Below are positions 1-64,000 of a stretch of DNA of 64,000 bases, in pieces. The DNA comes from Nocardiopsis mwathae (GTDB lineage: Bacteria; Actinomycetota; Actinomycetes; Streptosporangiales; Streptosporangiaceae), in assembly GCF_014201195.1 (NCBI RefSeq), contig NZ_JACHDS010000001.1:5828001-5892000 (forward strand), given 5' to 3'. Each line of letters begins with the position of its first letter. Within the stretch, counting starts at the first letter, position 1. The translations under genes and the position numbers were made by a program. The notes beneath the pieces are model-generated. The model saw only the letters and a list, made by a program, of their open reading frames with translations, ran no database searches and was not told the DNA's origin.

Positions 1-110
1 CACGATGGCGTCCACTCTCCGCCCCGAACTCGGAGACATGTGCCCCGGGTGTGCCCTACGGCAGTGGCCGGAGCATGAAACTGCTGGTCAGAGAACCGGG
101 CGGCTAGCGG

Positions 111-608
111 TCAGCGGTAGTTGACGAACTGGAGGGCCAGGTCGAGGTCCTTCTCCTTGAGCAGGTTGATGACCGACTGCAGATCGTCCTTCTTCTTGGA
201 GCTGACACGCAGCTCCTCGCCCTGGATCTGGGCTTTGACGCCCTTGGGGCCCTCTTCGCGGATGATCTTGGAGATCTTCTTGCCGTCCTCGGTGGAGATG
301 CCCTCCTTGAGGGCGACCGGCAGGCGGTACTCCTTGCCGGAGATCTTCGGCTCGTCGGCCGGGTCGAGGACCTTCAGCGAGACGCTGCGCTTGATCAGCT
401 TCTCCTTGAACACGTCGTATGCGGCCTTGACGCGCTCCTCGGAGTTGGCGCGGACCTCCACGCCCTGGTCGCCCGACCAGCTGATGGAGGCGCCGGTCCC
501 CTTGAAGTCGAAGCGCTGGGAGAGTTCCTTGCCGGTCTGGTTCAGCGCGTTGTCGACCTCCTGGCGGTCGAGCTTGGATACGACGTCGAAACTGGACTCA
601 GCGGCCAC
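111..608 (-). CDS. yajQ: YajQ family nucleotide-binding protein
   Basis: The 165-residue protein matches the usual length of the YajQ family of small cytoplasmic nucleotide-binding proteins; some Gram-negative members bind cyclic di-GMP, and the role in actinomycetes is not established. Visible family features are the N-terminal [15 protein letters not shown] stretch, [10 protein letters not shown] near residue 35 and the C-terminal LALQFVNYR. The GTG start at 608 is preceded by an AAAGGTG ribosome binding site, and the next residues are [10 protein letters not shown] as in relatives. It is a single gene on the minus strand, divergent from tRNA-Tyr, with no operon partner visible. Confidence 0.93.
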
Positions 609-883
609 GTGTGTTCACACCTTTGACAGACGGTTGGCAGACGACCTTCGGGACCGCCCCGCAGGGCGGCCCGAGGGGTGGTGTCGACGCAGCCGGTCCG
701 CGACGGGCAGGTCCGCGTTCGTCCGGCTGCGGCAGAGACAGAGCTTAGTCGTGCGGTGGCCGCCGTGCCCGGACAGCATGCCGAACGCGGCCTCAATCGC
801 CCGGGAGGCAATCGATTTCGTGTCCGCGCCACATGTCCGCTATCCTCATTCATGCGCCGCGACGACCACGTCGCCGCATCCCA

Positions 884-965
884 GGCAGGTTGCCCGAGTG
901 GCCAAAGGGAGCGGTCTGTAAAACCGCCGGCTCAGCCTACGCAGGTTCGAACCCTGCACCTGCCA
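884..965 (+). tRNA. tRNA-Tyr (GTA)
   Basis: A complete class II tRNA cloverleaf can be folded. The acceptor arms are GGCAGGT (884-890) and ACCTGCC (958-964) with discriminator A965. The anticodon stem GCGGT/ACCGC encloses loop CTGTAAA with anticodon GTA at 918-920. A long variable arm follows, as expected for bacterial tRNA-Tyr, and the T arm GCAGG-TTCGAAC-CCTGC is perfect. A full CCA end is not encoded. Confidence 0.96.
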
Positions 966-976
966 CCCGAGGAGAA

Positions 977-1016
977 CGCCCTCTGACCGCGCTTGTGCCG
1001 GTCAGGGGGCGCTTTC
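977..1016 (+). terminator. Terminator hairpin after tRNA-Tyr
   Basis: The arms at 977-989 and 999-1011 (CGCCCTCTGACCG with CGGTCAGGGGGCG, one G-T wobble) form a 13-bp stem with a 9-base loop, followed by CTTTCGT. It lies 12 bases after the tRNA and probably ends its transcript. Confidence 0.7.
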
Positions 1017-1547
1017 GTGTCCGTGGGCCCCGATCCGGGGATTTGTCGCGGTGCGATGCCGGTGTGTCGGACCGGGGGCGCGGTCGGCCGTTGTTCGGCA
1101 GGGGCGACACCGACCGGGCCGGGCGGGTGGTTCTTCCGAGCGGCGCCGTGCTTCCCCGCCGCGGTCCTGCCCCGGCGCCGGCCGGTCCGCTAGGGCGTGT
1201 TCGGCGGATGCTTTCCTCCTGAGCGAGCGTCGTTCCGGTGGCCGCGAGCCGGGAATGATCCGTCGAACACATCCCCAACCTCTCAGGGCAGTACACCTAG
1301 GGCGGAGCGACACGCGACACGCCGTGTTCCCGCGGCGATTCTCCGGTGGAGCTATCCCGACATGGTGGAAATCCTTCGCTCGGAAGCGTCCGCGACGCCC
1401 GACTCCGCCGTGATTCAAGCTGATTTCATCGCGTGCGGTAAATGTTTTTCCAAAAGATTCGCCAATGGTCCTTGCATTGCAAGCCGTTTTTATCTCCAAT
1501 CATCCCCGAAGGGATGAACTGGACATTTGGAGTCAGGTGTTTTGTCG
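1017..1547. other. Non-coding interval with an IS-end-like motif
   Basis: No convincing gene is seen here; open frames on both strands are low-complexity shadows. From about 1420 the DNA becomes unusually AT-rich for this genome. The interval contains the 20-base CTAG-flanked motif at 1190-1209 (listed separately). The rest probably holds upstream control DNA for the secreted-protein array, but no specific site was recognised. Confidence 0.5.
1190..1209 (+). repeat. CTAG-flanked IS-end-like motif, copy 1
   Basis: CTAGGGCGTGTTCGGCGGAT matches a second copy at 5226-5245 at 18 of 20 positions. Both start with CTAG, a common insertion target of some IS5-type elements. No transposase gene is nearby, so this is at most a remnant or a miniature element. 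Confidence 0.4.
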
Positions 1548-1577
1548 TTGACAAAACTATTGGCGCCGGAAGATGAT
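1548..1577 (+). promoter_or_regulatory. Likely promoter of the secreted-protein array
   Basis: A consensus -35 TTGACA (1548-1553) is followed after 18 bases by GATGAT (1572-1577), one base from TATGAT. It lies about 80 bases upstream of the first gene of the four-gene array, inside an AT-rich stretch. Confidence 0.5.
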
Positions 1578-1659
1578 TGCCCACGTCCACCGCATCAGGG
1601 ATGCCTGTCTTGGCGTCCTCATTCTCAGTAACCTCGTCTTTATCATCGGGGGATCCGTC

Positions 1660-1920
1660 ATGAAAAAGCTCGTAGCTGCGGGAGCCGCAGCTAGCGCGCT
1701 CTTGGGCGCAACGCTCATGGCTGCGCCCGCTCACGCAAACGGTCAGGCCAACAACAACTTCCAAGTGCTGCCCGTCCAGGTGTGCAACGCCAATGTCGGC
1801 GTGCTGGGTCTGGCGCTGCCGCTCGCTTCGCCACAGAAGACCGGCCACTGCACGAATGGTCCTGTCAGCAAGAACGTGGGCCACCACCACCACAAGAAGC
1901 ACCACGGCCACCACCACTGA
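1660..1920 (+). CDS. Small secreted His-tailed protein 1 (rodlin/chaplin-like, tentative)
   Basis: This is the first of four tandem paralogues. The 86-residue product begins MKKLVAAGAAASALLGA and ends the signal peptide at about APAHA-N, leaving a mature chain of roughly 60 residues. The mature part has QANNNFQVLPVQVCNANVGV, a second cysteine in GHCTNGPV, and a tail GHHHHKKHHGHHH. The two cysteines probably form a disulphide, and the tail should bind metal ions or become charged at low pH. The ATG at 1660 was chosen over an upstream in-frame ATG because GGGGGAT precedes it and a clean signal peptide starts there. The pattern of ANVG, SPQ and CT(N) resembles parts of streptomycete rodlins (cell-surface fibre proteins), but that likeness is from memory and function is unknown. 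Confidence 0.85.
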   Translation: MKKLVAAGAAASALLGATLMAAPAHANGQANNNFQVLPVQVCNANVGVLGLALPLASPQKTGHCTNGPVSKNVGHHHHKKHHGHHH

Positions 1921-1939
1921 CCACGAAAGAGGGAACCCC

Positions 1940-2203
1940 ATGCTTCGCAAGCTGGGAATCGCCGGCCTCGCCGTCGGCGCTGCGATGGGCGCAGTCTTGG
2001 CCGCCACGCCCGCCAACGCGGATGTGCAGGCCAACAACAACCTGCAGCTGATTCCTTTGCAGGTGTGTAACGCCAACGTCGGCGTGCTCGGCGCGGCCGT
2101 TCCGATCTTCTCGCCGCAGACGGCGAAGAACTGCACCAACGGCCCGGTCAACACGAGCATCAGCCACCACCACCACAAGAAGCACCACGGCCACCACCAC
2201 TGA
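1940..2203 (+). CDS. Small secreted His-tailed protein 2
   Basis: The second paralogue has 87 residues. Signal peptide MLRKLGIAGLAVGAAMGAVL ends near TPANA-D. The mature core has QANNNLQLIPLQVCNANVGV, then SPQTAKNCTNGPVNTS, and it ends in SHHHHKKHHGHHH. It starts 19 bases after the stop of copy 1, with AAGAGGGAA as ribosome binding site, so the genes form an operon. Its N-terminus MLRK is shared with copies 3 and 4 but not with copy 1. A function is not assigned; see the first copy for possible relationships. Confidence 0.86.
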   Translation: MLRKLGIAGLAVGAAMGAVLAATPANADVQANNNLQLIPLQVCNANVGVLGAAVPIFSPQTAKNCTNGPVNTSISHHHHKKHHGHHH

Positions 2204-2222
2204 CCCAAAGGAAGGAAGCGCC

Positions 2223-2486
2223 ATGCTTCGCAAGCTGGCCATCACCGGCCTCGCCGCCGGCGCCGCCCTGAGTGCGGTTCTGTCCACTGTGCCCGCGCAC
2301 GCGAGCACGCAGGCCAACAACAACCTGCAGGTGCTCCCGATTCAGTTCTGCAACGCCAACGTCGGCGCGGTCATCGGCTTCGCCGTTCCGATCGCGTCGC
2401 CGCAGACGACGAAGAACTGCACCAACGGGCCGGTCAACACCAACGTTGACGTGCACCACAAGAAGAAGCACCACGGCCACTACTGA
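2223..2486 (+). CDS. Small secreted His-tailed protein 3
   Basis: The third paralogue has 87 residues and starts 19 bases after copy 2 behind a strong AAAGGAAGGA site. The signal peptide ends near VPAHA-S. The core carries NNNLQVLPIQFCNANVGA, then an inserted residue (VIGFAVPIASPQ) and NCTNGPVNTNV. The tail is the most divergent of the four, VHHKKKHHGHY, with fewer histidines and more lysines. The divergence in the tail, with strict conservation of the two-cysteine core, suggests the core is the functional part and the tail is tolerant. Confidence 0.86.
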   Translation: MLRKLAITGLAAGAALSAVLSTVPAHASTQANNNLQVLPIQFCNANVGAVIGFAVPIASPQTTKNCTNGPVNTNVDVHHKKKHHGHY

Positions 2487-2505
2487 TCAGGGAAGGAATC
2501 CCAAT

Positions 2506-2766
2506 ATGCTTCGCAAGTTCGCTGCGGGCGCTCTCATGGCCGGTGTGACGATGGGCACCGTCATGATGGCCGCGCCCGCCCAGGCCAACGGCGTCAACAA
2601 CAACCTGCAGCTGGTCCCGATCCAGCTCTGCAACGCCAATGTCGGCGTCCTCGGTGCGGCCATCCCGGTCTTCTCGCCGCAGACGACCAAGAACTGCACC
2701 AACGGCCCGGTCAACACCAACATCCAGAAGCACCACCACCACAAGAAGCACCACGGCTACTACTAG
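2506..2766 (+). CDS. Small secreted His-tailed protein 4
   Basis: The fourth paralogue has 86 residues. The ATG at 2506 follows GGGAAGGAA; a longer in-frame reading from 2272 overlaps copy 3 and is rejected. Signal peptide MLRKFAAGALMAGVTMGTVM ends near APAQA-N. The core is NNNLQLVPIQLCNANVGV, SPQTTKNCTNGPVNTNI, and the tail QKHHHHKKHHGYY ends in two tyrosines. A strong terminator follows, closing the four-gene unit. Confidence 0.86.
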   Translation: MLRKFAAGALMAGVTMGTVMMAAPAQANGVNNNLQLVPIQLCNANVGVLGAAIPVFSPQTTKNCTNGPVNTNIQKHHHHKKHHGYY

Positions 2767-2829
2767 GCCGGCAGCGGTCGACACGGTGGCCCAGACCCTG
2801 CCGCCGTCGGAACCGAGCTTCTGCGAGAA

Positions 2830-2886
2830 AGGGAGGATTCCCCGCGCCCGCCGCAACGGGCCGGGGGATCCTCCCCCTTTTTTTCC
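2830..2886 (+). terminator. Intrinsic terminator of the secreted-protein operon
   Basis: Near-perfect arms GGGAGGATTCCCCGCGCCCG (2831-2850) and CGGGCCGGGGGATCCTCCCC (from about 2857) form a long GC-rich hairpin followed by a run of seven T residues. It also lies against the convergent thiolase gene and may act for both strands. Confidence 0.88.
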
Positions 2887-2892
2887 TTTCCG

Positions 2893-4083
2893 TCACCGCC
2901 GGACGACGACCGCGGAGCCGTGCCCGAAAAGCCCCTGGTTCACCGCGAGTCCGACCCGCGCCGATTCCACCTGCCGCCCGGACGCGCGGCCCTGCAACTG
3001 CCGGGTGATCTCGCAGACCTGGGCGATCGCCTGCGCCGGGACCGCCTCCCCGAAACTCGCCAGACCGCCGCTGGGATTCACCGGAATGCGTCCGCCGATC
3101 TCCGTGGCGCCCTCGCGCAGCAACCCCTCGGCCGTACCCGGCGGGCACAGTCCGATGTCCTCGTACCAGTCCAGCTCCAGCGCGGTCGACAGGTCATAGA
3201 CCTCGGCCAGATCGAGATCGCCGGGGCCCACCCCCGCCTCCTCGTAGGCGGCTCGCGCGATGGAGGCGCGGAACGGCGTCTCGGGAGGTTCGGCGGCGAG
3301 GCGGGAATCGGTGGCGACGTCCGGTATCTCCAGCACGGGATCGGGGAATCGCGGTGTGACCGTGGCCGCCGCGCAGAGACGCACCAAAGGCCCCCGGAGG
3401 CGCCGCGCCTTCTCCATGCGCATCAGCACGAGTGCGGCCGCGCCGTCGCTGGTCGCGCAGATGTCCAGCAACCGCAGCGGGTCGGCCACCACGGGGGACG
3501 CCAGGACCTCGGCCTCGGTGACCTTCGCGCGGTAACGCGCGTGGGGGTTGGCCGCCCCGTGGCGCGCGTTCTTCACCTTCACCCGGGCGAAGTCGGCGGG
3601 CGTGCTGCCGTACAGCTCGATGCGGCGCCGTGCCGCCAGCGCGAAGTAGGTCGGGTTGGTGGCGCCGAGCAACCGGAAGCGGAGCCAGTCGGGGTCGTCC
3701 GGCCGGTCGCCCGCGACCGGGGCGAAGAAGCCCTTGGGCGCGGCGTCCGCCCCGACCACCAGGGCGGCGTCGCACAACCCGGCCAGGATCTGCGCGCGGG
3801 CCACCGCGATGGCCTGGGTCCCGCTCGCGCAGGCCGCGTAGCAGCTGGCGATCCGGGCGCCGCTCCAGCCGAGGGCCCGGGCGAAGGCGGCCCCGGCCAC
3901 GAAGCCCGGGTAGCCGTTGCGAATAGTGCACGCGCCGGAGATGAAGCCCACATCGGTGTGGTCGATCCCGGCGTCGGTGAGCGCGGCGCGCGCCGCGGCC
4001 ACGCCGTACTCCACGAAACCGCGCCCCCACTTGCCCCAGGGGTGCATCCCGGTGCCGACGACGGCGACCTCCCCGCCGCTCAC
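2893..4083 (-). CDS. Thiolase / lipid-transfer-protein family enzyme
   Basis: The 396-residue protein belongs to the SCP-x thiolase / lipid-transfer group. It has the thiolase nucleophile loop with Cys85 in YAACASGTQAI, the NPSGG turn and the C-terminal GHGSAVVV. Members act on acyl-CoA substrates. Those paired with a DUF35 protein, such as the mycobacterial steroid side-chain Ltp2 enzymes, are retro-aldolases and not true thiolases. The GTG start at 4083 overlaps the stop of the upstream DUF35 gene by four bases (GTGA), which implies translational coupling and a two-subunit enzyme. Substrate is unknown; fatty acid or steroid breakdown is plausible. Confidence 0.85.
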   Translation of the reverse strand: MSGGEVAVVGTGMHPWGKWGRGFVEYGVAAARAALTDAGIDHTDVGFISGACTIRNGYPGFVAGAAFARALGWSGARIASCYAACASGTQAIAVARAQILAGLCDAALVVGADAAPKGFFAPVAGDRPDDPDWLRFRLLGATNPTYFALAARRRIELYGSTPADFARVKVKNARHGAANPHARYRAKVTEAEVLASPVVADPLRLLDICATSDGAAALVLMRMEKARRLRGPLVRLCAAATVTPRFPDPVLEIPDVATDSRLAAEPPETPFRASIARAAYEEAGVGPGDLDLAEVYDLSTALELDWYEDIGLCPPGTAEGLLREGATEIGGRIPVNPSGGLASFGEAVPAQAIAQVCEITRQLQGRASGRQVESARVGLAVNQGLFGHGSAVVVRR

Positions 4084-4541
4084 CGCTCGACCCCGCCCGC
4101 GCCCCATGCGCGGGGGCGCCACTTCCAGATCAGGTACTCGTGCTCGCCGTCGGTGTGGAGCACGTCCGCGGCCAGCTCCATCTCCCGGCCGATCTCCAGG
4201 TCGTCCACGGTCACCCCGGGCACCGTCTGGCCCAGCACGATGATGCGCTCGGCCGCGAGCTCCACCGCGGCCAGGGTGAACGGCTCGTAGGGATCGCTCC
4301 GCGCGATGTAGGGGGCCGGCGGCGGGTACCGGCTGTCGGTGTAGGACCAGACGCGGCCGCGCCGCGACAGCCGGATGCCGGGGAGGTCCTCGCCGGTGCA
4401 GCGCGGGTTGCGGCAGAAGCCGTGCTCCGGGGGAAAGTGCACGGTGCCGCACGCGGCACAGCGCGTCCCGAGCAGGTGCGGTCCGTCGGCGTCGACCGTG
4501 AACCATCCCTCGGCGGCGGAGACACGTCTCGTTCCCATCAC
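4080..4541 (-). CDS. DUF35 OB-fold / zinc-ribbon acyl-CoA-binding protein
   Basis: The 153-residue protein has the DUF35 layout. An N-terminal helix is followed by a zinc ribbon with cysteines in RCAACGTVHFPP and FCRNPRCTG (residues about 24-47), then an OB fold ending in the VLHTDGEHEYLIWKWRPR region. DUF35 proteins partner thiolase-like enzymes and help hold the acyl-CoA. It is the first gene of the two-gene operon and its stop overlaps the start of the thiolase. A palindromic operator candidate lies 15 bases upstream of its ATG. Confidence 0.86.
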   Translation of the reverse strand: MMGTRRVSAAEGWFTVDADGPHLLGTRCAACGTVHFPPEHGFCRNPRCTGEDLPGIRLSRRGRVWSYTDSRYPPPAPYIARSDPYEPFTLAAVELAAERIIVLGQTVPGVTVDDLEIGREMELAADVLHTDGEHEYLIWKWRPRAWGAGGVER

Positions 4542-4555
4542 CTACGTATAGCAGT

Positions 4556-4565
4556 CAAGCGCTTG
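4556..4565. promoter_or_regulatory. Putative TetR-type operator (CAAGCGCTTG)
   Basis: The perfect 10-base palindrome CAAGCGCTTG lies just upstream of the DUF35/thiolase operon, followed by TTTGG. TetR-family regulators of fatty-acid genes in actinomycetes often use AAGCGCTT-type sites, so repression with release by an acyl-CoA is a reasonable guess. No regulator gene is adjacent. Confidence 0.45.
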
Positions 4566-4712
4566 TTTGGTAAGTGGTGTGCCAGGCCGCGGGTGTGGAC
4601 GTGGGCCCCGGCCGTTGTGGACGTCTCCAGGCAGGCCACCCGGAAGTGAGAGCCACCGCAGCACCGGGGATCACCCGATTGCGCGGCTTGCGCAACGGCG
4701 GGAGGAAAACGC

Positions 4713-5225
4713 ATGGGAACGACACGTCTGGCCGTCATCGGGGCGATCTGCGCCCTCATGGCCCTCACCGGCTGCGGCGACCGAAACGGGGGCGCCGGAG
4801 GTGACCAGGACGGCGGGCCGTCGCCGACCCCGGCCGACCCCACGGCCGAGGAGAACGCCCAGGGCGGCGACGAGTACGACGAGATCTACGTCTTCAACAC
4901 CTACGGCGACGAGCAGGGCTACCCCGACCAGCGCCCCGAGGTCCTCGTCGCCTCGGAATTCACCACCTTCAACGGGCTCACCTGGTCCGCCTGGGGGTCG
5001 GTGCCCGCCTCAGGCGACGGCTACGTGCTGGGTACCTGGTGCCTCCCCGAGTGCCAGGACGACCCCTACCCGGTCACCGTCGAGCTCGGCGAACCCGAGC
5101 TCTTCGACGGCGACGCCTACTACACCACCTACTGGGTCACCGAGGACTCCGAGATACCCGATGACATGAGGAAGCTGATGGAGGAGTCCGACGGAGGCCG
5201 GCTGATGGTCCCCTCCGGCTACTAG
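4713..5225 (+). CDS. Putative secreted lipoprotein
   Basis: The 170-residue protein has a lipoprotein signal peptide ending in the lipobox LTGC, with Cys21 as the lipidated residue. An acidic, Gly/Pro/Asp-rich linker (residues 22-55) follows, then a soluble domain rich in Tyr, Trp and Asp with two further cysteines in GTWCLPECQDD. GGGAGGAAAA precedes the ATG. It does not resemble a family I recognise. It should be anchored to the outer face of the membrane. Directly after the stop codon lies the IS-end-like motif. Confidence 0.75.
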   Translation: MGTTRLAVIGAICALMALTGCGDRNGGAGGDQDGGPSPTPADPTAEENAQGGDEYDEIYVFNTYGDEQGYPDQRPEVLVASEFTTFNGLTWSAWGSVPASGDGYVLGTWCLPECQDDPYPVTVELGEPELFDGDAYYTTYWVTEDSEIPDDMRKLMEESDGGRLMVPSGY

Positions 5226-5245
5226 CTAGGGCGTGCTCTGCGGAT
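5226..5245 (+). repeat. CTAG-flanked IS-end-like motif, copy 2
   Basis: CTAGGGCGTGCTCTGCGGAT starts on the base after the lipoprotein stop codon and matches the copy at 1190-1209 at 18 of 20 positions. It sits about 170 bases upstream of the truncated jetA. The interval to 5412 has no gene, and no missing jetA sequence is found in any frame. Confidence 0.4.
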
Positions 5246-5412
5246 CATGTCCCAGCCGCCACGTACAGCGGGGAGAGCATCCCGCAGACTCCTCAAAGAT
5301 TTACAGGGGTCGGTTTCTTTGCAGGTCAAGGCGTAAATTCGGGTCCCTTCAGGTCGGTTGGAGCCCGGGATTCGGCCGCGGCGGTGGCCCAGGGTCTTTA
5401 GTCTGCTGAGTT

Positions 5413-6159
5413 GTGGGTGACTCAGCGAACCAGGCGACGGCGGCCGCCGCCGACGGTGGCGTGCGCGCCGGCGGGGGCGACGGCGACACAGGCGCTCCCG
5501 TGCCCAGGCACGGCCGCGCAGCGCTGCTCCGCCTCGCCACCTGGTTCGAAGCCGCCGAGTCCGATACCGCCCACGAGCTCTTCACCGCCGCCTTCGGCGC
5601 CCACCCCGCCCGCCACCTCGGCGGCACCGGTGAGGACGCGGTGGCCGCGACGACGAGCTGGTGGGACGCCCCGCTGGCGCGCACCGCCGCGCTCCGCCTG
5701 GCCGGCGCCCTGCCGGCCGCCCCCGTCCCCGACCACGGCGACCAGCAGGCGCGGCTGCGCGACGCCGCCGAGTCCTCCGCGCACTGGCGCCGCACCGCCG
5801 CCCAGGAGCTGCGCCGGGTGCTGGCCGAGCCCACGGGCGACGACGCCCGACCGCACCTGTCCGGTCTCGCGCTGGACGTGCTCATGGAACTGCTCACCGC
5901 CGCTTTGGGCGCCGGTGACGCCACCCTGTCCCCGGTCTGCGCGGGTGACCTCGAACTCGGTATCCGGCTGCACGTCCGCAGCGTCCCCGATGCGCGGATC
6001 ATCCTGCGCGGAGCGGACGGCGACCTTACCCTCGAAGGGCTGCGCATGCAGGTCACGGCCTATGCCGTCGAAACGGGCACCGATGATGCAGCCGACGGCG
6101 CGTGCGACCGCGGCGTGCCGGAGCCGGAGGCTGCGGCACGGCTGGTCCGCCAGGCGTGA
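5413..6159 (+). pseudogene. JetA-like (DUF2397/TIGR02677), C-terminal half only
   Basis: The 248-residue frame matches, from about residue 32, the C-terminal half of Wadjet type II JetA, the MukF/kleisin-like subunit. Features recalled from the family are LLRLATWFEAAESDTAHEL, FGAHPARHLGG, WWDAPL, DHGDQQARLRDAAE and the final TLEGLRMQV. Full JetA proteins are near 490 residues, so roughly 250 N-terminal residues, including winged-helix parts, are missing. The possible start is a GTG at 5413 without a good ribosome binding site, and a stop codon in frame at 5407-5409 blocks extension. The break lies close to an IS-end-like motif. It may be a dead remnant or a minimal subunit; I favour remnant. 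Confidence 0.72.
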
Positions 6160-6281
6160 ACCGCGGCGGCGGCACGTTCGGGAGCCCCCGACCGCGCGGC
6201 CGGCCGACACCGATCGGGAGGGACCGGAGCCCGCACGGCTCCGGCCACCGCACAACGAGGCGCAGGAGGTGACGGACACCA

Positions 6282-7529
6282 GTGGAGTCCAGCGAGGACA
6301 TCGCACTCACCGGGGAACGCCAGGCGGCCGCGCGGCTGCTACTGGCCACCCCGATCGTCACCGCCCGCACCCACCCTGAGGACTTCGCGGTCATCCGCAC
6401 CCACTCCGACTGGCTGACCCAGCGGTTCCAGCGCATCCTGGGCTACCGCCTGACGGTCGCGGCCGACCACGCGCGCCTCGCCAAGACCGGCCTCGTCCGG
6501 TCCGTCGCCACTCCGCTCACCCGCGCCGGCGGCGCGTTCTTCTCCCCCCGCGCCTACACCTACCTCGCCCTCACCCTGGCCGCGCTGGTCGAGGCGCCGG
6601 CCAAGCTCCCGGTCGCGCGCCTGGCCGCCGACGTGCATTCGGCGGCCGAGGAGGCCGGGCTCGACCTGGACCCGCGCGACCGGATGGCCGAGCGCCGCGT
6701 CTTCACCGCCGCACTGCGCCACCTGGCCACCTGGGGGGTGCTGACCGAGCGCGAGGGAAGCCTCGCGGAGTACGCCGCCGACGGAACCCGGGAGGTGTGG
6801 CTCGACGTCAGCGTCGAGCTCGCCCGCCGCGTGGTCGCCCACCCGCCGCACTCCGCCCCCGACCCCTCCGGTTACCTGGAGAGCATGGAGGGCGCCGACC
6901 CGTCCGGCGACGAGGCGGGCGAGGTCGCACTGCGCCGACTGCTCGCCGAGACCGCCGTCGTCTACCGCGGCGATCTCGCCGACCGGCAGCGCGAGCGCCT
7001 CGCCCACCATCAGTGGCGTGCGGTCGCCGAACTCGGCGACCTGCTCGGCTGCGACGCCGAGATCCGCGCCGAGGGGGTCGCGCTGATCATGCCCGACGAC
7101 GCCGAGGAGGAGCGCGGCGGTGCCTGCTGCTTCCCCAGCGGCGACCCGATCGGCCAGGCCGCGCTGCTCCTCCTGGAACGCCTGGTGACACGGCTGCGCC
7201 CGGAACACCTCCCGTGCGGCGCGGTCCCGGTCCCGCCCGACGTGCTGCGCGAGGAGCTCGCCGCGGTGGTCGGCCCCGGCGCGGAACCGCGTCGCCGCTG
7301 GGCCCGCACCGCCCTGTCGCACATCCCCGACCAGGACGATCTCACCGCCCGGGCGCTGCTGCTGCTCCGGGACGCCGGACTCATGGGCCGCCCCGCACCG
7401 GGCGCCGTCGGCCTCGACGGCTGGAACCTGCTCGCCGCAGCCGCGCGCTACGGCGGTCGGCGCGGCGAGCGGCCGCGGGATGCCGAGGACACGGCGGAGG
7501 ACGACGTGGAACCGGGAGCGGGGACGTGA
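6282..7529 (+). CDS. jetB: JetB-like (DUF2398/TIGR02678) Wadjet subunit
   Basis: The 415-residue protein is a full-length member of the TIGR02678/DUF2398 family, the MukE-like subunit of type II Wadjet, which binds the kleisin and SMC partners. Family-like stretches include AARLLLATPIVTARTHPEDF, YRLTVAADHARLAKTG and RAYTYLALTLAALVEA. The GTG start at 6282 follows AGGAGGTG with suitable spacing. It lies 122 bases after the jetA remnant and before jetC in the usual A-B-C order. The last 20 residues are acidic and disordered. Confidence 0.85.
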   Translation: MESSEDIALTGERQAAARLLLATPIVTARTHPEDFAVIRTHSDWLTQRFQRILGYRLTVAADHARLAKTGLVRSVATPLTRAGGAFFSPRAYTYLALTLAALVEAPAKLPVARLAADVHSAAEEAGLDLDPRDRMAERRVFTAALRHLATWGVLTEREGSLAEYAADGTREVWLDVSVELARRVVAHPPHSAPDPSGYLESMEGADPSGDEAGEVALRRLLAETAVVYRGDLADRQRERLAHHQWRAVAELGDLLGCDAEIRAEGVALIMPDDAEEERGGACCFPSGDPIGQAALLLLERLVTRLRPEHLPCGAVPVPPDVLREELAAVVGPGAEPRRRWARTALSHIPDQDDLTARALLLLRDAGLMGRPAPGAVGLDGWNLLAAAARYGGRRGERPRDAEDTAEDDVEPGAGT

Positions 7530-7659
7530 CGAGCACGGCAGCGCCTTCTGGGCGAATGACGTCCGGCCACCGGTCGGGATCCGGGACAATGTCAGCACCA
7601 TCGGCGGGCGGGCCTACCCCGGCCAGGGCCGCGGTAGGACACGGAGCGGAGGACGATCG

Positions 7660-10600
7660 GTGAGCGTGAGCGGTGGCGAGAGCCCCTCCACGAGCGCGAT
7701 CGAGCAAGCGGAGGCGTCGATGTCCGACACGGATGACCCCATCGCCTCGGTGATGCGCCAGGTGCGCAGCATGGGTCCGGCCAAGGGCGGCGATGACGAG
7801 GCGACCACCCCGGCGGCCGTGAACGCGGCCGGCGGATCCGCGGCGGCGGAGGGCACCGGAGCCGACCTGCTCGCGGAACCCGGGGAGCCCCTTCCGGCGG
7901 GTGACACGTCGGACCCCGCCGCAGCGACCGGCGTGCTCGACGGGCCCGCGCCGGGCCGGGCCGCGACCCCCACGGTCGAAACCGGGACGGCGGAGGACAC
8001 CGACGAACCCACCGGGGGCGAGCCCGGCACCGACACCGCCTCGGCGTCCCCGCCCTCCGGCGCCGCCGAGGGCTCCCGGGCGGCCGACGGCCGCGATGCC
8101 GACCCGGCCTGCCGCTACCGGCTCAAGCGGGCCGGAATCCGCAACGTCTGGCAGTACGACGACCACACCTTCGACTTCGCCGACGGCCGCCTGCTGCTGC
8201 GCGGCCGCAACGGTACCGGCAAGTCCAAGGCGCTGGAGATGCTGCTGCCGTTCCTGCTCGACGGCGACGCCCGACGCCTCGACACCACCGGCACCAGCCG
8301 GACCAGCCTGCGCTGGCTCATGCTGGACGGCCGCACCCCCGTCGGGGGCGACGGCGAGGCCGACGCCGATACCGGCCCCGACGCCGGCACCGACGACGAC
8401 GCCGACCCCGCAACCTCACTGCTGGGTTACCTGTGGGTGGAGTTCGCCCTCGACGGCGAGGCCCCCGGCGGTGCAGCGGCGCCCGCGACCCCCGCCGGGG
8501 ACCCCCTCCCGGCCCACCTCACACTCGGCGCCGCCATCACCGCCTCCGCCGACGCCGGTGCCCGCAGCGTCTTCTTCGTCACCGACCGCCGCATCGGCGC
8601 CGACGACCTCTCCTTGATCGTCGACGACCGCCCCATGCCCGTCGACCGGCTGCGCACCGAGGTCGGCCCGGACAACTGCTACGACACCCCGGTCGCCTAC
8701 CGGTCGCGGGTGATGCGCGAACTGTTCGGGATCGACGACCCCGTCCGGTACCGCAACCTCATCCACCTCCTCTACAGGCTCCGCCGCCCCACCATCGGCG
8801 AGCGGCTGGAGGCTGGCGAGCTCGTATCCGTCCTCGCCGAGGCCCTGCCCCCCATGGACGAGACCGTCCTGGACGAGGTCGCCCGCAACATCGCCGACTT
8901 GGAGGAGGCGCGCGAGCGGCTGGCCTCGCTCGGCACCGCCCGGGAGCAGGTCGCCGACTTCCTCGACGATTACCGCGGCTACCTGCGCGGTGCCCTGCGC
9001 ACCGAGGCGCGCGCCGTGCGCGAGCAGATCGGCGAGTACCGGCGCCGCGACGCCGAGGTCGTCCGCCTCACCGACGAGCTCGACCGGCTCGTCGCCGCAG
9101 AGAGCACGGTGCAGGAGGAGCGCGACCGGCTGCGCCGCACCCGCGACACCGCCGCTTCCGACGCCGACACCCTCAGCGCCGGAGCCATCGCCGAGGCCGG
9201 GATCACCCCCCAGGAGCACGAGGCCCGCCAGGCCGCCGTCAACGCCTACATCCGCGCCGCCGAAGCCGCCTGGACCGCCGCCGGCTACGCCCTGGTGTCG
9301 GAGGAGCGCGCCAAGGAGCGCATGGCCTTCGACATCTCCGCCATCGAACGCTCCCTGGCCGGGCTGCAGCGCCTGCACACCGAGATGGCCGAGACCGCCC
9401 GCACCGGCGGCATCGACCCCGCCGCCCTCGGCGAGGTTCCCCAGCCCGTGCCCACGATCCTCGCCCCCCGGGAGAGCGTCACCCACGTCGACCTCGAAGG
9501 CCTCGAACAGGCCGTGGAGCGGGAGCCGGTCCCCGGCATCGACCTCCCCGAACTGCGCGGTCGCCTCGCCGAGCTCCACGACCGGCTCGGCTACCTCGAC
9601 GCCGCCGCCCTGTCCCGTTCCGAGGCCGCCGCCGGGCTGCGCGAACGCGCCGTCGAACGCGCCGCCGCCGAGCGGCGCGAGGCCGCCCTCGACGGCGAAG
9701 CCGAAGCCGCGGAGGCCGCCCTCGAACGCGCCGCCGAGCGGGAGCTGTCCGCCATCGAGGGTGTCCGCACCGCGAGCGCCGACTACGCCGACCGCGTCCG
9801 CGCCTGGACCGCGCGCCTGCGCGAGGTCGCCCCCGACGCCGACCTCACCGAGGCCGTGGCCGCCCTCGAAGAACACGTCGAACTGCCCCTCGACGACGCG
9901 CGCCGCGTCCTCGACGCCGACGTCCCGGCCTCCCTCGCCGCCCGCGTCCACGCCGTCGTCGACCCGCTCCTGCGCGACCTGCGCACCCGTCGCGACACCG
10001 CGGTCGGCGAAGAGCGCGAGCTCGCCGGTGAACTCGACGACCTGTCCGAGCGCAAGCGCAGCGGTACCGACCACCTCGCCGTGGACCGCCCGCAGTGGGC
10101 GACCGCCCCACGCCGGCCCGGCGTGGGCATCGCCTTCCACCGGGCCGTCGAGTTCGCCCCCGAACTCACCACCGCCGAGCGCGCCGGCCTGGAGGCCGCC
10201 CTGGAGGCCGCCGGACTGCTGTCCGGGTGGATCACCGCCGACGGCGCCGTCGTCGACCCCGGCACCCGCGACCTGATCCTCACCCCCTCGCGCCAGGCCA
10301 ACGGCCGCACCCTGCTCGACGCGCTGACCCCGGGCGACATGGGCGACTCCGGCGTCGCCCCGCGGACGGTCGAGGCGCTGCTGTGCTCCATCGGGCTGCT
10401 GCCCGCCCCCGGGGAGGAGGTCATCGACGTCCGACCCCGGCACCGCCGCGACAGCGCGTCCCCGCCGGCCAGCGCGGTCTCCCTCGACGGGCGGTGGCGC
10501 CTCGGCGTCGCCTCCGGCGCCCACTTCAAGTCGTCCCCGGAGTACATCGGCGCCGACGTCCGCGCCGAGACCGACAGCCGCCACCTCGCCAACATCGACA

Positions 10601-12579
10601 GGCGCATCGACATCGCCGAGGCGCTGCTGGCCGAGGTGGGGGAGCGGCGCAGCGACGTCGAGCAGCGGCACGCCGCCCTGGTGGCGACCGTCCGCGACCT
10701 GCCCGGCCCGGGCCAACTGGCCGCCGCGTGGGCCGCCCTCGACAATGCCCGCTCCTGGCTCGCCGCCGCCAAGCGCGACCACGCGGCCGCCACCGAGGCC
10801 GCCGCGGAGGCCCGGAGCCGAGCGCTCGCGCTGCGCTCGGAGATGGCCGACCCCTCCGCCGAGCACGCCCTTCCCACCGCGCCCGACCGCCTCACCGCCG
10901 CCCTCACGGTGCTGGACCGGCTGCGCGTGCAGATCGCCGCCGCCTACCGCGACCTGGAGGCGCTCGCCGTCCAACTGGAGGAGTACCAGCGGCATACCGC
11001 CGACTGGGAGCACACCCGCAACGACCGGATCATCGCCGAGGACGCGCGGACCGCGGCCATCGGCGACATGATCACCGTGCGCCGCCAGATCGAGCTGACC
11101 GACCGCGCCCGCGTGGCCGCCCCCGAGCAGATCGACACCGCGGTGGGCGAGGTCCGCGGTCGCATGGAGGAGGCCGAGGAGCGCCTCCCCGAGGCCGAGC
11201 GCGCGGCCCAGCAGGCCCGCGACGACCGCGTCGCCGCCGAGACCCGCCTCGATACCGCCGTCTTCGAACGGGCCGGCCAGGCGCGCCGCGCCCACACCGC
11301 CGGGGCCGCCCTGCACCGGATGATCGAGGACGCCGACGGCAGCCCCGACACCACCCTGCTGGCGGCCGCCGGACTCGCCGACGTCGCCGTGCTCGCCGGA
11401 ACGGACGTCGCGGACGCGGCGGACGACGCGGAGGGCCCGGGCGGGCCGGAGCGCGCCGACGCGGCCGGGGGCGCAGAGGAGGGGCAGGACACCGACGCCG
11501 CGGCCGCGGCCCACGCCGAGGACGACGCCCTGGCCGCGCGCGTGCGCGAGCTGGACGCCCTCGTGACCGCCATCGAGGCCGAACTGGGCGACGGCGGGGA
11601 CGACGACCCCCGGATCGATGACAGCGGCATCCTGCGCCGCCGCGAAGAGCTGCACCGCCTGCTGGCCTCCAGTGGCGCGGTCGGCGCCCGCACCGAACTC
11701 ACCGAACCGCTCGGCCTCAAGCGCGTCACCGTTCACGACGACGGCGGCTCCCACGACATCACCCACTACGCCCGGCGCCTCGACGAGGCCATCGCCCATG
11801 CCGAGGAGGAGGTGCTGCTGCGCGAGGAGGAGGCGTTCGAACGGCACCTGCTCGGCGAGCTCGCCGGACACCTCGCCCAGCAGATCGACGCCGCCCGTGC
11901 GCTCATCTCCTCGATGAACGGCGTGCTCGGCGATGTCACCACCTCCCAGGGCCTGGGCGTGCGCCTGGAGTGGGACCTCGCCCCCGACGCCGACGAGGAC
12001 ATCCAGGCCGTGGTGCCGCTGCTCGCCCGCCCGGCCGCCCAGCGGACCCGGGTGGAGAGCACCCGGCTGCGCGACGCGTTGCGCCGCTGCATCGAGGCCA
12101 TCCGGCGACTGGACCCGACCGCCACCGGTGGTGCGCAGCTGCGGGCGGCCCTCGACTACCGCTCCTGGTTCGCGTTCACGGTGTACGTCACCAACGCGGC
12201 ACACCCCGAGCGGGAGCGGCGCCTCAGCCATCGCACCGCGCTCAGCCAGGGCGAGCAGCGCGTCATCGCCTACCTCGTGCTGTTCGCCGCCGCCGCGGCG
12301 CAGTTCGACGCCCTGGCCGAGCACGCCCCGGCCGCGCCCCGGCTCATCCTTCTCGACGATGCGTTCGCCAAGGTCGACGAGCCCACCCACGGGCGCCTGC
12401 TGGGGTTGCTGGTCGAGCTCGACCTCGACTTCGTGCTCACCTCGGAGCGGGTCTGGGGCTGCTTCCCGAGCGTGCCGAGCCTGCACATCTACGAGTGCCT
12501 GCGCGACCCCGCCGTTCCGGGGATCGCCACCCTGCACTTCAGCTGGGACGGTCGGCGAAGGCGGCTCGTCGGTGTCTGA
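7660..12579 (+). CDS. jetC: JetC-like (TIGR02680) SMC ATPase of Wadjet
   Basis: The 1639-residue SMC/MukB-like ATPase is the motor of type II Wadjet, which extrudes DNA loops on plasmids. A disordered Ala/Gly/Asp/Pro-rich extension of about 150 residues precedes the head domain, RYRLKRAGIRNVWQYDDHTF. Walker A is GRNGTGKSK near residue 182. Very long Arg/Glu/Ala-rich coiled-coil arms follow, interrupted by a hinge. The signature LSQGEQR lies near residue 1528 and Walker B LILLDDAF near 1561. The GTG start at 7660 follows GGAGGA; an ATG at 7720 with GGAGG is an equally good alternative. Both heads look intact, so the gene is probably expressed even though its partner JetA is truncated and no JetD nuclease follows. 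Confidence 0.88.
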   Translation: MSVSGGESPSTSAIEQAEASMSDTDDPIASVMRQVRSMGPAKGGDDEATTPAAVNAAGGSAAAEGTGADLLAEPGEPLPAGDTSDPAAATGVLDGPAPGRAATPTVETGTAEDTDEPTGGEPGTDTASASPPSGAAEGSRAADGRDADPACRYRLKRAGIRNVWQYDDHTFDFADGRLLLRGRNGTGKSKALEMLLPFLLDGDARRLDTTGTSRTSLRWLMLDGRTPVGGDGEADADTGPDAGTDDDADPATSLLGYLWVEFALDGEAPGGAAAPATPAGDPLPAHLTLGAAITASADAGARSVFFVTDRRIGADDLSLIVDDRPMPVDRLRTEVGPDNCYDTPVAYRSRVMRELFGIDDPVRYRNLIHLLYRLRRPTIGERLEAGELVSVLAEALPPMDETVLDEVARNIADLEEARERLASLGTAREQVADFLDDYRGYLRGALRTEARAVREQIGEYRRRDAEVVRLTDELDRLVAAESTVQEERDRLRRTRDTAASDADTLSAGAIAEAGITPQEHEARQAAVNAYIRAAEAAWTAAGYALVSEERAKERMAFDISAIERSLAGLQRLHTEMAETARTGGIDPAALGEVPQPVPTILAPRESVTHVDLEGLEQAVEREPVPGIDLPELRGRLAELHDRLGYLDAAALSRSEAAAGLRERAVERAAAERREAALDGEAEAAEAALERAAERELSAIEGVRTASADYADRVRAWTARLREVAPDADLTEAVAALEEHVELPLDDARRVLDADVPASLAARVHAVVDPLLRDLRTRRDTAVGEERELAGELDDLSERKRSGTDHLAVDRPQWATAPRRPGVGIAFHRAVEFAPELTTAERAGLEAALEAAGLLSGWITADGAVVDPGTRDLILTPSRQANGRTLLDALTPGDMGDSGVAPRTVEALLCSIGLLPAPGEEVIDVRPRHRRDSASPPASAVSLDGRWRLGVASGAHFKSSPEYIGADVRAETDSRHLANIDRRIDIAEALLAEVGERRSDVEQRHAALVATVRDLPGPGQLAAAWAALDNARSWLAAAKRDHAAATEAAAEARSRALALRSEMADPSAEHALPTAPDRLTAALTVLDRLRVQIAAAYRDLEALAVQLEEYQRHTADWEHTRNDRIIAEDARTAAIGDMITVRRQIELTDRARVAAPEQIDTAVGEVRGRMEEAEERLPEAERAAQQARDDRVAAETRLDTAVFERAGQARRAHTAGAALHRMIEDADGSPDTTLLAAAGLADVAVLAGTDVADAADDAEGPGGPERADAAGGAEEGQDTDAAAAAHAEDDALAARVRELDALVTAIEAELGDGGDDDPRIDDSGILRRREELHRLLASSGAVGARTELTEPLGLKRVTVHDDGGSHDITHYARRLDEAIAHAEEEVLLREEEAFERHLLGELAGHLAQQIDAARALISSMNGVLGDVTTSQGLGVRLEWDLAPDADEDIQAVVPLLARPAAQRTRVESTRLRDALRRCIEAIRRLDPTATGGAQLRAALDYRSWFAFTVYVTNAAHPERERRLSHRTALSQGEQRVIAYLVLFAAAAAQFDALAEHAPAAPRLILLDDAFAKVDEPTHGRLLGLLVELDLDFVLTSERVWGCFPSVPSLHIYECLRDPAVPGIATLHFSWDGRRRRLVGV

Positions 12580-12670
12580 CCTCCGCCGACGCCCGGCTGT
12601 TGCTTTCCCCGCCCGGAGTCCTAACCTGCAAAGGAACGGTAAAGCGATGGGACGGGTGGGGTGATCGGCG

Positions 12671-14761
12671 GTGGCGTCAATCCCTGCGACGGTCTCCGAT
12701 GAGGACGCCGGACAGGACGACGGTGGCGAGTCCGCCCAGGAGGTCATGGAGCGGCTGGCCGACTCCGTGCTGGGCGCCACGGCCCGGCAGTGGGTCCTCG
12801 CCGCCCTGCACGGCGACGACGCCGTCGCGGCCCTCGCCCGCGGCGAGACGGTCGACGGAATCGCCGAGGACGTGCGGACCCCGCCGCCGCGGCCGCAGTT
12901 CGGGCGGGGCTACCTGGGCCGGATCGAGGTGCAGGGGTTCCGCGGGATCGGTCGCCCGGCCGTACTGGACTTCCCGCCCGGCCCCGGCCTCACCGTCATC
13001 GTCGGGCGCAACGGGTCGGGCAAGTCCAGCTTCGCCGAGGCCGCCCAGGCGGCGCTGACCGGGCGCAACCCCCGTTGGGACGCCATGCCCGCGGCGTGGC
13101 GCGACGGCTGGCGCAACCTGCACTTCGACGACAGCACCGAGGTCAGCGTCGACCTGCACATGGACGGCGACGTCGGCCCCACGCGCGTCACCCGCGTGTG
13201 GACCGGCGACAGCGTGCGCTCGGCCCGCGGCGAGGTGGTGTCGCCCTCGGGGATGACCGCCCCGCTGCGCAGCCTCGGCTTGGACCCGGAGCTCGCCCGC
13301 TACCGGCCGTTCCTTTCCTATGACGAGCTCGGCCGCACCGTCACCGGCCGCGCCGTCGAGCTGTACGACACCATCACCGCGCTCCTCGGACTGACCGGGC
13401 TCGCCGAGGCCGAGCGCCGCCTGGCCAAGGCCTGCGACCGGCTGGCCAAGCTGCGCGACCGGCCCGGCCGCGACCTGTCCTACCTGGTCTCCCGGTTCAA
13501 GGGCGCCACCGATCCGCGGGCCGAGCGGGCCGCGGAGCTGCTCACAGCCGAGTCCATCGACCTGGAGCGGCTCGCCGTCATCGCCGCCGACGACGGCCCG
13601 GCCGACCCCGCCCGGCAGCTGGTGATGCGGCGGCTGCGCCGTATGTCGGTGCCCGAGCGATCGTTGATGGGCGACGTCGTCAACGAGCTGCGCGGCGCCG
13701 CCATGGAGCTGGCGATGGCGGCCGGGACCAAGGGCGACCGCGCGCGCGGCGTCGTGACGCTGCTCCGCCAGGCGCTGGAGCACCACCAGCGCCACCCCCA
13801 GGAGTCCGACTGTCCCACCTGCCACGCCGAGGGCGTTCTCGGGGCGGACTGGGCGCAGCGGGCGCGCGCGGAGATCGCCCGGCTGGACCCCGTGGCGGCC
13901 AGTGCCGCGGCCGCCTACGAGCGGGCCGAGGAGGCGCGCGACAAGGCCCGCTTCCTGCTCGCCCCCATGCCCTCCTGGTTGCCGGTCGACAGCGAGCTGG
14001 GACAGGTCTGGGCGCAGTGGGAGGCGGGGGCGAAGATCAGCGACCTGGGGGAGCTGGCCGACCACATCGAGACGGTGGGCCGCCGCTTCCGCTCCGCGGC
14101 CACGACGGCCCGCCGGAACGCCGGGGAACGGCTCGACGACCCCACCGACGGCTGGGCGGCCCTGGCCGAGCAGCTGGCCGCGTGGATCGACGACGCCCGG
14201 TCGGCCACCCGCGCCCACGAGACGCTCATCCCCGCCGAACAGGCACTCGACTGGCTCACCGGCCTGGCCGGGGAGATCCGCAACGAGCGGCTGCGCCCGC
14301 TGGCGGCCCAGGCCGAGCACGTGTGGCAGCGGTTGCGCCAGGAACGCCACATCGACCTGGAGCGGCTGCGCCTGGTGGGCCGGGGCATGCAGCGGCGCAT
14401 GGCGGTCGACGTCGCCGTGGACGGTGTGGACAACGAGGGCAACGCGCCGGGTCTGCTCAGCCAGGGCGAGTTCCAGGCGCTGGCGCTGTCGGTGTGCCTG
14501 CCCCGCACGCTGATCCCGGGCAACCCCTTCGGCTTCCTCGTTCTGGACGATCCCGTGCAGGCGATGGACACGGAGACCGTGGAGGGGCTGTCGGCCGTGC
14601 TCGCGGAGGTCGGCCGGCACCGCCAGATCATCGTGTTCACACACGACACCCGGCTGCCCGACGCCCTGATCCGACTGGGCCTGCCGGCCGCCATCCGGAC
14701 CATCCACCGCGATGCCACGTCCAACGTGTGGGTGGACGCTCCCGGGCAGTACGGGGGGTGA
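12671..14761 (+). CDS. Rad50/SbcC-like AAA ATPase with zinc hook
   Basis: The 696-residue protein starts with a helical extension of about 90 residues, then a RecF/Rad50-like head beginning GYLGRIEVQGFRGIG. Walker A is GRNGSGKSS near residue 112. The middle is helical with a CPTC zinc-hook motif at residues 381-384. The signature LLSQGEFQALAL is near 593 and Walker B FLVLDDPVQAMD near 621, followed by FTHDTRLP. Such proteins sense or process DNA ends; a nuclease partner is not seen here. A similar stand-alone gene occurs in streptomycetes as far as I recall, so it may not belong to the Wadjet operon although it starts only 91 bases after jetC on the same strand. The GTG start is tentative. 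Confidence 0.8.
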   Translation: MASIPATVSDEDAGQDDGGESAQEVMERLADSVLGATARQWVLAALHGDDAVAALARGETVDGIAEDVRTPPPRPQFGRGYLGRIEVQGFRGIGRPAVLDFPPGPGLTVIVGRNGSGKSSFAEAAQAALTGRNPRWDAMPAAWRDGWRNLHFDDSTEVSVDLHMDGDVGPTRVTRVWTGDSVRSARGEVVSPSGMTAPLRSLGLDPELARYRPFLSYDELGRTVTGRAVELYDTITALLGLTGLAEAERRLAKACDRLAKLRDRPGRDLSYLVSRFKGATDPRAERAAELLTAESIDLERLAVIAADDGPADPARQLVMRRLRRMSVPERSLMGDVVNELRGAAMELAMAAGTKGDRARGVVTLLRQALEHHQRHPQESDCPTCHAEGVLGADWAQRARAEIARLDPVAASAAAAYERAEEARDKARFLLAPMPSWLPVDSELGQVWAQWEAGAKISDLGELADHIETVGRRFRSAATTARRNAGERLDDPTDGWAALAEQLAAWIDDARSATRAHETLIPAEQALDWLTGLAGEIRNERLRPLAAQAEHVWQRLRQERHIDLERLRLVGRGMQRRMAVDVAVDGVDNEGNAPGLLSQGEFQALALSVCLPRTLIPGNPFGFLVLDDPVQAMDTETVEGLSAVLAEVGRHRQIIVFTHDTRLPDALIRLGLPAAIRTIHRDATSNVWVDAPGQYGG

Positions 14762-14782
14762 CGGGGGCCTCTCCGGCTCGAT

Positions 14783-14813
14783 TTGGCATAGCACCCCGAA
14801 ACCCCTGTATAGT
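14783..14813 (+). promoter_or_regulatory. Promoter of tRNA-Thr
   Basis: TTGGCA (14783-14788) and TATAGT (14808-14813) are separated by 19 bases. This is slightly long, but TATAGT is a strong -10 and it lies 55 bases before the tRNA. Confidence 0.5.
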
Positions 14814-14868
14814 CTTCATCAGCGCCAAGGCGGAACCCCGGAAGGCCGGGGGGAAGCCGCAGGAGCAT

Positions 14869-14944
14869 GCCCCTTTAGCTCAGTCGGCAGAGCGTCTCCA
14901 TGGTAAGGAGAAGGTCTACGGTTCGATTCCGTAAAGGGGCTCCA
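14869..14944 (+). tRNA. tRNA-Thr (GGT)
   Basis: The cloverleaf is complete. The acceptor arm GCCCCTT pairs with AAGGGGC, discriminator T14941 is followed by an encoded CCA (14942-14944). The anticodon stem TCTCC/GGAGA encloses loop ATGGTAA with anticodon GGT, and the T arm carries GGTTCGATTCC. Confidence 0.95.
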
Positions 14945-15058
14945 CCACTTGTTTGAGCTTCCTGTCCACTCAGGTGGGTGACCGGCGGAATCTCATTCGC
15001 CGGTCAAGCCGGGCTCCGGTATCCTTTCACTGCGGATCCGGGGGCTCCCGGCCTTCCA

Positions 15059-15134
15059 GGCGGAGTAGCTCAGTCGGTAGAGCAAGCGGCTCATAATCGC
15101 TGTGTCGTCGGTTCAAGTCCGGCCTCCGCTACCA
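15059..15134 (+). tRNA. tRNA-Met (CAT), elongator type
   Basis: Acceptor arm GGCGGAG pairs with CTCCGCT (first pair G-T), and CCA is encoded at 15132-15134. The anticodon stem AGCGG/TCGCT encloses CTCATAA with anticodon CAT. It lacks the three G-C pairs of the anticodon stem typical of initiators, so elongator Met is favoured; a tRNA-Ile with lysidine-modified CAT is less likely but not excluded. Confidence 0.9.
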
Positions 15135-15239
15135 CCTGCGTGACCCCTGTGCCTACGCCAGGGGTCGACGCGGGTCTTTTGCAGTGTGCTGTGCAAGCAG
15201 TAGTTGTCAGTCGTATTCCAGCGAGAAAGGCACTCCGAC

Positions 15240-15404
15240 GTGGCTGCCACCGACGTGAGGCCGAAGATCACCCTGGCCTGCCAGGAGTGCAAGCACCGTA
15301 ACTACATCACGCGCAAGAACCGTCGGAACAACCCCGACCGTCTTTCGCTGAAGAAGTTCTGCCCGAACTGCCGGCAGCACTCCGAGCACCGCGAGACCCG
15401 CTAG
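15240..15404 (+). CDS. rpmG: 50S ribosomal protein L33
   Basis: The 54-residue protein is ribosomal protein L33 of the large subunit. It has four cysteines in CQECK and CPNCR, so it is the zinc-binding form. The GTG start at 15240 follows GAGAAAGG and gives the normal N-terminus. Its place just after tRNA genes and before the two dehydratase genes matches the arrangement in other actinomycetes. A duplicated zinc-free L33 elsewhere would be expected if the organism uses the Zur switch, but that cannot be seen here. Confidence 0.96.
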
Positions 15405-15435
15405 TCCCGCCTTCCTGCGGAGCGCCGCGCGCCCC

Positions 15436-15460
15436 GTTCCCCCGGTCGCTCCGGGGGCGC
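15436..15460 (+). terminator. Hairpin after rpmG
   Basis: The arms CCCCCGG (15439-15445) and CCGGGGG (15451-15457) enclose a 5-base loop. There is no T run, so it is a weak or Rho-assisted terminator about 35 bases after the rpmG stop. Confidence 0.5.
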
Positions 15461-15551
15461 TGCCGTCCGCACCCGGCCGTGCCCGACACGGGCGGTGAGG
15501 TCCGCGTGCGGCGATCGGGAACGCGGCGGTCGCGCGGTCGTATATGCGCAG

Positions 15552-15585
15552 ATAGCCCAGTGAGCGTCGCAGCTCACTGGGCTAT
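15552..15585. terminator. Perfect 14-bp inverted repeat
   Basis: ATAGCCCAGTGAGC (15552-15565) and its exact complement (15572-15585) enclose GTCGCA. It lies midway between rpmG and the dehydratase genes. It could be a terminator without a T run, or a binding site; the AT-rich ends on both sides make it bidirectional. Confidence 0.55.
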
Positions 15586-15684
15586 TAGTGTGAGTGGGGG
15601 TCGGCGCCCGGGGCGCCGATCGGTGTGGTGCCTCGGCCGCCGCGGACGCGACGCGGCGAATCATCGGCTTGTGAGAGGGAGTCC

Positions 15685-16146
15685 ATGGCGATCAACCGCG
15701 ACTGTCTGGGGCGGGAGTACCGGGCGGCACAGCCCTACGAGGTGACCCGCGGCAAAATCCGGGAGTTCGCCGGGGCGATCAACGACCCCAACCCGCTCTA
15801 CACCGACGTCGACGCGGCCAAGGCCGCCGGCCACCGCGACGTCGTGGCCCCGCCGACCTTCCCCATCATCATGGGCATGGACGCCGCGGCCCAGGCCGCC
15901 GTCGACCCCGAACTCGGCCTCGACTTCTCCCTCGTGGTCCACGGCCAGCAGAGCTTCCGCTACAGCCGCCCCCTGCAGGCCGGCGATGTCGTCGACAACG
16001 TGACGCGCATCACCGAGGTGAAGAACCTCGGCGCCACCGAGATGATCACACTGGAGACCGACATCTCGACCGTCGAGGGAGAACACGTCGTCACGTCCGT
16101 CAACATGCTCGTGGTGCGCGGCGACGCCGCCAAGGACCGAGCGTAG
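15685..16146 (+). CDS. hadA: MaoC-like (R)-3-hydroxyacyl-ACP dehydratase subunit, HadA-like
   Basis: The 153-residue single hotdog-fold protein matches the N-terminal MaoC/FAS1-like dehydratase domain family, equivalent to mycobacterial HadA. It contributes the substrate-binding half of a heterodimeric dehydratase of type II fatty acid synthesis. Visible features are the start MAINRDCLGREY, FAGAINDPNPLYTDVDAA and GHRDVVAPPTFP. The ATG at 15685 follows GAGGGA. It is followed at 18 bases by the catalytic partner, in the conserved rpmG-hadA-hadB-murB order. Confidence 0.9.
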   Translation: MAINRDCLGREYRAAQPYEVTRGKIREFAGAINDPNPLYTDVDAAKAAGHRDVVAPPTFPIIMGMDAAAQAAVDPELGLDFSLVVHGQQSFRYSRPLQAGDVVDNVTRITEVKNLGATEMITLETDISTVEGEHVVTSVNMLVVRGDAAKDRA

Positions 16147-16164
16147 GGAGCAGGGATCACCGCA

Positions 16165-16593
16165 ATGACCGCCAACGTCCGCTACGCCGATGTCGAGGTC
16201 GGCACCGAGCTGCCCGAACAGGTCTACCCGGTCACCCGCCTCGACCTGGTCCGCTACGCCGGGGCCTCGGGCGATTTCAACCCCATCCACTGGAACGAGC
16301 GCGTCGCCAAGTCGGTGGGGCTCCCCAACGTCATCGCGCACGGCATGTTCACCATGGCCGAGGCCGGACGGCTGGTCACCGACTGGGCCGGCGACCCGGG
16401 CGCCCTGGTCGAGTACGGCGTGAAGTTCTCCGCGCCCGTCGTGGTGCCGGACGACGACGCCGGCGCCCGGATCAGCGTCAGCGGCGTCGTCAAGGAGAAG
16501 CGCGACGACAACCGGGTCGTCATCGCCCTGACCGCCCGCTCCGGCGGGGCCAAGGTTCTGGCCCGCGCCAACGCGGTCGTCCGGCTCCCCTGA
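16165..16593 (+). CDS. hadB: MaoC-like dehydratase catalytic subunit, HadB-like
   Basis: The 142-residue hotdog protein carries the hydratase-2 motif with catalytic Asp and His in SGDFNPIHWNERVAKSVG and then VIAHGMFTMA. With HadA it forms the dehydratase that removes water from 3-hydroxyacyl chains. The ATG is preceded by GGGAGCAGGG. It lies between hadA and murB in one operon-like run. Confidence 0.91.
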   Translation: MTANVRYADVEVGTELPEQVYPVTRLDLVRYAGASGDFNPIHWNERVAKSVGLPNVIAHGMFTMAEAGRLVTDWAGDPGALVEYGVKFSAPVVVPDDDAGARISVSGVVKEKRDDNRVVIALTARSGGAKVLARANAVVRLP

Positions 16594-16652
16594 CCCTGCC
16601 CCGCCCCACGGGGTGCCACCGGCCCCGTCCACCGTCCCAGCAGAGGTAGCAC

Positions 16653-17726
16653 GTGTCCGTTCACACCCAGTCCGACGTCCGGCTGGCCGACTACACCACC
16701 CTCGGCCTCGGCGGCCCCGCCGTGCGGTTCGTCACCGCGCGCGACACCGGCGCGCTGGTGGACGCCGTGCGGGCCGCCGACGCCGCCGGCGACCCACTGC
16801 TCATCCTGGGCGGCGGCAGCAACCTGGTCGTCGCCGACGCCGGGTTCGCCGGAACCGTGGTGCACGTGGACACCCAGGGCGTCACCCTGGAACCCGGCGG
16901 CCGGGACGACACGGTACGGCTGCGCGCGGATGCCGGGGTGGAGTGGGAGCCGCTCGTCGAGCGGACCGTGGCCGAGGGGCTCAGCGGTATCGAGTGCCTC
17001 TCCGGCATCCCCGGCCGGGTCGGCTCCACCCCCATCCAGAACGTCGGCGCCTACGGCCAGGACGTCAGCCAGACCATCACCGAGGTGCTGGTCTGGGACC
17101 GCCGCCTCGGTGAGCGGCGGGTGATGGGCAACGCCGAGTGCGGCTTCACCTACCGCGACAGCGTCTTCAAGGGCAGCGACCGTTACGTCGTCTGCGAGGT
17201 CGTGTTCGAACTCACCCGCTCCGAGATGAGCCGCCCCATCCGCTACGCCGAGGTCGCCCGCACCATGGGCGTGGCCGCCGGAGACCGGGTCTCGCTGGCC
17301 GAGGCGCGCGCCACCGTCCTCAAGCTGCGCCGCGGCAAGGGCATGGTGCTCGACCCCACCGACCCCGACACCCGCAGCGCCGGCTCCTTCTTCACCAACC
17401 CCGTTCTCGGCGGCGAGGAGTTCACCGCCTTCACCGAGCGCGTCGCCGCGCGCCTCGGCCCGGACACCACGGCCCCCGCCCACCCCGACGGTGCGGGCAA
17501 CATGAAGCTCTCGGCGGCCTGGCTCATCGACCGGGCGGGGTTCCACAAGGGCTACGGCGCCGGTCCGGCCCGTATCTCCAGCAAGCACACGCTCGCGCTC
17601 ACCAACCCCGGCGGCGCCACCACCGAGGATCTGCTGCGGCTGGCCCGCGAGGTACGCAGCGGGGTGGACGAGGCGTTCGGCGTGACCCTGGTCAACGAGC
17701 CCGTGATGGTCGGCGTCGGTCTCTAG
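16653..17726 (+). CDS. murB: UDP-N-acetylmuramate dehydrogenase MurB
   Basis: The 357-residue FAD enzyme reduces UDP-GlcNAc-enolpyruvate to UDP-MurNAc in peptidoglycan synthesis. FAD-binding features are TTLGLGGPAVRF, LILGGGSNLVVAD and the IECLSGIPGRVGSTPIQNVG loop; YRDSVFKG carries the conserved Tyr-Arg-Ser; the C-terminal part has AGSFFTNPV with the catalytic Ser and ISSKHTLALTN. The GTG start at 16653 follows AGAGGTAG. Length and motifs are normal. Confidence 0.96.
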   Translation: MSVHTQSDVRLADYTTLGLGGPAVRFVTARDTGALVDAVRAADAAGDPLLILGGGSNLVVADAGFAGTVVHVDTQGVTLEPGGRDDTVRLRADAGVEWEPLVERTVAEGLSGIECLSGIPGRVGSTPIQNVGAYGQDVSQTITEVLVWDRRLGERRVMGNAECGFTYRDSVFKGSDRYVVCEVVFELTRSEMSRPIRYAEVARTMGVAAGDRVSLAEARATVLKLRRGKGMVLDPTDPDTRSAGSFFTNPVLGGEEFTAFTERVAARLGPDTTAPAHPDGAGNMKLSAAWLIDRAGFHKGYGAGPARISSKHTLALTNPGGATTEDLLRLAREVRSGVDEAFGVTLVNEPVMVGVGL

Positions 17727-17727
17727 T

Positions 17728-17744
17728 GTCCTGATCCGCAGGAC
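17728..17744. repeat. Short palindrome after murB in an IS-end-like context
   Basis: GTCCTG (17728-17733) and CAGGAC (17739-17744) form a small hairpin immediately after CTAG at the murB stop. The stretch CTGATCCGCAGGACGCGCC resembles, in reverse, the CTAG-flanked motifs at 1190 and 5226. It may end murB transcription or be a third remnant of the same element. Confidence 0.4.
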
Positions 17745-17870
17745 GCGCCACAGCCGTTCCCACCGATTTTCTTCGGCGGACCCAACTCTTATATTCGGTA
17801 TTCTTCGGGTCTTTTTCCGGCATGCCGAGAAATTGCATTCCCCGAATTCGACGTATAAAGTCCGATTCAT

Positions 17871-17967
17871 CGAAGGGGAGTAGTCCTCGAATCCGTGCGA
17901 TCGACATGCTGGCCCGTGCGGGCCCGGTCGCATGAGCCTTCACAGCGACAGGCGGACGAGACCTTCG
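17871..17967 (+). promoter_or_regulatory. yybP-ykoY manganese riboswitch
   Basis: The basal stem CGAAGG (17871-17876) pairs with CCTTCG (17962-17967). The conserved loop sequence GGGGAGTAG (17875-17883) and the 3' motif GCGGACGAGACC (17953-17964) match what I know of the yybP-ykoY family, which binds Mn2+ and activates exporter genes. Two internal arms rich in GC lie between. Downstream, 17989-18013 can form a GAAGCG/CGCTTC stem around a T run that could serve as expression platform. The next gene, 93 bases on, is a Mn exporter family member, which supports the call. Confidence 0.82.
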
Positions 17968-18060
17968 GGCCGGTCAGGTGTGCCGGGTCGAAGCGTGGCG
18001 TCCGCTTTTTCGCTTCCTCCCGGTGCGCGCAGCACGAGGAGAAAGGGAAGCGGGACGACC

Positions 18061-18651
18061 ATGGAGTTCGCCGCCGCACTCGCCGTCGCGACCGTCGCCG
18101 TCTTCATCGCGGAAATGGGGGACAAGACCCAGCTCGTCGCGATGTCCCTGGCGACGCGTTACCGGGCGTGGACCGTACTGCTCGGCATCACCGTCGCCAC
18201 CCTCGCCGTCCACGGCCTGAGCGTCCTCATCGCCGAGGGGCTGGGCCTGGCCATCCCCACCGACTGGGTCACGCTGATCGCGGGCATCTCGTTCATCGTC
18301 TTCGGCCTGTGGACGCTCAAGGGGGACGAGCTCACCGACAAGGACGAGGAGCGCGCGTCCTCGCGCCGGATCCGCTCCGGTTTCGTCACCGTCATGGTCG
18401 TGTTCTTCATCGCCGAACTCGGCGACAAGACCATGCTCGCCACCATCGCCGTCGGCACGCAGTACCACTGGCTGCCGGTGTGGATCGGGTCCACCATCGG
18501 CATGGTCGCGGCCGACGCGATCGCGATCGTCCTGGGTGCCGTCCTCGGCAAGAAGCTGCCCGAGCGCGCCATCCAGATCGGCGCGGCCGCACTCTTCTTC
18601 CTCGCCGGCGGTGCCATGCTGTTCCAGGGTGTGCGCATGCTCGCCTTCTGA
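18061..18651 (+). CDS. GDT1/TMEM165 family manganese exporter
   Basis: The 196-residue membrane protein has two three-helix repeats, each with the UPF0016 signature: EMGDKTQ near residue 18 and ELGDKTM near residue 119. These acidic motifs bind divalent cations. Bacterial relatives such as MneA export Mn2+ (and Ca2+ in some cases). A charged loop, KGDELTDKDEERAS, joins the repeats. The ATG at 18061 follows AAAGGGAAG. The upstream manganese riboswitch indicates induction by excess Mn2+. Confidence 0.92.
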   Translation: MEFAAALAVATVAVFIAEMGDKTQLVAMSLATRYRAWTVLLGITVATLAVHGLSVLIAEGLGLAIPTDWVTLIAGISFIVFGLWTLKGDELTDKDEERASSRRIRSGFVTVMVVFFIAELGDKTMLATIAVGTQYHWLPVWIGSTIGMVAADAIAIVLGAVLGKKLPERAIQIGAAALFFLAGGAMLFQGVRMLAF

Positions 18652-18680
18652 CACCTTCGAGATCACTGGAAACGCGGGAC

Positions 18681-19712
18681 TCAGGTGTCGGTGGGCGGGG
18701 GCGTGGCCAGCCAGGCGTCCACGCCGGCCGACAGCTCCTTCTTCAGCGCGTCGGGGGCGGCCGACCCGCGGATGGACATCCGGGCCAGCTCGGCCAGCTC
18801 GGCGTCGGAGAAACCGAACACCGTGCGGGCGATCTCGTACTGCTCGGTCAGGCGCGGGCCGAAGAGCAGGGGGTCGTCGGCGCCGAGCGCGATCGGCGCA
18901 CCGGCGTCGAACAGGCGCCGCAGCGGCACGTGCGCGACGTCCTCGACCACACCCAGCGCGCCGTTGGAGGTGGGGCACACCTCCAACGTGACCTCCTGGG
19001 TGGCGATGCGCTCCACCAGGTAGGGGTCCTCGACCGCGCGCACGCCGTGGCCGATCCGGTCGGCGGACAGGTCGTCCAGGCACTCCCGGACGCTGCGCGG
19101 CCCCCCGAGCTCGCCGCCGTGCGGGGCCGACACGAGCCCGGCCCGCCGCGCGATCCGGAACGCCCCCTCGAAGTCCAGAGCGCGGCCGCGCCGCTCGTCG
19201 TTGTTGAGTCCGAAGGACACCACTCCGCGGCCCTGGTACTGGGCGGCCAGCCGGGCCAGCGCCTTGGCGTCCAGCGGGTGCTTGGTGCGGTTGGCGGCCA
19301 CCATGATGCCGATCCCCACCCCGGTCCGGTGCTCCGCGGCGCGCGCGGCGTCCAGGACCAGCTCCAGGGTCGCGGTGAGGCCGTCGAAGCGCGACGCGTA
19401 GCCGCTGGGGTCGACCTGGATCTCCAACCACCCCGAACCGGCCGCGCGCTCGTCCTCCGCGGCCTCGCGCAGCAGCCGGTGGATGTCCTCGGGGCGCTGC
19501 AGCACGGAGCGGGCGATGTCGTAGAGCCGCTGGAAGCGGAACCAGCCCCGCTCGTCGGTGGCCCGCAGCTTGGGCGGCCAGTCCTCGACCAGGGCCTGGG
19601 GCAGGTGGACCCCCCGTGCCCCGGCCAGGTCCACCAGCGTCGAATGGCGCATGGAACCGGTGAAGTGCAGATGCAGGTGGGCCTTGGGCAACTGGGTGAT
19701 CGGGCGTTCCAT
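18681..19712 (-). CDS. add: Adenosine deaminase family protein
   Basis: The 343-residue TIM-barrel metal hydrolase matches adenosine deaminase, which converts adenosine to inosine in purine salvage. The first metal ligands are His in HLHLHFTGS near residue 12; then APHGGE supplies a metal His and the catalytic Glu; RIGHG and the late GADDPLLFG give the remaining residues. The ATG at 19712 was preferred over an upstream frame start since PKAHLHLH then falls at its normal position. It is convergent with the exporter gene, 29 bases away. Confidence 0.9.
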   Translation of the reverse strand: MERPITQLPKAHLHLHFTGSMRHSTLVDLAGARGVHLPQALVEDWPPKLRATDERGWFRFQRLYDIARSVLQRPEDIHRLLREAAEDERAAGSGWLEIQVDPSGYASRFDGLTATLELVLDAARAAEHRTGVGIGIMVAANRTKHPLDAKALARLAAQYQGRGVVSFGLNNDERRGRALDFEGAFRIARRAGLVSAPHGGELGGPRSVRECLDDLSADRIGHGVRAVEDPYLVERIATQEVTLEVCPTSNGALGVVEDVAHVPLRRLFDAGAPIALGADDPLLFGPRLTEQYEIARTVFGFSDAELAELARMSIRGSAAPDALKKELSAGVDAWLATPPPTDT

Positions 19713-19807
19713 GGAACAAGGGTGCCGTATGACGGCGGGTGCCGTCACAAGGTCCCCCGGGAAAGCGGCTTTCCGCGCGTTGCCCGGAGAGAGGCGGCCG
19801 AAAACGT

Positions 19808-19846
19808 ACCCGGGCCCCGGAACCACCGTGGTTCCGGGGCCCGGGT
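19808..19846 (-). terminator. Terminator of the aspartate aminotransferase gene
   Basis: Perfect 19-base arms (19808-19826 and 19828-19846, core CCCGGGCCCCGGAACCAC) form a very stable hairpin. On the minus strand it is followed by ACGTTTT, so it ends the aminotransferase transcript before the adenosine deaminase gene. Confidence 0.85.
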
Positions 19847-19900
19847 GCGGTGCCGGTGCGCCGTGATCGGACCGCGGCGGTCGATCACACGGCTGCTCGA

Positions 19901-21109
19901 CTACTCGGCCTCACTCAGCAGCTTCTGTACGCGGCCGACGCCCTCGGCCAGGTCGGCGTCGCCCAGAGCGTAGGAGAGCCGCAGGTAGCCGGGGGTGCCG
20001 AAGGCCTCGCCCGGAACGACGGCCACCTCGGCCTGCTCCAGGATCAGCTCGGCGAGTTCCGAGGAGCTCTGCGGGCGCTTACCGCGGATCTCCTTGCCCA
20101 GAACTTCCTTGACCGACGGGTAGGCGTAGAACGCGCCCTGCGGCTCGGGGCACACCACGCCCGGGATCTCGTTGAGCATCCGGACGATGGTGCGGCGGCG
20201 CCGGTCGAAGGCGGTGCGCATCTCGGCGACCGCGTCCAGTCCGCCGGAGACGGCGGCCAGCGCGGCGGCCTGCGAGACGTTGGCGACGTTCGAGGTGGCG
20301 TGCGACTGCAGGTTGCTCGCCGCCTTCACCACGTCCTTGGGGCCGACGACCCACCCCACGCGCCAGCCCGTCATCGCATACGTCTTGGCGACCCCGTTGA
20401 CGATGACGGTGCGGTCCACCAGTTCGGGCACCTCGACCGGCATCGAGCTGAAGCGCGCCTCGCCGTAGACGAGGTGCTCGTAGATCTCGTCGGTGAGGAC
20501 CCACAGCCCGTTGCGGGCCGCCCACCGGCCGATCTCGCGGACCTGCTCCGGCGCGTAGATCGCGCCGGTCGGGTTGGACGGCGATACGAACAGCAGCACC
20601 TTGGTGCGCTCGGTGCGCGCCGCCTCCAGCTGCTCCACCGAGGCCAGGTAGCCGGTGGTCTCATCGGTGACCACGTAGCGGGGCACACCGCCGGCCAGCT
20701 TGATGGACTCCGGATAGGTGGTCCAGTACGGGGCGATGACGATGACCTCGTCGCCCGGGTCGAGCAGCGTGGCGAACGCCTCGTAGATCGCCTGCTTGCC
20801 GCCGTTGGTCACCAGGACCTGCGCCGGGTCGACCTTGAGACCGGAATCACGCAGGGTCTTGGCGGCCACCGCCTCCTTGAGTTCGGGCAGCCCCCCCGCC
20901 GGGGTGTAGCGGTGGAAGCGCGGTTCGCGGCACGCCTTGACGGCCGCTTCGACGATGTAGTCGGGGGTGGGGAAGTCGGGCTCCCCGGCGCCGAAACCGA
21001 TGACGGGGCGCCCGGCCGCCTTCATGGCCTTGGCCTTGGCGTCCACCGCCAGAGTCGCCGACTCGGAGATGCCGCCGATACGTTCGGAGATGCGAGCTCG
21101 GTCAGTCAT
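19901..21109 (-). CDS. aspC: Aspartate aminotransferase (class I)
   Basis: The 402-residue PLP enzyme has the class I fold. [39 protein letters not shown] and the PLP lysine in [16 protein letters not shown] are all present, with the final Arg in GYLRLSYA. It most likely interconverts aspartate and oxaloacetate; the Ib type often also accepts prephenate. Two ATG codons compete: 21109 follows GGGA and begins [13 protein letters not shown], and 21118 lacks a good site; the former is used here. Its location upstream of secE, on the opposite strand, is the usual one in actinomycetes. Confidence 0.92.
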
Positions 21110-21349
21110 GTGTCCCATGCTTTCACGAGGGGCGGAGTGGTTCCCCGGAAGGTGCTGGTCCGCCCCTGTCCGCCCGCCGCCCGGCGGACGCGCGGGCTCC
21201 CGGGTTGGCCCCGGGCCGCCGATGGGCATAGACTCTGGCAACCGAAGGCCACAGCAGGCGGGACGGGTCGACCGGAACCGGTGTGCCCCGCCCTGTTGTT
21301 GCGGCTATCGTGGGAACGCGGCTATCTTGGCTCAGCACGCGGTACCCGA

Positions 21350-21422
21350 AGGGCAGTGGCTCAATTGGTAGAGCACCGGTCTCCAAAACCGGCGGTTGGG
21401 GGTTCGAGTCCCTCCTGCCCTG
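21350..21422 (+). tRNA. tRNA-Trp (CCA)
   Basis: Acceptor AGGGCAG (21350-21356) pairs with CTGCCCT (21415-21421), discriminator G21422. The anticodon stem CCGGT/ACCGG encloses CTCCAAA with anticodon CCA, and the T arm is GGGGTTCGAGTCCCT-like. The CCA tail is not encoded. Its position directly before secE-nusG is the common actinomycete arrangement. Confidence 0.96.
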
Positions 21423-21534
21423 CAAACGCCTCCCTCAACGCGGCGCATCGCCAGCGGGCGCGGCGGGACCCCCGCCACGGCAGGGGCCATGCCGAGAAGG
21501 TGCCGGACGGACCGTCGACTCCTAAGGACTTCAG

Positions 21535-21786
21535 GTGACACAGACCGACGCCGACGCGAAGCCCGAGAAGGAGCGCAAGCCTCGCACGGGTCCGGTGACC
21601 TTCACCAAGCAGGTCGTCGGTGAGCTCCGCAAAGTTCGCTGGCCTACCCGACGCGAACTGATCACGTACACGATCGTCGTCATCGTGTTCGTCCTCATCA
21701 TGGTCGGCTACATCTCCCTGATCGACTTCGGCTTCGGTGAAGCCGTCACATGGCTCTACAGCACCCTCGGCAGCCCGCAGGCCTGA
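21535..21786 (+). CDS. secE: Preprotein translocase subunit SecE
   Basis: The 83-residue single-span SecE stabilises the SecY channel. The cytoplasmic amphipathic part contains FTKQVVGELRKVRWPTRREL, and one membrane helix ITYTIVVIVFVLIMVGYISL follows. The GTG start at 21535 is the earliest reasonable one. It is followed by nusG, as usual. Confidence 0.95.
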   Translation: MTQTDADAKPEKERKPRTGPVTFTKQVVGELRKVRWPTRRELITYTIVVIVFVLIMVGYISLIDFGFGEAVTWLYSTLGSPQA

Positions 21787-21968
21787 CCGCACTCCGCTCC
21801 GGGCCCTACCGGCTCCGTCGTCCGGCTTCTTCTCGGCGCGCCGTGCTCGGTTGAGTCCGGCCTGGTCCCATCGCGGCCGATGAGACCGTAAGCTGGCAGA
21901 AACCGGCACCGGCGCCATCGACGATGCGCCGATCCGCGAGCGCGTAACCGACGAGAGAAAGAGCAGCC

Positions 21969-22793
21969 GTGTCCGAGTCCCCACTGACCTCTGGCGACCT
22001 CCCCGCTGAGGAAACTGATCAGTCGTCGGAGGAAGCGACCGGTCAGCCCGCCGAGCAGGTGGAGCCCGAGGCGTCCGACGCCGAGGCGCACGAGGCCGCC
22101 GACGCCGGTACGACCGGCGAAGCCGCCGACTCCAACGAGGACGGTGCCGCCGCCGAGGGTGAGGAGCCCGGGGAGGCGGCAGCGCCCGAGCTGCCCAAGC
22201 TCGACCCGGTCGAGGAGTTCAAGATGGAACTCCGGCTGCTTCCCGGCGACTGGTACGTCGTGCACACGTACGCCGGCTACGAGAACCGGGTGAAGGCCAA
22301 CGTCGAGAGTCGCACCCAGTCGCTCAACATGGAGGACTACATCTTCCAGGTCGAGGTGCCCACGCAGGAGGTCACCGAGGTCAAGAGCGGCAAGCGGCAG
22401 CAGGTCACCGAGAAGGTGCTGCCCGGCTACGTCCTGGTCCGCATGGAGCTGACCGACGAGTCCTGGTCGGCCATCCGCAACACCCCGGGCGTCACCGGCT
22501 TCGTGGGCCTGTCCAACAAGCCCGCCCCGCTCAGCCTCCAGGAGGTCGCCGACCTGCTGGCGCCCGAGGCGGAGGAGGAGCCGGAGGAGACCAAGAAGGA
22601 GAAGGCCGAGGTCCGCTCGGACGTCGCCTACGAGATCGGCGAGTCGGTCACCGTCATGGAGGGCCCGTTCGCCACGCTTCCGGCGACCGTGAGCGAGATC
22701 AACCCCGACACCCAGAAGCTCAAGGTGCTGGTGTCGATCTTCGGCCGCGAGACCCCGGTCGAGCTCGCGTTCAACCAGGTCTCCAAGATCTGA
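21969..22793 (+). CDS. nusG: Transcription termination/antitermination protein NusG
   Basis: The 274-residue protein has an acidic, Ala/Glu-rich extension of about 85 residues typical of actinomycetes, then the NGN domain starting [15 protein letters not shown] and including [27 protein letters not shown], and a C-terminal KOW domain with [18 protein letters not shown]. It binds RNA polymerase and couples transcription to translation or Rho. The GTG start follows GAGAGAAAGAG. Confidence 0.96.
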
Positions 22794-23146
22794 CGGCTCT
22801 TCGAGTACCGCCGACCGCTGTCCACACGCCGTCGGCCGGGCCGTCCGGAGCCCGCTCCGGACGCCTCCGGCGCGTTCAGCCGTGGACGGCGCGTAGACTT
22901 GATGGGTCCGCCCTGTCGGGGCGGGCCCATCGCGCCCCGCTCATGCGGGGCTTTTCAGCGCCCCGCCCCGGGCAGGGCGGGCGCGTGCAATCCCACGCGG
23001 ACGGGAAGCGTCGTCCGTCCGGTTTCGCGTCCACGGACCGCGGAACCGCCGGACCGACGCGTTCAGCCGCGTTCGGTCCCCGCCGCTCCGTGCGAGCGGT
23101 GAGGATCGGCCCAGGCAAACTCAGCAGATCAGGCAAAGGACCCGAA
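22794..23146 (+). promoter_or_regulatory. rplK leader with attenuator-like hairpin
   Basis: This 353-base gap before rplK has a candidate -10 TAGACT at 22894-22899. Soon after, GCCCCGC (22934-22940) and GCGGGGC (22945-22951) form a hairpin ending in TTTTC, a likely intrinsic terminator inside the leader. Just upstream, ATGGGTCCGCCC and GGGCGGGCCCAT form a second arm pair. An L1- or growth-controlled attenuation of rplK-rplA is plausible. Confidence 0.5.
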
Positions 23147-23575
23147 ATGCCTCCGAAGAAAAAGGTCGCGGCGCTCGTCAAGGTTCAGCTTCCCGCTGGC
23201 CAGGCCACGCCGGCCCCGCCCGTCGGTACCGCTCTCGGTCCGCACGGCGTCAACATCATGGACTTCTGCAAGCAGTACAACGCTGCGACGGAAGCCCAGC
23301 GCGGCAGCGTCATCCCCGTCGAGATCACCATCTACGAGGACCGCTCCTTCAGCTTCATCACCAAGACGCCCCCGGCGCCGAAGCTGATCCTCAAGGCCGC
23401 CGGCCTGGACAAGGGCTCCACGGACCCCAGCCGCACCACGGCGGGCTCCATCACCGGCGACCAGGTGCGTGAGATCGCGCAGACCAAGCTGCCCGACCTC
23501 AACACCGATGACCTGGACCAGGCGTCGAAGATCGTCGCCGGCACCGCCCGTTCCATGGGCATCGAGGTCAAGTAG
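23147..23575 (+). CDS. rplK: 50S ribosomal protein L11
   Basis: The 142-residue L11 forms the base of the ribosomal stalk and the thiostrepton-binding region with 23S rRNA. It begins [18 protein letters not shown] and has [15 protein letters not shown] and [11 protein letters not shown]. The ATG at 23147 follows AAAGGA. Proline residues in the N-terminal linker, whose change gives thiopeptide resistance, are the usual ones. Confidence 0.97.
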
Positions 23576-23652
23576 CCCTCCCGCCGTCCGGACCGAACCG
23601 TGGCAGGGCCAGGCGCTGGCCCGTGACCACACGTCTCAATCAGGAGATTTCC

Positions 23653-24330
23653 GTGAAGCGCAGCAAGAGCCACCGCAAGAGCAGCGAGCTGGTCGACCGC
23701 AGCAAGACCTACGCTCCGGCCGACGCGGTGAAGCTGGCCAAGGAGACCAGCACCGTCAAGTTCGACGCGACCGTCGAGGTCGCCCTGCGCCTGGGCGTCG
23801 ACCCGCGCAAGGCCGACCAGATGGTCCGCGGCACCGTCAACCTGCCGCACGGCACCGGCAAGACCGCTCGGGTCCTGGTCTTCGCCACCGGTGAGCGTGC
23901 GGAGGCGGCGCGGGCCGCCGGCGCCGACTTCGTCGGCGACGACGACCTCGTCCAGGAGGTCCAGAACGGTTTCCTCGACTTCGACGCGGTCGTCGCCACC
24001 CCGGACCTCATGGGCAAGGTCGGCCGCCTGGGCCGCGTGCTCGGTCCGCGTGGCCTGATGCCGAACCCGAAGACCGGCACCGTCACGCCGGACGTCGCCA
24101 AGGCCGTCACCGACATCAAGGGCGGCAAGATCGAGTTCCGCGTGGACCGCCACGGGAACCTGCACTTCATCGTCGGCAAGATCTCGTTCGACGACGAGAA
24201 GCTGGTGGAGAACTTCACCGCGGCGCTCGACGAGGTCAACCGCCTCAAGCCGTCCGCCGCGAAGGGTCGCTACATCAAGAAGGCCACCCTGACCACGACC
24301 ATGGGCCCGGGCATCCCGCTCGAAGTCTGA
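23653..24330 (+). CDS. rplA: 50S ribosomal protein L1
   Basis: The 225-residue L1 binds 23S rRNA at the mobile L1 stalk and can repress its own operon. Signature stretches are [30 protein letters not shown] and [10 protein letters not shown]. The GTG start at 23653 follows CAGGAGA. It lies 77 bases after rplK. Confidence 0.97.
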
Positions 24331-24370
24331 GGTCACCAACGCCCGAGCACGGATCGGGCACAGACGTAGC

Positions 24371-24412
24371 GAACGGCGGCGGCCGGGGGTCCACCCCCGG
24401 CCGCCGCCGTTC
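24371..24412 (+). terminator. Strong terminator after rplA
   Basis: Perfect 20-base arms (GAACGGCGGCGGCCGGGGGT at 24371-24390 and its complement at 24393-24412) are followed by TTCGTCGT. It closes the rplK-rplA operon. Confidence 0.85.
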
Positions 24413-24453
24413 TTCGTCGTGTCGGGAGTTGGAGCGGGGTGGGGGTGGCGCTG

Positions 24454-24684
24454 GGGTGGGGCCAGGTCCGCTGTGCGGCCTTGTCGGCGTCTGCGTGCGG
24501 GGTTTCCGGTGGAGACGAGCAGCAGCGACGAGGGCGGTGGGGGTCTGGGGTGGCCGGTCGTCGCCCGGGTGGGCACGGGCGCGGGCCAGCGGCGGGAGTC
24601 ACCGCCCACACCACCCCCGGGTCCCGTACCGGGAGGCAGCGACGACGAGGAAGGGGAGGGGCGCCCCACTCCGCCCCCGACCCG
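24454..24684 (+). repeat. 231-bp inverted repeat, left arm
   Basis: This arm is complementary to 25182-25412 with no mismatch that I could find; the two meet base for base with coordinates summing to 49866. The arm is GC-rich with no open frame that looks like a gene. The arms are separated by 497 bases that hold two separate hairpins and no gene. No transposase is present. It could be a non-autonomous palindromic element or the product of an inverted duplication. Confidence 0.85.
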
Positions 24685-24717
24685 GACCGGCCCCGGCCCT
24701 GCTCGGGCTCGACCCTT

Positions 24718-24783
24718 CCGATGATCTCGGGAGGGCGGTTGGAACTCGCGCCGGAATTCGAACCGTTTTCCCGAGATCATCGG
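24718..24783 (-). repeat. Hairpin element with conserved loop, copy A
   Basis: Perfect 15-base arms (CCGATGATCTCGGGA at 24718-24732, complement at 24769-24783) enclose 36 bases. Read on the minus strand, the loop AACGGTTCG...CCGGCG...ACCGCC matches 26 of 34 positions of the loop of the hairpin at 58223-58312, although the outer stems differ. It therefore belongs to a dispersed repeat family. Confidence 0.75.
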
Positions 24784-25104
24784 AGACAGGGGCGGGGGAG
24801 CGCTGTCGGGTGGTGTTTCGGGCCCGGTGGGCGGTTGCGGGTGCGTGTCTGGCCGTGTGGGGGCTGGCCGGAAGTGCGGGTTTCCGCTTCGCGTGCAGCT
24901 GTTTCCGCGATCCGCGAGCCGTTCCGTCTCCCTGGCGATGATCACGGGCTGGCATCCGATGGTGTCCATTTCGCCCGATCATTTCCCATGCTCATCGCGG
25001 GAGGGGGTTCCGGCCGTACCGCGGCCCCCGATCCGGGCGCCCGAACCCGCATGCGCCTGGCTCCTCCCCTTGGGAGAGCGCTTTCCCGCCCTTTCTTCCG
25101 TTGA

Positions 25105-25157
25105 TCTCGGAGATATTGGGGGTTTCGCGGGCGTTTTTCACCCCAATATCTCCGAGA
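25105..25157 (+). repeat. 17-bp hairpin inside the inverted-repeat block
   Basis: TCTCGGAGATATTGGGG (25105-25121) pairs perfectly with 25141-25157 around a 19-base loop, GTTTCGCGGGCGTTTTTCA. Its loop is unlike copy A, but the architecture (long perfect stem, loop rich in CGGGCG) is similar. It lies 24 bases before the right arm of the 231-bp repeat. Confidence 0.7.
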
Positions 25158-25181
25158 GAGACGAAAGAGGCGGCCACCGAT

Positions 25182-25412
25182 CGGGTCGGGGGCGGAGTGG
25201 GGCGCCCCTCCCCTTCCTCGTCGTCGCTGCCTCCCGGTACGGGACCCGGGGGTGGTGTGGGCGGTGACTCCCGCCGCTGGCCCGCGCCCGTGCCCACCCG
25301 GGCGACGACCGGCCACCCCAGACCCCCACCGCCCTCGTCGCTGCTGCTCGTCTCCACCGGAAACCCCGCACGCAGACGCCGACAAGGCCGCACAGCGGAC
25401 CTGGCCCCACCC
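25182..25412 (-). repeat. 231-bp inverted repeat, right arm
   Basis: This is the inverted partner of 24454-24684. The following 197 bases up to the lipoprotein start hold no gene; a candidate promoter for the lipoprotein was not identified with confidence. Confidence 0.85.
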
Positions 25413-25609
25413 TCCCGTCCCGGGCCCGCCCGTGCGGCGATGTTGGGGTTTCTAGCGGTGGCTCGCTGGCCTGTGACCCAGCCGCGCCCGACCCGTCGCC
25501 GAGTCTCCCTGCGCAGCCCCGGAACCCGGGCGGCTGGTGGGGCGTCTGATGCGGCGTACGGTTCGAACCGGTTGATTCCAGCTGATGTCAGATGTGGGGG
25601 CTTTTCTCG

Positions 25610-26437
25610 ATGCTGAAGAAGATCGCCGCGGCCGCGGCGGGTGCGGGGCTGATGGTGGCCGTCGCGGGCTGTTCGGCGCTGCCGCTGCCGGGACTGGGTG
25701 GTCCGAGCCCGCTCGAAATCGTCCGGAACATGGCGAGCAATGCCGAGCAGGCCGACACCTACTCGGCCACGATCTCCATGACCGGCGCCCTGGGCGGCGA
25801 GAGCATGGAGATGTCCGGGGACGTCGACTACGTGCGTGAGCCGGAGCCGACGATGCGGATGGAGATGGGCGTCGACGGCCAGCAGGTGACGGTCCTCATG
25901 CGCGGCAGCGAGATGCTGACCAAGACCGACATCCCGGGCGTGGGCGACATGGGCGGCGACATGCCCGAGTGGATCCGCATGGAGATGGGCCAGGCGGGGG
26001 TCGAAGTCGCCAACCAGGACCCGCTCTCCGAGGTGCAGCGGCTGATCGCCGCCAAGGAGGCCGAGGAGGCCGGGAGCGAGGACGTCAACGGCGTCGCCAC
26101 CACCAAGTACGTCGGCTCCTACAGCACCGAGGAGGCGCTGCGGGAGGTCGACGACCCCGAGGCGCGGCAGGCGGCGCGTGAGACGTTCGAGAAGGCCGGT
26201 GTCGACACCGTGGACTTCGAGGTCTATGTCGACGGCGACGAACAGCCGCGCCGCGTGATCAGCAAGCTGGGCGACGCCTTCACGTCGACGGTGGACTTCC
26301 GCTCCTTCAATGAGCCGATGGAGATCGACTACCCGGCGGAGGACCGGATCGGTGACTTCCCCATGCCCGGTGGCGACCTGGGTGACCTGGGTGACCTCGG
26401 CGAGATGGGGGACATGGGTGACCTCGGGGTGTACTAG
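25610..26437 (+). CDS. Putative lipoprotein (LppX/LolA-like fold suspected)
   Basis: The 275-residue protein has a lipoprotein signal ending in AVAGC with Cys21. The mature domain starts PSPLEIVRNMASNAEQADTYSA and continues with alternating beta-type segments (FEVYVDGDEQPRRVISKL, TSTVDFRSFN), which fits the half-barrel LppX/LprG or LolA-like lipoproteins that carry lipids. The end is a low-complexity stretch of GDLGDLGDLGEMGDMGDLG. The ATG at 25610 follows GGGGG at 9 bases; an earlier ATG at 25592 lacks a ribosome site. Lipoprotein genes also sit between rplA and rplJ in streptomycetes. Confidence 0.78.
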   Translation: MLKKIAAAAAGAGLMVAVAGCSALPLPGLGGPSPLEIVRNMASNAEQADTYSATISMTGALGGESMEMSGDVDYVREPEPTMRMEMGVDGQQVTVLMRGSEMLTKTDIPGVGDMGGDMPEWIRMEMGQAGVEVANQDPLSEVQRLIAAKEAEEAGSEDVNGVATTKYVGSYSTEEALREVDDPEARQAARETFEKAGVDTVDFEVYVDGDEQPRRVISKLGDAFTSTVDFRSFNEPMEIDYPAEDRIGDFPMPGGDLGDLGDLGEMGDMGDLGVY

Positions 26438-26645
26438 GGGCAGCGGTTTCGATGTGGCCCTGACCGCCTGAGTCCCCGGACGCCCCGCAGGGGGCGGGGG
26501 GAGAGGTGGCAGAGGCGGCCGTGTGCGCCGGGTCCGGTTGCGGGCCCGGCGCACCGCCGTCCGTGCCGGGTCGACGGCGTCCCCGTTCACCGTCCCGTTC
26601 CCAGGAACATCCGCGGGAGGGTTCGCGGCACTCCTGGTCATCGGC

Positions 26646-26845
26646 TAGCATGGGGGACTGCCGAAGACCGCCGGTCGTCACCCAACGGGTGACCTAAGGT
26701 CCCAAGTGAACTGGGGCGGCCTGCGCAGGTGTGATGTGAGCTGTGTCGATCCCCGTCGCAGCGGGATGTGTGCGCTCTTGCGCCCATGTGTCCGCGAGCC
26801 GTGTGGATCCACTGGCCCCGTGCGCCTGCGCCGGGGCTTTTTTCA
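26646..26845 (+). promoter_or_regulatory. L10 leader RNA and attenuator of rplJ-rplL
   Basis: A -10 candidate TAGCAT (26646-26651) precedes the leader. The leader contains CTGCCGAAGACCGCCGG and CTAAGGTCCCAAGTG, resembling actinomycete L10-leader RNAs that bind the L10-L12 complex. It ends in a GC-rich hairpin, GGCCCCGTGCGC with GCGCCGGGGC, followed by TTTTTT at about 26838, a probable attenuator. The remaining bases 26438-26645 show no gene. Confidence 0.65.
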
Positions 26846-26911
26846 TTGCCCTCGCTGCCCTGTCACCTGGCCCCTTGGGAAACACCGGCGTTCACTGTTG
26901 GAAGGAGTCCC

Positions 26912-27436
26912 ATGGCGAGGCCGGATAAGGCAGCCGCGGTCGCCGAGCTCACGGAGGAGTTCCGTGACTCGCAGGGCGCTGTGCTGACCGAGTACCGGGG
27001 GCTCACTGTGGCGCAGCTCGGTGAGCTGCGTCGTAGCCTCGGCCAGAACGCGCGCTTCCGCATCGCGAAGAACACGCTGAGCAAGATCGCGGCCAACGAG
27101 GCCGGTCTTGGCGAGCAGGTCAACGACCTGTTCGAGGGTCCCTCCGCCATCGCTTTCGTCCACGGTGACGTGGTCGAGGCCGCCAAGGGGCTGCGTGACT
27201 TCTCGAAGGCGAACAAGGCGCTCGTGATCAAGGGCGGCGTCATCGACGGCAAGGCGATGACGTCCGACGAGATCACCAAGCTGGCCGATCTTGAGTCCCG
27301 CGAGGTTCTCCTCGCGAAGCTGGCCGGCGCGCTCAAGGCCAAGCAGGGCCATGCCGCCGCGCTGTTCCAGGCGCTGCCGTCGAAGACCGTGCGGCTCGCT
27401 CAGGCGCTGCACGACAAGCGTGCGGACGAAGCCTAA
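26912..27436 (+). CDS. rplJ: 50S ribosomal protein L10
   Basis: The 174-residue L10 anchors the L7/L12 stalk. It begins [17 protein letters not shown] and shows [19 protein letters not shown] and [12 protein letters not shown]; the C-terminal helix that binds L7/L12 dimers ends in [13 protein letters not shown]. The ATG at 26912 follows GGAAGGAG. Confidence 0.97.
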
Positions 27437-27535
27437 GAAACCCACGAACCTTGCCGGTGCGAACGCGCCGGTATGGCAAGGCTCGGCACGGCGTCGCCGG
27501 ACGCGCGTGTTGCTAGAGAAAGAGAGATCGCAATC

Positions 27536-27925
27536 ATGGCGAAGCTCAGCACCGAAGAGCTGCTGGAGCAGTTCGAGGGGATGACCCTTCTCGAGCTGGC
27601 CGACTTCGTGAAGCAGTTCGAGGAGAAGTTCGACGTCACCGCCGCCGCCCCGGCCGCGGTCGCCGTCGCCGCCCCGGGTGCTGCCGGTGGTGGCGAGGCC
27701 GCCGAGGAGGAGAAGGACGAGTTCGACGTCGTCCTGGAGTCCGCCGGCGACAAGAAGATCCAGGTCATCAAGGAGGTCCGTGGCCTCACGAGCCTGGGCC
27801 TCAAGGAGGCCAAGGACCTGGTCGACAACGCCCCGAAGCCGCTGCTGGAGGGTGTCAACAAGGAGGCCGCCGAGAAGGCCAAGGCTGCCCTGGAGGGCGC
27901 CGGCGCCACGGTCACCCTCAAGTAG
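27536..27925 (+). CDS. rplL: 50S ribosomal protein L7/L12
   Basis: The 129-residue stalk protein recruits translation GTPases. It has an N-terminal dimerisation part ([20 protein letters not shown]), an Ala/Gly hinge near residues 38-58 and the C-terminal domain with [20 protein letters not shown]. The ATG at 27536 follows AGAGAGA. It lies 99 bases after rplJ. Confidence 0.97.
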
Positions 27926-27962
27926 TCCATCGGACTGCACCGCTGTTCCGAACAGCAGGTAG

Positions 27963-27990
27963 GGGCGGCCACCCCGCGGGGTGGCCGCCC
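27963..27990 (+). terminator. Terminator after rplL
   Basis: GGGCGGCCACCCC and GGGGTGGCCGCCC flank a 2-base spacer, followed by TTCG. It would end or reduce read-through from rplJL into rpoB. Confidence 0.75.
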
Positions 27991-28478
27991 TTCGCCGTTC
28001 ATGCGTGGCGACGCGGGCACGGGGGGTGCTGTGCGCCCGGCCGTTGCGGCCAGGGGCGCCGACTCGGCCGGACCTGGCAGCCCGGTGGCCGGATCCGGCC
28101 GATCGGTCCCGCCGGGGCGCCGGATGGGCGCGGCGGCCGCGAAGCGCCGCACGGCGCGTGTGCCGCGATGGGGCGCGGGTCGTCCCGAGCGCGCTGCCGT
28201 CATCGCCTGTGACGCCGATCCCGCCGTCGGCGCGGCCGACCCGTCCGACCCCGCTCCGGGGATTCCGGTGAGGGAGGGGACATCGGGCGGGAGAACCGGA
28301 CACCGCCACCGAGGCCTGGACCTAAGGGTCCTTCCCGGTTGTCGGGCCCTTCACACTCCCGGCGCGCTGTGGGACCTCTCACGGCCGTCCGAGGCCCCTC
28401 GGGACGGGCTTCGGGCTTGACGGATTCGCCGGTTGCGGCGATGCTGCGTGGTGTCGTGAATGACTCCGGGGGCCACGG
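27991..28478. other. Non-coding DNA upstream of the rpoB promoter
   Basis: No gene is supported in this GC-rich stretch; open frames have shadow-like composition. A palindrome-like GGACCTAAGGGTCC lies at about 28317-28330. Otherwise nothing specific was recognised. Confidence 0.5.
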
Positions 28479-28508
28479 TTGGACAGCGGTGTAGTATTCG
28501 GCTACACT
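28479..28508 (+). promoter_or_regulatory. rpoB promoter
   Basis: TTGGAC (28479-28484) and TACACT (28503-28508) are 18 bases apart, a good housekeeping-sigma promoter. It gives a leader of about 185 bases before the TTG start of rpoB, as in streptomycetes. Confidence 0.65.
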
Positions 28509-28698
28509 GCCCTTTTGCGCTGCCCTTTGACGATCCGTGTGCCGGTGTCCGTGCGTTGTGTCCGATTCTTCGTGATCTCGGCGCCCATCGTACGTGCTCC
28601 AGACGGGAGCCTCCGACCTCGGCGGTTCTCCTCCGACACCTATGGGTCGTCCGGCGTGCGCGCGCATCAACCGCCACAAGCCTTCGGAAGGACCCCTG

Positions 28699-32166
<3,468 letters not shown>

Positions 32167-32200
32167 CTTCCGCGATCTTCAAGAGCAGGGGACGAATTAA

Positions 32201-36076
<3,876 letters not shown>

Positions 36077-36116
36077 CGTCGAGAGACGACCGGTGAGATC
36101 GATTGATTGATCTGGT

Positions 36117-36156
36117 GGCGGCGGTAGTCCACCCCGGAAGGGGTGGAACTACCGCC
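36117..36156 (+). terminator. Terminator of rpoBC
   Basis: GGCGGCGGTAGTCCACCCC and GGGGTGGAACTACCGCC, with a GGAA loop, form a stable hairpin followed by GTTCGTCGTT. Confidence 0.8.
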
Positions 36157-36233
36157 GTTCGTCGTTCCCGGTCGGCATACTCGGATTCGGATGGGGACTC
36201 AAGCGCGCAGGCGCGGTCTGGAGATCGAAGACA

Positions 36234-39200
36234 GTGACGGACAACGGGGGAGGGCGGTACGGGTCATCCGGTGAGGAGCAGGAGCCGCGGCAGCAGCCGG
36301 GCTCCTGGTTCACGCCGACCGGAGACCGGTACCGCACACAGTCGCATTACCAGGACCCTTACGAGGGGGAGAGCACCGGTGAGGGGACGGCGGGGGATGC
36401 CGCGCCCGCACCGGACCACGAACACGGGACCGGCTCCTTCGTCGGCTTCCCGAACACCGGTGGCTACCCGGGGATGAGCGCAGCGCGCCCCGGCATGGCC
36501 GAGCCCTACCCGTCGGCACTCGGCGGGCTCGGCACGGAGCCGGGTGAGCCGGCGGCCCCGCACCCGGCCCCCGGCGGCCCGCAGGCCGCACCCCGGCCCG
36601 GGAACGACCTCACCGGGTCGCTGCCGCGGCTCCCCGGGACGCCGAGCTATCCCGGCGTCCCCGGCCACTCCGGGGCGACAGGCGGACCGTCACCGGTCGG
36701 CGGCACCGAACCCGCGGATGGGCCGACGTCGACCGTCGGCACTCCGGCCACCGGCGCCCAGCCCTCCCTTCGCGGGGCGGCCCCGACCGGCGGACAGCAG
36801 CCGCCCGCCCAGTACGACCTGGGCACCGGATCCAGCCCGGCCTACGACCACCGGGCCGGTCTGCCGCCCTACGCCTCCGGTGCCGCCGCGCCGGGTGCGC
36901 CCGGTGTGCCCGGTGTGCCCAACCCCTTCGCGGCGCCCCGGACCGCCGACCCGATGCCGTCGGACGCCCCCTCCGGCGCCGACCGCACCGGAGAGGCGCC
37001 CGAGCGCCCGGCACCGCCGTCCACCGGACCTCCTGCGCGACCGGCGCAGTCGGAGGCGGGTGGCGCCGAGGAGAATCGGGCCGGCGGTGTGTACCGGGTG
37101 CCCACCGGCGCTCAGCCGTCCTGGACTCCCCAGGGCGAGCTGAGCGGCCTGCCGCTCAACGTGTCCGGTGGCTACCCCGGCTTCGGCTCCAGCGTGCGCC
37201 GCGACGCCGCGCAGCCCGCGGACCCGGTGGCACCGGCCGACGACGGGGTCTCCGCCCTCGGCTCTCCCGCGACCCGGGACGAGAGTGGGCCGGAGCAGGC
37301 GGCAGCGGGCACGGAACCCGGTCACACCTGGGGGGGCGCCCCCGACGGCTACCCCGCCGGCGGGTCCCCGAACCTCCCGCAGCCGGAGCCCGACCGCCCG
37401 CACCACACCGCAGCCCCCGCGTTCGGAGCCCCCACCCCCACCTCCGAGACCGGGTGGGGTGCCGACCCGCACCACCCCATCGGCACACCCCCAGCAGCCC
37501 CTTCGGCCCCTGCGGACTTCTCGACCCCCTCGGAGCGCACGACCCACTCCGGCCGCCCCGAGTACCGAGACCACGCCGACGCCGCCCCCTACGGCCCACC
37601 ACAGGGCACCGGCTACGGCGACGCCGCGCCTCAGGGGGTGCCGAGCCTGCCCGGAACCGGCCCCCAGAGCAGCCCTCCACCGACCCACGACGAGCCCGTC
37701 CGGCCGACCTACGGCGAACCCTTCGGAACCCCGCAGGCGGCCCCGACCGGCGGTTATCCGTCCCTCGCTCCGGATGCCGCGACGCATACCGGAGGCTATC
37801 CGTCCCTCACGTCCGATCTTGCGGCCCCGACCGGCGGCTACCCGTCCCTGGCACCTGACCCCGCGGTGCCGGGCGCCCCGGGCCATCCGGGCGCCCATCC
37901 GGACGACCAGCGCGGCGACGGCCACCGCGACACCCGGTGGGAGGACCCGCTGGCGACAGGGGGCTCCTGGGAGCGGCCGGGCCACTACGACGCGCGGCCG
38001 GGCGGCGGCGACCGGCCCGCCGAACCGGCGGACGCGCGGCCGTCGGACGACGCCTACGCCGATGAGCTCTCGCGGCCCTACCTCGGCCGCCCCGCCGCCG
38101 AGGAGCCCGCACCCGGGAGCACCACCGGGCAGTGGGAGAGCCCGTGGGCCGCGTCCGACGTGCCGCCGCCGACCACCGGGCCGTTCGCCGGGATCGACCC
38201 GGCGGCACCGGCACCGGGCGCGGCGGACCCGCTGAGCAGCGGGGAGGAGACCACCACCGGTGGCCTGCCCGCTGAGCCGGCCCGCCCCGCCGCCGAGCCG
38301 GGCGGCGACCTGGGGACCGGCAGCGGCAACACGTGGGCGTTCAGTCGGGACGACCCCCGGCTGCCCGACTCCGTCCGGGAGACCGCCCTGCAGGCGGAGC
38401 AGAAGCGGCGCGACGGCTCGCCCGACCACACCACGCAGTTCTTCGGGGCCGCGCCCGGCACCGGGCCCGCGTCGGAGGAGCCCCCGGCGCCGGAGGGCAT
38501 CCCCGCGGCCGACGACCCGCTGGCGGCCATCGCCGCACAGCAGGCCCAGGCGCGCGCCCAGGAGGCGGCGGCGCCGGAGGCCACCGGCGGTCTGCCGCTG
38601 GAGGACTGGGGAGCGCGGCTGAGCCCGATGACGTCGCCGCAGCGGGCGGTCGAGGACGAGCTCGGCCCGGACGGGCGCGGGGAGGCCGAGCACGACCACT
38701 GGGCCGACCCCGCCGCTCGCGGCCCTGAGGCCGAGGTGCCGCAGGGATACGCAGCCGAGCCGTGGGTGCCGCAGCACGACCCGCACCATGCGGGCCCCGA
38801 CTCCTGGTCGCCGCAGCAGCCCGGCCCCGAGGGCCTTGCCCCGCAGCCGGGTGCCGACACGGGCGGTCCGGCCCCGTCGCACAATTGGGCGCAGAAGACC
38901 AGCTACGCCGACGCCATGGAGGGAACGCAGGCGATGCCCGCGCTCCCGGACGGCTTCGTCCCGGACGGCCGCGGCGAGGGCTACCCCGACCACGGGGCCA
39001 CCGGTTTCCCGGTGGAGCACGGCTACGACGGTGGCCCGGACGACCGGTACGGCTACGGCGAAGGTCACGCGGCCGACGGCCGCGGCGAGCGGTACGGCGA
39101 CCGCTACGACGGCTCCTACGACGAGGGGTATGACGAGCGGTACGACCATGGTCCGGACGGCGGCCCCTACCAGGGGTACGGCGCCGAGGCGGACCGGTAC

Positions 39201-39650
39201 GGGGACCAGGGCTATGACGCCTACGAGGGGTCGGACGCCTATGACGACACCTACGAGGACCGCCCCGGAGCCGATGGGGAGGACCGGCGCGGGGGCCGTG
39301 GCCGCGGCGGCCGCGACCCGATCACCGACGACTTCCCCGGCTTCGACGAGCACCCGCCCGGCGCTGTCGCCGATCCCTACCCGGGGTACGACAACATCGA
39401 CTACTGGCCGGAGACCGCACCGGGTGCCACGACCACCCTGTGGCTCGGCATCGTCGGCCTGGTTCCGGTGATCGGTCTGTTCACCGCGATCGCGGCGTTC
39501 GTCACCGGGTCGAAGGCCAAGCGCGACATCCAGGCGTCCGAGGGCGAACTGGAGGGTCTCAACCTGGTCAAGACCGGGACCATCCTCGCGGCGGCCGGCA
39601 TCGCGCTGTTCGTCGTCGAGGCCGTCGTGGTCGTCCTGACGCTGCTGTAG
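36234..39650 (+). CDS. Giant disordered protein with C-terminal DUF4190-like membrane domain
   Basis: The 1138-residue protein has about 1060 residues of low-complexity Gly/Pro/Ala/Asp/Tyr-rich sequence, then two membrane helices separated by a short charged loop (TLWLGIVGLVPVIGLFTAIA, SKAKRDI, ILAAAGIALFVVEAVVVVL), which is the DUF4190 pattern. The long part must lie in the cytoplasm or outside as a flexible tail. It contains three near-repeats of TGGYPSLAPD (37744-37862) and a Tyr/Gly/Asp stretch near residues 930-1030. DUF4190 proteins with Pro-rich tails are common in actinomycetes, but this tail is far longer than usual. The GTG start at 36234 lacks a strong ribosome site. Function is unknown. 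Confidence 0.8.
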   Translation: MTDNGGGRYGSSGEEQEPRQQPGSWFTPTGDRYRTQSHYQDPYEGESTGEGTAGDAAPAPDHEHGTGSFVGFPNTGGYPGMSAARPGMAEPYPSALGGLGTEPGEPAAPHPAPGGPQAAPRPGNDLTGSLPRLPGTPSYPGVPGHSGATGGPSPVGGTEPADGPTSTVGTPATGAQPSLRGAAPTGGQQPPAQYDLGTGSSPAYDHRAGLPPYASGAAAPGAPGVPGVPNPFAAPRTADPMPSDAPSGADRTGEAPERPAPPSTGPPARPAQSEAGGAEENRAGGVYRVPTGAQPSWTPQGELSGLPLNVSGGYPGFGSSVRRDAAQPADPVAPADDGVSALGSPATRDESGPEQAAAGTEPGHTWGGAPDGYPAGGSPNLPQPEPDRPHHTAAPAFGAPTPTSETGWGADPHHPIGTPPAAPSAPADFSTPSERTTHSGRPEYRDHADAAPYGPPQGTGYGDAAPQGVPSLPGTGPQSSPPPTHDEPVRPTYGEPFGTPQAAPTGGYPSLAPDAATHTGGYPSLTSDLAAPTGGYPSLAPDPAVPGAPGHPGAHPDDQRGDGHRDTRWEDPLATGGSWERPGHYDARPGGGDRPAEPADARPSDDAYADELSRPYLGRPAAEEPAPGSTTGQWESPWAASDVPPPTTGPFAGIDPAAPAPGAADPLSSGEETTTGGLPAEPARPAAEPGGDLGTGSGNTWAFSRDDPRLPDSVRETALQAEQKRRDGSPDHTTQFFGAAPGTGPASEEPPAPEGIPAADDPLAAIAAQQAQARAQEAAAPEATGGLPLEDWGARLSPMTSPQRAVEDELGPDGRGEAEHDHWADPAARGPEAEVPQGYAAEPWVPQHDPHHAGPDSWSPQQPGPEGLAPQPGADTGGPAPSHNWAQKTSYADAMEGTQAMPALPDGFVPDGRGEGYPDHGATGFPVEHGYDGGPDDRYGYGEGHAADGRGERYGDRYDGSYDEGYDERYDHGPDGGPYQGYGAEADRYGDQGYDAYEGSDAYDDTYEDRPGADGEDRRGGRGRGGRDPITDDFPGFDEHPPGAVADPYPGYDNIDYWPETAPGATTTLWLGIVGLVPVIGLFTAIAAFVTGSKAKRDIQASEGELEGLNLVKTGTILAAAGIALFVVEAVVVVLTLL

Positions 39651-39686
39651 CTCCACCGGTTCCACCGCGGCCGACACCGGTCGCAG

Positions 39687-39745
39687 AACGGCGGCGCCCC
39701 GCCCGACTCCCGATCACCACGGGAGGCGGATGGGGCGCCGCCGTT
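39687..39745. terminator. Bidirectional terminator between the housekeeping and cluster genes
   Basis: AACGGCGGCGCCCC (39687-39700) pairs perfectly with 39732-39745, with an inner CTCCCG/CGGGAG stem. It separates the convergent disordered-protein gene and the aminomutase gene, and marks the left edge of the biosynthetic cluster. Confidence 0.75.
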
Positions 39746-39763
39746 TCGCATGCACCTGGCCGG

Positions 39764-41245
39764 TCATGCCGGGTAGGTCTCGCGCCACCATCGGCGTCCG
39801 CTTTCCGGCAGGGTGTCGATGGGGTCGTAGTAGACGTGGTGGCGGTCGAGGGCGTCGGTGGCATCGCCTTCGATCGCCGTCCGGTAGTTCTTGGTCCAGT
39901 ACGAGATACCGCGTTCCCGGTCGTAGGCGGATACCTGGTGCACCCACCGCTTCCCGACGAACGGGACATCGCACACGATGCGCGGGGTCGCGTAGCCCGG
40001 CAGGTAGCCCATGATCGCGTGCTGGAGTTCCTGGGCGCGGTTCAGGGACACCCGCCAGTGCTCGGAGTTGGGGATCATGTCGCACATGTAGAAGTAGTAG
40101 GGCACCAGCTGCGCCTCGCCGTGCATCGCGAAGCACAGGTCCAGCAGCTGGTCGGGGCTGTCGTTGACGCCGCGCATCAGCACTCCCTGGTTGCGCACGT
40201 CCCGCAGCCCGCTCTCCAGGAGCAGGTGCGTCGCCTCGGCGACCAGCGGGGTGACCGACTGGGCGTGGTTGATGTGTGTGTGCAGGGCGAGGCTGACCCC
40301 GCGGTCCCGGGCGGCCCGGGCCACCCGGGCCAGCCCGTCCAGGACCGATTCCTGGATCCAGTACTGCGGCAGCCCGGCGAGGGCCTTGCTCGCCAGCCGG
40401 ATGTCCCGCACGCTGTCCAGCTCCAGCAGCCGCAGCAGGAACGTTTCGAGCCGCGTCCAGGGAATGTTGGCGACGTCGCCGCCGGAGACGACGACGTCGC
40501 GCACGGTCGGTGTGCGCTGCAGGTAGTCGATGATCGCGTCCTGCCGGTCGGTCGGCGTGAGCCGCAGTTTCTCCTTCTTGATCTGCTCGGTGGAGTTCCC
40601 GACGAGGTCCATGCGCGTGCAGTGCCCGCAGTACTGCGGGCAGGTGGAGATGAGCTCGGCCAAGACCTTGGTGGGGTAGCGGTGGGTCAGGCCCTCCACC
40701 ACCCACATGTCGGCTTCGTGCAGGGAGTCGCGCTGGGCGAAGGGGTGGGAGGGGTGATAGGGGTGCCGGTCCGAGCGCACCGGAAGCATGTAGCGGCGGA
40801 TCGGGTCGGCGTAGAAGGCGTCGGTGAAGTCCGCGGGCGCGGGACGGGCGTGCGGAACCATGGTGTTGATCATCTGCGGCGGCAGCAGCATCGACATGGT
40901 CGACAGCTCGCGCTGGTCGGCGAGCAGATCGGTGTAGAAGGCGTCGGTGAGCAGGTTCCCCATGAGCGTGCGGAGCTGCTTGATGTTGCGGACACAGTTG
41001 ACGCGCTGCCATTGCGCGTTCCGCCACTGCGCCTCGGTGACGTCCGCCCACCCGGGGAACCGGCTCCAGTCCGGTTCGACCAGCGGTGTGCGGCGGTAGG
41101 TGTAGGGCTGCTCCGGGCGGCGCATCCCGGCCCGGGCACGTGCCGAGGCCGGAACGAAGTCGAAGGCGCGGTCGAGCGGCAACCGCCCGATGTCCGGTTC
41201 CGTGCCCTGAGGTGGGCCTGGCGCGCGCGTGTCGTCGAAGTTCAT
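39764..41245 (-). CDS. kamA: Lysine 2,3-aminomutase (radical SAM, KamA family)
   Basis: The 493-residue radical SAM/PLP enzyme should convert L-lysine to L-beta-lysine. The iron-sulphur cluster cysteines are Cys202, Cys206 and Cys209 in CPQYCGHCTRMDLVGNS, and DVVVSGGDVANIPW binds SAM. The C-terminal half has LHTHINHAQSVTPL, RNQGVLMRGVN and YYFYMCDMIP as in KamA proteins; a PLP lysine should lie nearby in the VPFVGKRWVHQV stretch. It closely resembles aminomutases of beta-lysine antibiotic clusters such as streptothricin, from memory. It is the last gene of the minus-strand operon, 49 bases after the carrier gene. A glutamate or arginine mutase is a less likely alternative. Confidence 0.88.
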   Translation of the reverse strand: MNFDDTRAPGPPQGTEPDIGRLPLDRAFDFVPASARARAGMRRPEQPYTYRRTPLVEPDWSRFPGWADVTEAQWRNAQWQRVNCVRNIKQLRTLMGNLLTDAFYTDLLADQRELSTMSMLLPPQMINTMVPHARPAPADFTDAFYADPIRRYMLPVRSDRHPYHPSHPFAQRDSLHEADMWVVEGLTHRYPTKVLAELISTCPQYCGHCTRMDLVGNSTEQIKKEKLRLTPTDRQDAIIDYLQRTPTVRDVVVSGGDVANIPWTRLETFLLRLLELDSVRDIRLASKALAGLPQYWIQESVLDGLARVARAARDRGVSLALHTHINHAQSVTPLVAEATHLLLESGLRDVRNQGVLMRGVNDSPDQLLDLCFAMHGEAQLVPYYFYMCDMIPNSEHWRVSLNRAQELQHAIMGYLPGYATPRIVCDVPFVGKRWVHQVSAYDRERGISYWTKNYRTAIEGDATDALDRHHVYYDPIDTLPESGRRWWRETYPA

Positions 41246-41294
41246 GGTCGTCTTTCCCCCGGGTTTCTTCGCTCTGGTCGCCGGCCGCCGCGAG

Positions 41295-41603
41295 TCATAC
41301 GTCGGGCGCCGGCTGCGGAAGCCGCCGCACGACGATCCGGCACAGCTCCTTGGGCCCGCTGTTCTCGGTGAGCAGGTCGCGCATTTCGAGTCGGACCCCG
41401 AAGCGCTTGCCGACCCGGCGGCCGATGATGATCAGGTCGAGCGAGTCGACCCCGAGCTCGTAGAAGGAGAGCGCAGGGTCGACCGCTCCGCCCGGCTCGC
41501 CGAGGTGGCGGGCGGTCTGCTGCACGACGTAGGCGAGGACGGAGTCCTCGGTGCGGTCGTCGGGAGGGGGGTTCTGGGCGTGTTCATCCCGAACGTCGGA
41601 CAT
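41295..41603 (-). CDS. Stand-alone peptidyl/acyl carrier protein
   Basis: The 102-residue carrier protein has the phosphopantetheine site at Ser54 in YELGVDSLDLIIIGRRV, with the helical flanks of carrier proteins. It has a disordered N-terminus of about 20 residues. The ATG at 41603 follows GGAGTGAG. In context it should be loaded with an amino acid, probably beta-lysine, by the adenylation enzyme of the same operon, and present it to the condensation enzyme at the other end of the cluster. The phosphopantetheinyl transferase must come from elsewhere. Confidence 0.85.
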   Translation of the reverse strand: MSDVRDEHAQNPPPDDRTEDSVLAYVVQQTARHLGEPGGAVDPALSFYELGVDSLDLIIIGRRVGKRFGVRLEMRDLLTENSGPKELCRIVVRRLPQPAPDV

Positions 41604-41679
41604 CGACTCACTCCATGTGGGTTCCCCACGGACGGTCCGTGGAGGCGCGCGACGGGCCGGCGGTGGCGGCCCGGGGCGG

Positions 41680-43461
41680 TCAGCCGCCGACCGCGCTGCG
41701 GTCGGCGGCCGTGGTCCATGACTTCCAGAGGTCGGCGTAGCGGCCGTCGGCCGCGAGGAGGTCGTCGTGACGGCCGTGCTCTGCGACACGGCCGTCGTCG
41801 AGCACCAGCACGCGGTCGCCGAGGAGGGCGATGTCCATGCGGTGGGCGATCGCGATCACCGTGCGCCCGCCGAGCAGGGCGGCGAACGAGCGCTCGATCC
41901 GGCGCGAGGCGGAGAGGTCCATCTCCGAGGTCGCCTCGTCGAGTACGAGCACCCGCGGGTCCACGAGCAGGATGCGGGCAAGCGCCAGCTGCTGGGCCAC
42001 CGCAGGCGGCACCTGGGTGCGGCCCGACCCCACCTCGGTGTCCAGACCATTGCGGCACGAGCGCACCCACCCGTCGGCTTCGACGGCGCGTAGCACGTCC
42101 CACAGCCGTTCGTCGGACTCCGCCTGTGCGCCGTCAAGTTCGTCGCCCAGCGTCAGGTTGTCCCTGATCGTGCCGGCGAAGATGTGCTGCTCCTGGGTGA
42201 CCATGGCGATCCTTGACCGCAGCCGCTCGGCCGGGATGTCGGCGATCGGCACGCCGCCGACGGTCGCCGTGCCCGAGCCGGGGGCATAGGTGCCGGTGAT
42301 GAGCTTCGCCAGCGTCGACTTGCCGCTGCCGGACGGGCCGACGACGACCAGGAACTCGCCCTCGGCGACGTCGAGGTCGACGCCGTGTAGTACCTCTGCC
42401 CCGGGCCGGTAGCCGAAGTGGATGTCGCGCAGCGCCAGCGCACTGCCCTCCGGCAGCGGGGCCCCCGTGCCGCTCTCGGTCGGCACCTGCTCGACGCCCA
42501 GGATGCGGCGCAGCGCGGCGTTGCCCAACTGCAGCTCGTCCATCCACTCCACCAGCTCGGCGAGGGGGTCGGCGAGCCGTTCGACGTAGAGCACCATCGC
42601 GGTCAGCGCGGCCAGCCCGACCAGGCCGTTGATGTAGGCGACGCCGCCGATCAGGAGCATCGCCGCCAACGGCACGAAGGTGGACAGATCGAGGACCGGC
42701 AGGAACCACGTCTGCAGGTTGACGGTGTGGCGCTGCGTCCGCTCGGCCCGGGCCAGCGCCCGCGCGCCGTGGGCGATCCGGCGCTCGGCCAGGCCGAGCG
42801 CCTCGACCGTCTCGGCGCCGTGCGCCGTCTCGTGCATGCTCGCCTGGACTTCGGCCCAGTCGGCGAGCAGCCGCTCGTAGGCGCGCGCCGCCCGGCGTCG
42901 GTACCAGCGCACGCCGATCACGAGTGGTGGCAGTGAGATGAGCATGACCAGGGCGAGCAGCGGCGAGGTCAGTACCATCGCCACGATCGTCAGCGCGGCG
43001 GTCAGCAGCGCCATCAGGATCTCGGGAAGGGCGAAGCGGACGCTCTCGCCGAGCTTCTCCACGTCCGCGGTGGAGCGGCTGAGGAGGTCCCCGGGATCCA
43101 CGGACTCCACCGTCGACATGGGGAGGCCGACGACCTTGCGGACGTAGCCGCCGCGTGCGTGGGCGAGCGCCTTCTCCCCGAGCACCACGGCGCGCATCCG
43201 CGCCAGTCGGCCCAGGAGGGTCTGGGCCAGGAGCACCCCGACGAAGGCGAGCGCGATGAGGTCGACCCGGGTGGCGGTCGTGCCGTCCTCGACCGATTCG
43301 ACGAGGTGGCCGAGCAGCTGCGGGCCGAGCAGGTCGGCGACCAGCGCCAGCAGGAACAGCACGACCATGGTCGCGACCTGCCCCTTGGATGCGGAGAGGA
43401 AGTCCCTGGTCCACAGGCGGACCTGGCGGCGTTCGGCCAGGGGCAGGCGGTTCGTGTTCAC
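41680..43461 (-). CDS. ABC exporter half, intact Walker A, degenerate signature
   Basis: The 593-residue half-transporter has six membrane helices and a C-terminal nucleotide-binding domain. Walker A is intact, GPSGSGKST at residues 375-383, and Walker B is [12 protein letters not shown]. The LSGGQ signature is replaced by [13 protein letters not shown]. The partner has the opposite defect, so together they make one good and one degenerate ATP site, the pattern of asymmetric heterodimeric exporters. The GTG start at 43461 overlaps the stop of the partner gene by four bases. It probably exports the cluster product. Confidence 0.88.
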
Positions 43462-45308
43462 GACTCTGCTTCCACGGACGAGCGGCCGGCGAGGGCCGCG
43501 GGGTCGGTCGGGGAGGCGGGGGCGGTGTCGGGGGGAGCGGGCGGATCGCCGATGTGGTGCAGTGCGTCGGCGACCGCCCACCACAGCGCGCTCTGGCTGA
43601 TCACCACGGTGGTGCGGCCCCGGCGCGTGCGTGCCACCGCGCGGGCGATGGCCGCTTCGGTCGGCGAGTCCACCGCGGAGGTGGGCTCGTCCAGAATCAG
43701 TACCTCCGGGGCGGCGTAGAGGGCGCGGGCGAGGACCAACCGCTGGCGTTGCCCCCCGGAGAGGAAGCGGCCGGCGTTGGTGACCACTTCGTCGGCCCCG
43801 CGCGGGAGGGCGTCGAGGACGTCCTGCGCACCGGCGGCGGACACCGCCCCCTCGAAGTCGGGGCCGTCCGGACCGAACCGCGCAGCGGTGAGCTCCTCGC
43901 GCAGCACGCCGGAGAACAGGACGTCGTTCTGGCCCACCCTCAGGATCCGGCGACGCACCGCGGCCGGGTCCACGCCGTGCAGCGGGACACCGTTGGCCGA
44001 TACCTCGCCGCCGACGTCCACGGGGGGCGTGTCGTGTTCGATCGGGCCATCGTCGGTTCCACCCGGGTCCGTGGCGCCGACGTCAGGGGCGGCTGTGCCG
44101 TCTTCTCCTTCGTCCGCGCCGCCGGGGTCCTCCGGGGGCAGGTCCGCATGCCCGGCCAACCGGGCCCCGAGGAGTCGGCCGAGGTCGCCCGGGGCGTTCA
44201 CGACGGTCAGTGCTCCGGGGGCGACCGTGATCCCGGTCTGCACGTCGTGCAGGGCCAGCGGCGCGCCGTCGAGGGCGGCCGGCTCCGCGCCCTCGGGGGG
44301 ACGCGGCCCCTCCAGGCGCAACAGGCGGCAGACCCGCCCGGCCGCGACGTAGCCGGCGCTCAGTGAGTCGACGGCGTTGGTCACGTTGCCGACGGCGATC
44401 CACAGGAACGTGGACAGCCCGTAGAAGGTGAACAGCTCGCCGGGGGAGATCGCCCCGGTCAGCGCGAGACGGGCGCCCAGCCAGGTGATGGCGATCGTGA
44501 CCAGGCCGGGGAACAGGATGCCCGCCGCGGTGATCCATGCCGCGCTGCTCCCTGCCGCGACGCCGGCGCGGCGGACGCGCTCGTTCAGGTCGTCGAACTG
44601 TGCGGTGAACTTCCGTTCGCCGCCGACCCCCCGCAGGATGCGCAGCCCGAAGATGATGTCGACGGAGCGCGCCGTCGCTCCGTCGAGAGTGTCGCGCTGC
44701 TCCTCGTTGCGCTCCCGCAGCGGGCGCAGCAGCGGCCCGATGGCCAGGACCGCGAGCGGGACCCCGACGATGACCGCGATGCCCAGCAGGGGTGATACCA
44801 GCAGCAGAAGAACCGACACCACCAGGAAGCCGAAGACGGAGCCGAAGGCGCGCCCCGCGCTCTCGAAGGCGTCGCCGACGTTCTCCACGTCGGAGGTGCC
44901 GACGGTCATCACCTCGCCCAGGCGCGCCTTGCGGGGCAGGGCGCCGCCCAGCTCGGCCACCCGCGTGGTGACCAGCCGCTGCGTGGTCACCTGCGCGTTG
45001 AGACCGCTGAGCGAGGCGGCCCGGTTGAGCGAGGTGCCGGCCACCGCCTGCAGCACGACGAGCCCCAGCGTCACGCCGGACCACGCGAGCAGGTCGGGCA
45101 TGGAGCCAGGGCGGATGCCCTCGTCGATGGCGCGGCCGATCACGAACGGCAGCAGCGCACCGGGGAGGATCCATAGCGCGCCGATGCCGCCGGTGGCGGC
45201 GACCAGGCCGGGGCGCAGCCGGGCGAGCCAGCCCAGGAACGGCCAGGGGCCCGAGACGTCCGGTGCGAGGGCGGGTCGGGGGGTCCGGGTGGTCGCTGTG
45301 CCGGTCAC
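43458..45308 (-). CDS. ABC exporter half, degenerate Walker A, intact LSGGQ
   Basis: The 616-residue half-transporter has six membrane helices and a C-terminal ATPase domain in which Walker A is lost ([16 protein letters not shown] in its place), followed by an acidic insertion of about 45 residues ([16 protein letters not shown]...). The signature [17 protein letters not shown] and Walker [13 protein letters not shown] are intact. It complements the other half. The GTG start at 45308 overlaps the stop of the adenylation gene by four bases, so all three are translationally coupled. Self-protection by export of the product is the likely role. Confidence 0.87.
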
Positions 45309-46900
45309 GGCGCCTCGTTCTCGTAGCGGGAGCGCGTCGCCTCCCGGTCGATCTTGCGGCTGCGGGTGTAGACGAACTCGGGGACCACGGTGATCGTGGA
45401 CGGGACGAGGTAGGGCGGGACGTTGGCCCGCAGGTAGGCCCTGATGCCAGTGGGGAGCGCGGCGGTGTCGGCACCGGGGCCGGGCAGTACGTAGGCGGCG
45501 AGCGCGTTGTGCCGCCCTTTCGGCCGGTCGACGACGAGTACGGCGCGCACCCCCGGGTGGCGGCCGATCCAGAACTCGACTTCGCCGAGGTCGAGCCGGA
45601 CCCCGCGGATCTTGACGACGTGGTCCTTCCTTCCGACGAACTCCAGGGCGCCCGACGCGTCGGCCCGGACCATGTCGCGGGTCCGGAAGTAGCGGGTGGG
45701 GCCGGCACCGAGGTCGAGGTCGGTGAACCTTTCCGCGGTCATCTCGGGTTGGCGGTGGTAGCGGAGCGCGATGCCGTCGCCGCCGACGAGCAGCTCGCCC
45801 TCGACGCCCGCCGCGGTCACGGGTTCGCCCCGCTCGTCGAGGATCCTGGCGTCCACGTGGGGGAGGGGGTGTCCGATGGGGACATGGCCCGCGGGTTCGG
45901 GTAACGCGAGCAGGTCGCGCAGGTCGATGGCGTGGGTGACCATCCCGGTCTCCGTGGCTCCGTAGGTGTTGAGCAGCCGGATGCGGTCCGCCCCGTCGAG
46001 CCGCCGCCAGCGTTCGAGCATGTCCGCGCGGACGGGCTCGCCGCCGATGACGACGGTGCGCAGGCAGGGCGGCAGGGCCGTGTCCTCTTCGAGCAGGTAG
46101 ACGACGAATTCGTTCCAGAACGCCGTGGGCAGATTGAGGGTCGTGATGCCGTAGTCGGTGACGATGCCGTGCAGGTCGATGTCGGCGGCGGCGTCCATGA
46201 CGACGCACCCGCCCTGGCTCAGCGTGGGCAGCAGCTCCTCCAGGCTGGTGTCCCAGAACAGCGGCGTGAAGTGCAGAACGCGGTCGGCGGGGCCGATGTC
46301 GTAGAGCTCGGTCAGCGCGGGCACCGTCACCGCCAGGACGCGATGGGTGAGCAGCGCTCCCTTGGGCGTTCCGGTGCTTCCGGAGGTGAACAGCAGGTAG
46401 GCGGTCCGGTCCGGCGAATGCGGCACCTCGGGTGGCTCGTGGGACGGGACGGAGGAGAGGTCCAGCCGGACCCGGTGGACCGGTTCGGGCAGCGGGGCCT
46501 CGTGCGCCGTGACGACCAGGACCTCCGCGAACCCGGCGCCGTCGACGAACGCGGAGAGCCGTTCCCCGACCATGGCAGGGTCGATCGGGCAGTAGTACCG
46601 GCCGGCGGCCATGATGCCCAACGCCGCGGCGATGGATGCGGTGGAGAAGCACTCGTACAGGCCGACGGGCAGTTCGGGGTCGCTGGGGAGCTCTTGCACC
46701 CGGTGGGCGACCAGGCTCACCATGTCGGCCAGTTCGCGGTAGGTGGTGGGGCGGCCGTTGTCGATCACGGCGGTGCCGTCCGCGTATCGGCGTGCCGTCG
46801 CGAAGAACGCGTCGATGATGTGCGTGAAGGGGGTGCCCGCGTCGTGCTCCGGCCCCCCGGTCGATGTCCTCAAAGTTGCGACTCCCAGCTCGTCACACAT
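45305..46900 (-). CDS. Stand-alone NRPS adenylation enzyme
   Basis: The 531-residue adenylation domain activates an amino acid as AMP ester and loads a carrier protein. Core motifs are [13 protein letters not shown] (A3), FWDTSLEE (A4, with the Asp that holds an amino group), NTYGATETG (A5), YFRTRDMV (A7) and SRKIDR (A10, catalytic Lys). No condensation or carrier domain is attached; the carrier and condensation enzymes are separate genes. The substrate cannot be read with confidence, but beta-lysine fits the operon. The ATG at 46900 has no clear ribosome site; a TTG at 46873 behind GGGAG is a good alternative. Confidence 0.87.
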
Positions 46901-47325
46901 GCGCGCGCAGCGTCAGGAGGGCCTCCCCCGAGGCCCCGGTCTCTCATCCTTGGACGGCACTCCGGCCCCGAACGGACCAGGACCGTTGGACGGCCCGCAG
47001 CGGCGGAACGTGGGCACGCCTCCGGCAGCGGGAAATGAGGGTGAGATGCGCTGACGAACGTTTCCGTGAGTCGAACACCAACGGCGAACGGGTACGCGAA
47101 GAACCCACGCCGTGTCGCGGAATTGGACAGGAATCCGTGACACCGCCGGGACGCTAGCACGCTCCGGATCGTGGCGGCAAGCCGACGGATGTGTGTCGGA
47201 ATCCGTTGTCGATAGGGGGTTTGAATAGGGGTGGCCCGTGTTCACCTCGTCCTTTTCGCCCATGATGGCCAATCCGGTCGTGCGGTGGCTAACATGCGGG
47301 CCCACCCAAAGTTCAAGGAGTTGAT
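46901..47325. other. Divergent intergenic control region
   Basis: The 425 bases between the adenylation operon and the small plus-strand gene hold no gene that I can support. GGAATCCGT occurs twice, at 47130-47138 and 47198-47206, 68 bases apart, and could be a regulator site. AAGGAG (47314-47319) serves the downstream gene. Promoters for both directions are expected here but no consensus pair stands out. Confidence 0.45.
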
Positions 47326-47658
47326 GTGTCCAGCATCCCTGCCCCGGATTCCGTGAATGTCGGTACGGAAGTGCGGATACGCGAAAACGGCGTGCCCTTT
47401 GCGCAGCCGACCGCGGAAATCCTGGAGGACGTCGCCGCTCGGCTGCGGGAGTACGCGGACCGCAGTGACCCCGGTGTCGAGACCGTGCTGTGTCTCGTGG
47501 AGTGCGCGGCACACGCAGCGCGCGCGACGTCGCGCGGCCAATCCGCTTGCGAGGCCGACCTGCTGGAGGCGCTGGCCGCGGCGCGTGCGGCCGTCGGCTG
47601 TGCGAAGTTCGCCGTGGCCGAGGCCCGGCCGACGGCGCGCCCCTCGGCCGCCCGATAG
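47326..47658 (+). CDS. Small helical protein of unknown function
   Basis: The 110-residue protein has no recognised family. It has a short beta-like start (VNVGTEVRIRENGVPF) and then helices rich in Ala, Arg and Glu with cysteines in LCLVECAAHAA, QSACEADL and VGCAKF. The GTG start at 47326 follows AAGGAG at six bases, which supports real translation. It is convergent with the kinase gene and lies between the two arms of the cluster, so a regulatory or accessory part in the pathway is possible. It is cytoplasmic as no signal or membrane segment is visible. Confidence 0.6.
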   Translation: MSSIPAPDSVNVGTEVRIRENGVPFAQPTAEILEDVAARLREYADRSDPGVETVLCLVECAAHAARATSRGQSACEADLLEALAAARAAVGCAKFAVAEARPTARPSAAR

Positions 47659-47676
47659 TCCGGACGGTCCCGCGGG

Positions 47677-48564
47677 TCAGTCGCCCAACCAGTCCGCCAA
47701 CGCTGCGGCGGCCCGGTTTCCCCAGGTGGATCCGGTGTCAAGGGCCCACATCCAGAACTCCACCACCCGTACCAACGACCAGCGGCGCGCCAAGACGGGG
47801 TCCAGTTCCCCCGCTTCGACGATGACTTCGAGGCGACGCCGCAGCTCCCCGGGCCCCAGACGCGGGTCGAATCGGTTCCACAGCAGCGGGGCGACGCCGA
47901 ACTCCGGGTCGCCCAGCACCACCTTGGGGTCGATCGCCAGCCAGGGTTCGCGCCGCGCCCGCAGCACGTTGGCGTAATGCAGGTCCTGGTCGACCAACAG
48001 GTCACCGGCGTCGGGGCCCAGTTCCCGGCAGGTCTGGCGGGCGGCGTCGAGCACGGCGGAGGGGATGGGCACCCGAGGCGCGCCGTGCCACTGCCGGGCG
48101 TACTCCTCGGCGAGGGCCGCCAGCCGCGGGGGCCCGTCCCGCGGCGGCGTGACCGGCACACTCAGGCGGCGCAGCAGCCGGCCGGCGGCCGCCGCGGCCG
48201 TGTCGAGCGGCACTCGTTCGAGGCTGGCCTGGGGATCGAGGCGCTCCAGGAGCAGGGCACCGGCGGACTCCCGGTGCGCCAGAAGCCGGGCGGCGCCGTT
48301 GCCGGCCCATGCGGCCAGTGCCCAGGCCTCCCAGCGCGTCTTGTCGTCGCGCCAGGACACCTTCAGGGCCAGTGGCCCGTCCGTCCCGCGAACGGGAACC
48401 ACGATTCCGCAGTTCCCGTGCAGGACCGGGCCGTCATCGGGGCGCAGCCCCCACTCCCGGCAGATCCGGTCCACCGCCGCCGGAAGCGCGGAGAGCCAGC
48501 GCCGTCCTGCCGCGCCGTGTGCGGCGGTGATGCGTGCGTGAAAACCCGCGGGCACGTCGATCAC
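47677..48564 (-). CDS. APH(6)-like aminoglycoside phosphotransferase
   Basis: The 295-residue kinase matches the aminoglycoside/hydroxyurea kinase family that includes streptomycin 6-kinases APH(6). Shared features are VPAGFHARITAAHG at the start, ALKVSWRDDKTRWEAWALAAW, LLLERLDP, the catalytic Asp194 in VDQDLHYANVL and AIDPKVVLGDPEFG with the magnesium-binding Asp. The GTG start at 48564 follows GAGGAG. In a producer it would phosphorylate and inactivate the product, or make a protected precursor. It is transcribed away from the carbamoyltransferase gene. Confidence 0.85.
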   Translation of the reverse strand: MIDVPAGFHARITAAHGAAGRRWLSALPAAVDRICREWGLRPDDGPVLHGNCGIVVPVRGTDGPLALKVSWRDDKTRWEAWALAAWAGNGAARLLAHRESAGALLLERLDPQASLERVPLDTAAAAAGRLLRRLSVPVTPPRDGPPRLAALAEEYARQWHGAPRVPIPSAVLDAARQTCRELGPDAGDLLVDQDLHYANVLRARREPWLAIDPKVVLGDPEFGVAPLLWNRFDPRLGPGELRRRLEVIVEAGELDPVLARRWSLVRVVEFWMWALDTGSTWGNRAAAALADWLGD

Positions 48565-48886
48565 GAGGGCTCCTCAACAGGAAAAAAAAGATGAAACTTC
48601 AACGCCTGTGTTCGGCCGGAGAAAGCCAATGTCATCAGCGTCATTCGGGCACAGGCGAATGTAGTGGAAGCGGATTCGCCCACACCTTGGAAAAATGTGA
48701 TCCACGTTACACCGATCGGTTTCGGGGTCGAATTGCCTTCGGCTCAATGGTTGATCAGGAAAGATGTGCGGCCGACCGCTGAATGATTGCAGGTCGAACT
48801 CATGCTTGCGGTCGGTGGGGTGCTGTGTCAGGATCACCGGCGGACAGAGGGTGTTGCGCTGGTTTCCTTTTGAAAGGACCGCATTC
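48565..48886. promoter_or_regulatory. Divergent promoter region with ATTCG/CGAAT motifs
   Basis: This 322-base, relatively AT-rich gap separates the kinase and carbamoyltransferase genes. CATTCG (48642-48647) and CGAATG (48656-48661) form an inverted repeat with 8 bases between, and GGCGAAT (48654-48660) pairs with ATTCGCC (48674-48680) with 13 between. Such overlapping sites suggest a regulator. The StrR consensus of streptomycin clusters (GTTCGA...TCGAAC) was looked for and not found. GAAAGGA (48872-48878) serves the downstream start. Confidence 0.5.
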
Positions 48887-50899
48887 ATGGCAGTTCTCGG
48901 CCTGTCCGGACTGTTCTCCACCGAAGAACAGGATTATGACCCGGCGACGTTCCACGGCTTTTACCACGACGCCGCCGCGTGCCTCGTCGAGAACTCGCAG
49001 ACGCTGGCCGCGATCGAGGAGGAGCGGCTCAACCGCGACAAGCACACCAACCGCTTCCCGGCTCGCGCCGCGCGGGCCTGCCTGGAGGTGGCGGGCCTCC
49101 GGCCCCAGGACATTTCGCACGTCGCCTACTTCTTCGAAGAGGAGTTCACCGACCGCGACGTGGCCCGGGTGGGCCTGCAGGACCCGCGGATGCCGCTGCG
49201 CGGCGCACGCGGCCTCGTCCACGACCGCCTCGCCGCCGCCCTCGGCTCCGCGGCCGTCCGCGACCTGCCCATCACCTTCGTCAGCCACCACCGCACCCAC
49301 GCGGCATCCGCCTACCACGACTCCGGACTGTCCTCCGCTCTCGTCTTCGTCTGCGACGGCAACGGCGAACGCGACGGCCTGAGCGTCTTCCACGGCGCCG
49401 ACGGGGACCTCCGGCGGCTGCGCGGCTACCCGCGCGACCGGTCGCTGGGCCACTTCTACACCGCCATCACCCGGATGGTCGGTTACCGCGACTTCGACGA
49501 GTACAAGGTCATGGGCCTGGCGTCGTTCGGCGATCCCGCCCGCTACCGCGACGTGCTCGCGCCGCTGTGCACCCTGGGCCCGGACGGCGAATACGACCTG
49601 CGGCTCGACGACCTCCTCGGCGCCCTGTTCGACGCCGGACTGCGCCCCCGCCGCGCCCACGAGCCCCTGCGCGATGAGCACCGCGACCTCGCGGCCGCCG
49701 CCCAGGACCTCGTCGAGCGTGTCAGCCTGCACCTCATCGGGCACTGGCTGAACCGGACCGGGCTGCGCGACCTGTGCCTGGCCGGCGGCGTCGCCCAGAA
49801 CACCTCGCTCAACGGCCGCCTGCTCGGCCTGCCCACCCTCGACCATGTCTACGTCCCGGCCGCGGCCCACGACGCCGGCGGCGCCCTGGGCGCCGCCATG
49901 GTGGTCGACCGGGAGACCCGTGGGCGGGCCACCCCGTCCCCCGGTCACCGCTACAGCGCCAACGCCTACCTCGGCGCGGCTCTGGGGACCGAGACGGAGA
50001 TCGCCGCGCGGCTCGCCCTCTGGAGCGACTTCATCGAGGTCGACCGCCCGGCCGCGATCGAGACGACGATCGCCAAGGAACTGGCCGACGGCGCCGTCAT
50101 CGGATGGGCGCAGGGGCGCGCCGAGTTCGGCCCGCGCGCGCTCGGCAACCGCAGCATCTTCGCCGACCCTCGCCCGAGCGCCAACCGCGACCGCGTCAAC
50201 CTGCTGATCAAGCAGCGCGAGGACTACCGGCCCTTCGCTCCGGTCGTGACCGAACCCGACGCGGCCCGGTTCTTCGACCTGTCGACGACATCGGCCGACC
50301 ACAGCTACATGGGGTTCGTCGTCCCCGTGCGCCCCGAACACCGCGCGTACCTCGGCGCCGTCACCCACGTCGACGGCACCGCCCGGGTGCAGACGCTGCG
50401 TGAGCAGGACAACCCCCTGGTGTGGCGGCTGCTCAAGGAGTTCGAGCGGGTCACCGACGTGCCCGTGCTGCTGAACACCTCTTTCAACAACCACGCCGAA
50501 CCGATCGTCCAGTCCGTCGACGACGCCGTGGCCACCTTCCTCACCACCGGCCTGTCCCTCCTGGTGGTAGGCCCCTACCTCGTGCGCCGCAGGACCACGG
50601 CCGCGGACCCCGAGGGCGGCGACGGGGTGCTCCGCGCCCTGCGCTCGTCGACCCTCGAACTGATGCCGTTCTGCGAGATCCGGCACAGCGTCGGGCGGCT
50701 CGGCGAGCACAGGAGCATCGTCCGGACCGCCCATCCCATGCGCCCCACACCCATCAGCCCCGGCGCCCAGGAACTGCTGACCGGCGGCGGGAGGATCGCC
50801 GACCGTGCACTGCCCCCGGAAGCCGAACGCGACCTGCTCTGTGAGGTCCACGCGCTCTGGAACGACCGGCTCGTCCGCGTGGTCCCCGGCAGCCGCTGA
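48887..50899 (+). CDS. O-carbamoyltransferase (NodU/CmcH/TobZ family), copy 1
   Basis: The 670-residue enzyme uses carbamoyl phosphate and ATP to carbamoylate a hydroxyl group. The N-terminal Kae1-like domain starts LGLSGLFSTEEQDYD and HDAAACLV, with metal-binding His in HHRTHAASAYHDSG and the glycine loop CDGNGERDG. LAGGVAQNTSLNGRL and AHDAGGALGAAM complete that domain. The C-terminal domain has GWAQGRAEFGPRALGNRS and VLLNTSFNNHAEPIV. About 90 extra residues follow at the C-terminus compared with copy 2. The ATG at 48887 follows GAAAGGA. It opens the plus-strand arm. Confidence 0.9.
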   Translation: MAVLGLSGLFSTEEQDYDPATFHGFYHDAAACLVENSQTLAAIEEERLNRDKHTNRFPARAARACLEVAGLRPQDISHVAYFFEEEFTDRDVARVGLQDPRMPLRGARGLVHDRLAAALGSAAVRDLPITFVSHHRTHAASAYHDSGLSSALVFVCDGNGERDGLSVFHGADGDLRRLRGYPRDRSLGHFYTAITRMVGYRDFDEYKVMGLASFGDPARYRDVLAPLCTLGPDGEYDLRLDDLLGALFDAGLRPRRAHEPLRDEHRDLAAAAQDLVERVSLHLIGHWLNRTGLRDLCLAGGVAQNTSLNGRLLGLPTLDHVYVPAAAHDAGGALGAAMVVDRETRGRATPSPGHRYSANAYLGAALGTETEIAARLALWSDFIEVDRPAAIETTIAKELADGAVIGWAQGRAEFGPRALGNRSIFADPRPSANRDRVNLLIKQREDYRPFAPVVTEPDAARFFDLSTTSADHSYMGFVVPVRPEHRAYLGAVTHVDGTARVQTLREQDNPLVWRLLKEFERVTDVPVLLNTSFNNHAEPIVQSVDDAVATFLTTGLSLLVVGPYLVRRRTTAADPEGGDGVLRALRSSTLELMPFCEIRHSVGRLGEHRSIVRTAHPMRPTPISPGAQELLTGGGRIADRALPPEAERDLLCEVHALWNDRLVRVVPGSR

Positions 50900-50989
50900 G
50901 CCGTCCCCGGCATGGCGCGCCCCACCGTCTTCTCCCCACGTCCCTTTCGCTTTTCCCTCCACCTCAGGCCTGAGAGCGAGTCACCCACC

Positions 50990-51829
50990 ATGACCGTCGA
51001 CGCGCACGCCACCGCCGACCTGCCCAAGCCGACCGCCGACCACGACCAGGCCCGCGCGGACCTGCGTGAACACGGGTACTGCGTGCTCGCCGGGGTGTTG
51101 GACGCCGACGAGATCGACACGCTGCGCGGCAGCGTCCTGCGCATCGCCGAGCGTGAACGCGACTCCGGCACCCACTGGTCGTCCAACGGCAACCAGAAGT
51201 CGTTCATGCTGATCAACCACGGCAGGGAGTTCCTCGACCTCGTGGAGAACCCCGTCGCCCTCGACTTCTCCGCCGCACTGCTCGGGCCGGACCTGCTGCT
51301 GTCCAGCATCACCGCCAACACGGCACGGCCCGGCAACGTCCAGCAGCAGCTCCATGCCGACCAGCAGTACGTGCCCGAACCCTGGCCCTACGTGTCGTCG
51401 ATGAACGTGGTCTGGGCGCTGGACGACTTCACCGAGGAGAACGGGGCCACCGTGGTCGTGCCCGGCAGCCACCGGCAGGGCACCGCGCCGCGGCCGGACG
51501 CCGGACCGCTCGTGCCGATCACCGGCCCCGCCGGCAGCGCCGTCGTGCTCGACGGCCGCGTCTGGCACGCCGCCGGCGCCAACCGCACCGAGTCGGAGCT
51601 GCGTGTGGCCATCCTGTCCCACTACTGCGCGCCGTTCATCCGCCAGCAGGAGAACATCTTCCGGTCCATCGACCCCGACCTGCGCCGCCGGCTCACCCCG
51701 TCCCAGCGCAGGCTCTTCGGCTACGACATCTGGTCGGGCTTGGGCGTGGTCAACGGCCTCCCGCGGGACTGGGCCCACCGCAAGGACCGCAGCGGGCCCA
51801 CCAACGCCGACGGCATCTTCCCGGAGTAG
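50990..51829 (+). CDS. PhyH-family Fe(II)/2-oxoglutarate dioxygenase
   Basis: The 279-residue protein fits the phytanoyl-CoA dioxygenase family. The iron ligands are His122 and Asp124 in QLHADQQY and His193 in RVWHAAGANRT; an Arg shortly after should bind 2-oxoglutarate. The double-stranded beta-helix part includes WALDDFTEENGATVVVPGSH. The ATG at 50990 was chosen because it gives the normal N-terminus, DLREHGYCVLAGVLD. In a natural product pathway it probably hydroxylates or epimerises the sugar, cyclitol or amino acid unit; the substrate is unknown. Confidence 0.87.
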   Translation: MTVDAHATADLPKPTADHDQARADLREHGYCVLAGVLDADEIDTLRGSVLRIAERERDSGTHWSSNGNQKSFMLINHGREFLDLVENPVALDFSAALLGPDLLLSSITANTARPGNVQQQLHADQQYVPEPWPYVSSMNVVWALDDFTEENGATVVVPGSHRQGTAPRPDAGPLVPITGPAGSAVVLDGRVWHAAGANRTESELRVAILSHYCAPFIRQQENIFRSIDPDLRRRLTPSQRRLFGYDIWSGLGVVNGLPRDWAHRKDRSGPTNADGIFPE

Positions 51830-51898
51830 GCGGCCGCGGTCGGGACGACGCACTCACCACACCACCAGGACGACGACGGGCAGGGGGCGAAGGAGACG

Positions 51899-53200
51899 AT
51901 GTCGGCGAGCAGGCGTCCGCCGGGCGGGGGCGTGGCGGACACGCTACGGGCCGGGCGGGCCAGAACGGCCACGGCACACAGCGGTCGCACACGCGCCGTG
52001 ACGAGCGCGGGCACCGTGCTCTATCTGACCAATCAGTCCGCCTACCCACCCCACAGCGGCGGGCAGATGCGGGAGTGGCAGTTCCTCTCCCGCCTCGGCG
52101 ACCGGTACGACATCCACTTCCTGGCCATCACCCCCCACTACGACCGCGACGTGCGCACCGTGGACGCACTGCTCGGCCACTGCGCCTCGGCGACCTTCTT
52201 CGAGGCCGCCCCCGGCCCCGGCGACGAACCGGATCTGCCCGACCGCGTCCTGCAGTACCGCTGCGACCGCGTGGCCGACCACATCTCGCGCTTCCTCGCC
52301 ACCCACTCCGTCGACTTCATCCACGTCGAGGGCTACTTCCTCATGCGGCACGTCCCCGACACCCCGGGCACCCCGATCCTGCTGCTCGCCGAGAACATCG
52401 AGTACGCCCTGGACCGGGCACGCCAGGAGGTCGTCGGTGCCGAGCCCGTCGCCTGGACCCGCACCCGCGAGGTCGAACAGGCCGCATGGCGCCGCGCCGA
52501 CCTGTGCGGAACGGTCAGCGTGGACGACGCGGCCGTCCTCCGCCACGACCTGCCCACCGCGCGCATCCGCTGGCTCCCGTCCGGCTGCGACCACATCTCC
52601 GCCGACGACCCGCTCGCCGCGGAGTCGGCCGGCCTCGTCCCGCCCACGCCCCGCGGCCGCACCGTCACCTACGTCGGCAACTCGACCTGGGGGCCGAGCC
52701 GGGACGCCGCCCTGTACCTCCTCGGCGAGGTATGGCCGCAGGTCCTGGCCGAGGTGCCCGACGCGCGACTGCTCGTGGCAGGCAGCGGACAGGACCCCGA
52801 CGGCCTCGGGCTCACCGCGGTCGACCCCTCCGTCCACCTGCTGGGCGTGGTGCCCAGCCTTGCGCCGGTCCTTGCCGCCACCGACGTCTTCGTCTGCCCC
52901 AACCGCTTCGGCGGCGGGGTCAAGGCCAAGATCCTGGAGGCGCTCCACGCCGGGTGCGCGGTGGTGAGCACCTCCTTCGGGGCGCAGGGGGTGGGCCCCG
53001 TGGTCCAGGAGGCCCTGCTGACCGGAGACAGCACCGACGAGCTGGTGTTCGGCATCGTCCGGCTCCTCCGAGACGGCACCCTGCTCGACAAACAGCGCTC
53101 CCTGGTCCGTGACGCCATCCACACCCTGCCCACCTGGGACGAAGCCACCGACCGGATGCACCGCGCGTGGACGGAGATGCGCACCCCGGCCGCAGGCTGA
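51899..53200 (+). CDS. GT4-type glycosyltransferase
   Basis: The 433-residue GT-B enzyme has an N-terminal acceptor domain (YLTNQSAYPPHSGGQMREW) and a C-terminal donor domain with TYVGNSTWGPSRDAALYLL, LLVAGSGQDPDG and the GT4 Glu-rich part CPNRFGGGVKAKILEALHAG. It should transfer a sugar from a nucleotide sugar to the scaffold. The ATG at 51899 follows AAGGAG; a GTG at 51998 gives a more compact N-terminus but has no ribosome site. The donor sugar cannot be inferred. Confidence 0.87.
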   Translation: MSASRRPPGGGVADTLRAGRARTATAHSGRTRAVTSAGTVLYLTNQSAYPPHSGGQMREWQFLSRLGDRYDIHFLAITPHYDRDVRTVDALLGHCASATFFEAAPGPGDEPDLPDRVLQYRCDRVADHISRFLATHSVDFIHVEGYFLMRHVPDTPGTPILLLAENIEYALDRARQEVVGAEPVAWTRTREVEQAAWRRADLCGTVSVDDAAVLRHDLPTARIRWLPSGCDHISADDPLAAESAGLVPPTPRGRTVTYVGNSTWGPSRDAALYLLGEVWPQVLAEVPDARLLVAGSGQDPDGLGLTAVDPSVHLLGVVPSLAPVLAATDVFVCPNRFGGGVKAKILEALHAGCAVVSTSFGAQGVGPVVQEALLTGDSTDELVFGIVRLLRDGTLLDKQRSLVRDAIHTLPTWDEATDRMHRAWTEMRTPAAG

Positions 53201-53269
53201 GCCCGACCGGCTCCATTCCCCACCCACCCGCGCGACCGGCGCGTCCGACCGACACCGAGGAGAACCACC

Positions 53270-54403
53270 GTGCCCGTTCGACCCAGCCCGCAGACCGCGT
53301 CCCCGGGGGCCGCCCCCGCCACGGCGCGGCCCACCGTCGCCTCCTACAACGAGTGGGACCCCCTGGAAGAGGTCATCGTCGGTACCGCCCGCGGCGCCGC
53401 CCGAGTCGCGTTCGAACCCGCGCTGGCCGCGTACTACCCCCTGGGCGACCCGGAGCGGAACTTCGGCGGCGCCCCCTTCCCCCAAGAGGACATCGACCGG
53501 GCCGAGCGCCAGCTCGACGCGTTCGCGCTGCGCCTGGAGAAGGAGGGTGTGACCGTCCGGCGCCCCGAACCCGTCATGCACCACGAGGGCTACACCACCC
53601 CCGACTTCGCGGCCGCCAACGGGCATGCCCAGACCTGCCCCCGCGACGTCCTGCTCGTCATCGGCGACCGGATCATCGAGGTGCCCATGGCCCAGCGCGG
53701 CCGCTTCTTCGAGTACCGCGCCTACCGCAGGCTGGTAAAGGAGTACTTCGCGGCCGGAGCACAGTGGGTGGCCGCGCCCAGGCCGCAACTCGCCGAGGAG
53801 ACCTACGTCCCCGGTTACACCACCGAGGACACCTACTACGACTTCGCCGACCACCCCGCGCTGACCGAGTTCGAGCCGCTCTTCGACGCGGCCTCCTTCA
53901 CCCGGTGCGGCCGCGACATCTTCTGCCAGCCCGACGTGGTCACCAACCGGTTCGGCATCGACTGGCTGCGCCGCTACCTCGGCCCCGAGTTCAACGTGCA
54001 CATCGTGCAGTTCTCCGACCGCTACCCCCAGCACATCGACACCACTCTGGTCCCGTTGCGGCCGGGACTCGCCCTCACCAACCCCGAGCGGCCGTTCAAG
54101 GACGACATGGCCGACTTCTTCACCGAGAGCGGCTGGCGGCTGGTCGACGCGGTGCCGTCGGTGCGCACCGGCCCGCCGTCCACACGCGACGTCAGCAACT
54201 GGATCTCCACCAACATCCTCATGCTCAACCCCGAGACCGCCGTGGTGGAGGCCGCCGAGGAGCCCCTCACGGACCTCTTCCGCTCCCTGGGCATCGACGT
54301 CATCGAATGCGAGTTCGACGCGGTCTTCCGATTCGGCGGCAGTTTCCACTGCTGCACCCTGGACATCCGGCGCCAGGGCGAGCTGCAGAGCTACTTCGGC
54401 TGA
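53270..54403 (+). CDS. Amidinotransferase (AGAT/StrB1-like)
   Basis: The 377-residue enzyme should transfer an amidino group from L-arginine to an amine. It starts VASYNEWDPLEEVIVGTARG, nearly the same as StrB1 of streptomycin synthesis. TCPRDVLLVIGDRIIEVPMA, HIDTTLVPLRPGLALTNPER and the catalytic Cys361 in GGSFHCCTLDIRRQG are typical, with catalytic Asp and His in the first two. The GTG start follows GAGGAGAA. The acceptor may be an inosamine (streptomycin-like), glycine or an amino group on another unit. The next gene begins one base after its stop. Confidence 0.92.
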   Translation: MPVRPSPQTASPGAAPATARPTVASYNEWDPLEEVIVGTARGAARVAFEPALAAYYPLGDPERNFGGAPFPQEDIDRAERQLDAFALRLEKEGVTVRRPEPVMHHEGYTTPDFAAANGHAQTCPRDVLLVIGDRIIEVPMAQRGRFFEYRAYRRLVKEYFAAGAQWVAAPRPQLAEETYVPGYTTEDTYYDFADHPALTEFEPLFDAASFTRCGRDIFCQPDVVTNRFGIDWLRRYLGPEFNVHIVQFSDRYPQHIDTTLVPLRPGLALTNPERPFKDDMADFFTESGWRLVDAVPSVRTGPPSTRDVSNWISTNILMLNPETAVVEAAEEPLTDLFRSLGIDVIECEFDAVFRFGGSFHCCTLDIRRQGELQSYFG

Positions 54404-54404
54404 C

Positions 54405-55622
54405 ATGGACACCACCGGACCGGTCACGGACGGGCGTGCCCGCCGCTCCGCCGCGGCCGACGTCGACGGGTCGATCCTGGCCAAGCCGAGCCTTCTCGGC
54501 GGCACGGGCACAGCGGCGGAACCTCGCTGGGTGGAGCGCGCCGAGGGCGCCCACCTGTGGGACGCGGCGGGCCACCGCTACCTCGACATGGTCCTGGGTT
54601 TCGGGTCGGTGATCCTCGGCCACGCCGACCCGGAGGTCACCGAGGCCGTCGTCGCCGACATCCGGCGCGGCGTCTCGGCGACCCTGCGCAAGGAGGCCGA
54701 GCTCGAACTGGCCGAGCTCCTCACCGCGACAGTGCCCGGGGCCGAGATGGCGATGCTCCTGAAGACCGGGTCGGACGCCACCTCGGCCGCCGTCCGCGTG
54801 GCGCGCGCCCACACCGGCCGCGAGCGCGTCCTGCGCTGGGGCTACCAGGGCTGGCACGACTGGTGCGCACCGCGCGGTGCCGGTGTCCCGCGCGCCTGCC
54901 GGGAGCTCACCGACACCCTGCCCTTCGACGATGTCGAGGCCCTGCGGGCCCGGTTCCGCGACCACGGCGACCGGATCGCGGCGGTCGTGGTCATGCCCGC
55001 CGGCGACGAGCCCGTGAGCCGCGAGTACCTGCTGGAGTGCCGGCGATTGGCACACCACCACGGCAGCCTGTTCGTCCTCGACGAGATCCGCACCGGCTTC
55101 CGGCTCGCCCTCGGCGGAGCGCAGGAGTACTTCGGAGTCACCGCCGACCTCGTCACCGTCAGCAAGGCGATGGCCAACGGCCACCCGGTCTCCGCGCTGC
55201 TCGGCCGCCGCGACGTCCTGCGCACCCTGGCGTCGGTGTCGATGTCCTCGGTGTTCTTCCGCAGCACCGACGGCATGGCAGCCGCACTGGCCACCATCCG
55301 GCGGCTGCGCGACACGGCCGCCATCGCCGACGTGTGGCGACACGGCCGCCGACTGCAGGAGGGAATGGCCGCCGAGGCGCGCGACGCCGGGGTGCCGGTG
55401 CGCGTCGTCGGCCTCCCCCCGATGCCGTTCCACCGGTTCGACCTCACCGGTGAGGAACTCCGCCGCGCCGAGGAGGTCTTCTACGACACGGTCTGGTCGG
55501 ACGGGCTCCTGCTGCATCGCTCCCACCACTGGTTCACCTGCGCCGCGATGACCACGGCCGACATCGACCATGCGGTGGCCGTGATCGGACGCGGGTACCG
55601 AGCGGTTCGGGACACCGGGTGA
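54405..55622 (+). CDS. Class III aminotransferase (GSA-aminotransferase-like)
   Basis: The 405-residue PLP enzyme matches the glutamate-1-semialdehyde aminotransferase-like branch of class III. GHRYLDMVLGFGSVILGHADP, KTGSDATSAAVRVARA, FVLDEIRTGFR and the PLP lysine Lys254 in VTVSKAMANGHP are visible. It could add the amine that the preceding amidinotransferase then modifies, which would fit the one-base gap between the two genes. The stop overlaps the start of the SurE gene by four bases (GTGA). Substrate unknown. Confidence 0.87.
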   Translation: MDTTGPVTDGRARRSAAADVDGSILAKPSLLGGTGTAAEPRWVERAEGAHLWDAAGHRYLDMVLGFGSVILGHADPEVTEAVVADIRRGVSATLRKEAELELAELLTATVPGAEMAMLLKTGSDATSAAVRVARAHTGRERVLRWGYQGWHDWCAPRGAGVPRACRELTDTLPFDDVEALRARFRDHGDRIAAVVVMPAGDEPVSREYLLECRRLAHHHGSLFVLDEIRTGFRLALGGAQEYFGVTADLVTVSKAMANGHPVSALLGRRDVLRTLASVSMSSVFFRSTDGMAAALATIRRLRDTAAIADVWRHGRRLQEGMAAEARDAGVPVRVVGLPPMPFHRFDLTGEELRRAEEVFYDTVWSDGLLLHRSHHWFTCAAMTTADIDHAVAVIGRGYRAVRDTG

Positions 55623-56503
55623 ATCGGGAGACGACGGGGAGCGGACCACCCACCCCCTCCACGCCCCCGTTCCGACGGGTCCTGGTGGCCAATGACGACG
55701 GCGCCGACGCGCACGGGCTGTCCGTCCTCACCGCGGCGGCGGCCGCGCTCGGTCCGCCCTTGGTCCTCGCCAACGACATCGGCTGGACGGCGGCCGGCAC
55801 CTCACTGCGCTTCCCGGGCGGAGACGCCCGACGCATCATCCGGGACGGCGACCGCTGGACCTTCGCCGACACCCCGCCGGCCCTCCTGGCCGCAGCGGCC
55901 TGCTCCGGTGCACTCGGCCCCGCGCCGGACGCCGCCCTCGTCGGAGTGAACCACGGGCCCAACGTCGGCGGCATGGCCGCGCACTCCGGAACCGTCGGCG
56001 CCGCACTGACCGCGGCCGCCCACGGCCTCCCGGCGGTGGCGGTCAGCAGCGACGACGTCCACGCCACCCACGGCGCGGAGGACGGCCCCCCGCACCACGG
56101 GCTCGCCGCGGCCCTCGCGGTGCGACTGGTGTCCCTGGTGGAACGGCTGCGGCGGCGAGAAGGGGAGGGGATCGCGCTCAACGTGAACGTCCCCAACCTC
56201 CCCGCCGAGCAGGTGGCCGGGATCCGGATCGCGGTTCCGGCCCGGGCGCTGCCCGCAGCCCGGCTGGACGCCCACGGCGCGGTGAGGCCCGGTATCGACA
56301 TCGACGAGCCCCCCGACCCCGGAAGCGACATCGCGCTGCTGCGCGACGGGTTCGCCACCGTCACCGTCGTGTGCGGCGCTCTCCCGGAACGGGGGCTGCG
56401 CGACGGCGTGGCCGCGATCGAGCGGGATCTGCTCGGCGGGGGAGGTCGGGCCGGGGCCGCGGCGGTGGCAAGAGCACACAACCACAGCACACGGATCGGA
56501 TAG
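55619..56503 (+). CDS. SurE-like phosphatase
   Basis: The 294-residue protein has the SurE fold signature: VANDDGADAHG with the metal Asp pair, the conserved Ser/Asn region in GVNHGPNVGG and HSGTVGAALTAAAHG, and NVNVPNLP. SurE proteins are metal-dependent nucleotidases/phosphatases. Inside a biosynthetic operon, coupled by GTGA to the aminotransferase, it probably removes a phosphate from an intermediate, as phosphorylated intermediates are used in streptomycin synthesis. The GTG start at 55619 is set by the overlap. Confidence 0.87.
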   Translation: MNRETTGSGPPTPSTPPFRRVLVANDDGADAHGLSVLTAAAAALGPPLVLANDIGWTAAGTSLRFPGGDARRIIRDGDRWTFADTPPALLAAAACSGALGPAPDAALVGVNHGPNVGGMAAHSGTVGAALTAAAHGLPAVAVSSDDVHATHGAEDGPPHHGLAAALAVRLVSLVERLRRREGEGIALNVNVPNLPAEQVAGIRIAVPARALPAARLDAHGAVRPGIDIDEPPDPGSDIALLRDGFATVTVVCGALPERGLRDGVAAIERDLLGGGGRAGAAAVARAHNHSTRIG

Positions 56504-56515
56504 CGGGGAAGAGAG

Positions 56516-58186
56516 ATGAACGGTCGGTCAGGTTGGGTCGCCGGGGTCAACCACGGCGCGCACGACGCGTCCTGCGCACTGCTCCACCACGGTGAACTCG
56601 TGGTCGCCGTCGAGCAGGAGCGCCTGTCGCGCCGCAAACGCGCGGTGGACCAGTCACCCGCCCGGGCACTGCGCTACTGCCTCGACTTCGCGGGGATCGA
56701 CCTCACCGAGGTCGACTGCCTCGCCTTGGGGTCGGACCACGACGGGCTGGCCGCATGGCTCGGCGTGGAGGGGGAGGAACGGGAACGGGCCCTGCCCTAC
56801 GACCGCCCCGGGTGGCTCTTCCCCGACGAGGTCTTCCACGGAGCACGCCCCCGCGCGGTCCGGGCCGTGCCGCATCACCTCGCCCACGCGGCCAGTGGGT
56901 ACTGGCCCAGCGGGTTCGGGGAGTGCGCCGTGCTGGTGATCGACGCGATGGGGGAGAACACCGGCACATCGATCGCCGTCGCCCGGGACGGCGGCGTGGA
57001 GATCCTGGAGAGCTACGGGGTGGAGACCTCGCTCGGCTTCTTCTACGAGGCCGCGTCGGAGTTCGCCGGGCTGGGCCGCCAGGACGGCGGCAAGCTCATG
57101 GGGCTCGCCTCCTACGGCCGCCCCGTCCACCCCGCCGCGCTCGCCTACCGGGACGGCGCCATCGTCTGGGACGGTGTCCCCGAGAGCACCCGGCGCGGTC
57201 GCGCACTGATCGAGGAGCGTTCCGAAGAGCTCCAGCGCTACTTCGCCGACCACACCTACCCCTACTCACGCCGCCGCGGCGAGTCGGTCATGGCCTACGC
57301 CGACTTCGCCGCCTCGGCACAGGCCGCCCTGGAGGAGACCATCCTCGGCCTGGCCCGGCGCGCCCGCGAGCTGACCGGCCTCAACCGGCTCGCCGTGGCC
57401 GGGGGCGTCGGACTGAACTGCACGGCCAACGGGCGGCTCGCCGACAGCGGCATCTTCGACGAGGTCTACGTCCAGCCGATGGCCCACGACGCCGGCGTCG
57501 CCCTGGGCGCGGCCCTCGCGGTCGCCGCCGAGCACCGGCCCGGCCTGCAGGGCGTGTCCCGCATGTCCCACGCCTACTGGGGGCCCGACCTCACGGCGGA
57601 GGACACCGCTGCCGCCTTCGCCGCCGCCGGAGTCCGGGCCGAACGGTTCGGCCTTGAGGAGCTGCTGCCCCGCGTGGTCCGCATCCTCACCGCGGGCGGC
57701 ATCGTCGCCTGGGGACAGGGGCGCGCCGAGGTGGGACCCCGGGCGCTCGGCGCGCGCAGCCTGCTCGGCGACCCGCGCGACCGCGAGACTCTGACCCGGC
57801 TCAACCTCGCGAAGAACCGGGAGATGTGGCGGCCGCTCGCGCCCAGCGTGCAAGAGGAGCGCTTCGCGGAGTTCTTCGAGGGGACACCGAACGCGTTCAT
57901 GATCGTGGCGGCCCGGGTCCGCGAGGAGGCGCGGCGGAGGATCCCCGCCGTGGTGCACGTCGACCACTCCGCCCGACCCCAGGCCGTGCGGCGCGAGGAC
58001 AATCCCGCCTACCACGCCCTGCTGTCGTCCTTCGACGCTCAGACGGGTGTCCCCGTCCTGGTCAATACGTCCCTCAACGTCGCGGAGGAGCCCATGGCCT
58101 CCTCCGCCGACGACATCCTCTCCACCTACCTCAAGAGCGGGGCGGACGCCGTCGTCATCGGCGACCACCTCGCCGTCCGGGACTGA
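56516..58186 (+). CDS. O-carbamoyltransferase (NodU/TobZ family), copy 2
   Basis: The 556-residue enzyme is a second carbamoyltransferase, close in length to TobZ. Features are GVNHGAHDASCALLHHGELV, HHLAHAASGYWPSGF, DAMGENTGTSI, GGVGLNCTANGRLADS, GWGQGRAEVGPRALGARS-like sequence (VAWGQGRAEVGPRALGAR) and VLVNTSLNVAEEPM. It differs clearly from copy 1, so two hydroxyls, or a carbamoyl group and a ring-forming step, may be served. The ATG at 56516 follows GGGAAGAGAG. Confidence 0.92.
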   Translation: MNGRSGWVAGVNHGAHDASCALLHHGELVVAVEQERLSRRKRAVDQSPARALRYCLDFAGIDLTEVDCLALGSDHDGLAAWLGVEGEERERALPYDRPGWLFPDEVFHGARPRAVRAVPHHLAHAASGYWPSGFGECAVLVIDAMGENTGTSIAVARDGGVEILESYGVETSLGFFYEAASEFAGLGRQDGGKLMGLASYGRPVHPAALAYRDGAIVWDGVPESTRRGRALIEERSEELQRYFADHTYPYSRRRGESVMAYADFAASAQAALEETILGLARRARELTGLNRLAVAGGVGLNCTANGRLADSGIFDEVYVQPMAHDAGVALGAALAVAAEHRPGLQGVSRMSHAYWGPDLTAEDTAAAFAAAGVRAERFGLEELLPRVVRILTAGGIVAWGQGRAEVGPRALGARSLLGDPRDRETLTRLNLAKNREMWRPLAPSVQEERFAEFFEGTPNAFMIVAARVREEARRRIPAVVHVDHSARPQAVRREDNPAYHALLSSFDAQTGVPVLVNTSLNVAEEPMASSADDILSTYLKSGADAVVIGDHLAVRD

Positions 58187-58222
58187 CGTCCCACCGCCTT
58201 CCCCCACCTTCCACCGACGATG

Positions 58223-58312
58223 CCCCCGCCCCTTTCGCCGATCCCGGGAGAACGGTTCGTGCCCCGGCGAGAACTCCCACCGCCCTCCCGGGATCGGCGA
58301 AAGGGGCGGGGG
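58223..58312 (+). repeat. Hairpin element with conserved loop, copy C
   Basis: Perfect 28-base arms (58223-58250 and 58285-58312, core CGCCGATCCCGGGAG) enclose 34 bases. The loop matches the one at 24718-24783 in reverse at 26 of 34 positions. It lies between copy 2 of the carbamoyltransferase and the condensation gene, where it may also act as a terminator or RNA stabiliser. Confidence 0.8.
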
Positions 58313-58327
58313 TGAGGAGTACCCGAC

Positions 58328-59635
58328 ATGACCGCGGCACCGACCGAACCTCCGGAGATCGAACCCGCTGCGGTGGACGCCGGCAGCGCGTTCCGCGTCT
58401 GGAACGACGACGAGATGTGGTTCGCCCCACCTCACGGCCAAGCCCGGCCGACCCTGTCCACCCACTGCTGGTGGGAGCTGCCCGCCGATGCGGTCCCGGA
58501 CCTGCTGTTCGAGGCGGTGCGCCTGGTCGCGTCCCGGCACGACATGCTGACGAGCCGGATCGAACGCCGCGGCGACCGGATCCACTGCCGCCCCGGTGCG
58601 GCCGAACCCGAGATCCGGCACCTGCGCACCGGCATCGCCGTCGGGAACGCCGGGGAGGCGGAGACCCTCGGCGAGCTCGACCCGTTCACGGGTCCCATGC
58701 TCCGGGCCGTGCTGGACCGGCGTTCCGCCCCCGCGCGCTTCTGCCTCCAGATCAGCCACGCCGTCCTGGACGGCTGGTCGATGGACCTGCTGCTGCGGGA
58801 GCTGGCCGAGACCTACGAGCGGCTGGCCGTCGGCGCGCCCGTCGACGCCCGCCCTGCGCCGCAGATGCGTGACTGGGCCGCCGCCCAATGGGACATCCTG
58901 AAGGCGACGCGCGACGAACGGCTGGACGGGTGGCGGCGCCTGCTCGAAGCGGGGCCGCTCGCGCCGGCCCCCGTGCCCGGCACCCCGGGCGATCGCTCCG
59001 GCACGGTCCGCTGGCGGGCCCCGGAGGGCCTGCCGACCGCGGTGCGGTCCACCGCCCGCCGCCTGCGCTGCTCGCCCACGGTGCTGCTGGTCACCCTGCT
59101 CGGCCGCGCTCTGGTGGCCGAGCACGGAGCCGCGGCGGCGGTCCGTGTCCCCTTCGCCAACCGGCACCATCCCGGGGCATTGGACGTCATCGGCAACCTG
59201 AGCACCCAGGTTCCCGTCCTGTTCTCCGCCGGCGACGCCCACGCCGACCGGGATCTCGGCGACCTCACGGTGGCGGCGAACCGGCGCATGCTGGACGCGA
59301 TCGCGTTGCTGCCCCTGTCCTTCGAAGCGGCGCTCGCCGAGCTATGGAGTTCGGCGCAGGCCGCGCGCGCCGACCGGCAGACCCCCTTCTTCGCCCTGGA
59401 GGTGGAGGACGGGGCCGACGACGACGAGGACGACCTGGCCGGCGGCGTCCTCACCGACGTGGTCTCGCCCATGGACGAGCAGGACGGCTGCGAGGTCACC
59501 GCCGAGTTCGACGAGGACGAGGCGGTGATCACCGCCGGGTGGCGCGGCCTCACTCGGTCGGAGGAGGAGCGCATGCACGCGGTCTTCGGAGAGTTCACCG
59601 CACGGCTGGGGGAGCTGGCGACGCCCGCCGCGTGA
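58328..59635 (+). CDS. Stand-alone NRPS condensation-domain enzyme
   Basis: The 435-residue protein is a single condensation domain, joining a carrier-bound aminoacyl group to an amine or hydroxyl. The active site reads SHAVLDGWS with catalytic His144 and Asp148; the first His of the usual HHxxxDG is Ser. VPFANRHHPGALDVIGNLSTQVPV fits the later latch motif region. It has no carrier domain, so the carrier in the minus-strand arm should be the donor. Amide formation with beta-lysine on the glycoside is the likely step. Confidence 0.85.
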   Translation: MTAAPTEPPEIEPAAVDAGSAFRVWNDDEMWFAPPHGQARPTLSTHCWWELPADAVPDLLFEAVRLVASRHDMLTSRIERRGDRIHCRPGAAEPEIRHLRTGIAVGNAGEAETLGELDPFTGPMLRAVLDRRSAPARFCLQISHAVLDGWSMDLLLRELAETYERLAVGAPVDARPAPQMRDWAAAQWDILKATRDERLDGWRRLLEAGPLAPAPVPGTPGDRSGTVRWRAPEGLPTAVRSTARRLRCSPTVLLVTLLGRALVAEHGAAAAVRVPFANRHHPGALDVIGNLSTQVPVLFSAGDAHADRDLGDLTVAANRRMLDAIALLPLSFEAALAELWSSAQAARADRQTPFFALEVEDGADDDEDDLAGGVLTDVVSPMDEQDGCEVTAEFDEDEAVITAGWRGLTRSEEERMHAVFGEFTARLGELATPAA

Positions 59636-60124
59636 CGGTCCCCACGCGCGGCCTCCCGCGACACGCCGAGGTCAGCGAGGTGGGGGCCGCGCCGCCTTCC
59701 ACGTGATATCGCGGCCGCGCGCCGGGGCACGGTCATCGGGCAACCTGAGCACTGCCGCGACGTCGTACACTGGTAGTGGCCTACGGCAGCATGCGGCTCC
59801 GGAGTACGAGTACCGCCACGTGCCGGTCTTACGTTTTGACCAGGCACAACCGATTCGGTACTCTCTAACTTCGTGCCCGTGAGTCAACGGGTCACACGTG
59901 TGTGCTTTTTCGCCGGTCCCGCATGTGGGCGGCGAGGAAGAGTGCCACGTGACACCTCCTCCCACGTGATTCGACCACCAGGTCGGGCGTATCGACATCC
60001 GCCATGCTTGGGGTAGAGCGCGACACGCCCGGATGCGGGGGTCGGGGGGAACGGGAAATTCAGCAGGTCAATAGCGATATCGGCTAAGAGAACCGGCGTA
60101 GGTCACGAGGAAGACGGAGACGCG
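59636..60124 (+). promoter_or_regulatory. str operon upstream region and promoter
   Basis: A strong promoter pair, TTGACC (59836-59841) and TACTCT (59859-59864), has a 17-base spacer and lies about 260 bases before rpsL. A second -10 like TACACT is seen near 59766. No gene is supported. The long leader resembles those of other str operons. Nothing that looks like the cluster's own regulator or an attachment site was found. Confidence 0.6.
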
Positions 60125-60496
60125 GTGCCCACCATCCAGCAGCTGGTCCGTAAGGGCCGACAGGACAAGCTCACAAAGAGCCAGACCCCGGCGCTGAAGG
60201 GGAGTCCGCAGCGTCGTGGTGTGTGCACGCGTGTTTACACCACCACGCCCCGAAAGCCGAACTCCGCGCTGCGCAAGGTCGCCCGTGTGAAGTTGAGCAG
60301 CGGTATCGAGGTCACTGCCTACATTCCCGGTGTCGGGCACAACCTGCAGGAGCACTCCATCGTGCTCGTGCGCGGTGGCCGTGTGAAGGACCTGCCGGGT
60401 GTCCGGTACAAGGTCATCCGCGGTTCGCTGGACACTCAGGGCGTCCGTAACCGCAAGCAAGCGCGTAGCCGTTACGGCGTTAAGAAGGAGAAGTAA
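60125..60496 (+). CDS. rpsL: 30S ribosomal protein S12 with Arg43 (streptomycin-resistance type)
   Basis: The 123-residue S12 lies at the decoding site. The loop that contacts streptomycin reads [18 protein letters not shown]. Position 43 (Met counted as 1) is Arg, encoded by CGA at 60251-60253, where Mycobacterium tuberculosis and E. coli have Lys. Lys43Arg is the most common streptomycin-resistance change in M. tuberculosis. The second resistance loop [12 protein letters not shown] (around residue 88) is unchanged. The GTG start follows GGAAGACGGAG. The gene sits next to the predicted antibiotic cluster and starts the rpsL-rpsG-fusA-tuf operon. Confidence 0.97.
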
Positions 60497-60498
60497 GC

Positions 60499-60969
60499 AT
60501 GCCGCGCAAGGGCCCGGCGCCGAAGCGCCAGCTGATCACCGACCCCGTCTACGGGTCGCCGCTGGTCACCGCACTCATCAACAAGGTGCTGCTGGACGGC
60601 AAGCGCTCCATCGCCCAGGGGATCGTCTACGACGCCCTTGAGGGTGCCCGTGAGAAGACCGGTCAGGACCCGCTCGTGGTGCTGAAGCGTGCTCTGGACA
60701 ACGTGAAGCCCGCCCTTGAGGTGCGCAGCCGCCGTGTCGGTGGCGCGACCTACCAGGTGCCGGTCGAGGTCCGTGCGTCCCGGAGCACCACGCTCGCTCT
60801 CCGCTGGCTCGTCTCCTACGCGCGTCAGCGCCGTGAGAAGACGATGACCGAGCGTCTGATGAACGAGCTGGTCGACGCCAGCAACGGTCTTGGCGCGAGC
60901 GTCAAGCGCCGCGAGGACACGCACAAGATGGCGGAGTCGAACAAGGCCTTCGCCCACTACCGCTGGTAA
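60499..60969 (+). CDS. rpsG: 30S ribosomal protein S7
   Basis: The 156-residue S7 organises the head of the 30S subunit. It begins [20 protein letters not shown] and contains [19 protein letters not shown] and [20 protein letters not shown]. The ATG is two bases after the rpsL stop, with AAGGAG inside the end of rpsL. Confidence 0.98.
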
Positions 60970-61015
60970 TCCCCGCGGCCGAATCGATACGAGAGACCGA
61001 GAGAAGACGAGCCAC

Positions 61016-63130
<2,115 letters not shown>

Positions 63131-63183
63131 CCGCGGACACGTAACCAGTCAGCCAGCAACCCTGTACGTCTAGGAGAAATCCA

Positions 63184-64000
63184 GTGGCGAAGGCCAAGTT
63201 CGAGCGGACCAAGCCGCACGTAAACATCGGCACCATCGGTCACATCGACCACGGTAAGACCACGCTTACCGCCGCCATCACCAAGGTCCTGCACGACGCG
63301 TACCCGGACCTCAACCCGTTCACGCCGTTCGAGGACATCGACAACGCTCCGGAGGAGCGCGAGCGCGGTATCACCATCTCCGTCGCTCACGTCGAGTACC
63401 AGACCGAGGCGCGCCACTACGCCCACGTCGACTGCCCGGGTCACGCGGACTACGTGAAGAACATGATCACCGGTGCCGCGCAGATGGACGGCGCGATCCT
63501 CGTCGTCGCCGCCACCGACGGCCCGATGCCGCAGACCAAGGAGCACGTGCTCCTGGCCCGCCAGGTCGGCGTTCCGTACATCGTCGTCGCCCTGAACAAG
63601 GCCGACATGGTGGACGACGAGGAGATCTTCGAGCTCGTCGAGCTGGAGATCCGTGAGCTGCTCACCGAGTACGAGTTCCCGGGCGACGACGTCCCGGTCG
63701 TCAAGGTCTCCGCGCTCAAGGCGCTGGAGGGTGACTCCGAGTGGGGCAACTCCGTCCTGGAGCTCATGAAGGCCGTGGACGAGAACATCCCCGAGCCGGA
63801 GCGTGACACCGACAAGCCGTTCCTGATGCCGATCGAGGACGTCTTCTCGATCACCGGTCGCGGCACCGTCGTCACCGGCCGCATCGAGCGCGGTGTCGTC
63901 AACGTCAACGAGACGGTCGACATCGTCGGCATCAAGGAAGAGAAGCAGACGACGACCGTCACGGGCGTCGAGATGTTCCGCAAGCTGCTCGACCAGGGCC
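63184..64000 (+). CDS. tuf: Elongation factor Tu (partial, runs off the window)
   Basis: The first 272 residues of EF-Tu are present and in frame to the end of the window. G1 is [17 protein letters not shown]2 RGITI, G3 [12 protein letters not shown] and G4 NKAD. Domain II has begun ([18 protein letters not shown]). The GTG start follows TAGGAGAAA. The gene is not truncated biologically; the window simply ends. Confidence 0.97.

Follow-up and report, generated by a model that had tools for sequence, protein, structure and literature searches.

A candidate gene cluster for an LL-BM782/myomycin-like antibiotic between rpoC and an Arg43-encoding rpsL in Nocardiopsis mwathae

The GE2270 cluster (pbt) of Planobispora rosea is described as lying between rpoC and rpsL, with the gene of a resistant EF-Tu (tufR) downstream that protects P. 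rosea but not S. coelicolor (PMC3943966). The berninamycin cluster adjoins the tuf-fusA-rpsG-rpsL genes at their tuf end, next to a duplicated tuf, and its likely resistance gene is given as a 23S rRNA methyltransferase (PMC9290621). For the dityromycin producer, self-resistance has been attributed to the S12 substitutions Val32Thr, Arg55Lys and Val78Ile, and the accessible parts of that source make no mention of the cluster adjoining rpsL (PMC6763770). The locus examined here lies in a 64,000-nucleotide stretch of the Nocardiopsis mwathae genome (the window), and resembles GE2270 in placing a biosynthetic cluster in the rpoC-rpsL interval upstream of a str-operon gene with a resistance substitution. 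However, GE2270 is a thiopeptide targeting EF-Tu, whereas the altered protein of the window is S12 (Arg43), the putative target, with resistance predicted. The window shares with berninamycin the position of a presumed translation-inhibitor cluster adjoining the str operon, although berninamycin does so at the tuf end, and with the dityromycin producer an altered S12, although at other residues and for another compound. A first-pass annotation of this DNA had seen a possible new family in the physical linkage of the cluster to its target operon; with GE2270 and berninamycin as precedents this is unsupported as stated, and the window holds a candidate second target-adjacent cluster in the rpoC-rpsL interval.

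Fourteen intact genes without internal stops occupy positions 39764-59635, between rpoC (followed by one proline-rich ORF) and rpsL (Table 1), and all of the genes named in the first-pass annotation, which had reported about 20 kb of biosynthetic genes here, proved to be present and open. The cluster also holds a class III aminotransferase missing from that earlier list. Gene families were assigned by comparison with Pfam, NCBIfam and PDB sequences. From the end of rpoC (36076) to the start of rpsL (60125) the interval measures 24,049 nt, which is unusually long relative to a family sample in which 39 measurable genomes, one per genus, gave 372-9164 nt (median 2864). For this sample, 40 of the 68 genera in the family contributed one genome apiece, picked where the contig left room; in the 40th genus (G102) the rpoC end was absent within 12.1 kb. 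No biosynthetic cluster was seen in the interval of the 6 of 40 genera whose ORFs were read. About 3.4 kb of the interval is taken up by the proline-rich ORF, which has a 52% identical counterpart in the sister species G001 and C-terminal matches in 15 of the 40 other genera sampled, and which, from these matches, is ordinary interval content outside the cluster. It converges (+ strand) on kamA (- strand) across a hairpin without a T-run, which is probably a terminator shared by both genes; a simple scan of 39651..39763 found no consensus terminator.

Table 1. Features of the rpoC-rpsL interval and its flanks (window positions; G001, sister species)
Feature	Position	Strand	Evidence
rpoC, left anchor	32201..36076	+	RpoC 98% identical in G001
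Proline-rich ORF, DUF4190-like C-terminus	36234..39650	+	DUF4190 18.6 bits, cut-off 35
Very stable GC-rich hairpin	39651..39763	.	z = -6.4 and -4.5 on the two strands versus shuffles
KamA, lysine 2,3-aminomutase-like radical SAM	39764..41245	-	PDB 2a5h 137.5 bits
Free-standing carrier protein	41295..41603	-	PF00550 46.3 bits, DSL motif
ABC exporter half 2	41680..43461	-	PF00664+PF00005; Walker A intact, LSGGQ lost; GTG start read at 43461
ABC exporter half 1	43458..45308	-	PF00664+PF00005; LSGGQ intact, Walker A lost
Free-standing adenylation (A) domain	45305..46900	-	PF00501 215 bits
Small ORF, 110 aa	47326..47658	+	No Pfam or NCBIfam match at E<=0.01
APH(6)/hydroxyurea kinase-like phosphotransferase	47677..48564	-	PF04655 101.8 bits; catalytic motifs
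O-carbamoyltransferase 1	48887..50899	+	PF16861+PF02543
PhyH-type Fe(II)/2-oxoglutarate oxygenase	50990..51829	+	PF05721 117 bits, HxD...H
GT-B glycosyltransferase	51998..53200	+	PF13692 75 bits
Amidinotransferase (guanidino group)	53270..54403	+	PDB AGAT 319 bits, SxtG 304, HsvA 287, StrB1 238
Class III aminotransferase, GSA-aminomutase/C-6' aminotransferase-like	54405..55622	+	PF00202 143 bits, PDB
SurE-type phosphatase	55619..56503	+	PF01975 94 bits
O-carbamoyltransferase 2	56516..58186	+	PDB NovN 311 bits, TobZ 310 bits
Free-standing condensation (C) domain	58328..59635	+	PF00668 51 bits, SHxxxDG
rpsL upstream region	59658..60124	.	Homologous to G001 counterpart
rpsL, ribosomal protein S12, Arg43 (codon CGA), single copy	60125..60496	+	
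rpsG, ribosomal protein S7	60499..60969	+	97% identical in G001

G001, the only other genome of the genus examined, has 585 nt from the proline-rich ORF to rpsL, an empty site. Homology between the two species resumes 22 nt past the last cluster stop and continues at 91.6% over 546 nt including the rpsL start (aligned window region 59658-60185). Within 40 kb around the G001 site no cluster protein found a match at E<=1e-5, and genome-wide searches returned no match to the amidinotransferase (E<=1e-20), the A protein (E<=1e-70), or the kinase and glycosyltransferase (E<=1e-50). The cluster is a clean block of ~20 kb that was gained here or lost in G001, two outcomes that are indistinguishable from two genomes. 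By the terms of the first-pass annotation, relatives with this gene set at the identical position would have refuted its reading; in the one other genome of the genus examined, the genes were not found there.

Several of the cluster proteins are consistent with supply and activation of beta-lysine. KamA conserves the CxxxCxxC motif and the two Asp positions typical of lysine mutases, with 160 bits against NCBIfam lys_2_3_AblA (below the cut-off of 525) and no Pfam match at E<=0.001. The A domain, aligned with the GrsA positions, has the specificity code DTENVGTMV(K), whose D-T-E and V-G-T are common to three A domains of two other genomes of the class (G640 and G445); two of these A domains share a stretch with a KamA 66% or 72% identical to that of the window. 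A viomycin beta-lysine A code like DTEDVGT would be similar. The open-access literature searched gave no match to the A codes. These features support candidate functions in which KamA supplies beta-lysine and the A protein activates it. KamA alone is not diagnostic, since a 67% identical copy in G012 adjoins lysine 5,6-aminomutase genes (PF09043), a catabolic setting, and the G445 copy (72%) has a polyketide synthase nearby. Among the beta-lysine modules of the viomycin/capreomycin type, that of viomycin pairs a lysine 2,3-aminomutase with A, carrier and C proteins that each stand alone, and the window has the same set. Beta-lysine is also attached to a carbamoylated amino sugar in streptothricin (PMC11702664), which thereby shares both decorations with the predicted product. 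Unlike the clusters of these compounds, that of the window lacks a large NRPS, and no streptolidine or capreomycidine genes were recognised among its 14 genes.

The remaining enzymes suggest assembly and decoration of a glycoside. The glycosyltransferase has as its sole PDB relatives at E<=1e-3 the phosphatidylinositol (PI) mannosyltransferases PimA/PimB, which are weak matches (31-33 bits) and include alpha-mannosyltransferases by name; its best NCBIfam match, TIGR03087 (PEP-CTERM-system GT, 97 bits), falls below cut-off. Glycosyltransferases of the GT4 type are retaining. Kanamycin B dioxygenase (6s0u, 62 bits) is the best PDB relative of the PhyH oxygenase, and the two carbamoyltransferases are 36% identical to one another. 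The amidinotransferase contains the catalytic GxxFHC, matches nothing in Pfam or NCBIfam at E<=0.001, and resembles AGAT and SxtG more than it does StrB1. In this respect it differs from the streptomycin cluster, with which the window has in common an APH(6)-type kinase, an amidinotransferase, a guanidino group and S12 residue 43. The streptomycin cluster further includes a DegT-type inosose aminotransferase and dTDP-sugar genes, neither of which was found among the 14 cluster genes.

Myomycin, to which the first-pass annotation had compared the product, carries carbamoyl groups and acts like streptomycin. This comparison is strengthened by the skeleton of the LL-BM782 compounds from Nocardia, which are (beta-lysyloxy)myo-inositol guanidino mannosides with a beta-mannoside (PMC7229163), and which, from reference titles in the same source, were described by 1981. 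A search of the open-access literature found no gene cluster for LL-BM782 or myomycin. Their producer (Nocardia) belongs to a lineage other than that of the window. Glycosyl-inositol assembly, the guanidino group and beta-lysyl attachment are all covered by predicted functions of the cluster. Carbamoylation is represented by two carbamoyltransferases assigned by Pfam, the second matching NovN/TobZ, and the guanidine by the amidinotransferase together with an aminotransferase and an oxygenase able to make the amine that it would require. The mannosyl bond fits less closely, in that LL-BM782 is a beta-mannoside whereas the weak PI mannosyltransferase relatives of the glycosyltransferase make alpha bonds. 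On balance we lean, somewhat beyond even chances, toward a self-contained cluster for an LL-BM782/myomycin-like antibiotic, that is a carbamoylated, guanidinylated beta-lysine glycoside that leaves the cell through a heterodimeric ABC transporter, acts at the streptomycin/S12 site and has a core glycoside that is probably mannosyl-inositol. The decorations predicted in the first-pass annotation, a glycoside bearing guanidino, carbamoyl and beta-lysyl groups, thus find support in the KamA residues, the A code, the amidinotransferase and the carbamoyltransferases.

We infer the order of biosynthetic steps from gene content alone. The glycosyltransferase would couple myo-inositol (phosphate), drawn from primary metabolism, to a sugar, and the phosphate would be stripped by SurE. 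The PhyH oxygenase may then convert a hydroxyl to a ketone, which the aminotransferase would aminate before the amidinotransferase forms the guanidine, and the two carbamoyltransferases would attach carbamoyl groups. Beta-lysine made by KamA would be activated by the A protein, held on the carrier and transferred onto the core by the C protein. The finished product, exported by the heterodimeric ABC transporter, would have as its target the streptomycin/S12 site of the small ribosomal subunit. The APH(6)-like kinase would protect the producer, as would an S12 already carrying Arg at residue 43.

A search for related clusters revealed no amidinotransferase relative above 50% identity among 80 of the 136 confirmed loci of a genome-contig scan, nor above 49% in 341 family genomes. 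This distance, together with the resemblance of the glycosyltransferase to alpha-mannosyltransferases and the weak evidence on its acceptor, would suit a new aminoglycoside-like ribosome inhibitor with the same guanidino, carbamoyl and beta-lysyl decorations on a core other than mannosyl-inositol. We regard such a compound as rather unlikely, given that a candidate is present for each LL-BM782 step (attachment of the sugar to inositol, amination, guanidine formation, carbamoylation and beta-lysyl transfer) and that no core-forming enzyme of another scaffold was recognised among the cluster genes. The 80 amidinotransferase loci were also compared against all cluster proteins. Seven (L057, L060, L067, L072, L089, L076 and L044) share 3-7 proteins at 26-47% identity and were rejected as orthologous clusters, six of them having A codes different from that of the window (the L067 code was left out). 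Four of these (L057, L060, L067 and L072) combine an amidinotransferase with A and ABC proteins, in three cases also with a C match. Such combinations at other Actinomycetes loci, and the occurrence of Arg43 without the cluster in G001, would fit an unrelated metabolite, e.g. a guanidinylated peptide or siderophore, in which case adjacency to rpsL would be chance and Arg43 an ancient neutral genus trait. We consider this improbable: the A domains of L057, L060 and L072 reside in ORFs of 1030-1656 aa with the code DAESFGD (versus DTENVGT), whereas the NRPS parts of the window are all free-standing, and the carbamoyltransferases, like the APH(6)-type kinase, indicate a product of the aminoglycoside type. 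On one contig of G640, from another family, genes for a carbamoyltransferase, carrier and C, A and the two ABC halves (46% and 53%) follow one another; this may be a distant relative of the cluster, but the contig ends there. Three further G640 contigs (two with an amidinotransferase, one with a kinase) contained no linked set of cluster genes. The glycosyltransferase has matches in 53 plasmid records, with 33% identity for the best of those listed.

The single rpsL of the window encodes S12 with Arg43. Numbered as for E. coli in PMC6763770 this is Lys42Arg, a substitution described there as giving streptomycin resistance. Of 341 family genomes, 3 were found to have an Arg43-encoding rpsL once two false matches had been discarded; in the class the count was 2 of 394 genomes, both in the genus of the window, with none among the 353 class genomes outside the family. 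The false matches were apparent second Arg43 copies in G198 and G231, which proved to be 24-base matches outside rpsL, with no S12 match in L037 or L148. G012, which has Arg43 together with Arg88, yielded no amidinotransferase or kinase match and was rejected as a second Arg43 producer on account of the setting of its KamA. Also set aside as a special change was Glu to Val in the S12 PGVGH motif, given that Val occurs in 27 of 29 family S12 sequences read and Ile in the other 2. The cluster kinase, predicted to serve in self-protection and probably doing so, is by its profile scores a distant PF04655 relative, its 108.6 bits against NCBIfam APH_6 lying far below the equivalog cut-off of 325, so that the APH(6)-I streptomycin kinase threshold is not reached; it has no PDB match. 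Arg43 and this APH(6)-type kinase lend support to the streptomycin site of action put forward in the first-pass annotation, which we infer rather than observe.

G001 encodes an identical Arg43 S12 with the cluster absent at that place, which complicates the earlier reading. The substitution is not confined to cluster carriers, Arg43 as proof of cluster self-resistance was rejected, and selection of Arg43 by the cluster is unproven because the cluster-less sister species shares it. Codon 43 is CGN in both species (CGA in the window, CGG in G001), and CGA lies two changes from a Lys codon, so the window does not represent a fresh single-step mutant. This two-step codon in both species, and the near absence of Arg43 elsewhere in the sampled Actinomycetes genomes, would be compatible with a history in which the ancestor of the genus acquired Arg43 under selection for self-resistance to the cluster product, followed in G001 by clean loss of the cluster and retention of the altered S12. 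Since no cluster remnant was found at the G001 site, and two genomes do not separate gain from loss, we hold this history to be possible but less than evenly supported. The third-position difference at codon 43 is neutral with regard to it. No report of an S12 streptomycin-site change as producer self-resistance was found in the open-access literature, and the streptomycin producer S. griseus appears without an S12 flag in the available table rows of PMC9290621.

On the favoured reading, a cluster for an LL-BM782/myomycin-like antibiotic is the immediate neighbour of a naturally occurring S12 Arg43, which is rare in Actinomycetes, and the product would plausibly bind at that site. Tentatively, and with slightly less conviction than for ancestral selection of Arg43, the rpoC-rpsL interval may be a recurrent landing site that ties unrelated translation-inhibitor clusters to their own altered target (EF-Tu for GE2270, S12 Arg43 here), in which case the window would hold the first S12 streptomycin-site self-resistance in a producer, as far as the literature was searched, and the first genetic basis of beta-lysyl inositol guanidino mannosides. 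The window offers a first candidate cluster for what is an orphan class of antibiotics, and a testable one for the LL-BM782 compounds with every decorating enzyme named; the LL-BM782/myomycin class, which the gene set fits, would need no cyclitol synthase. Together with GE2270, these results mark the rpoC-rpsL interval as a place to seek new translation inhibitors with the target gene adjacent.

The 14 genes separating the proline-rich ORF 3' of rpoC from rpsL were found to form two divergent groups, with all 14 ORFs open and free of internal stops. Third-position GC of the cluster genes (0.88-0.96) resembles that of rpoB and rpoC (0.92-0.94). Protein families were assigned using Pfam and NCBIfam profiles, together with sequence comparison with PDB entries.

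Features of the rpoC-rpsL interval of Nocardiopsis mwathae (window coordinates)
Feature	Position	Remarks
rpoC	ends 36076	upstream anchor
Proline-rich ORF, 3.4 kb	36234-39650	weak DUF4190 match at C-terminus
Hairpin	39651-39763	strong; z -6.4 and -4.5
110-aa ORF	47326-47658	between the divergent cluster groups, outside the 14; no Pfam or NCBIfam match at E<=0.01; apparent ribosome-binding sequence
Leftward group: APH(6)-like kinase	47677-48564	first in transcription order
Leftward group, continued: A domain, ABC half 1, ABC half 2, carrier protein, KamA		in transcription order
Rightward group: carbamoyltransferase 1, PhyH, glycosyltransferase, amidinotransferase, class III aminotransferase, SurE, carbamoyltransferase 2, condensation domain	48887-59635
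rpsL	start 60125	3' of cluster

Comparison with G001, a cluster-less genome and the only other one of the genus compared, delimited the cluster as a discrete block. RpoB, RpoC, S12 and S7 are 96%, 98%, 100% and 97% identical between the two genomes, yet in G001 only 585 nt separate the proline-rich ORF from rpsL, and the 40 kb searched there gave no match to any cluster protein at E<=1e-5. Homology ends at 39639 and restarts at 59658, 22 nt past the last cluster stop codon, thus defining a block of about 20 kb between the strong hairpin and the rpsL upstream region, which (rpsL start included) is 91.6% identical to G001 over 546 nt. Genome-wide searches of G001, covering the amidinotransferase, adenylation (A) protein, glycosyltransferase, kinase and the lysine 2,3-aminomutase-like enzyme KamA, yielded no match to the amidinotransferase at E<=1e-20 (5 of 6 candidates scored), the A protein at E<=1e-70 (4 of 49), the glycosyltransferase at E<=1e-50 (5 of 18) or the kinase (23 of 23); the only KamA-type protein found is 29% identical. 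Gain and loss of the block both fit the two genomes of the genus compared. On the coding strand, no terminator-like site was found from the condensation gene to rpsL, and folding of 59636-59740 is unremarkable, so transcription of the cluster may continue into rpsL. The proline-rich ORF is itself fast-evolving (52% identity to G001, against 98% for RpoC), and in 15 of 40 other genera a match to its C-terminus lies near rpsL.

The rpoC-rpsL distance in the window is 24,049 nt. Among single genomes from 40 of the 68 genera of the family, picked among the S12-pattern matches listed, this distance was 372-9164 nt in 39 (median 2864), while in the 40th, G102, no rpoC end was seen in the 12.1 kb upstream of rpsL. 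No biosynthetic cluster was seen in the interval in the six of these 40 representatives whose ORFs were read. The region 5' of rpsL in G102 (locus L173) carries apparent MurT/GatD-like and proline-rich genes, which suggests a rearrangement in that genome.

Judged by their catalytic motifs, the cluster enzymes look functional. Aligned to lysine 2,3-aminomutase 2a5h, KamA keeps CxxxCxxC together with the Asp residues of YYxYxCD and of the VDxP motif, which we take to hold the lysine side chain. The carrier protein has a DSL motif, the PhyH oxygenase HxD and a distal His, the amidinotransferase its Cys motif, and the APH(6)-like kinase its catalytic Asp and Asn; the free-standing condensation (C) protein has SHxxxDG in place of HHxxxDG. 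The ABC exporter halves are complementary, Walker A being intact in half 2 and LSGGQ in half 1. The A-domain specificity code, read from an alignment at what we take to be the GrsA positions, is D-T-E-N-V-G-T-M-V(-K), presumably similar to that of the viomycin beta-lysine A domain, for which a literature search yielded no confirmation. A-protein matches at E<=1e-70 occur in 5 of 345 class genomes, the window genome included (four candidates per genome scored, among the matches listed), comprising at least five A domains besides the window's. Three of five such domains (those of G016 and G606 aside) have the codes DTEVVGTLV, DTEDVGTLI and DTENVGTLV; each of the first two shares a stretch with a KamA, which lies at a distance of about 12 kb for the first (66% identity to the KamA of the window) and 3.5 kb for the second (72%).

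The cluster product is very probably a glycoside bearing beta-lysyl, guanidino and carbamoyl groups. That it acts at the streptomycin site appears reasonably likely, and for a product of the LL-BM782/myomycin type in particular, the case is evenly balanced. LL-BM782 antibiotics are mannosyl-inositols, the beta-mannoside having been confirmed by a synthesis proceeding through oxidation, oxime, reduction and urea, with the ring concerned not stated in the text available (PMC7229163). A candidate enzyme, as predicted from sequence, is present for every decorating step of such a product. The cluster lacks a cyclitol synthase, which fits a myo-inositol core, since that core needs none. A literature search on myomycin found no paper on the compound, which we assume to be a carbamoyl-bearing member of the LL-BM782 group with streptomycin-like action. 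At E<=1e-3, the glycosyltransferase has PDB relatives only among phosphatidylinositol mannosyltransferases (31-33 bits), the best PDB relative of the PhyH oxygenase is kanamycin B dioxygenase (62 bits), and both GSA aminomutases and C-6' aminotransferases are matched by the class III aminotransferase. Counting against the LL-BM782 type, with its beta bond, these glycosyltransferase relatives form alpha bonds, by name in three of the four PDB sequences, as does PimA; GT4-type enzymes retain configuration, which likewise argues against a beta-mannoside, and the best profile match of the glycosyltransferase is to a different subfamily.

The closest amidinotransferases in one-genome-per-species data reach no more than 50% identity (best 80 of 136 confirmed; loci were detected only through any of six exact peptide patterns), and those in 341 family genomes no more than 49%, leaving out the gene of the window itself. 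In 339 other class genomes, with five candidates scored per genome among the matches listed, the glycosyltransferase gave no match at E<=1e-50, and thus no orthologous cluster was found. A possible relative, which would be cut by a contig end, is predicted in G640, from another family of the class: contig C810 (L144:337-8786) carries a carbamoyltransferase, carrier and C domains, an A domain (DTENVGTLV) and both ABC halves in one row, at 36-53% identity to the window (ABC halves 46% and 53%; C domain from Pfam only). Elsewhere in the window genome, a second amidinotransferase (G000:C1:5320305-5321387; L147:9306-10400), 34-37% identical, has an MFS transporter and a ligase of the pre-ATP-grasp/PGM1 type as neighbours and may belong to a further small cluster of peptide type.

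The single-copy rpsL of the window genome encodes Arg at S12 residue 43 (Met counted; context TTTPRKPNS), equivalent to Lys42 of PMC6763770, where Lys42Arg is described as giving streptomycin resistance in E. coli. An exact-pattern scan, which misses S12 genes with other nearby changes, matched Arg43 in 5 of 341 family genomes, with a true rpsL in three (the window genome, G001 and G012); the matches in G198 and G231 were rejected as not rpsL. The class sample gave 3 matches in 394, one being the false G198, leaving 2 of 394, both of the window genus, and by the same exact pattern Arg43 rpsL was absent from all 353 class genomes outside the family. With residue 43 left open, a control confined to the family matched 184 of 200 genomes, and all 40 genus representatives chosen among the matches listed of this pattern have Lys43. 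Codon 43 is CGA in the window and CGG in G001. Reaching either from any codon for Lys takes two changes, hence Arg43 is not a fresh laboratory mutant; the two rpsL genes differ at three codons, all synonymous, codon 43 among them. That Arg43 was fixed because of this cluster can be proposed only tentatively, the main counter-evidence being that G001 has Arg43 without the cluster. In G012, of another genus, S12 (L036:8675-9043) combines Arg43 with Arg88, the rpoC-rpsL interval is ordinary (about 0.8 kb), and neither an amidinotransferase nor an APH(6)-like protein was matched in the genome. Arg88 (GRVRDLPG) with Lys43 occurs in at least three family genera (g24, g32, g55; loci L029, L030, L032, L033, L034, L180, L181, L185), position 88 presumably being another streptomycin-resistance-linked site.

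The first-pass annotation had considered a cluster joined to its target operon unusual. Planobispora rosea belongs to the same family as the window genome, Streptosporangiaceae. Its GE2270 cluster has rpoC upstream and rpsL, rpsG, fusA and a resistant tuf downstream (PMC3943966), berninamycin clusters adjoin tuf-fusA-rpsG-rpsL (PMC9290621), and the dityromycin producer is reported to be resistant via its own altered S12, called the first self-resistance through a ribosomal protein (PMC6763770). Given these precedents, the present arrangement varies an already known one. S12 is also one of seven resistance-indicator proteins in PMC9290621, in whose table the S12 of the streptomycin producer S. 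griseus is not flagged. The novelty would lie in the class of compound, in an S12 Arg43 lying next to its own cluster, and in a second, unrelated pathway occupying this interval.
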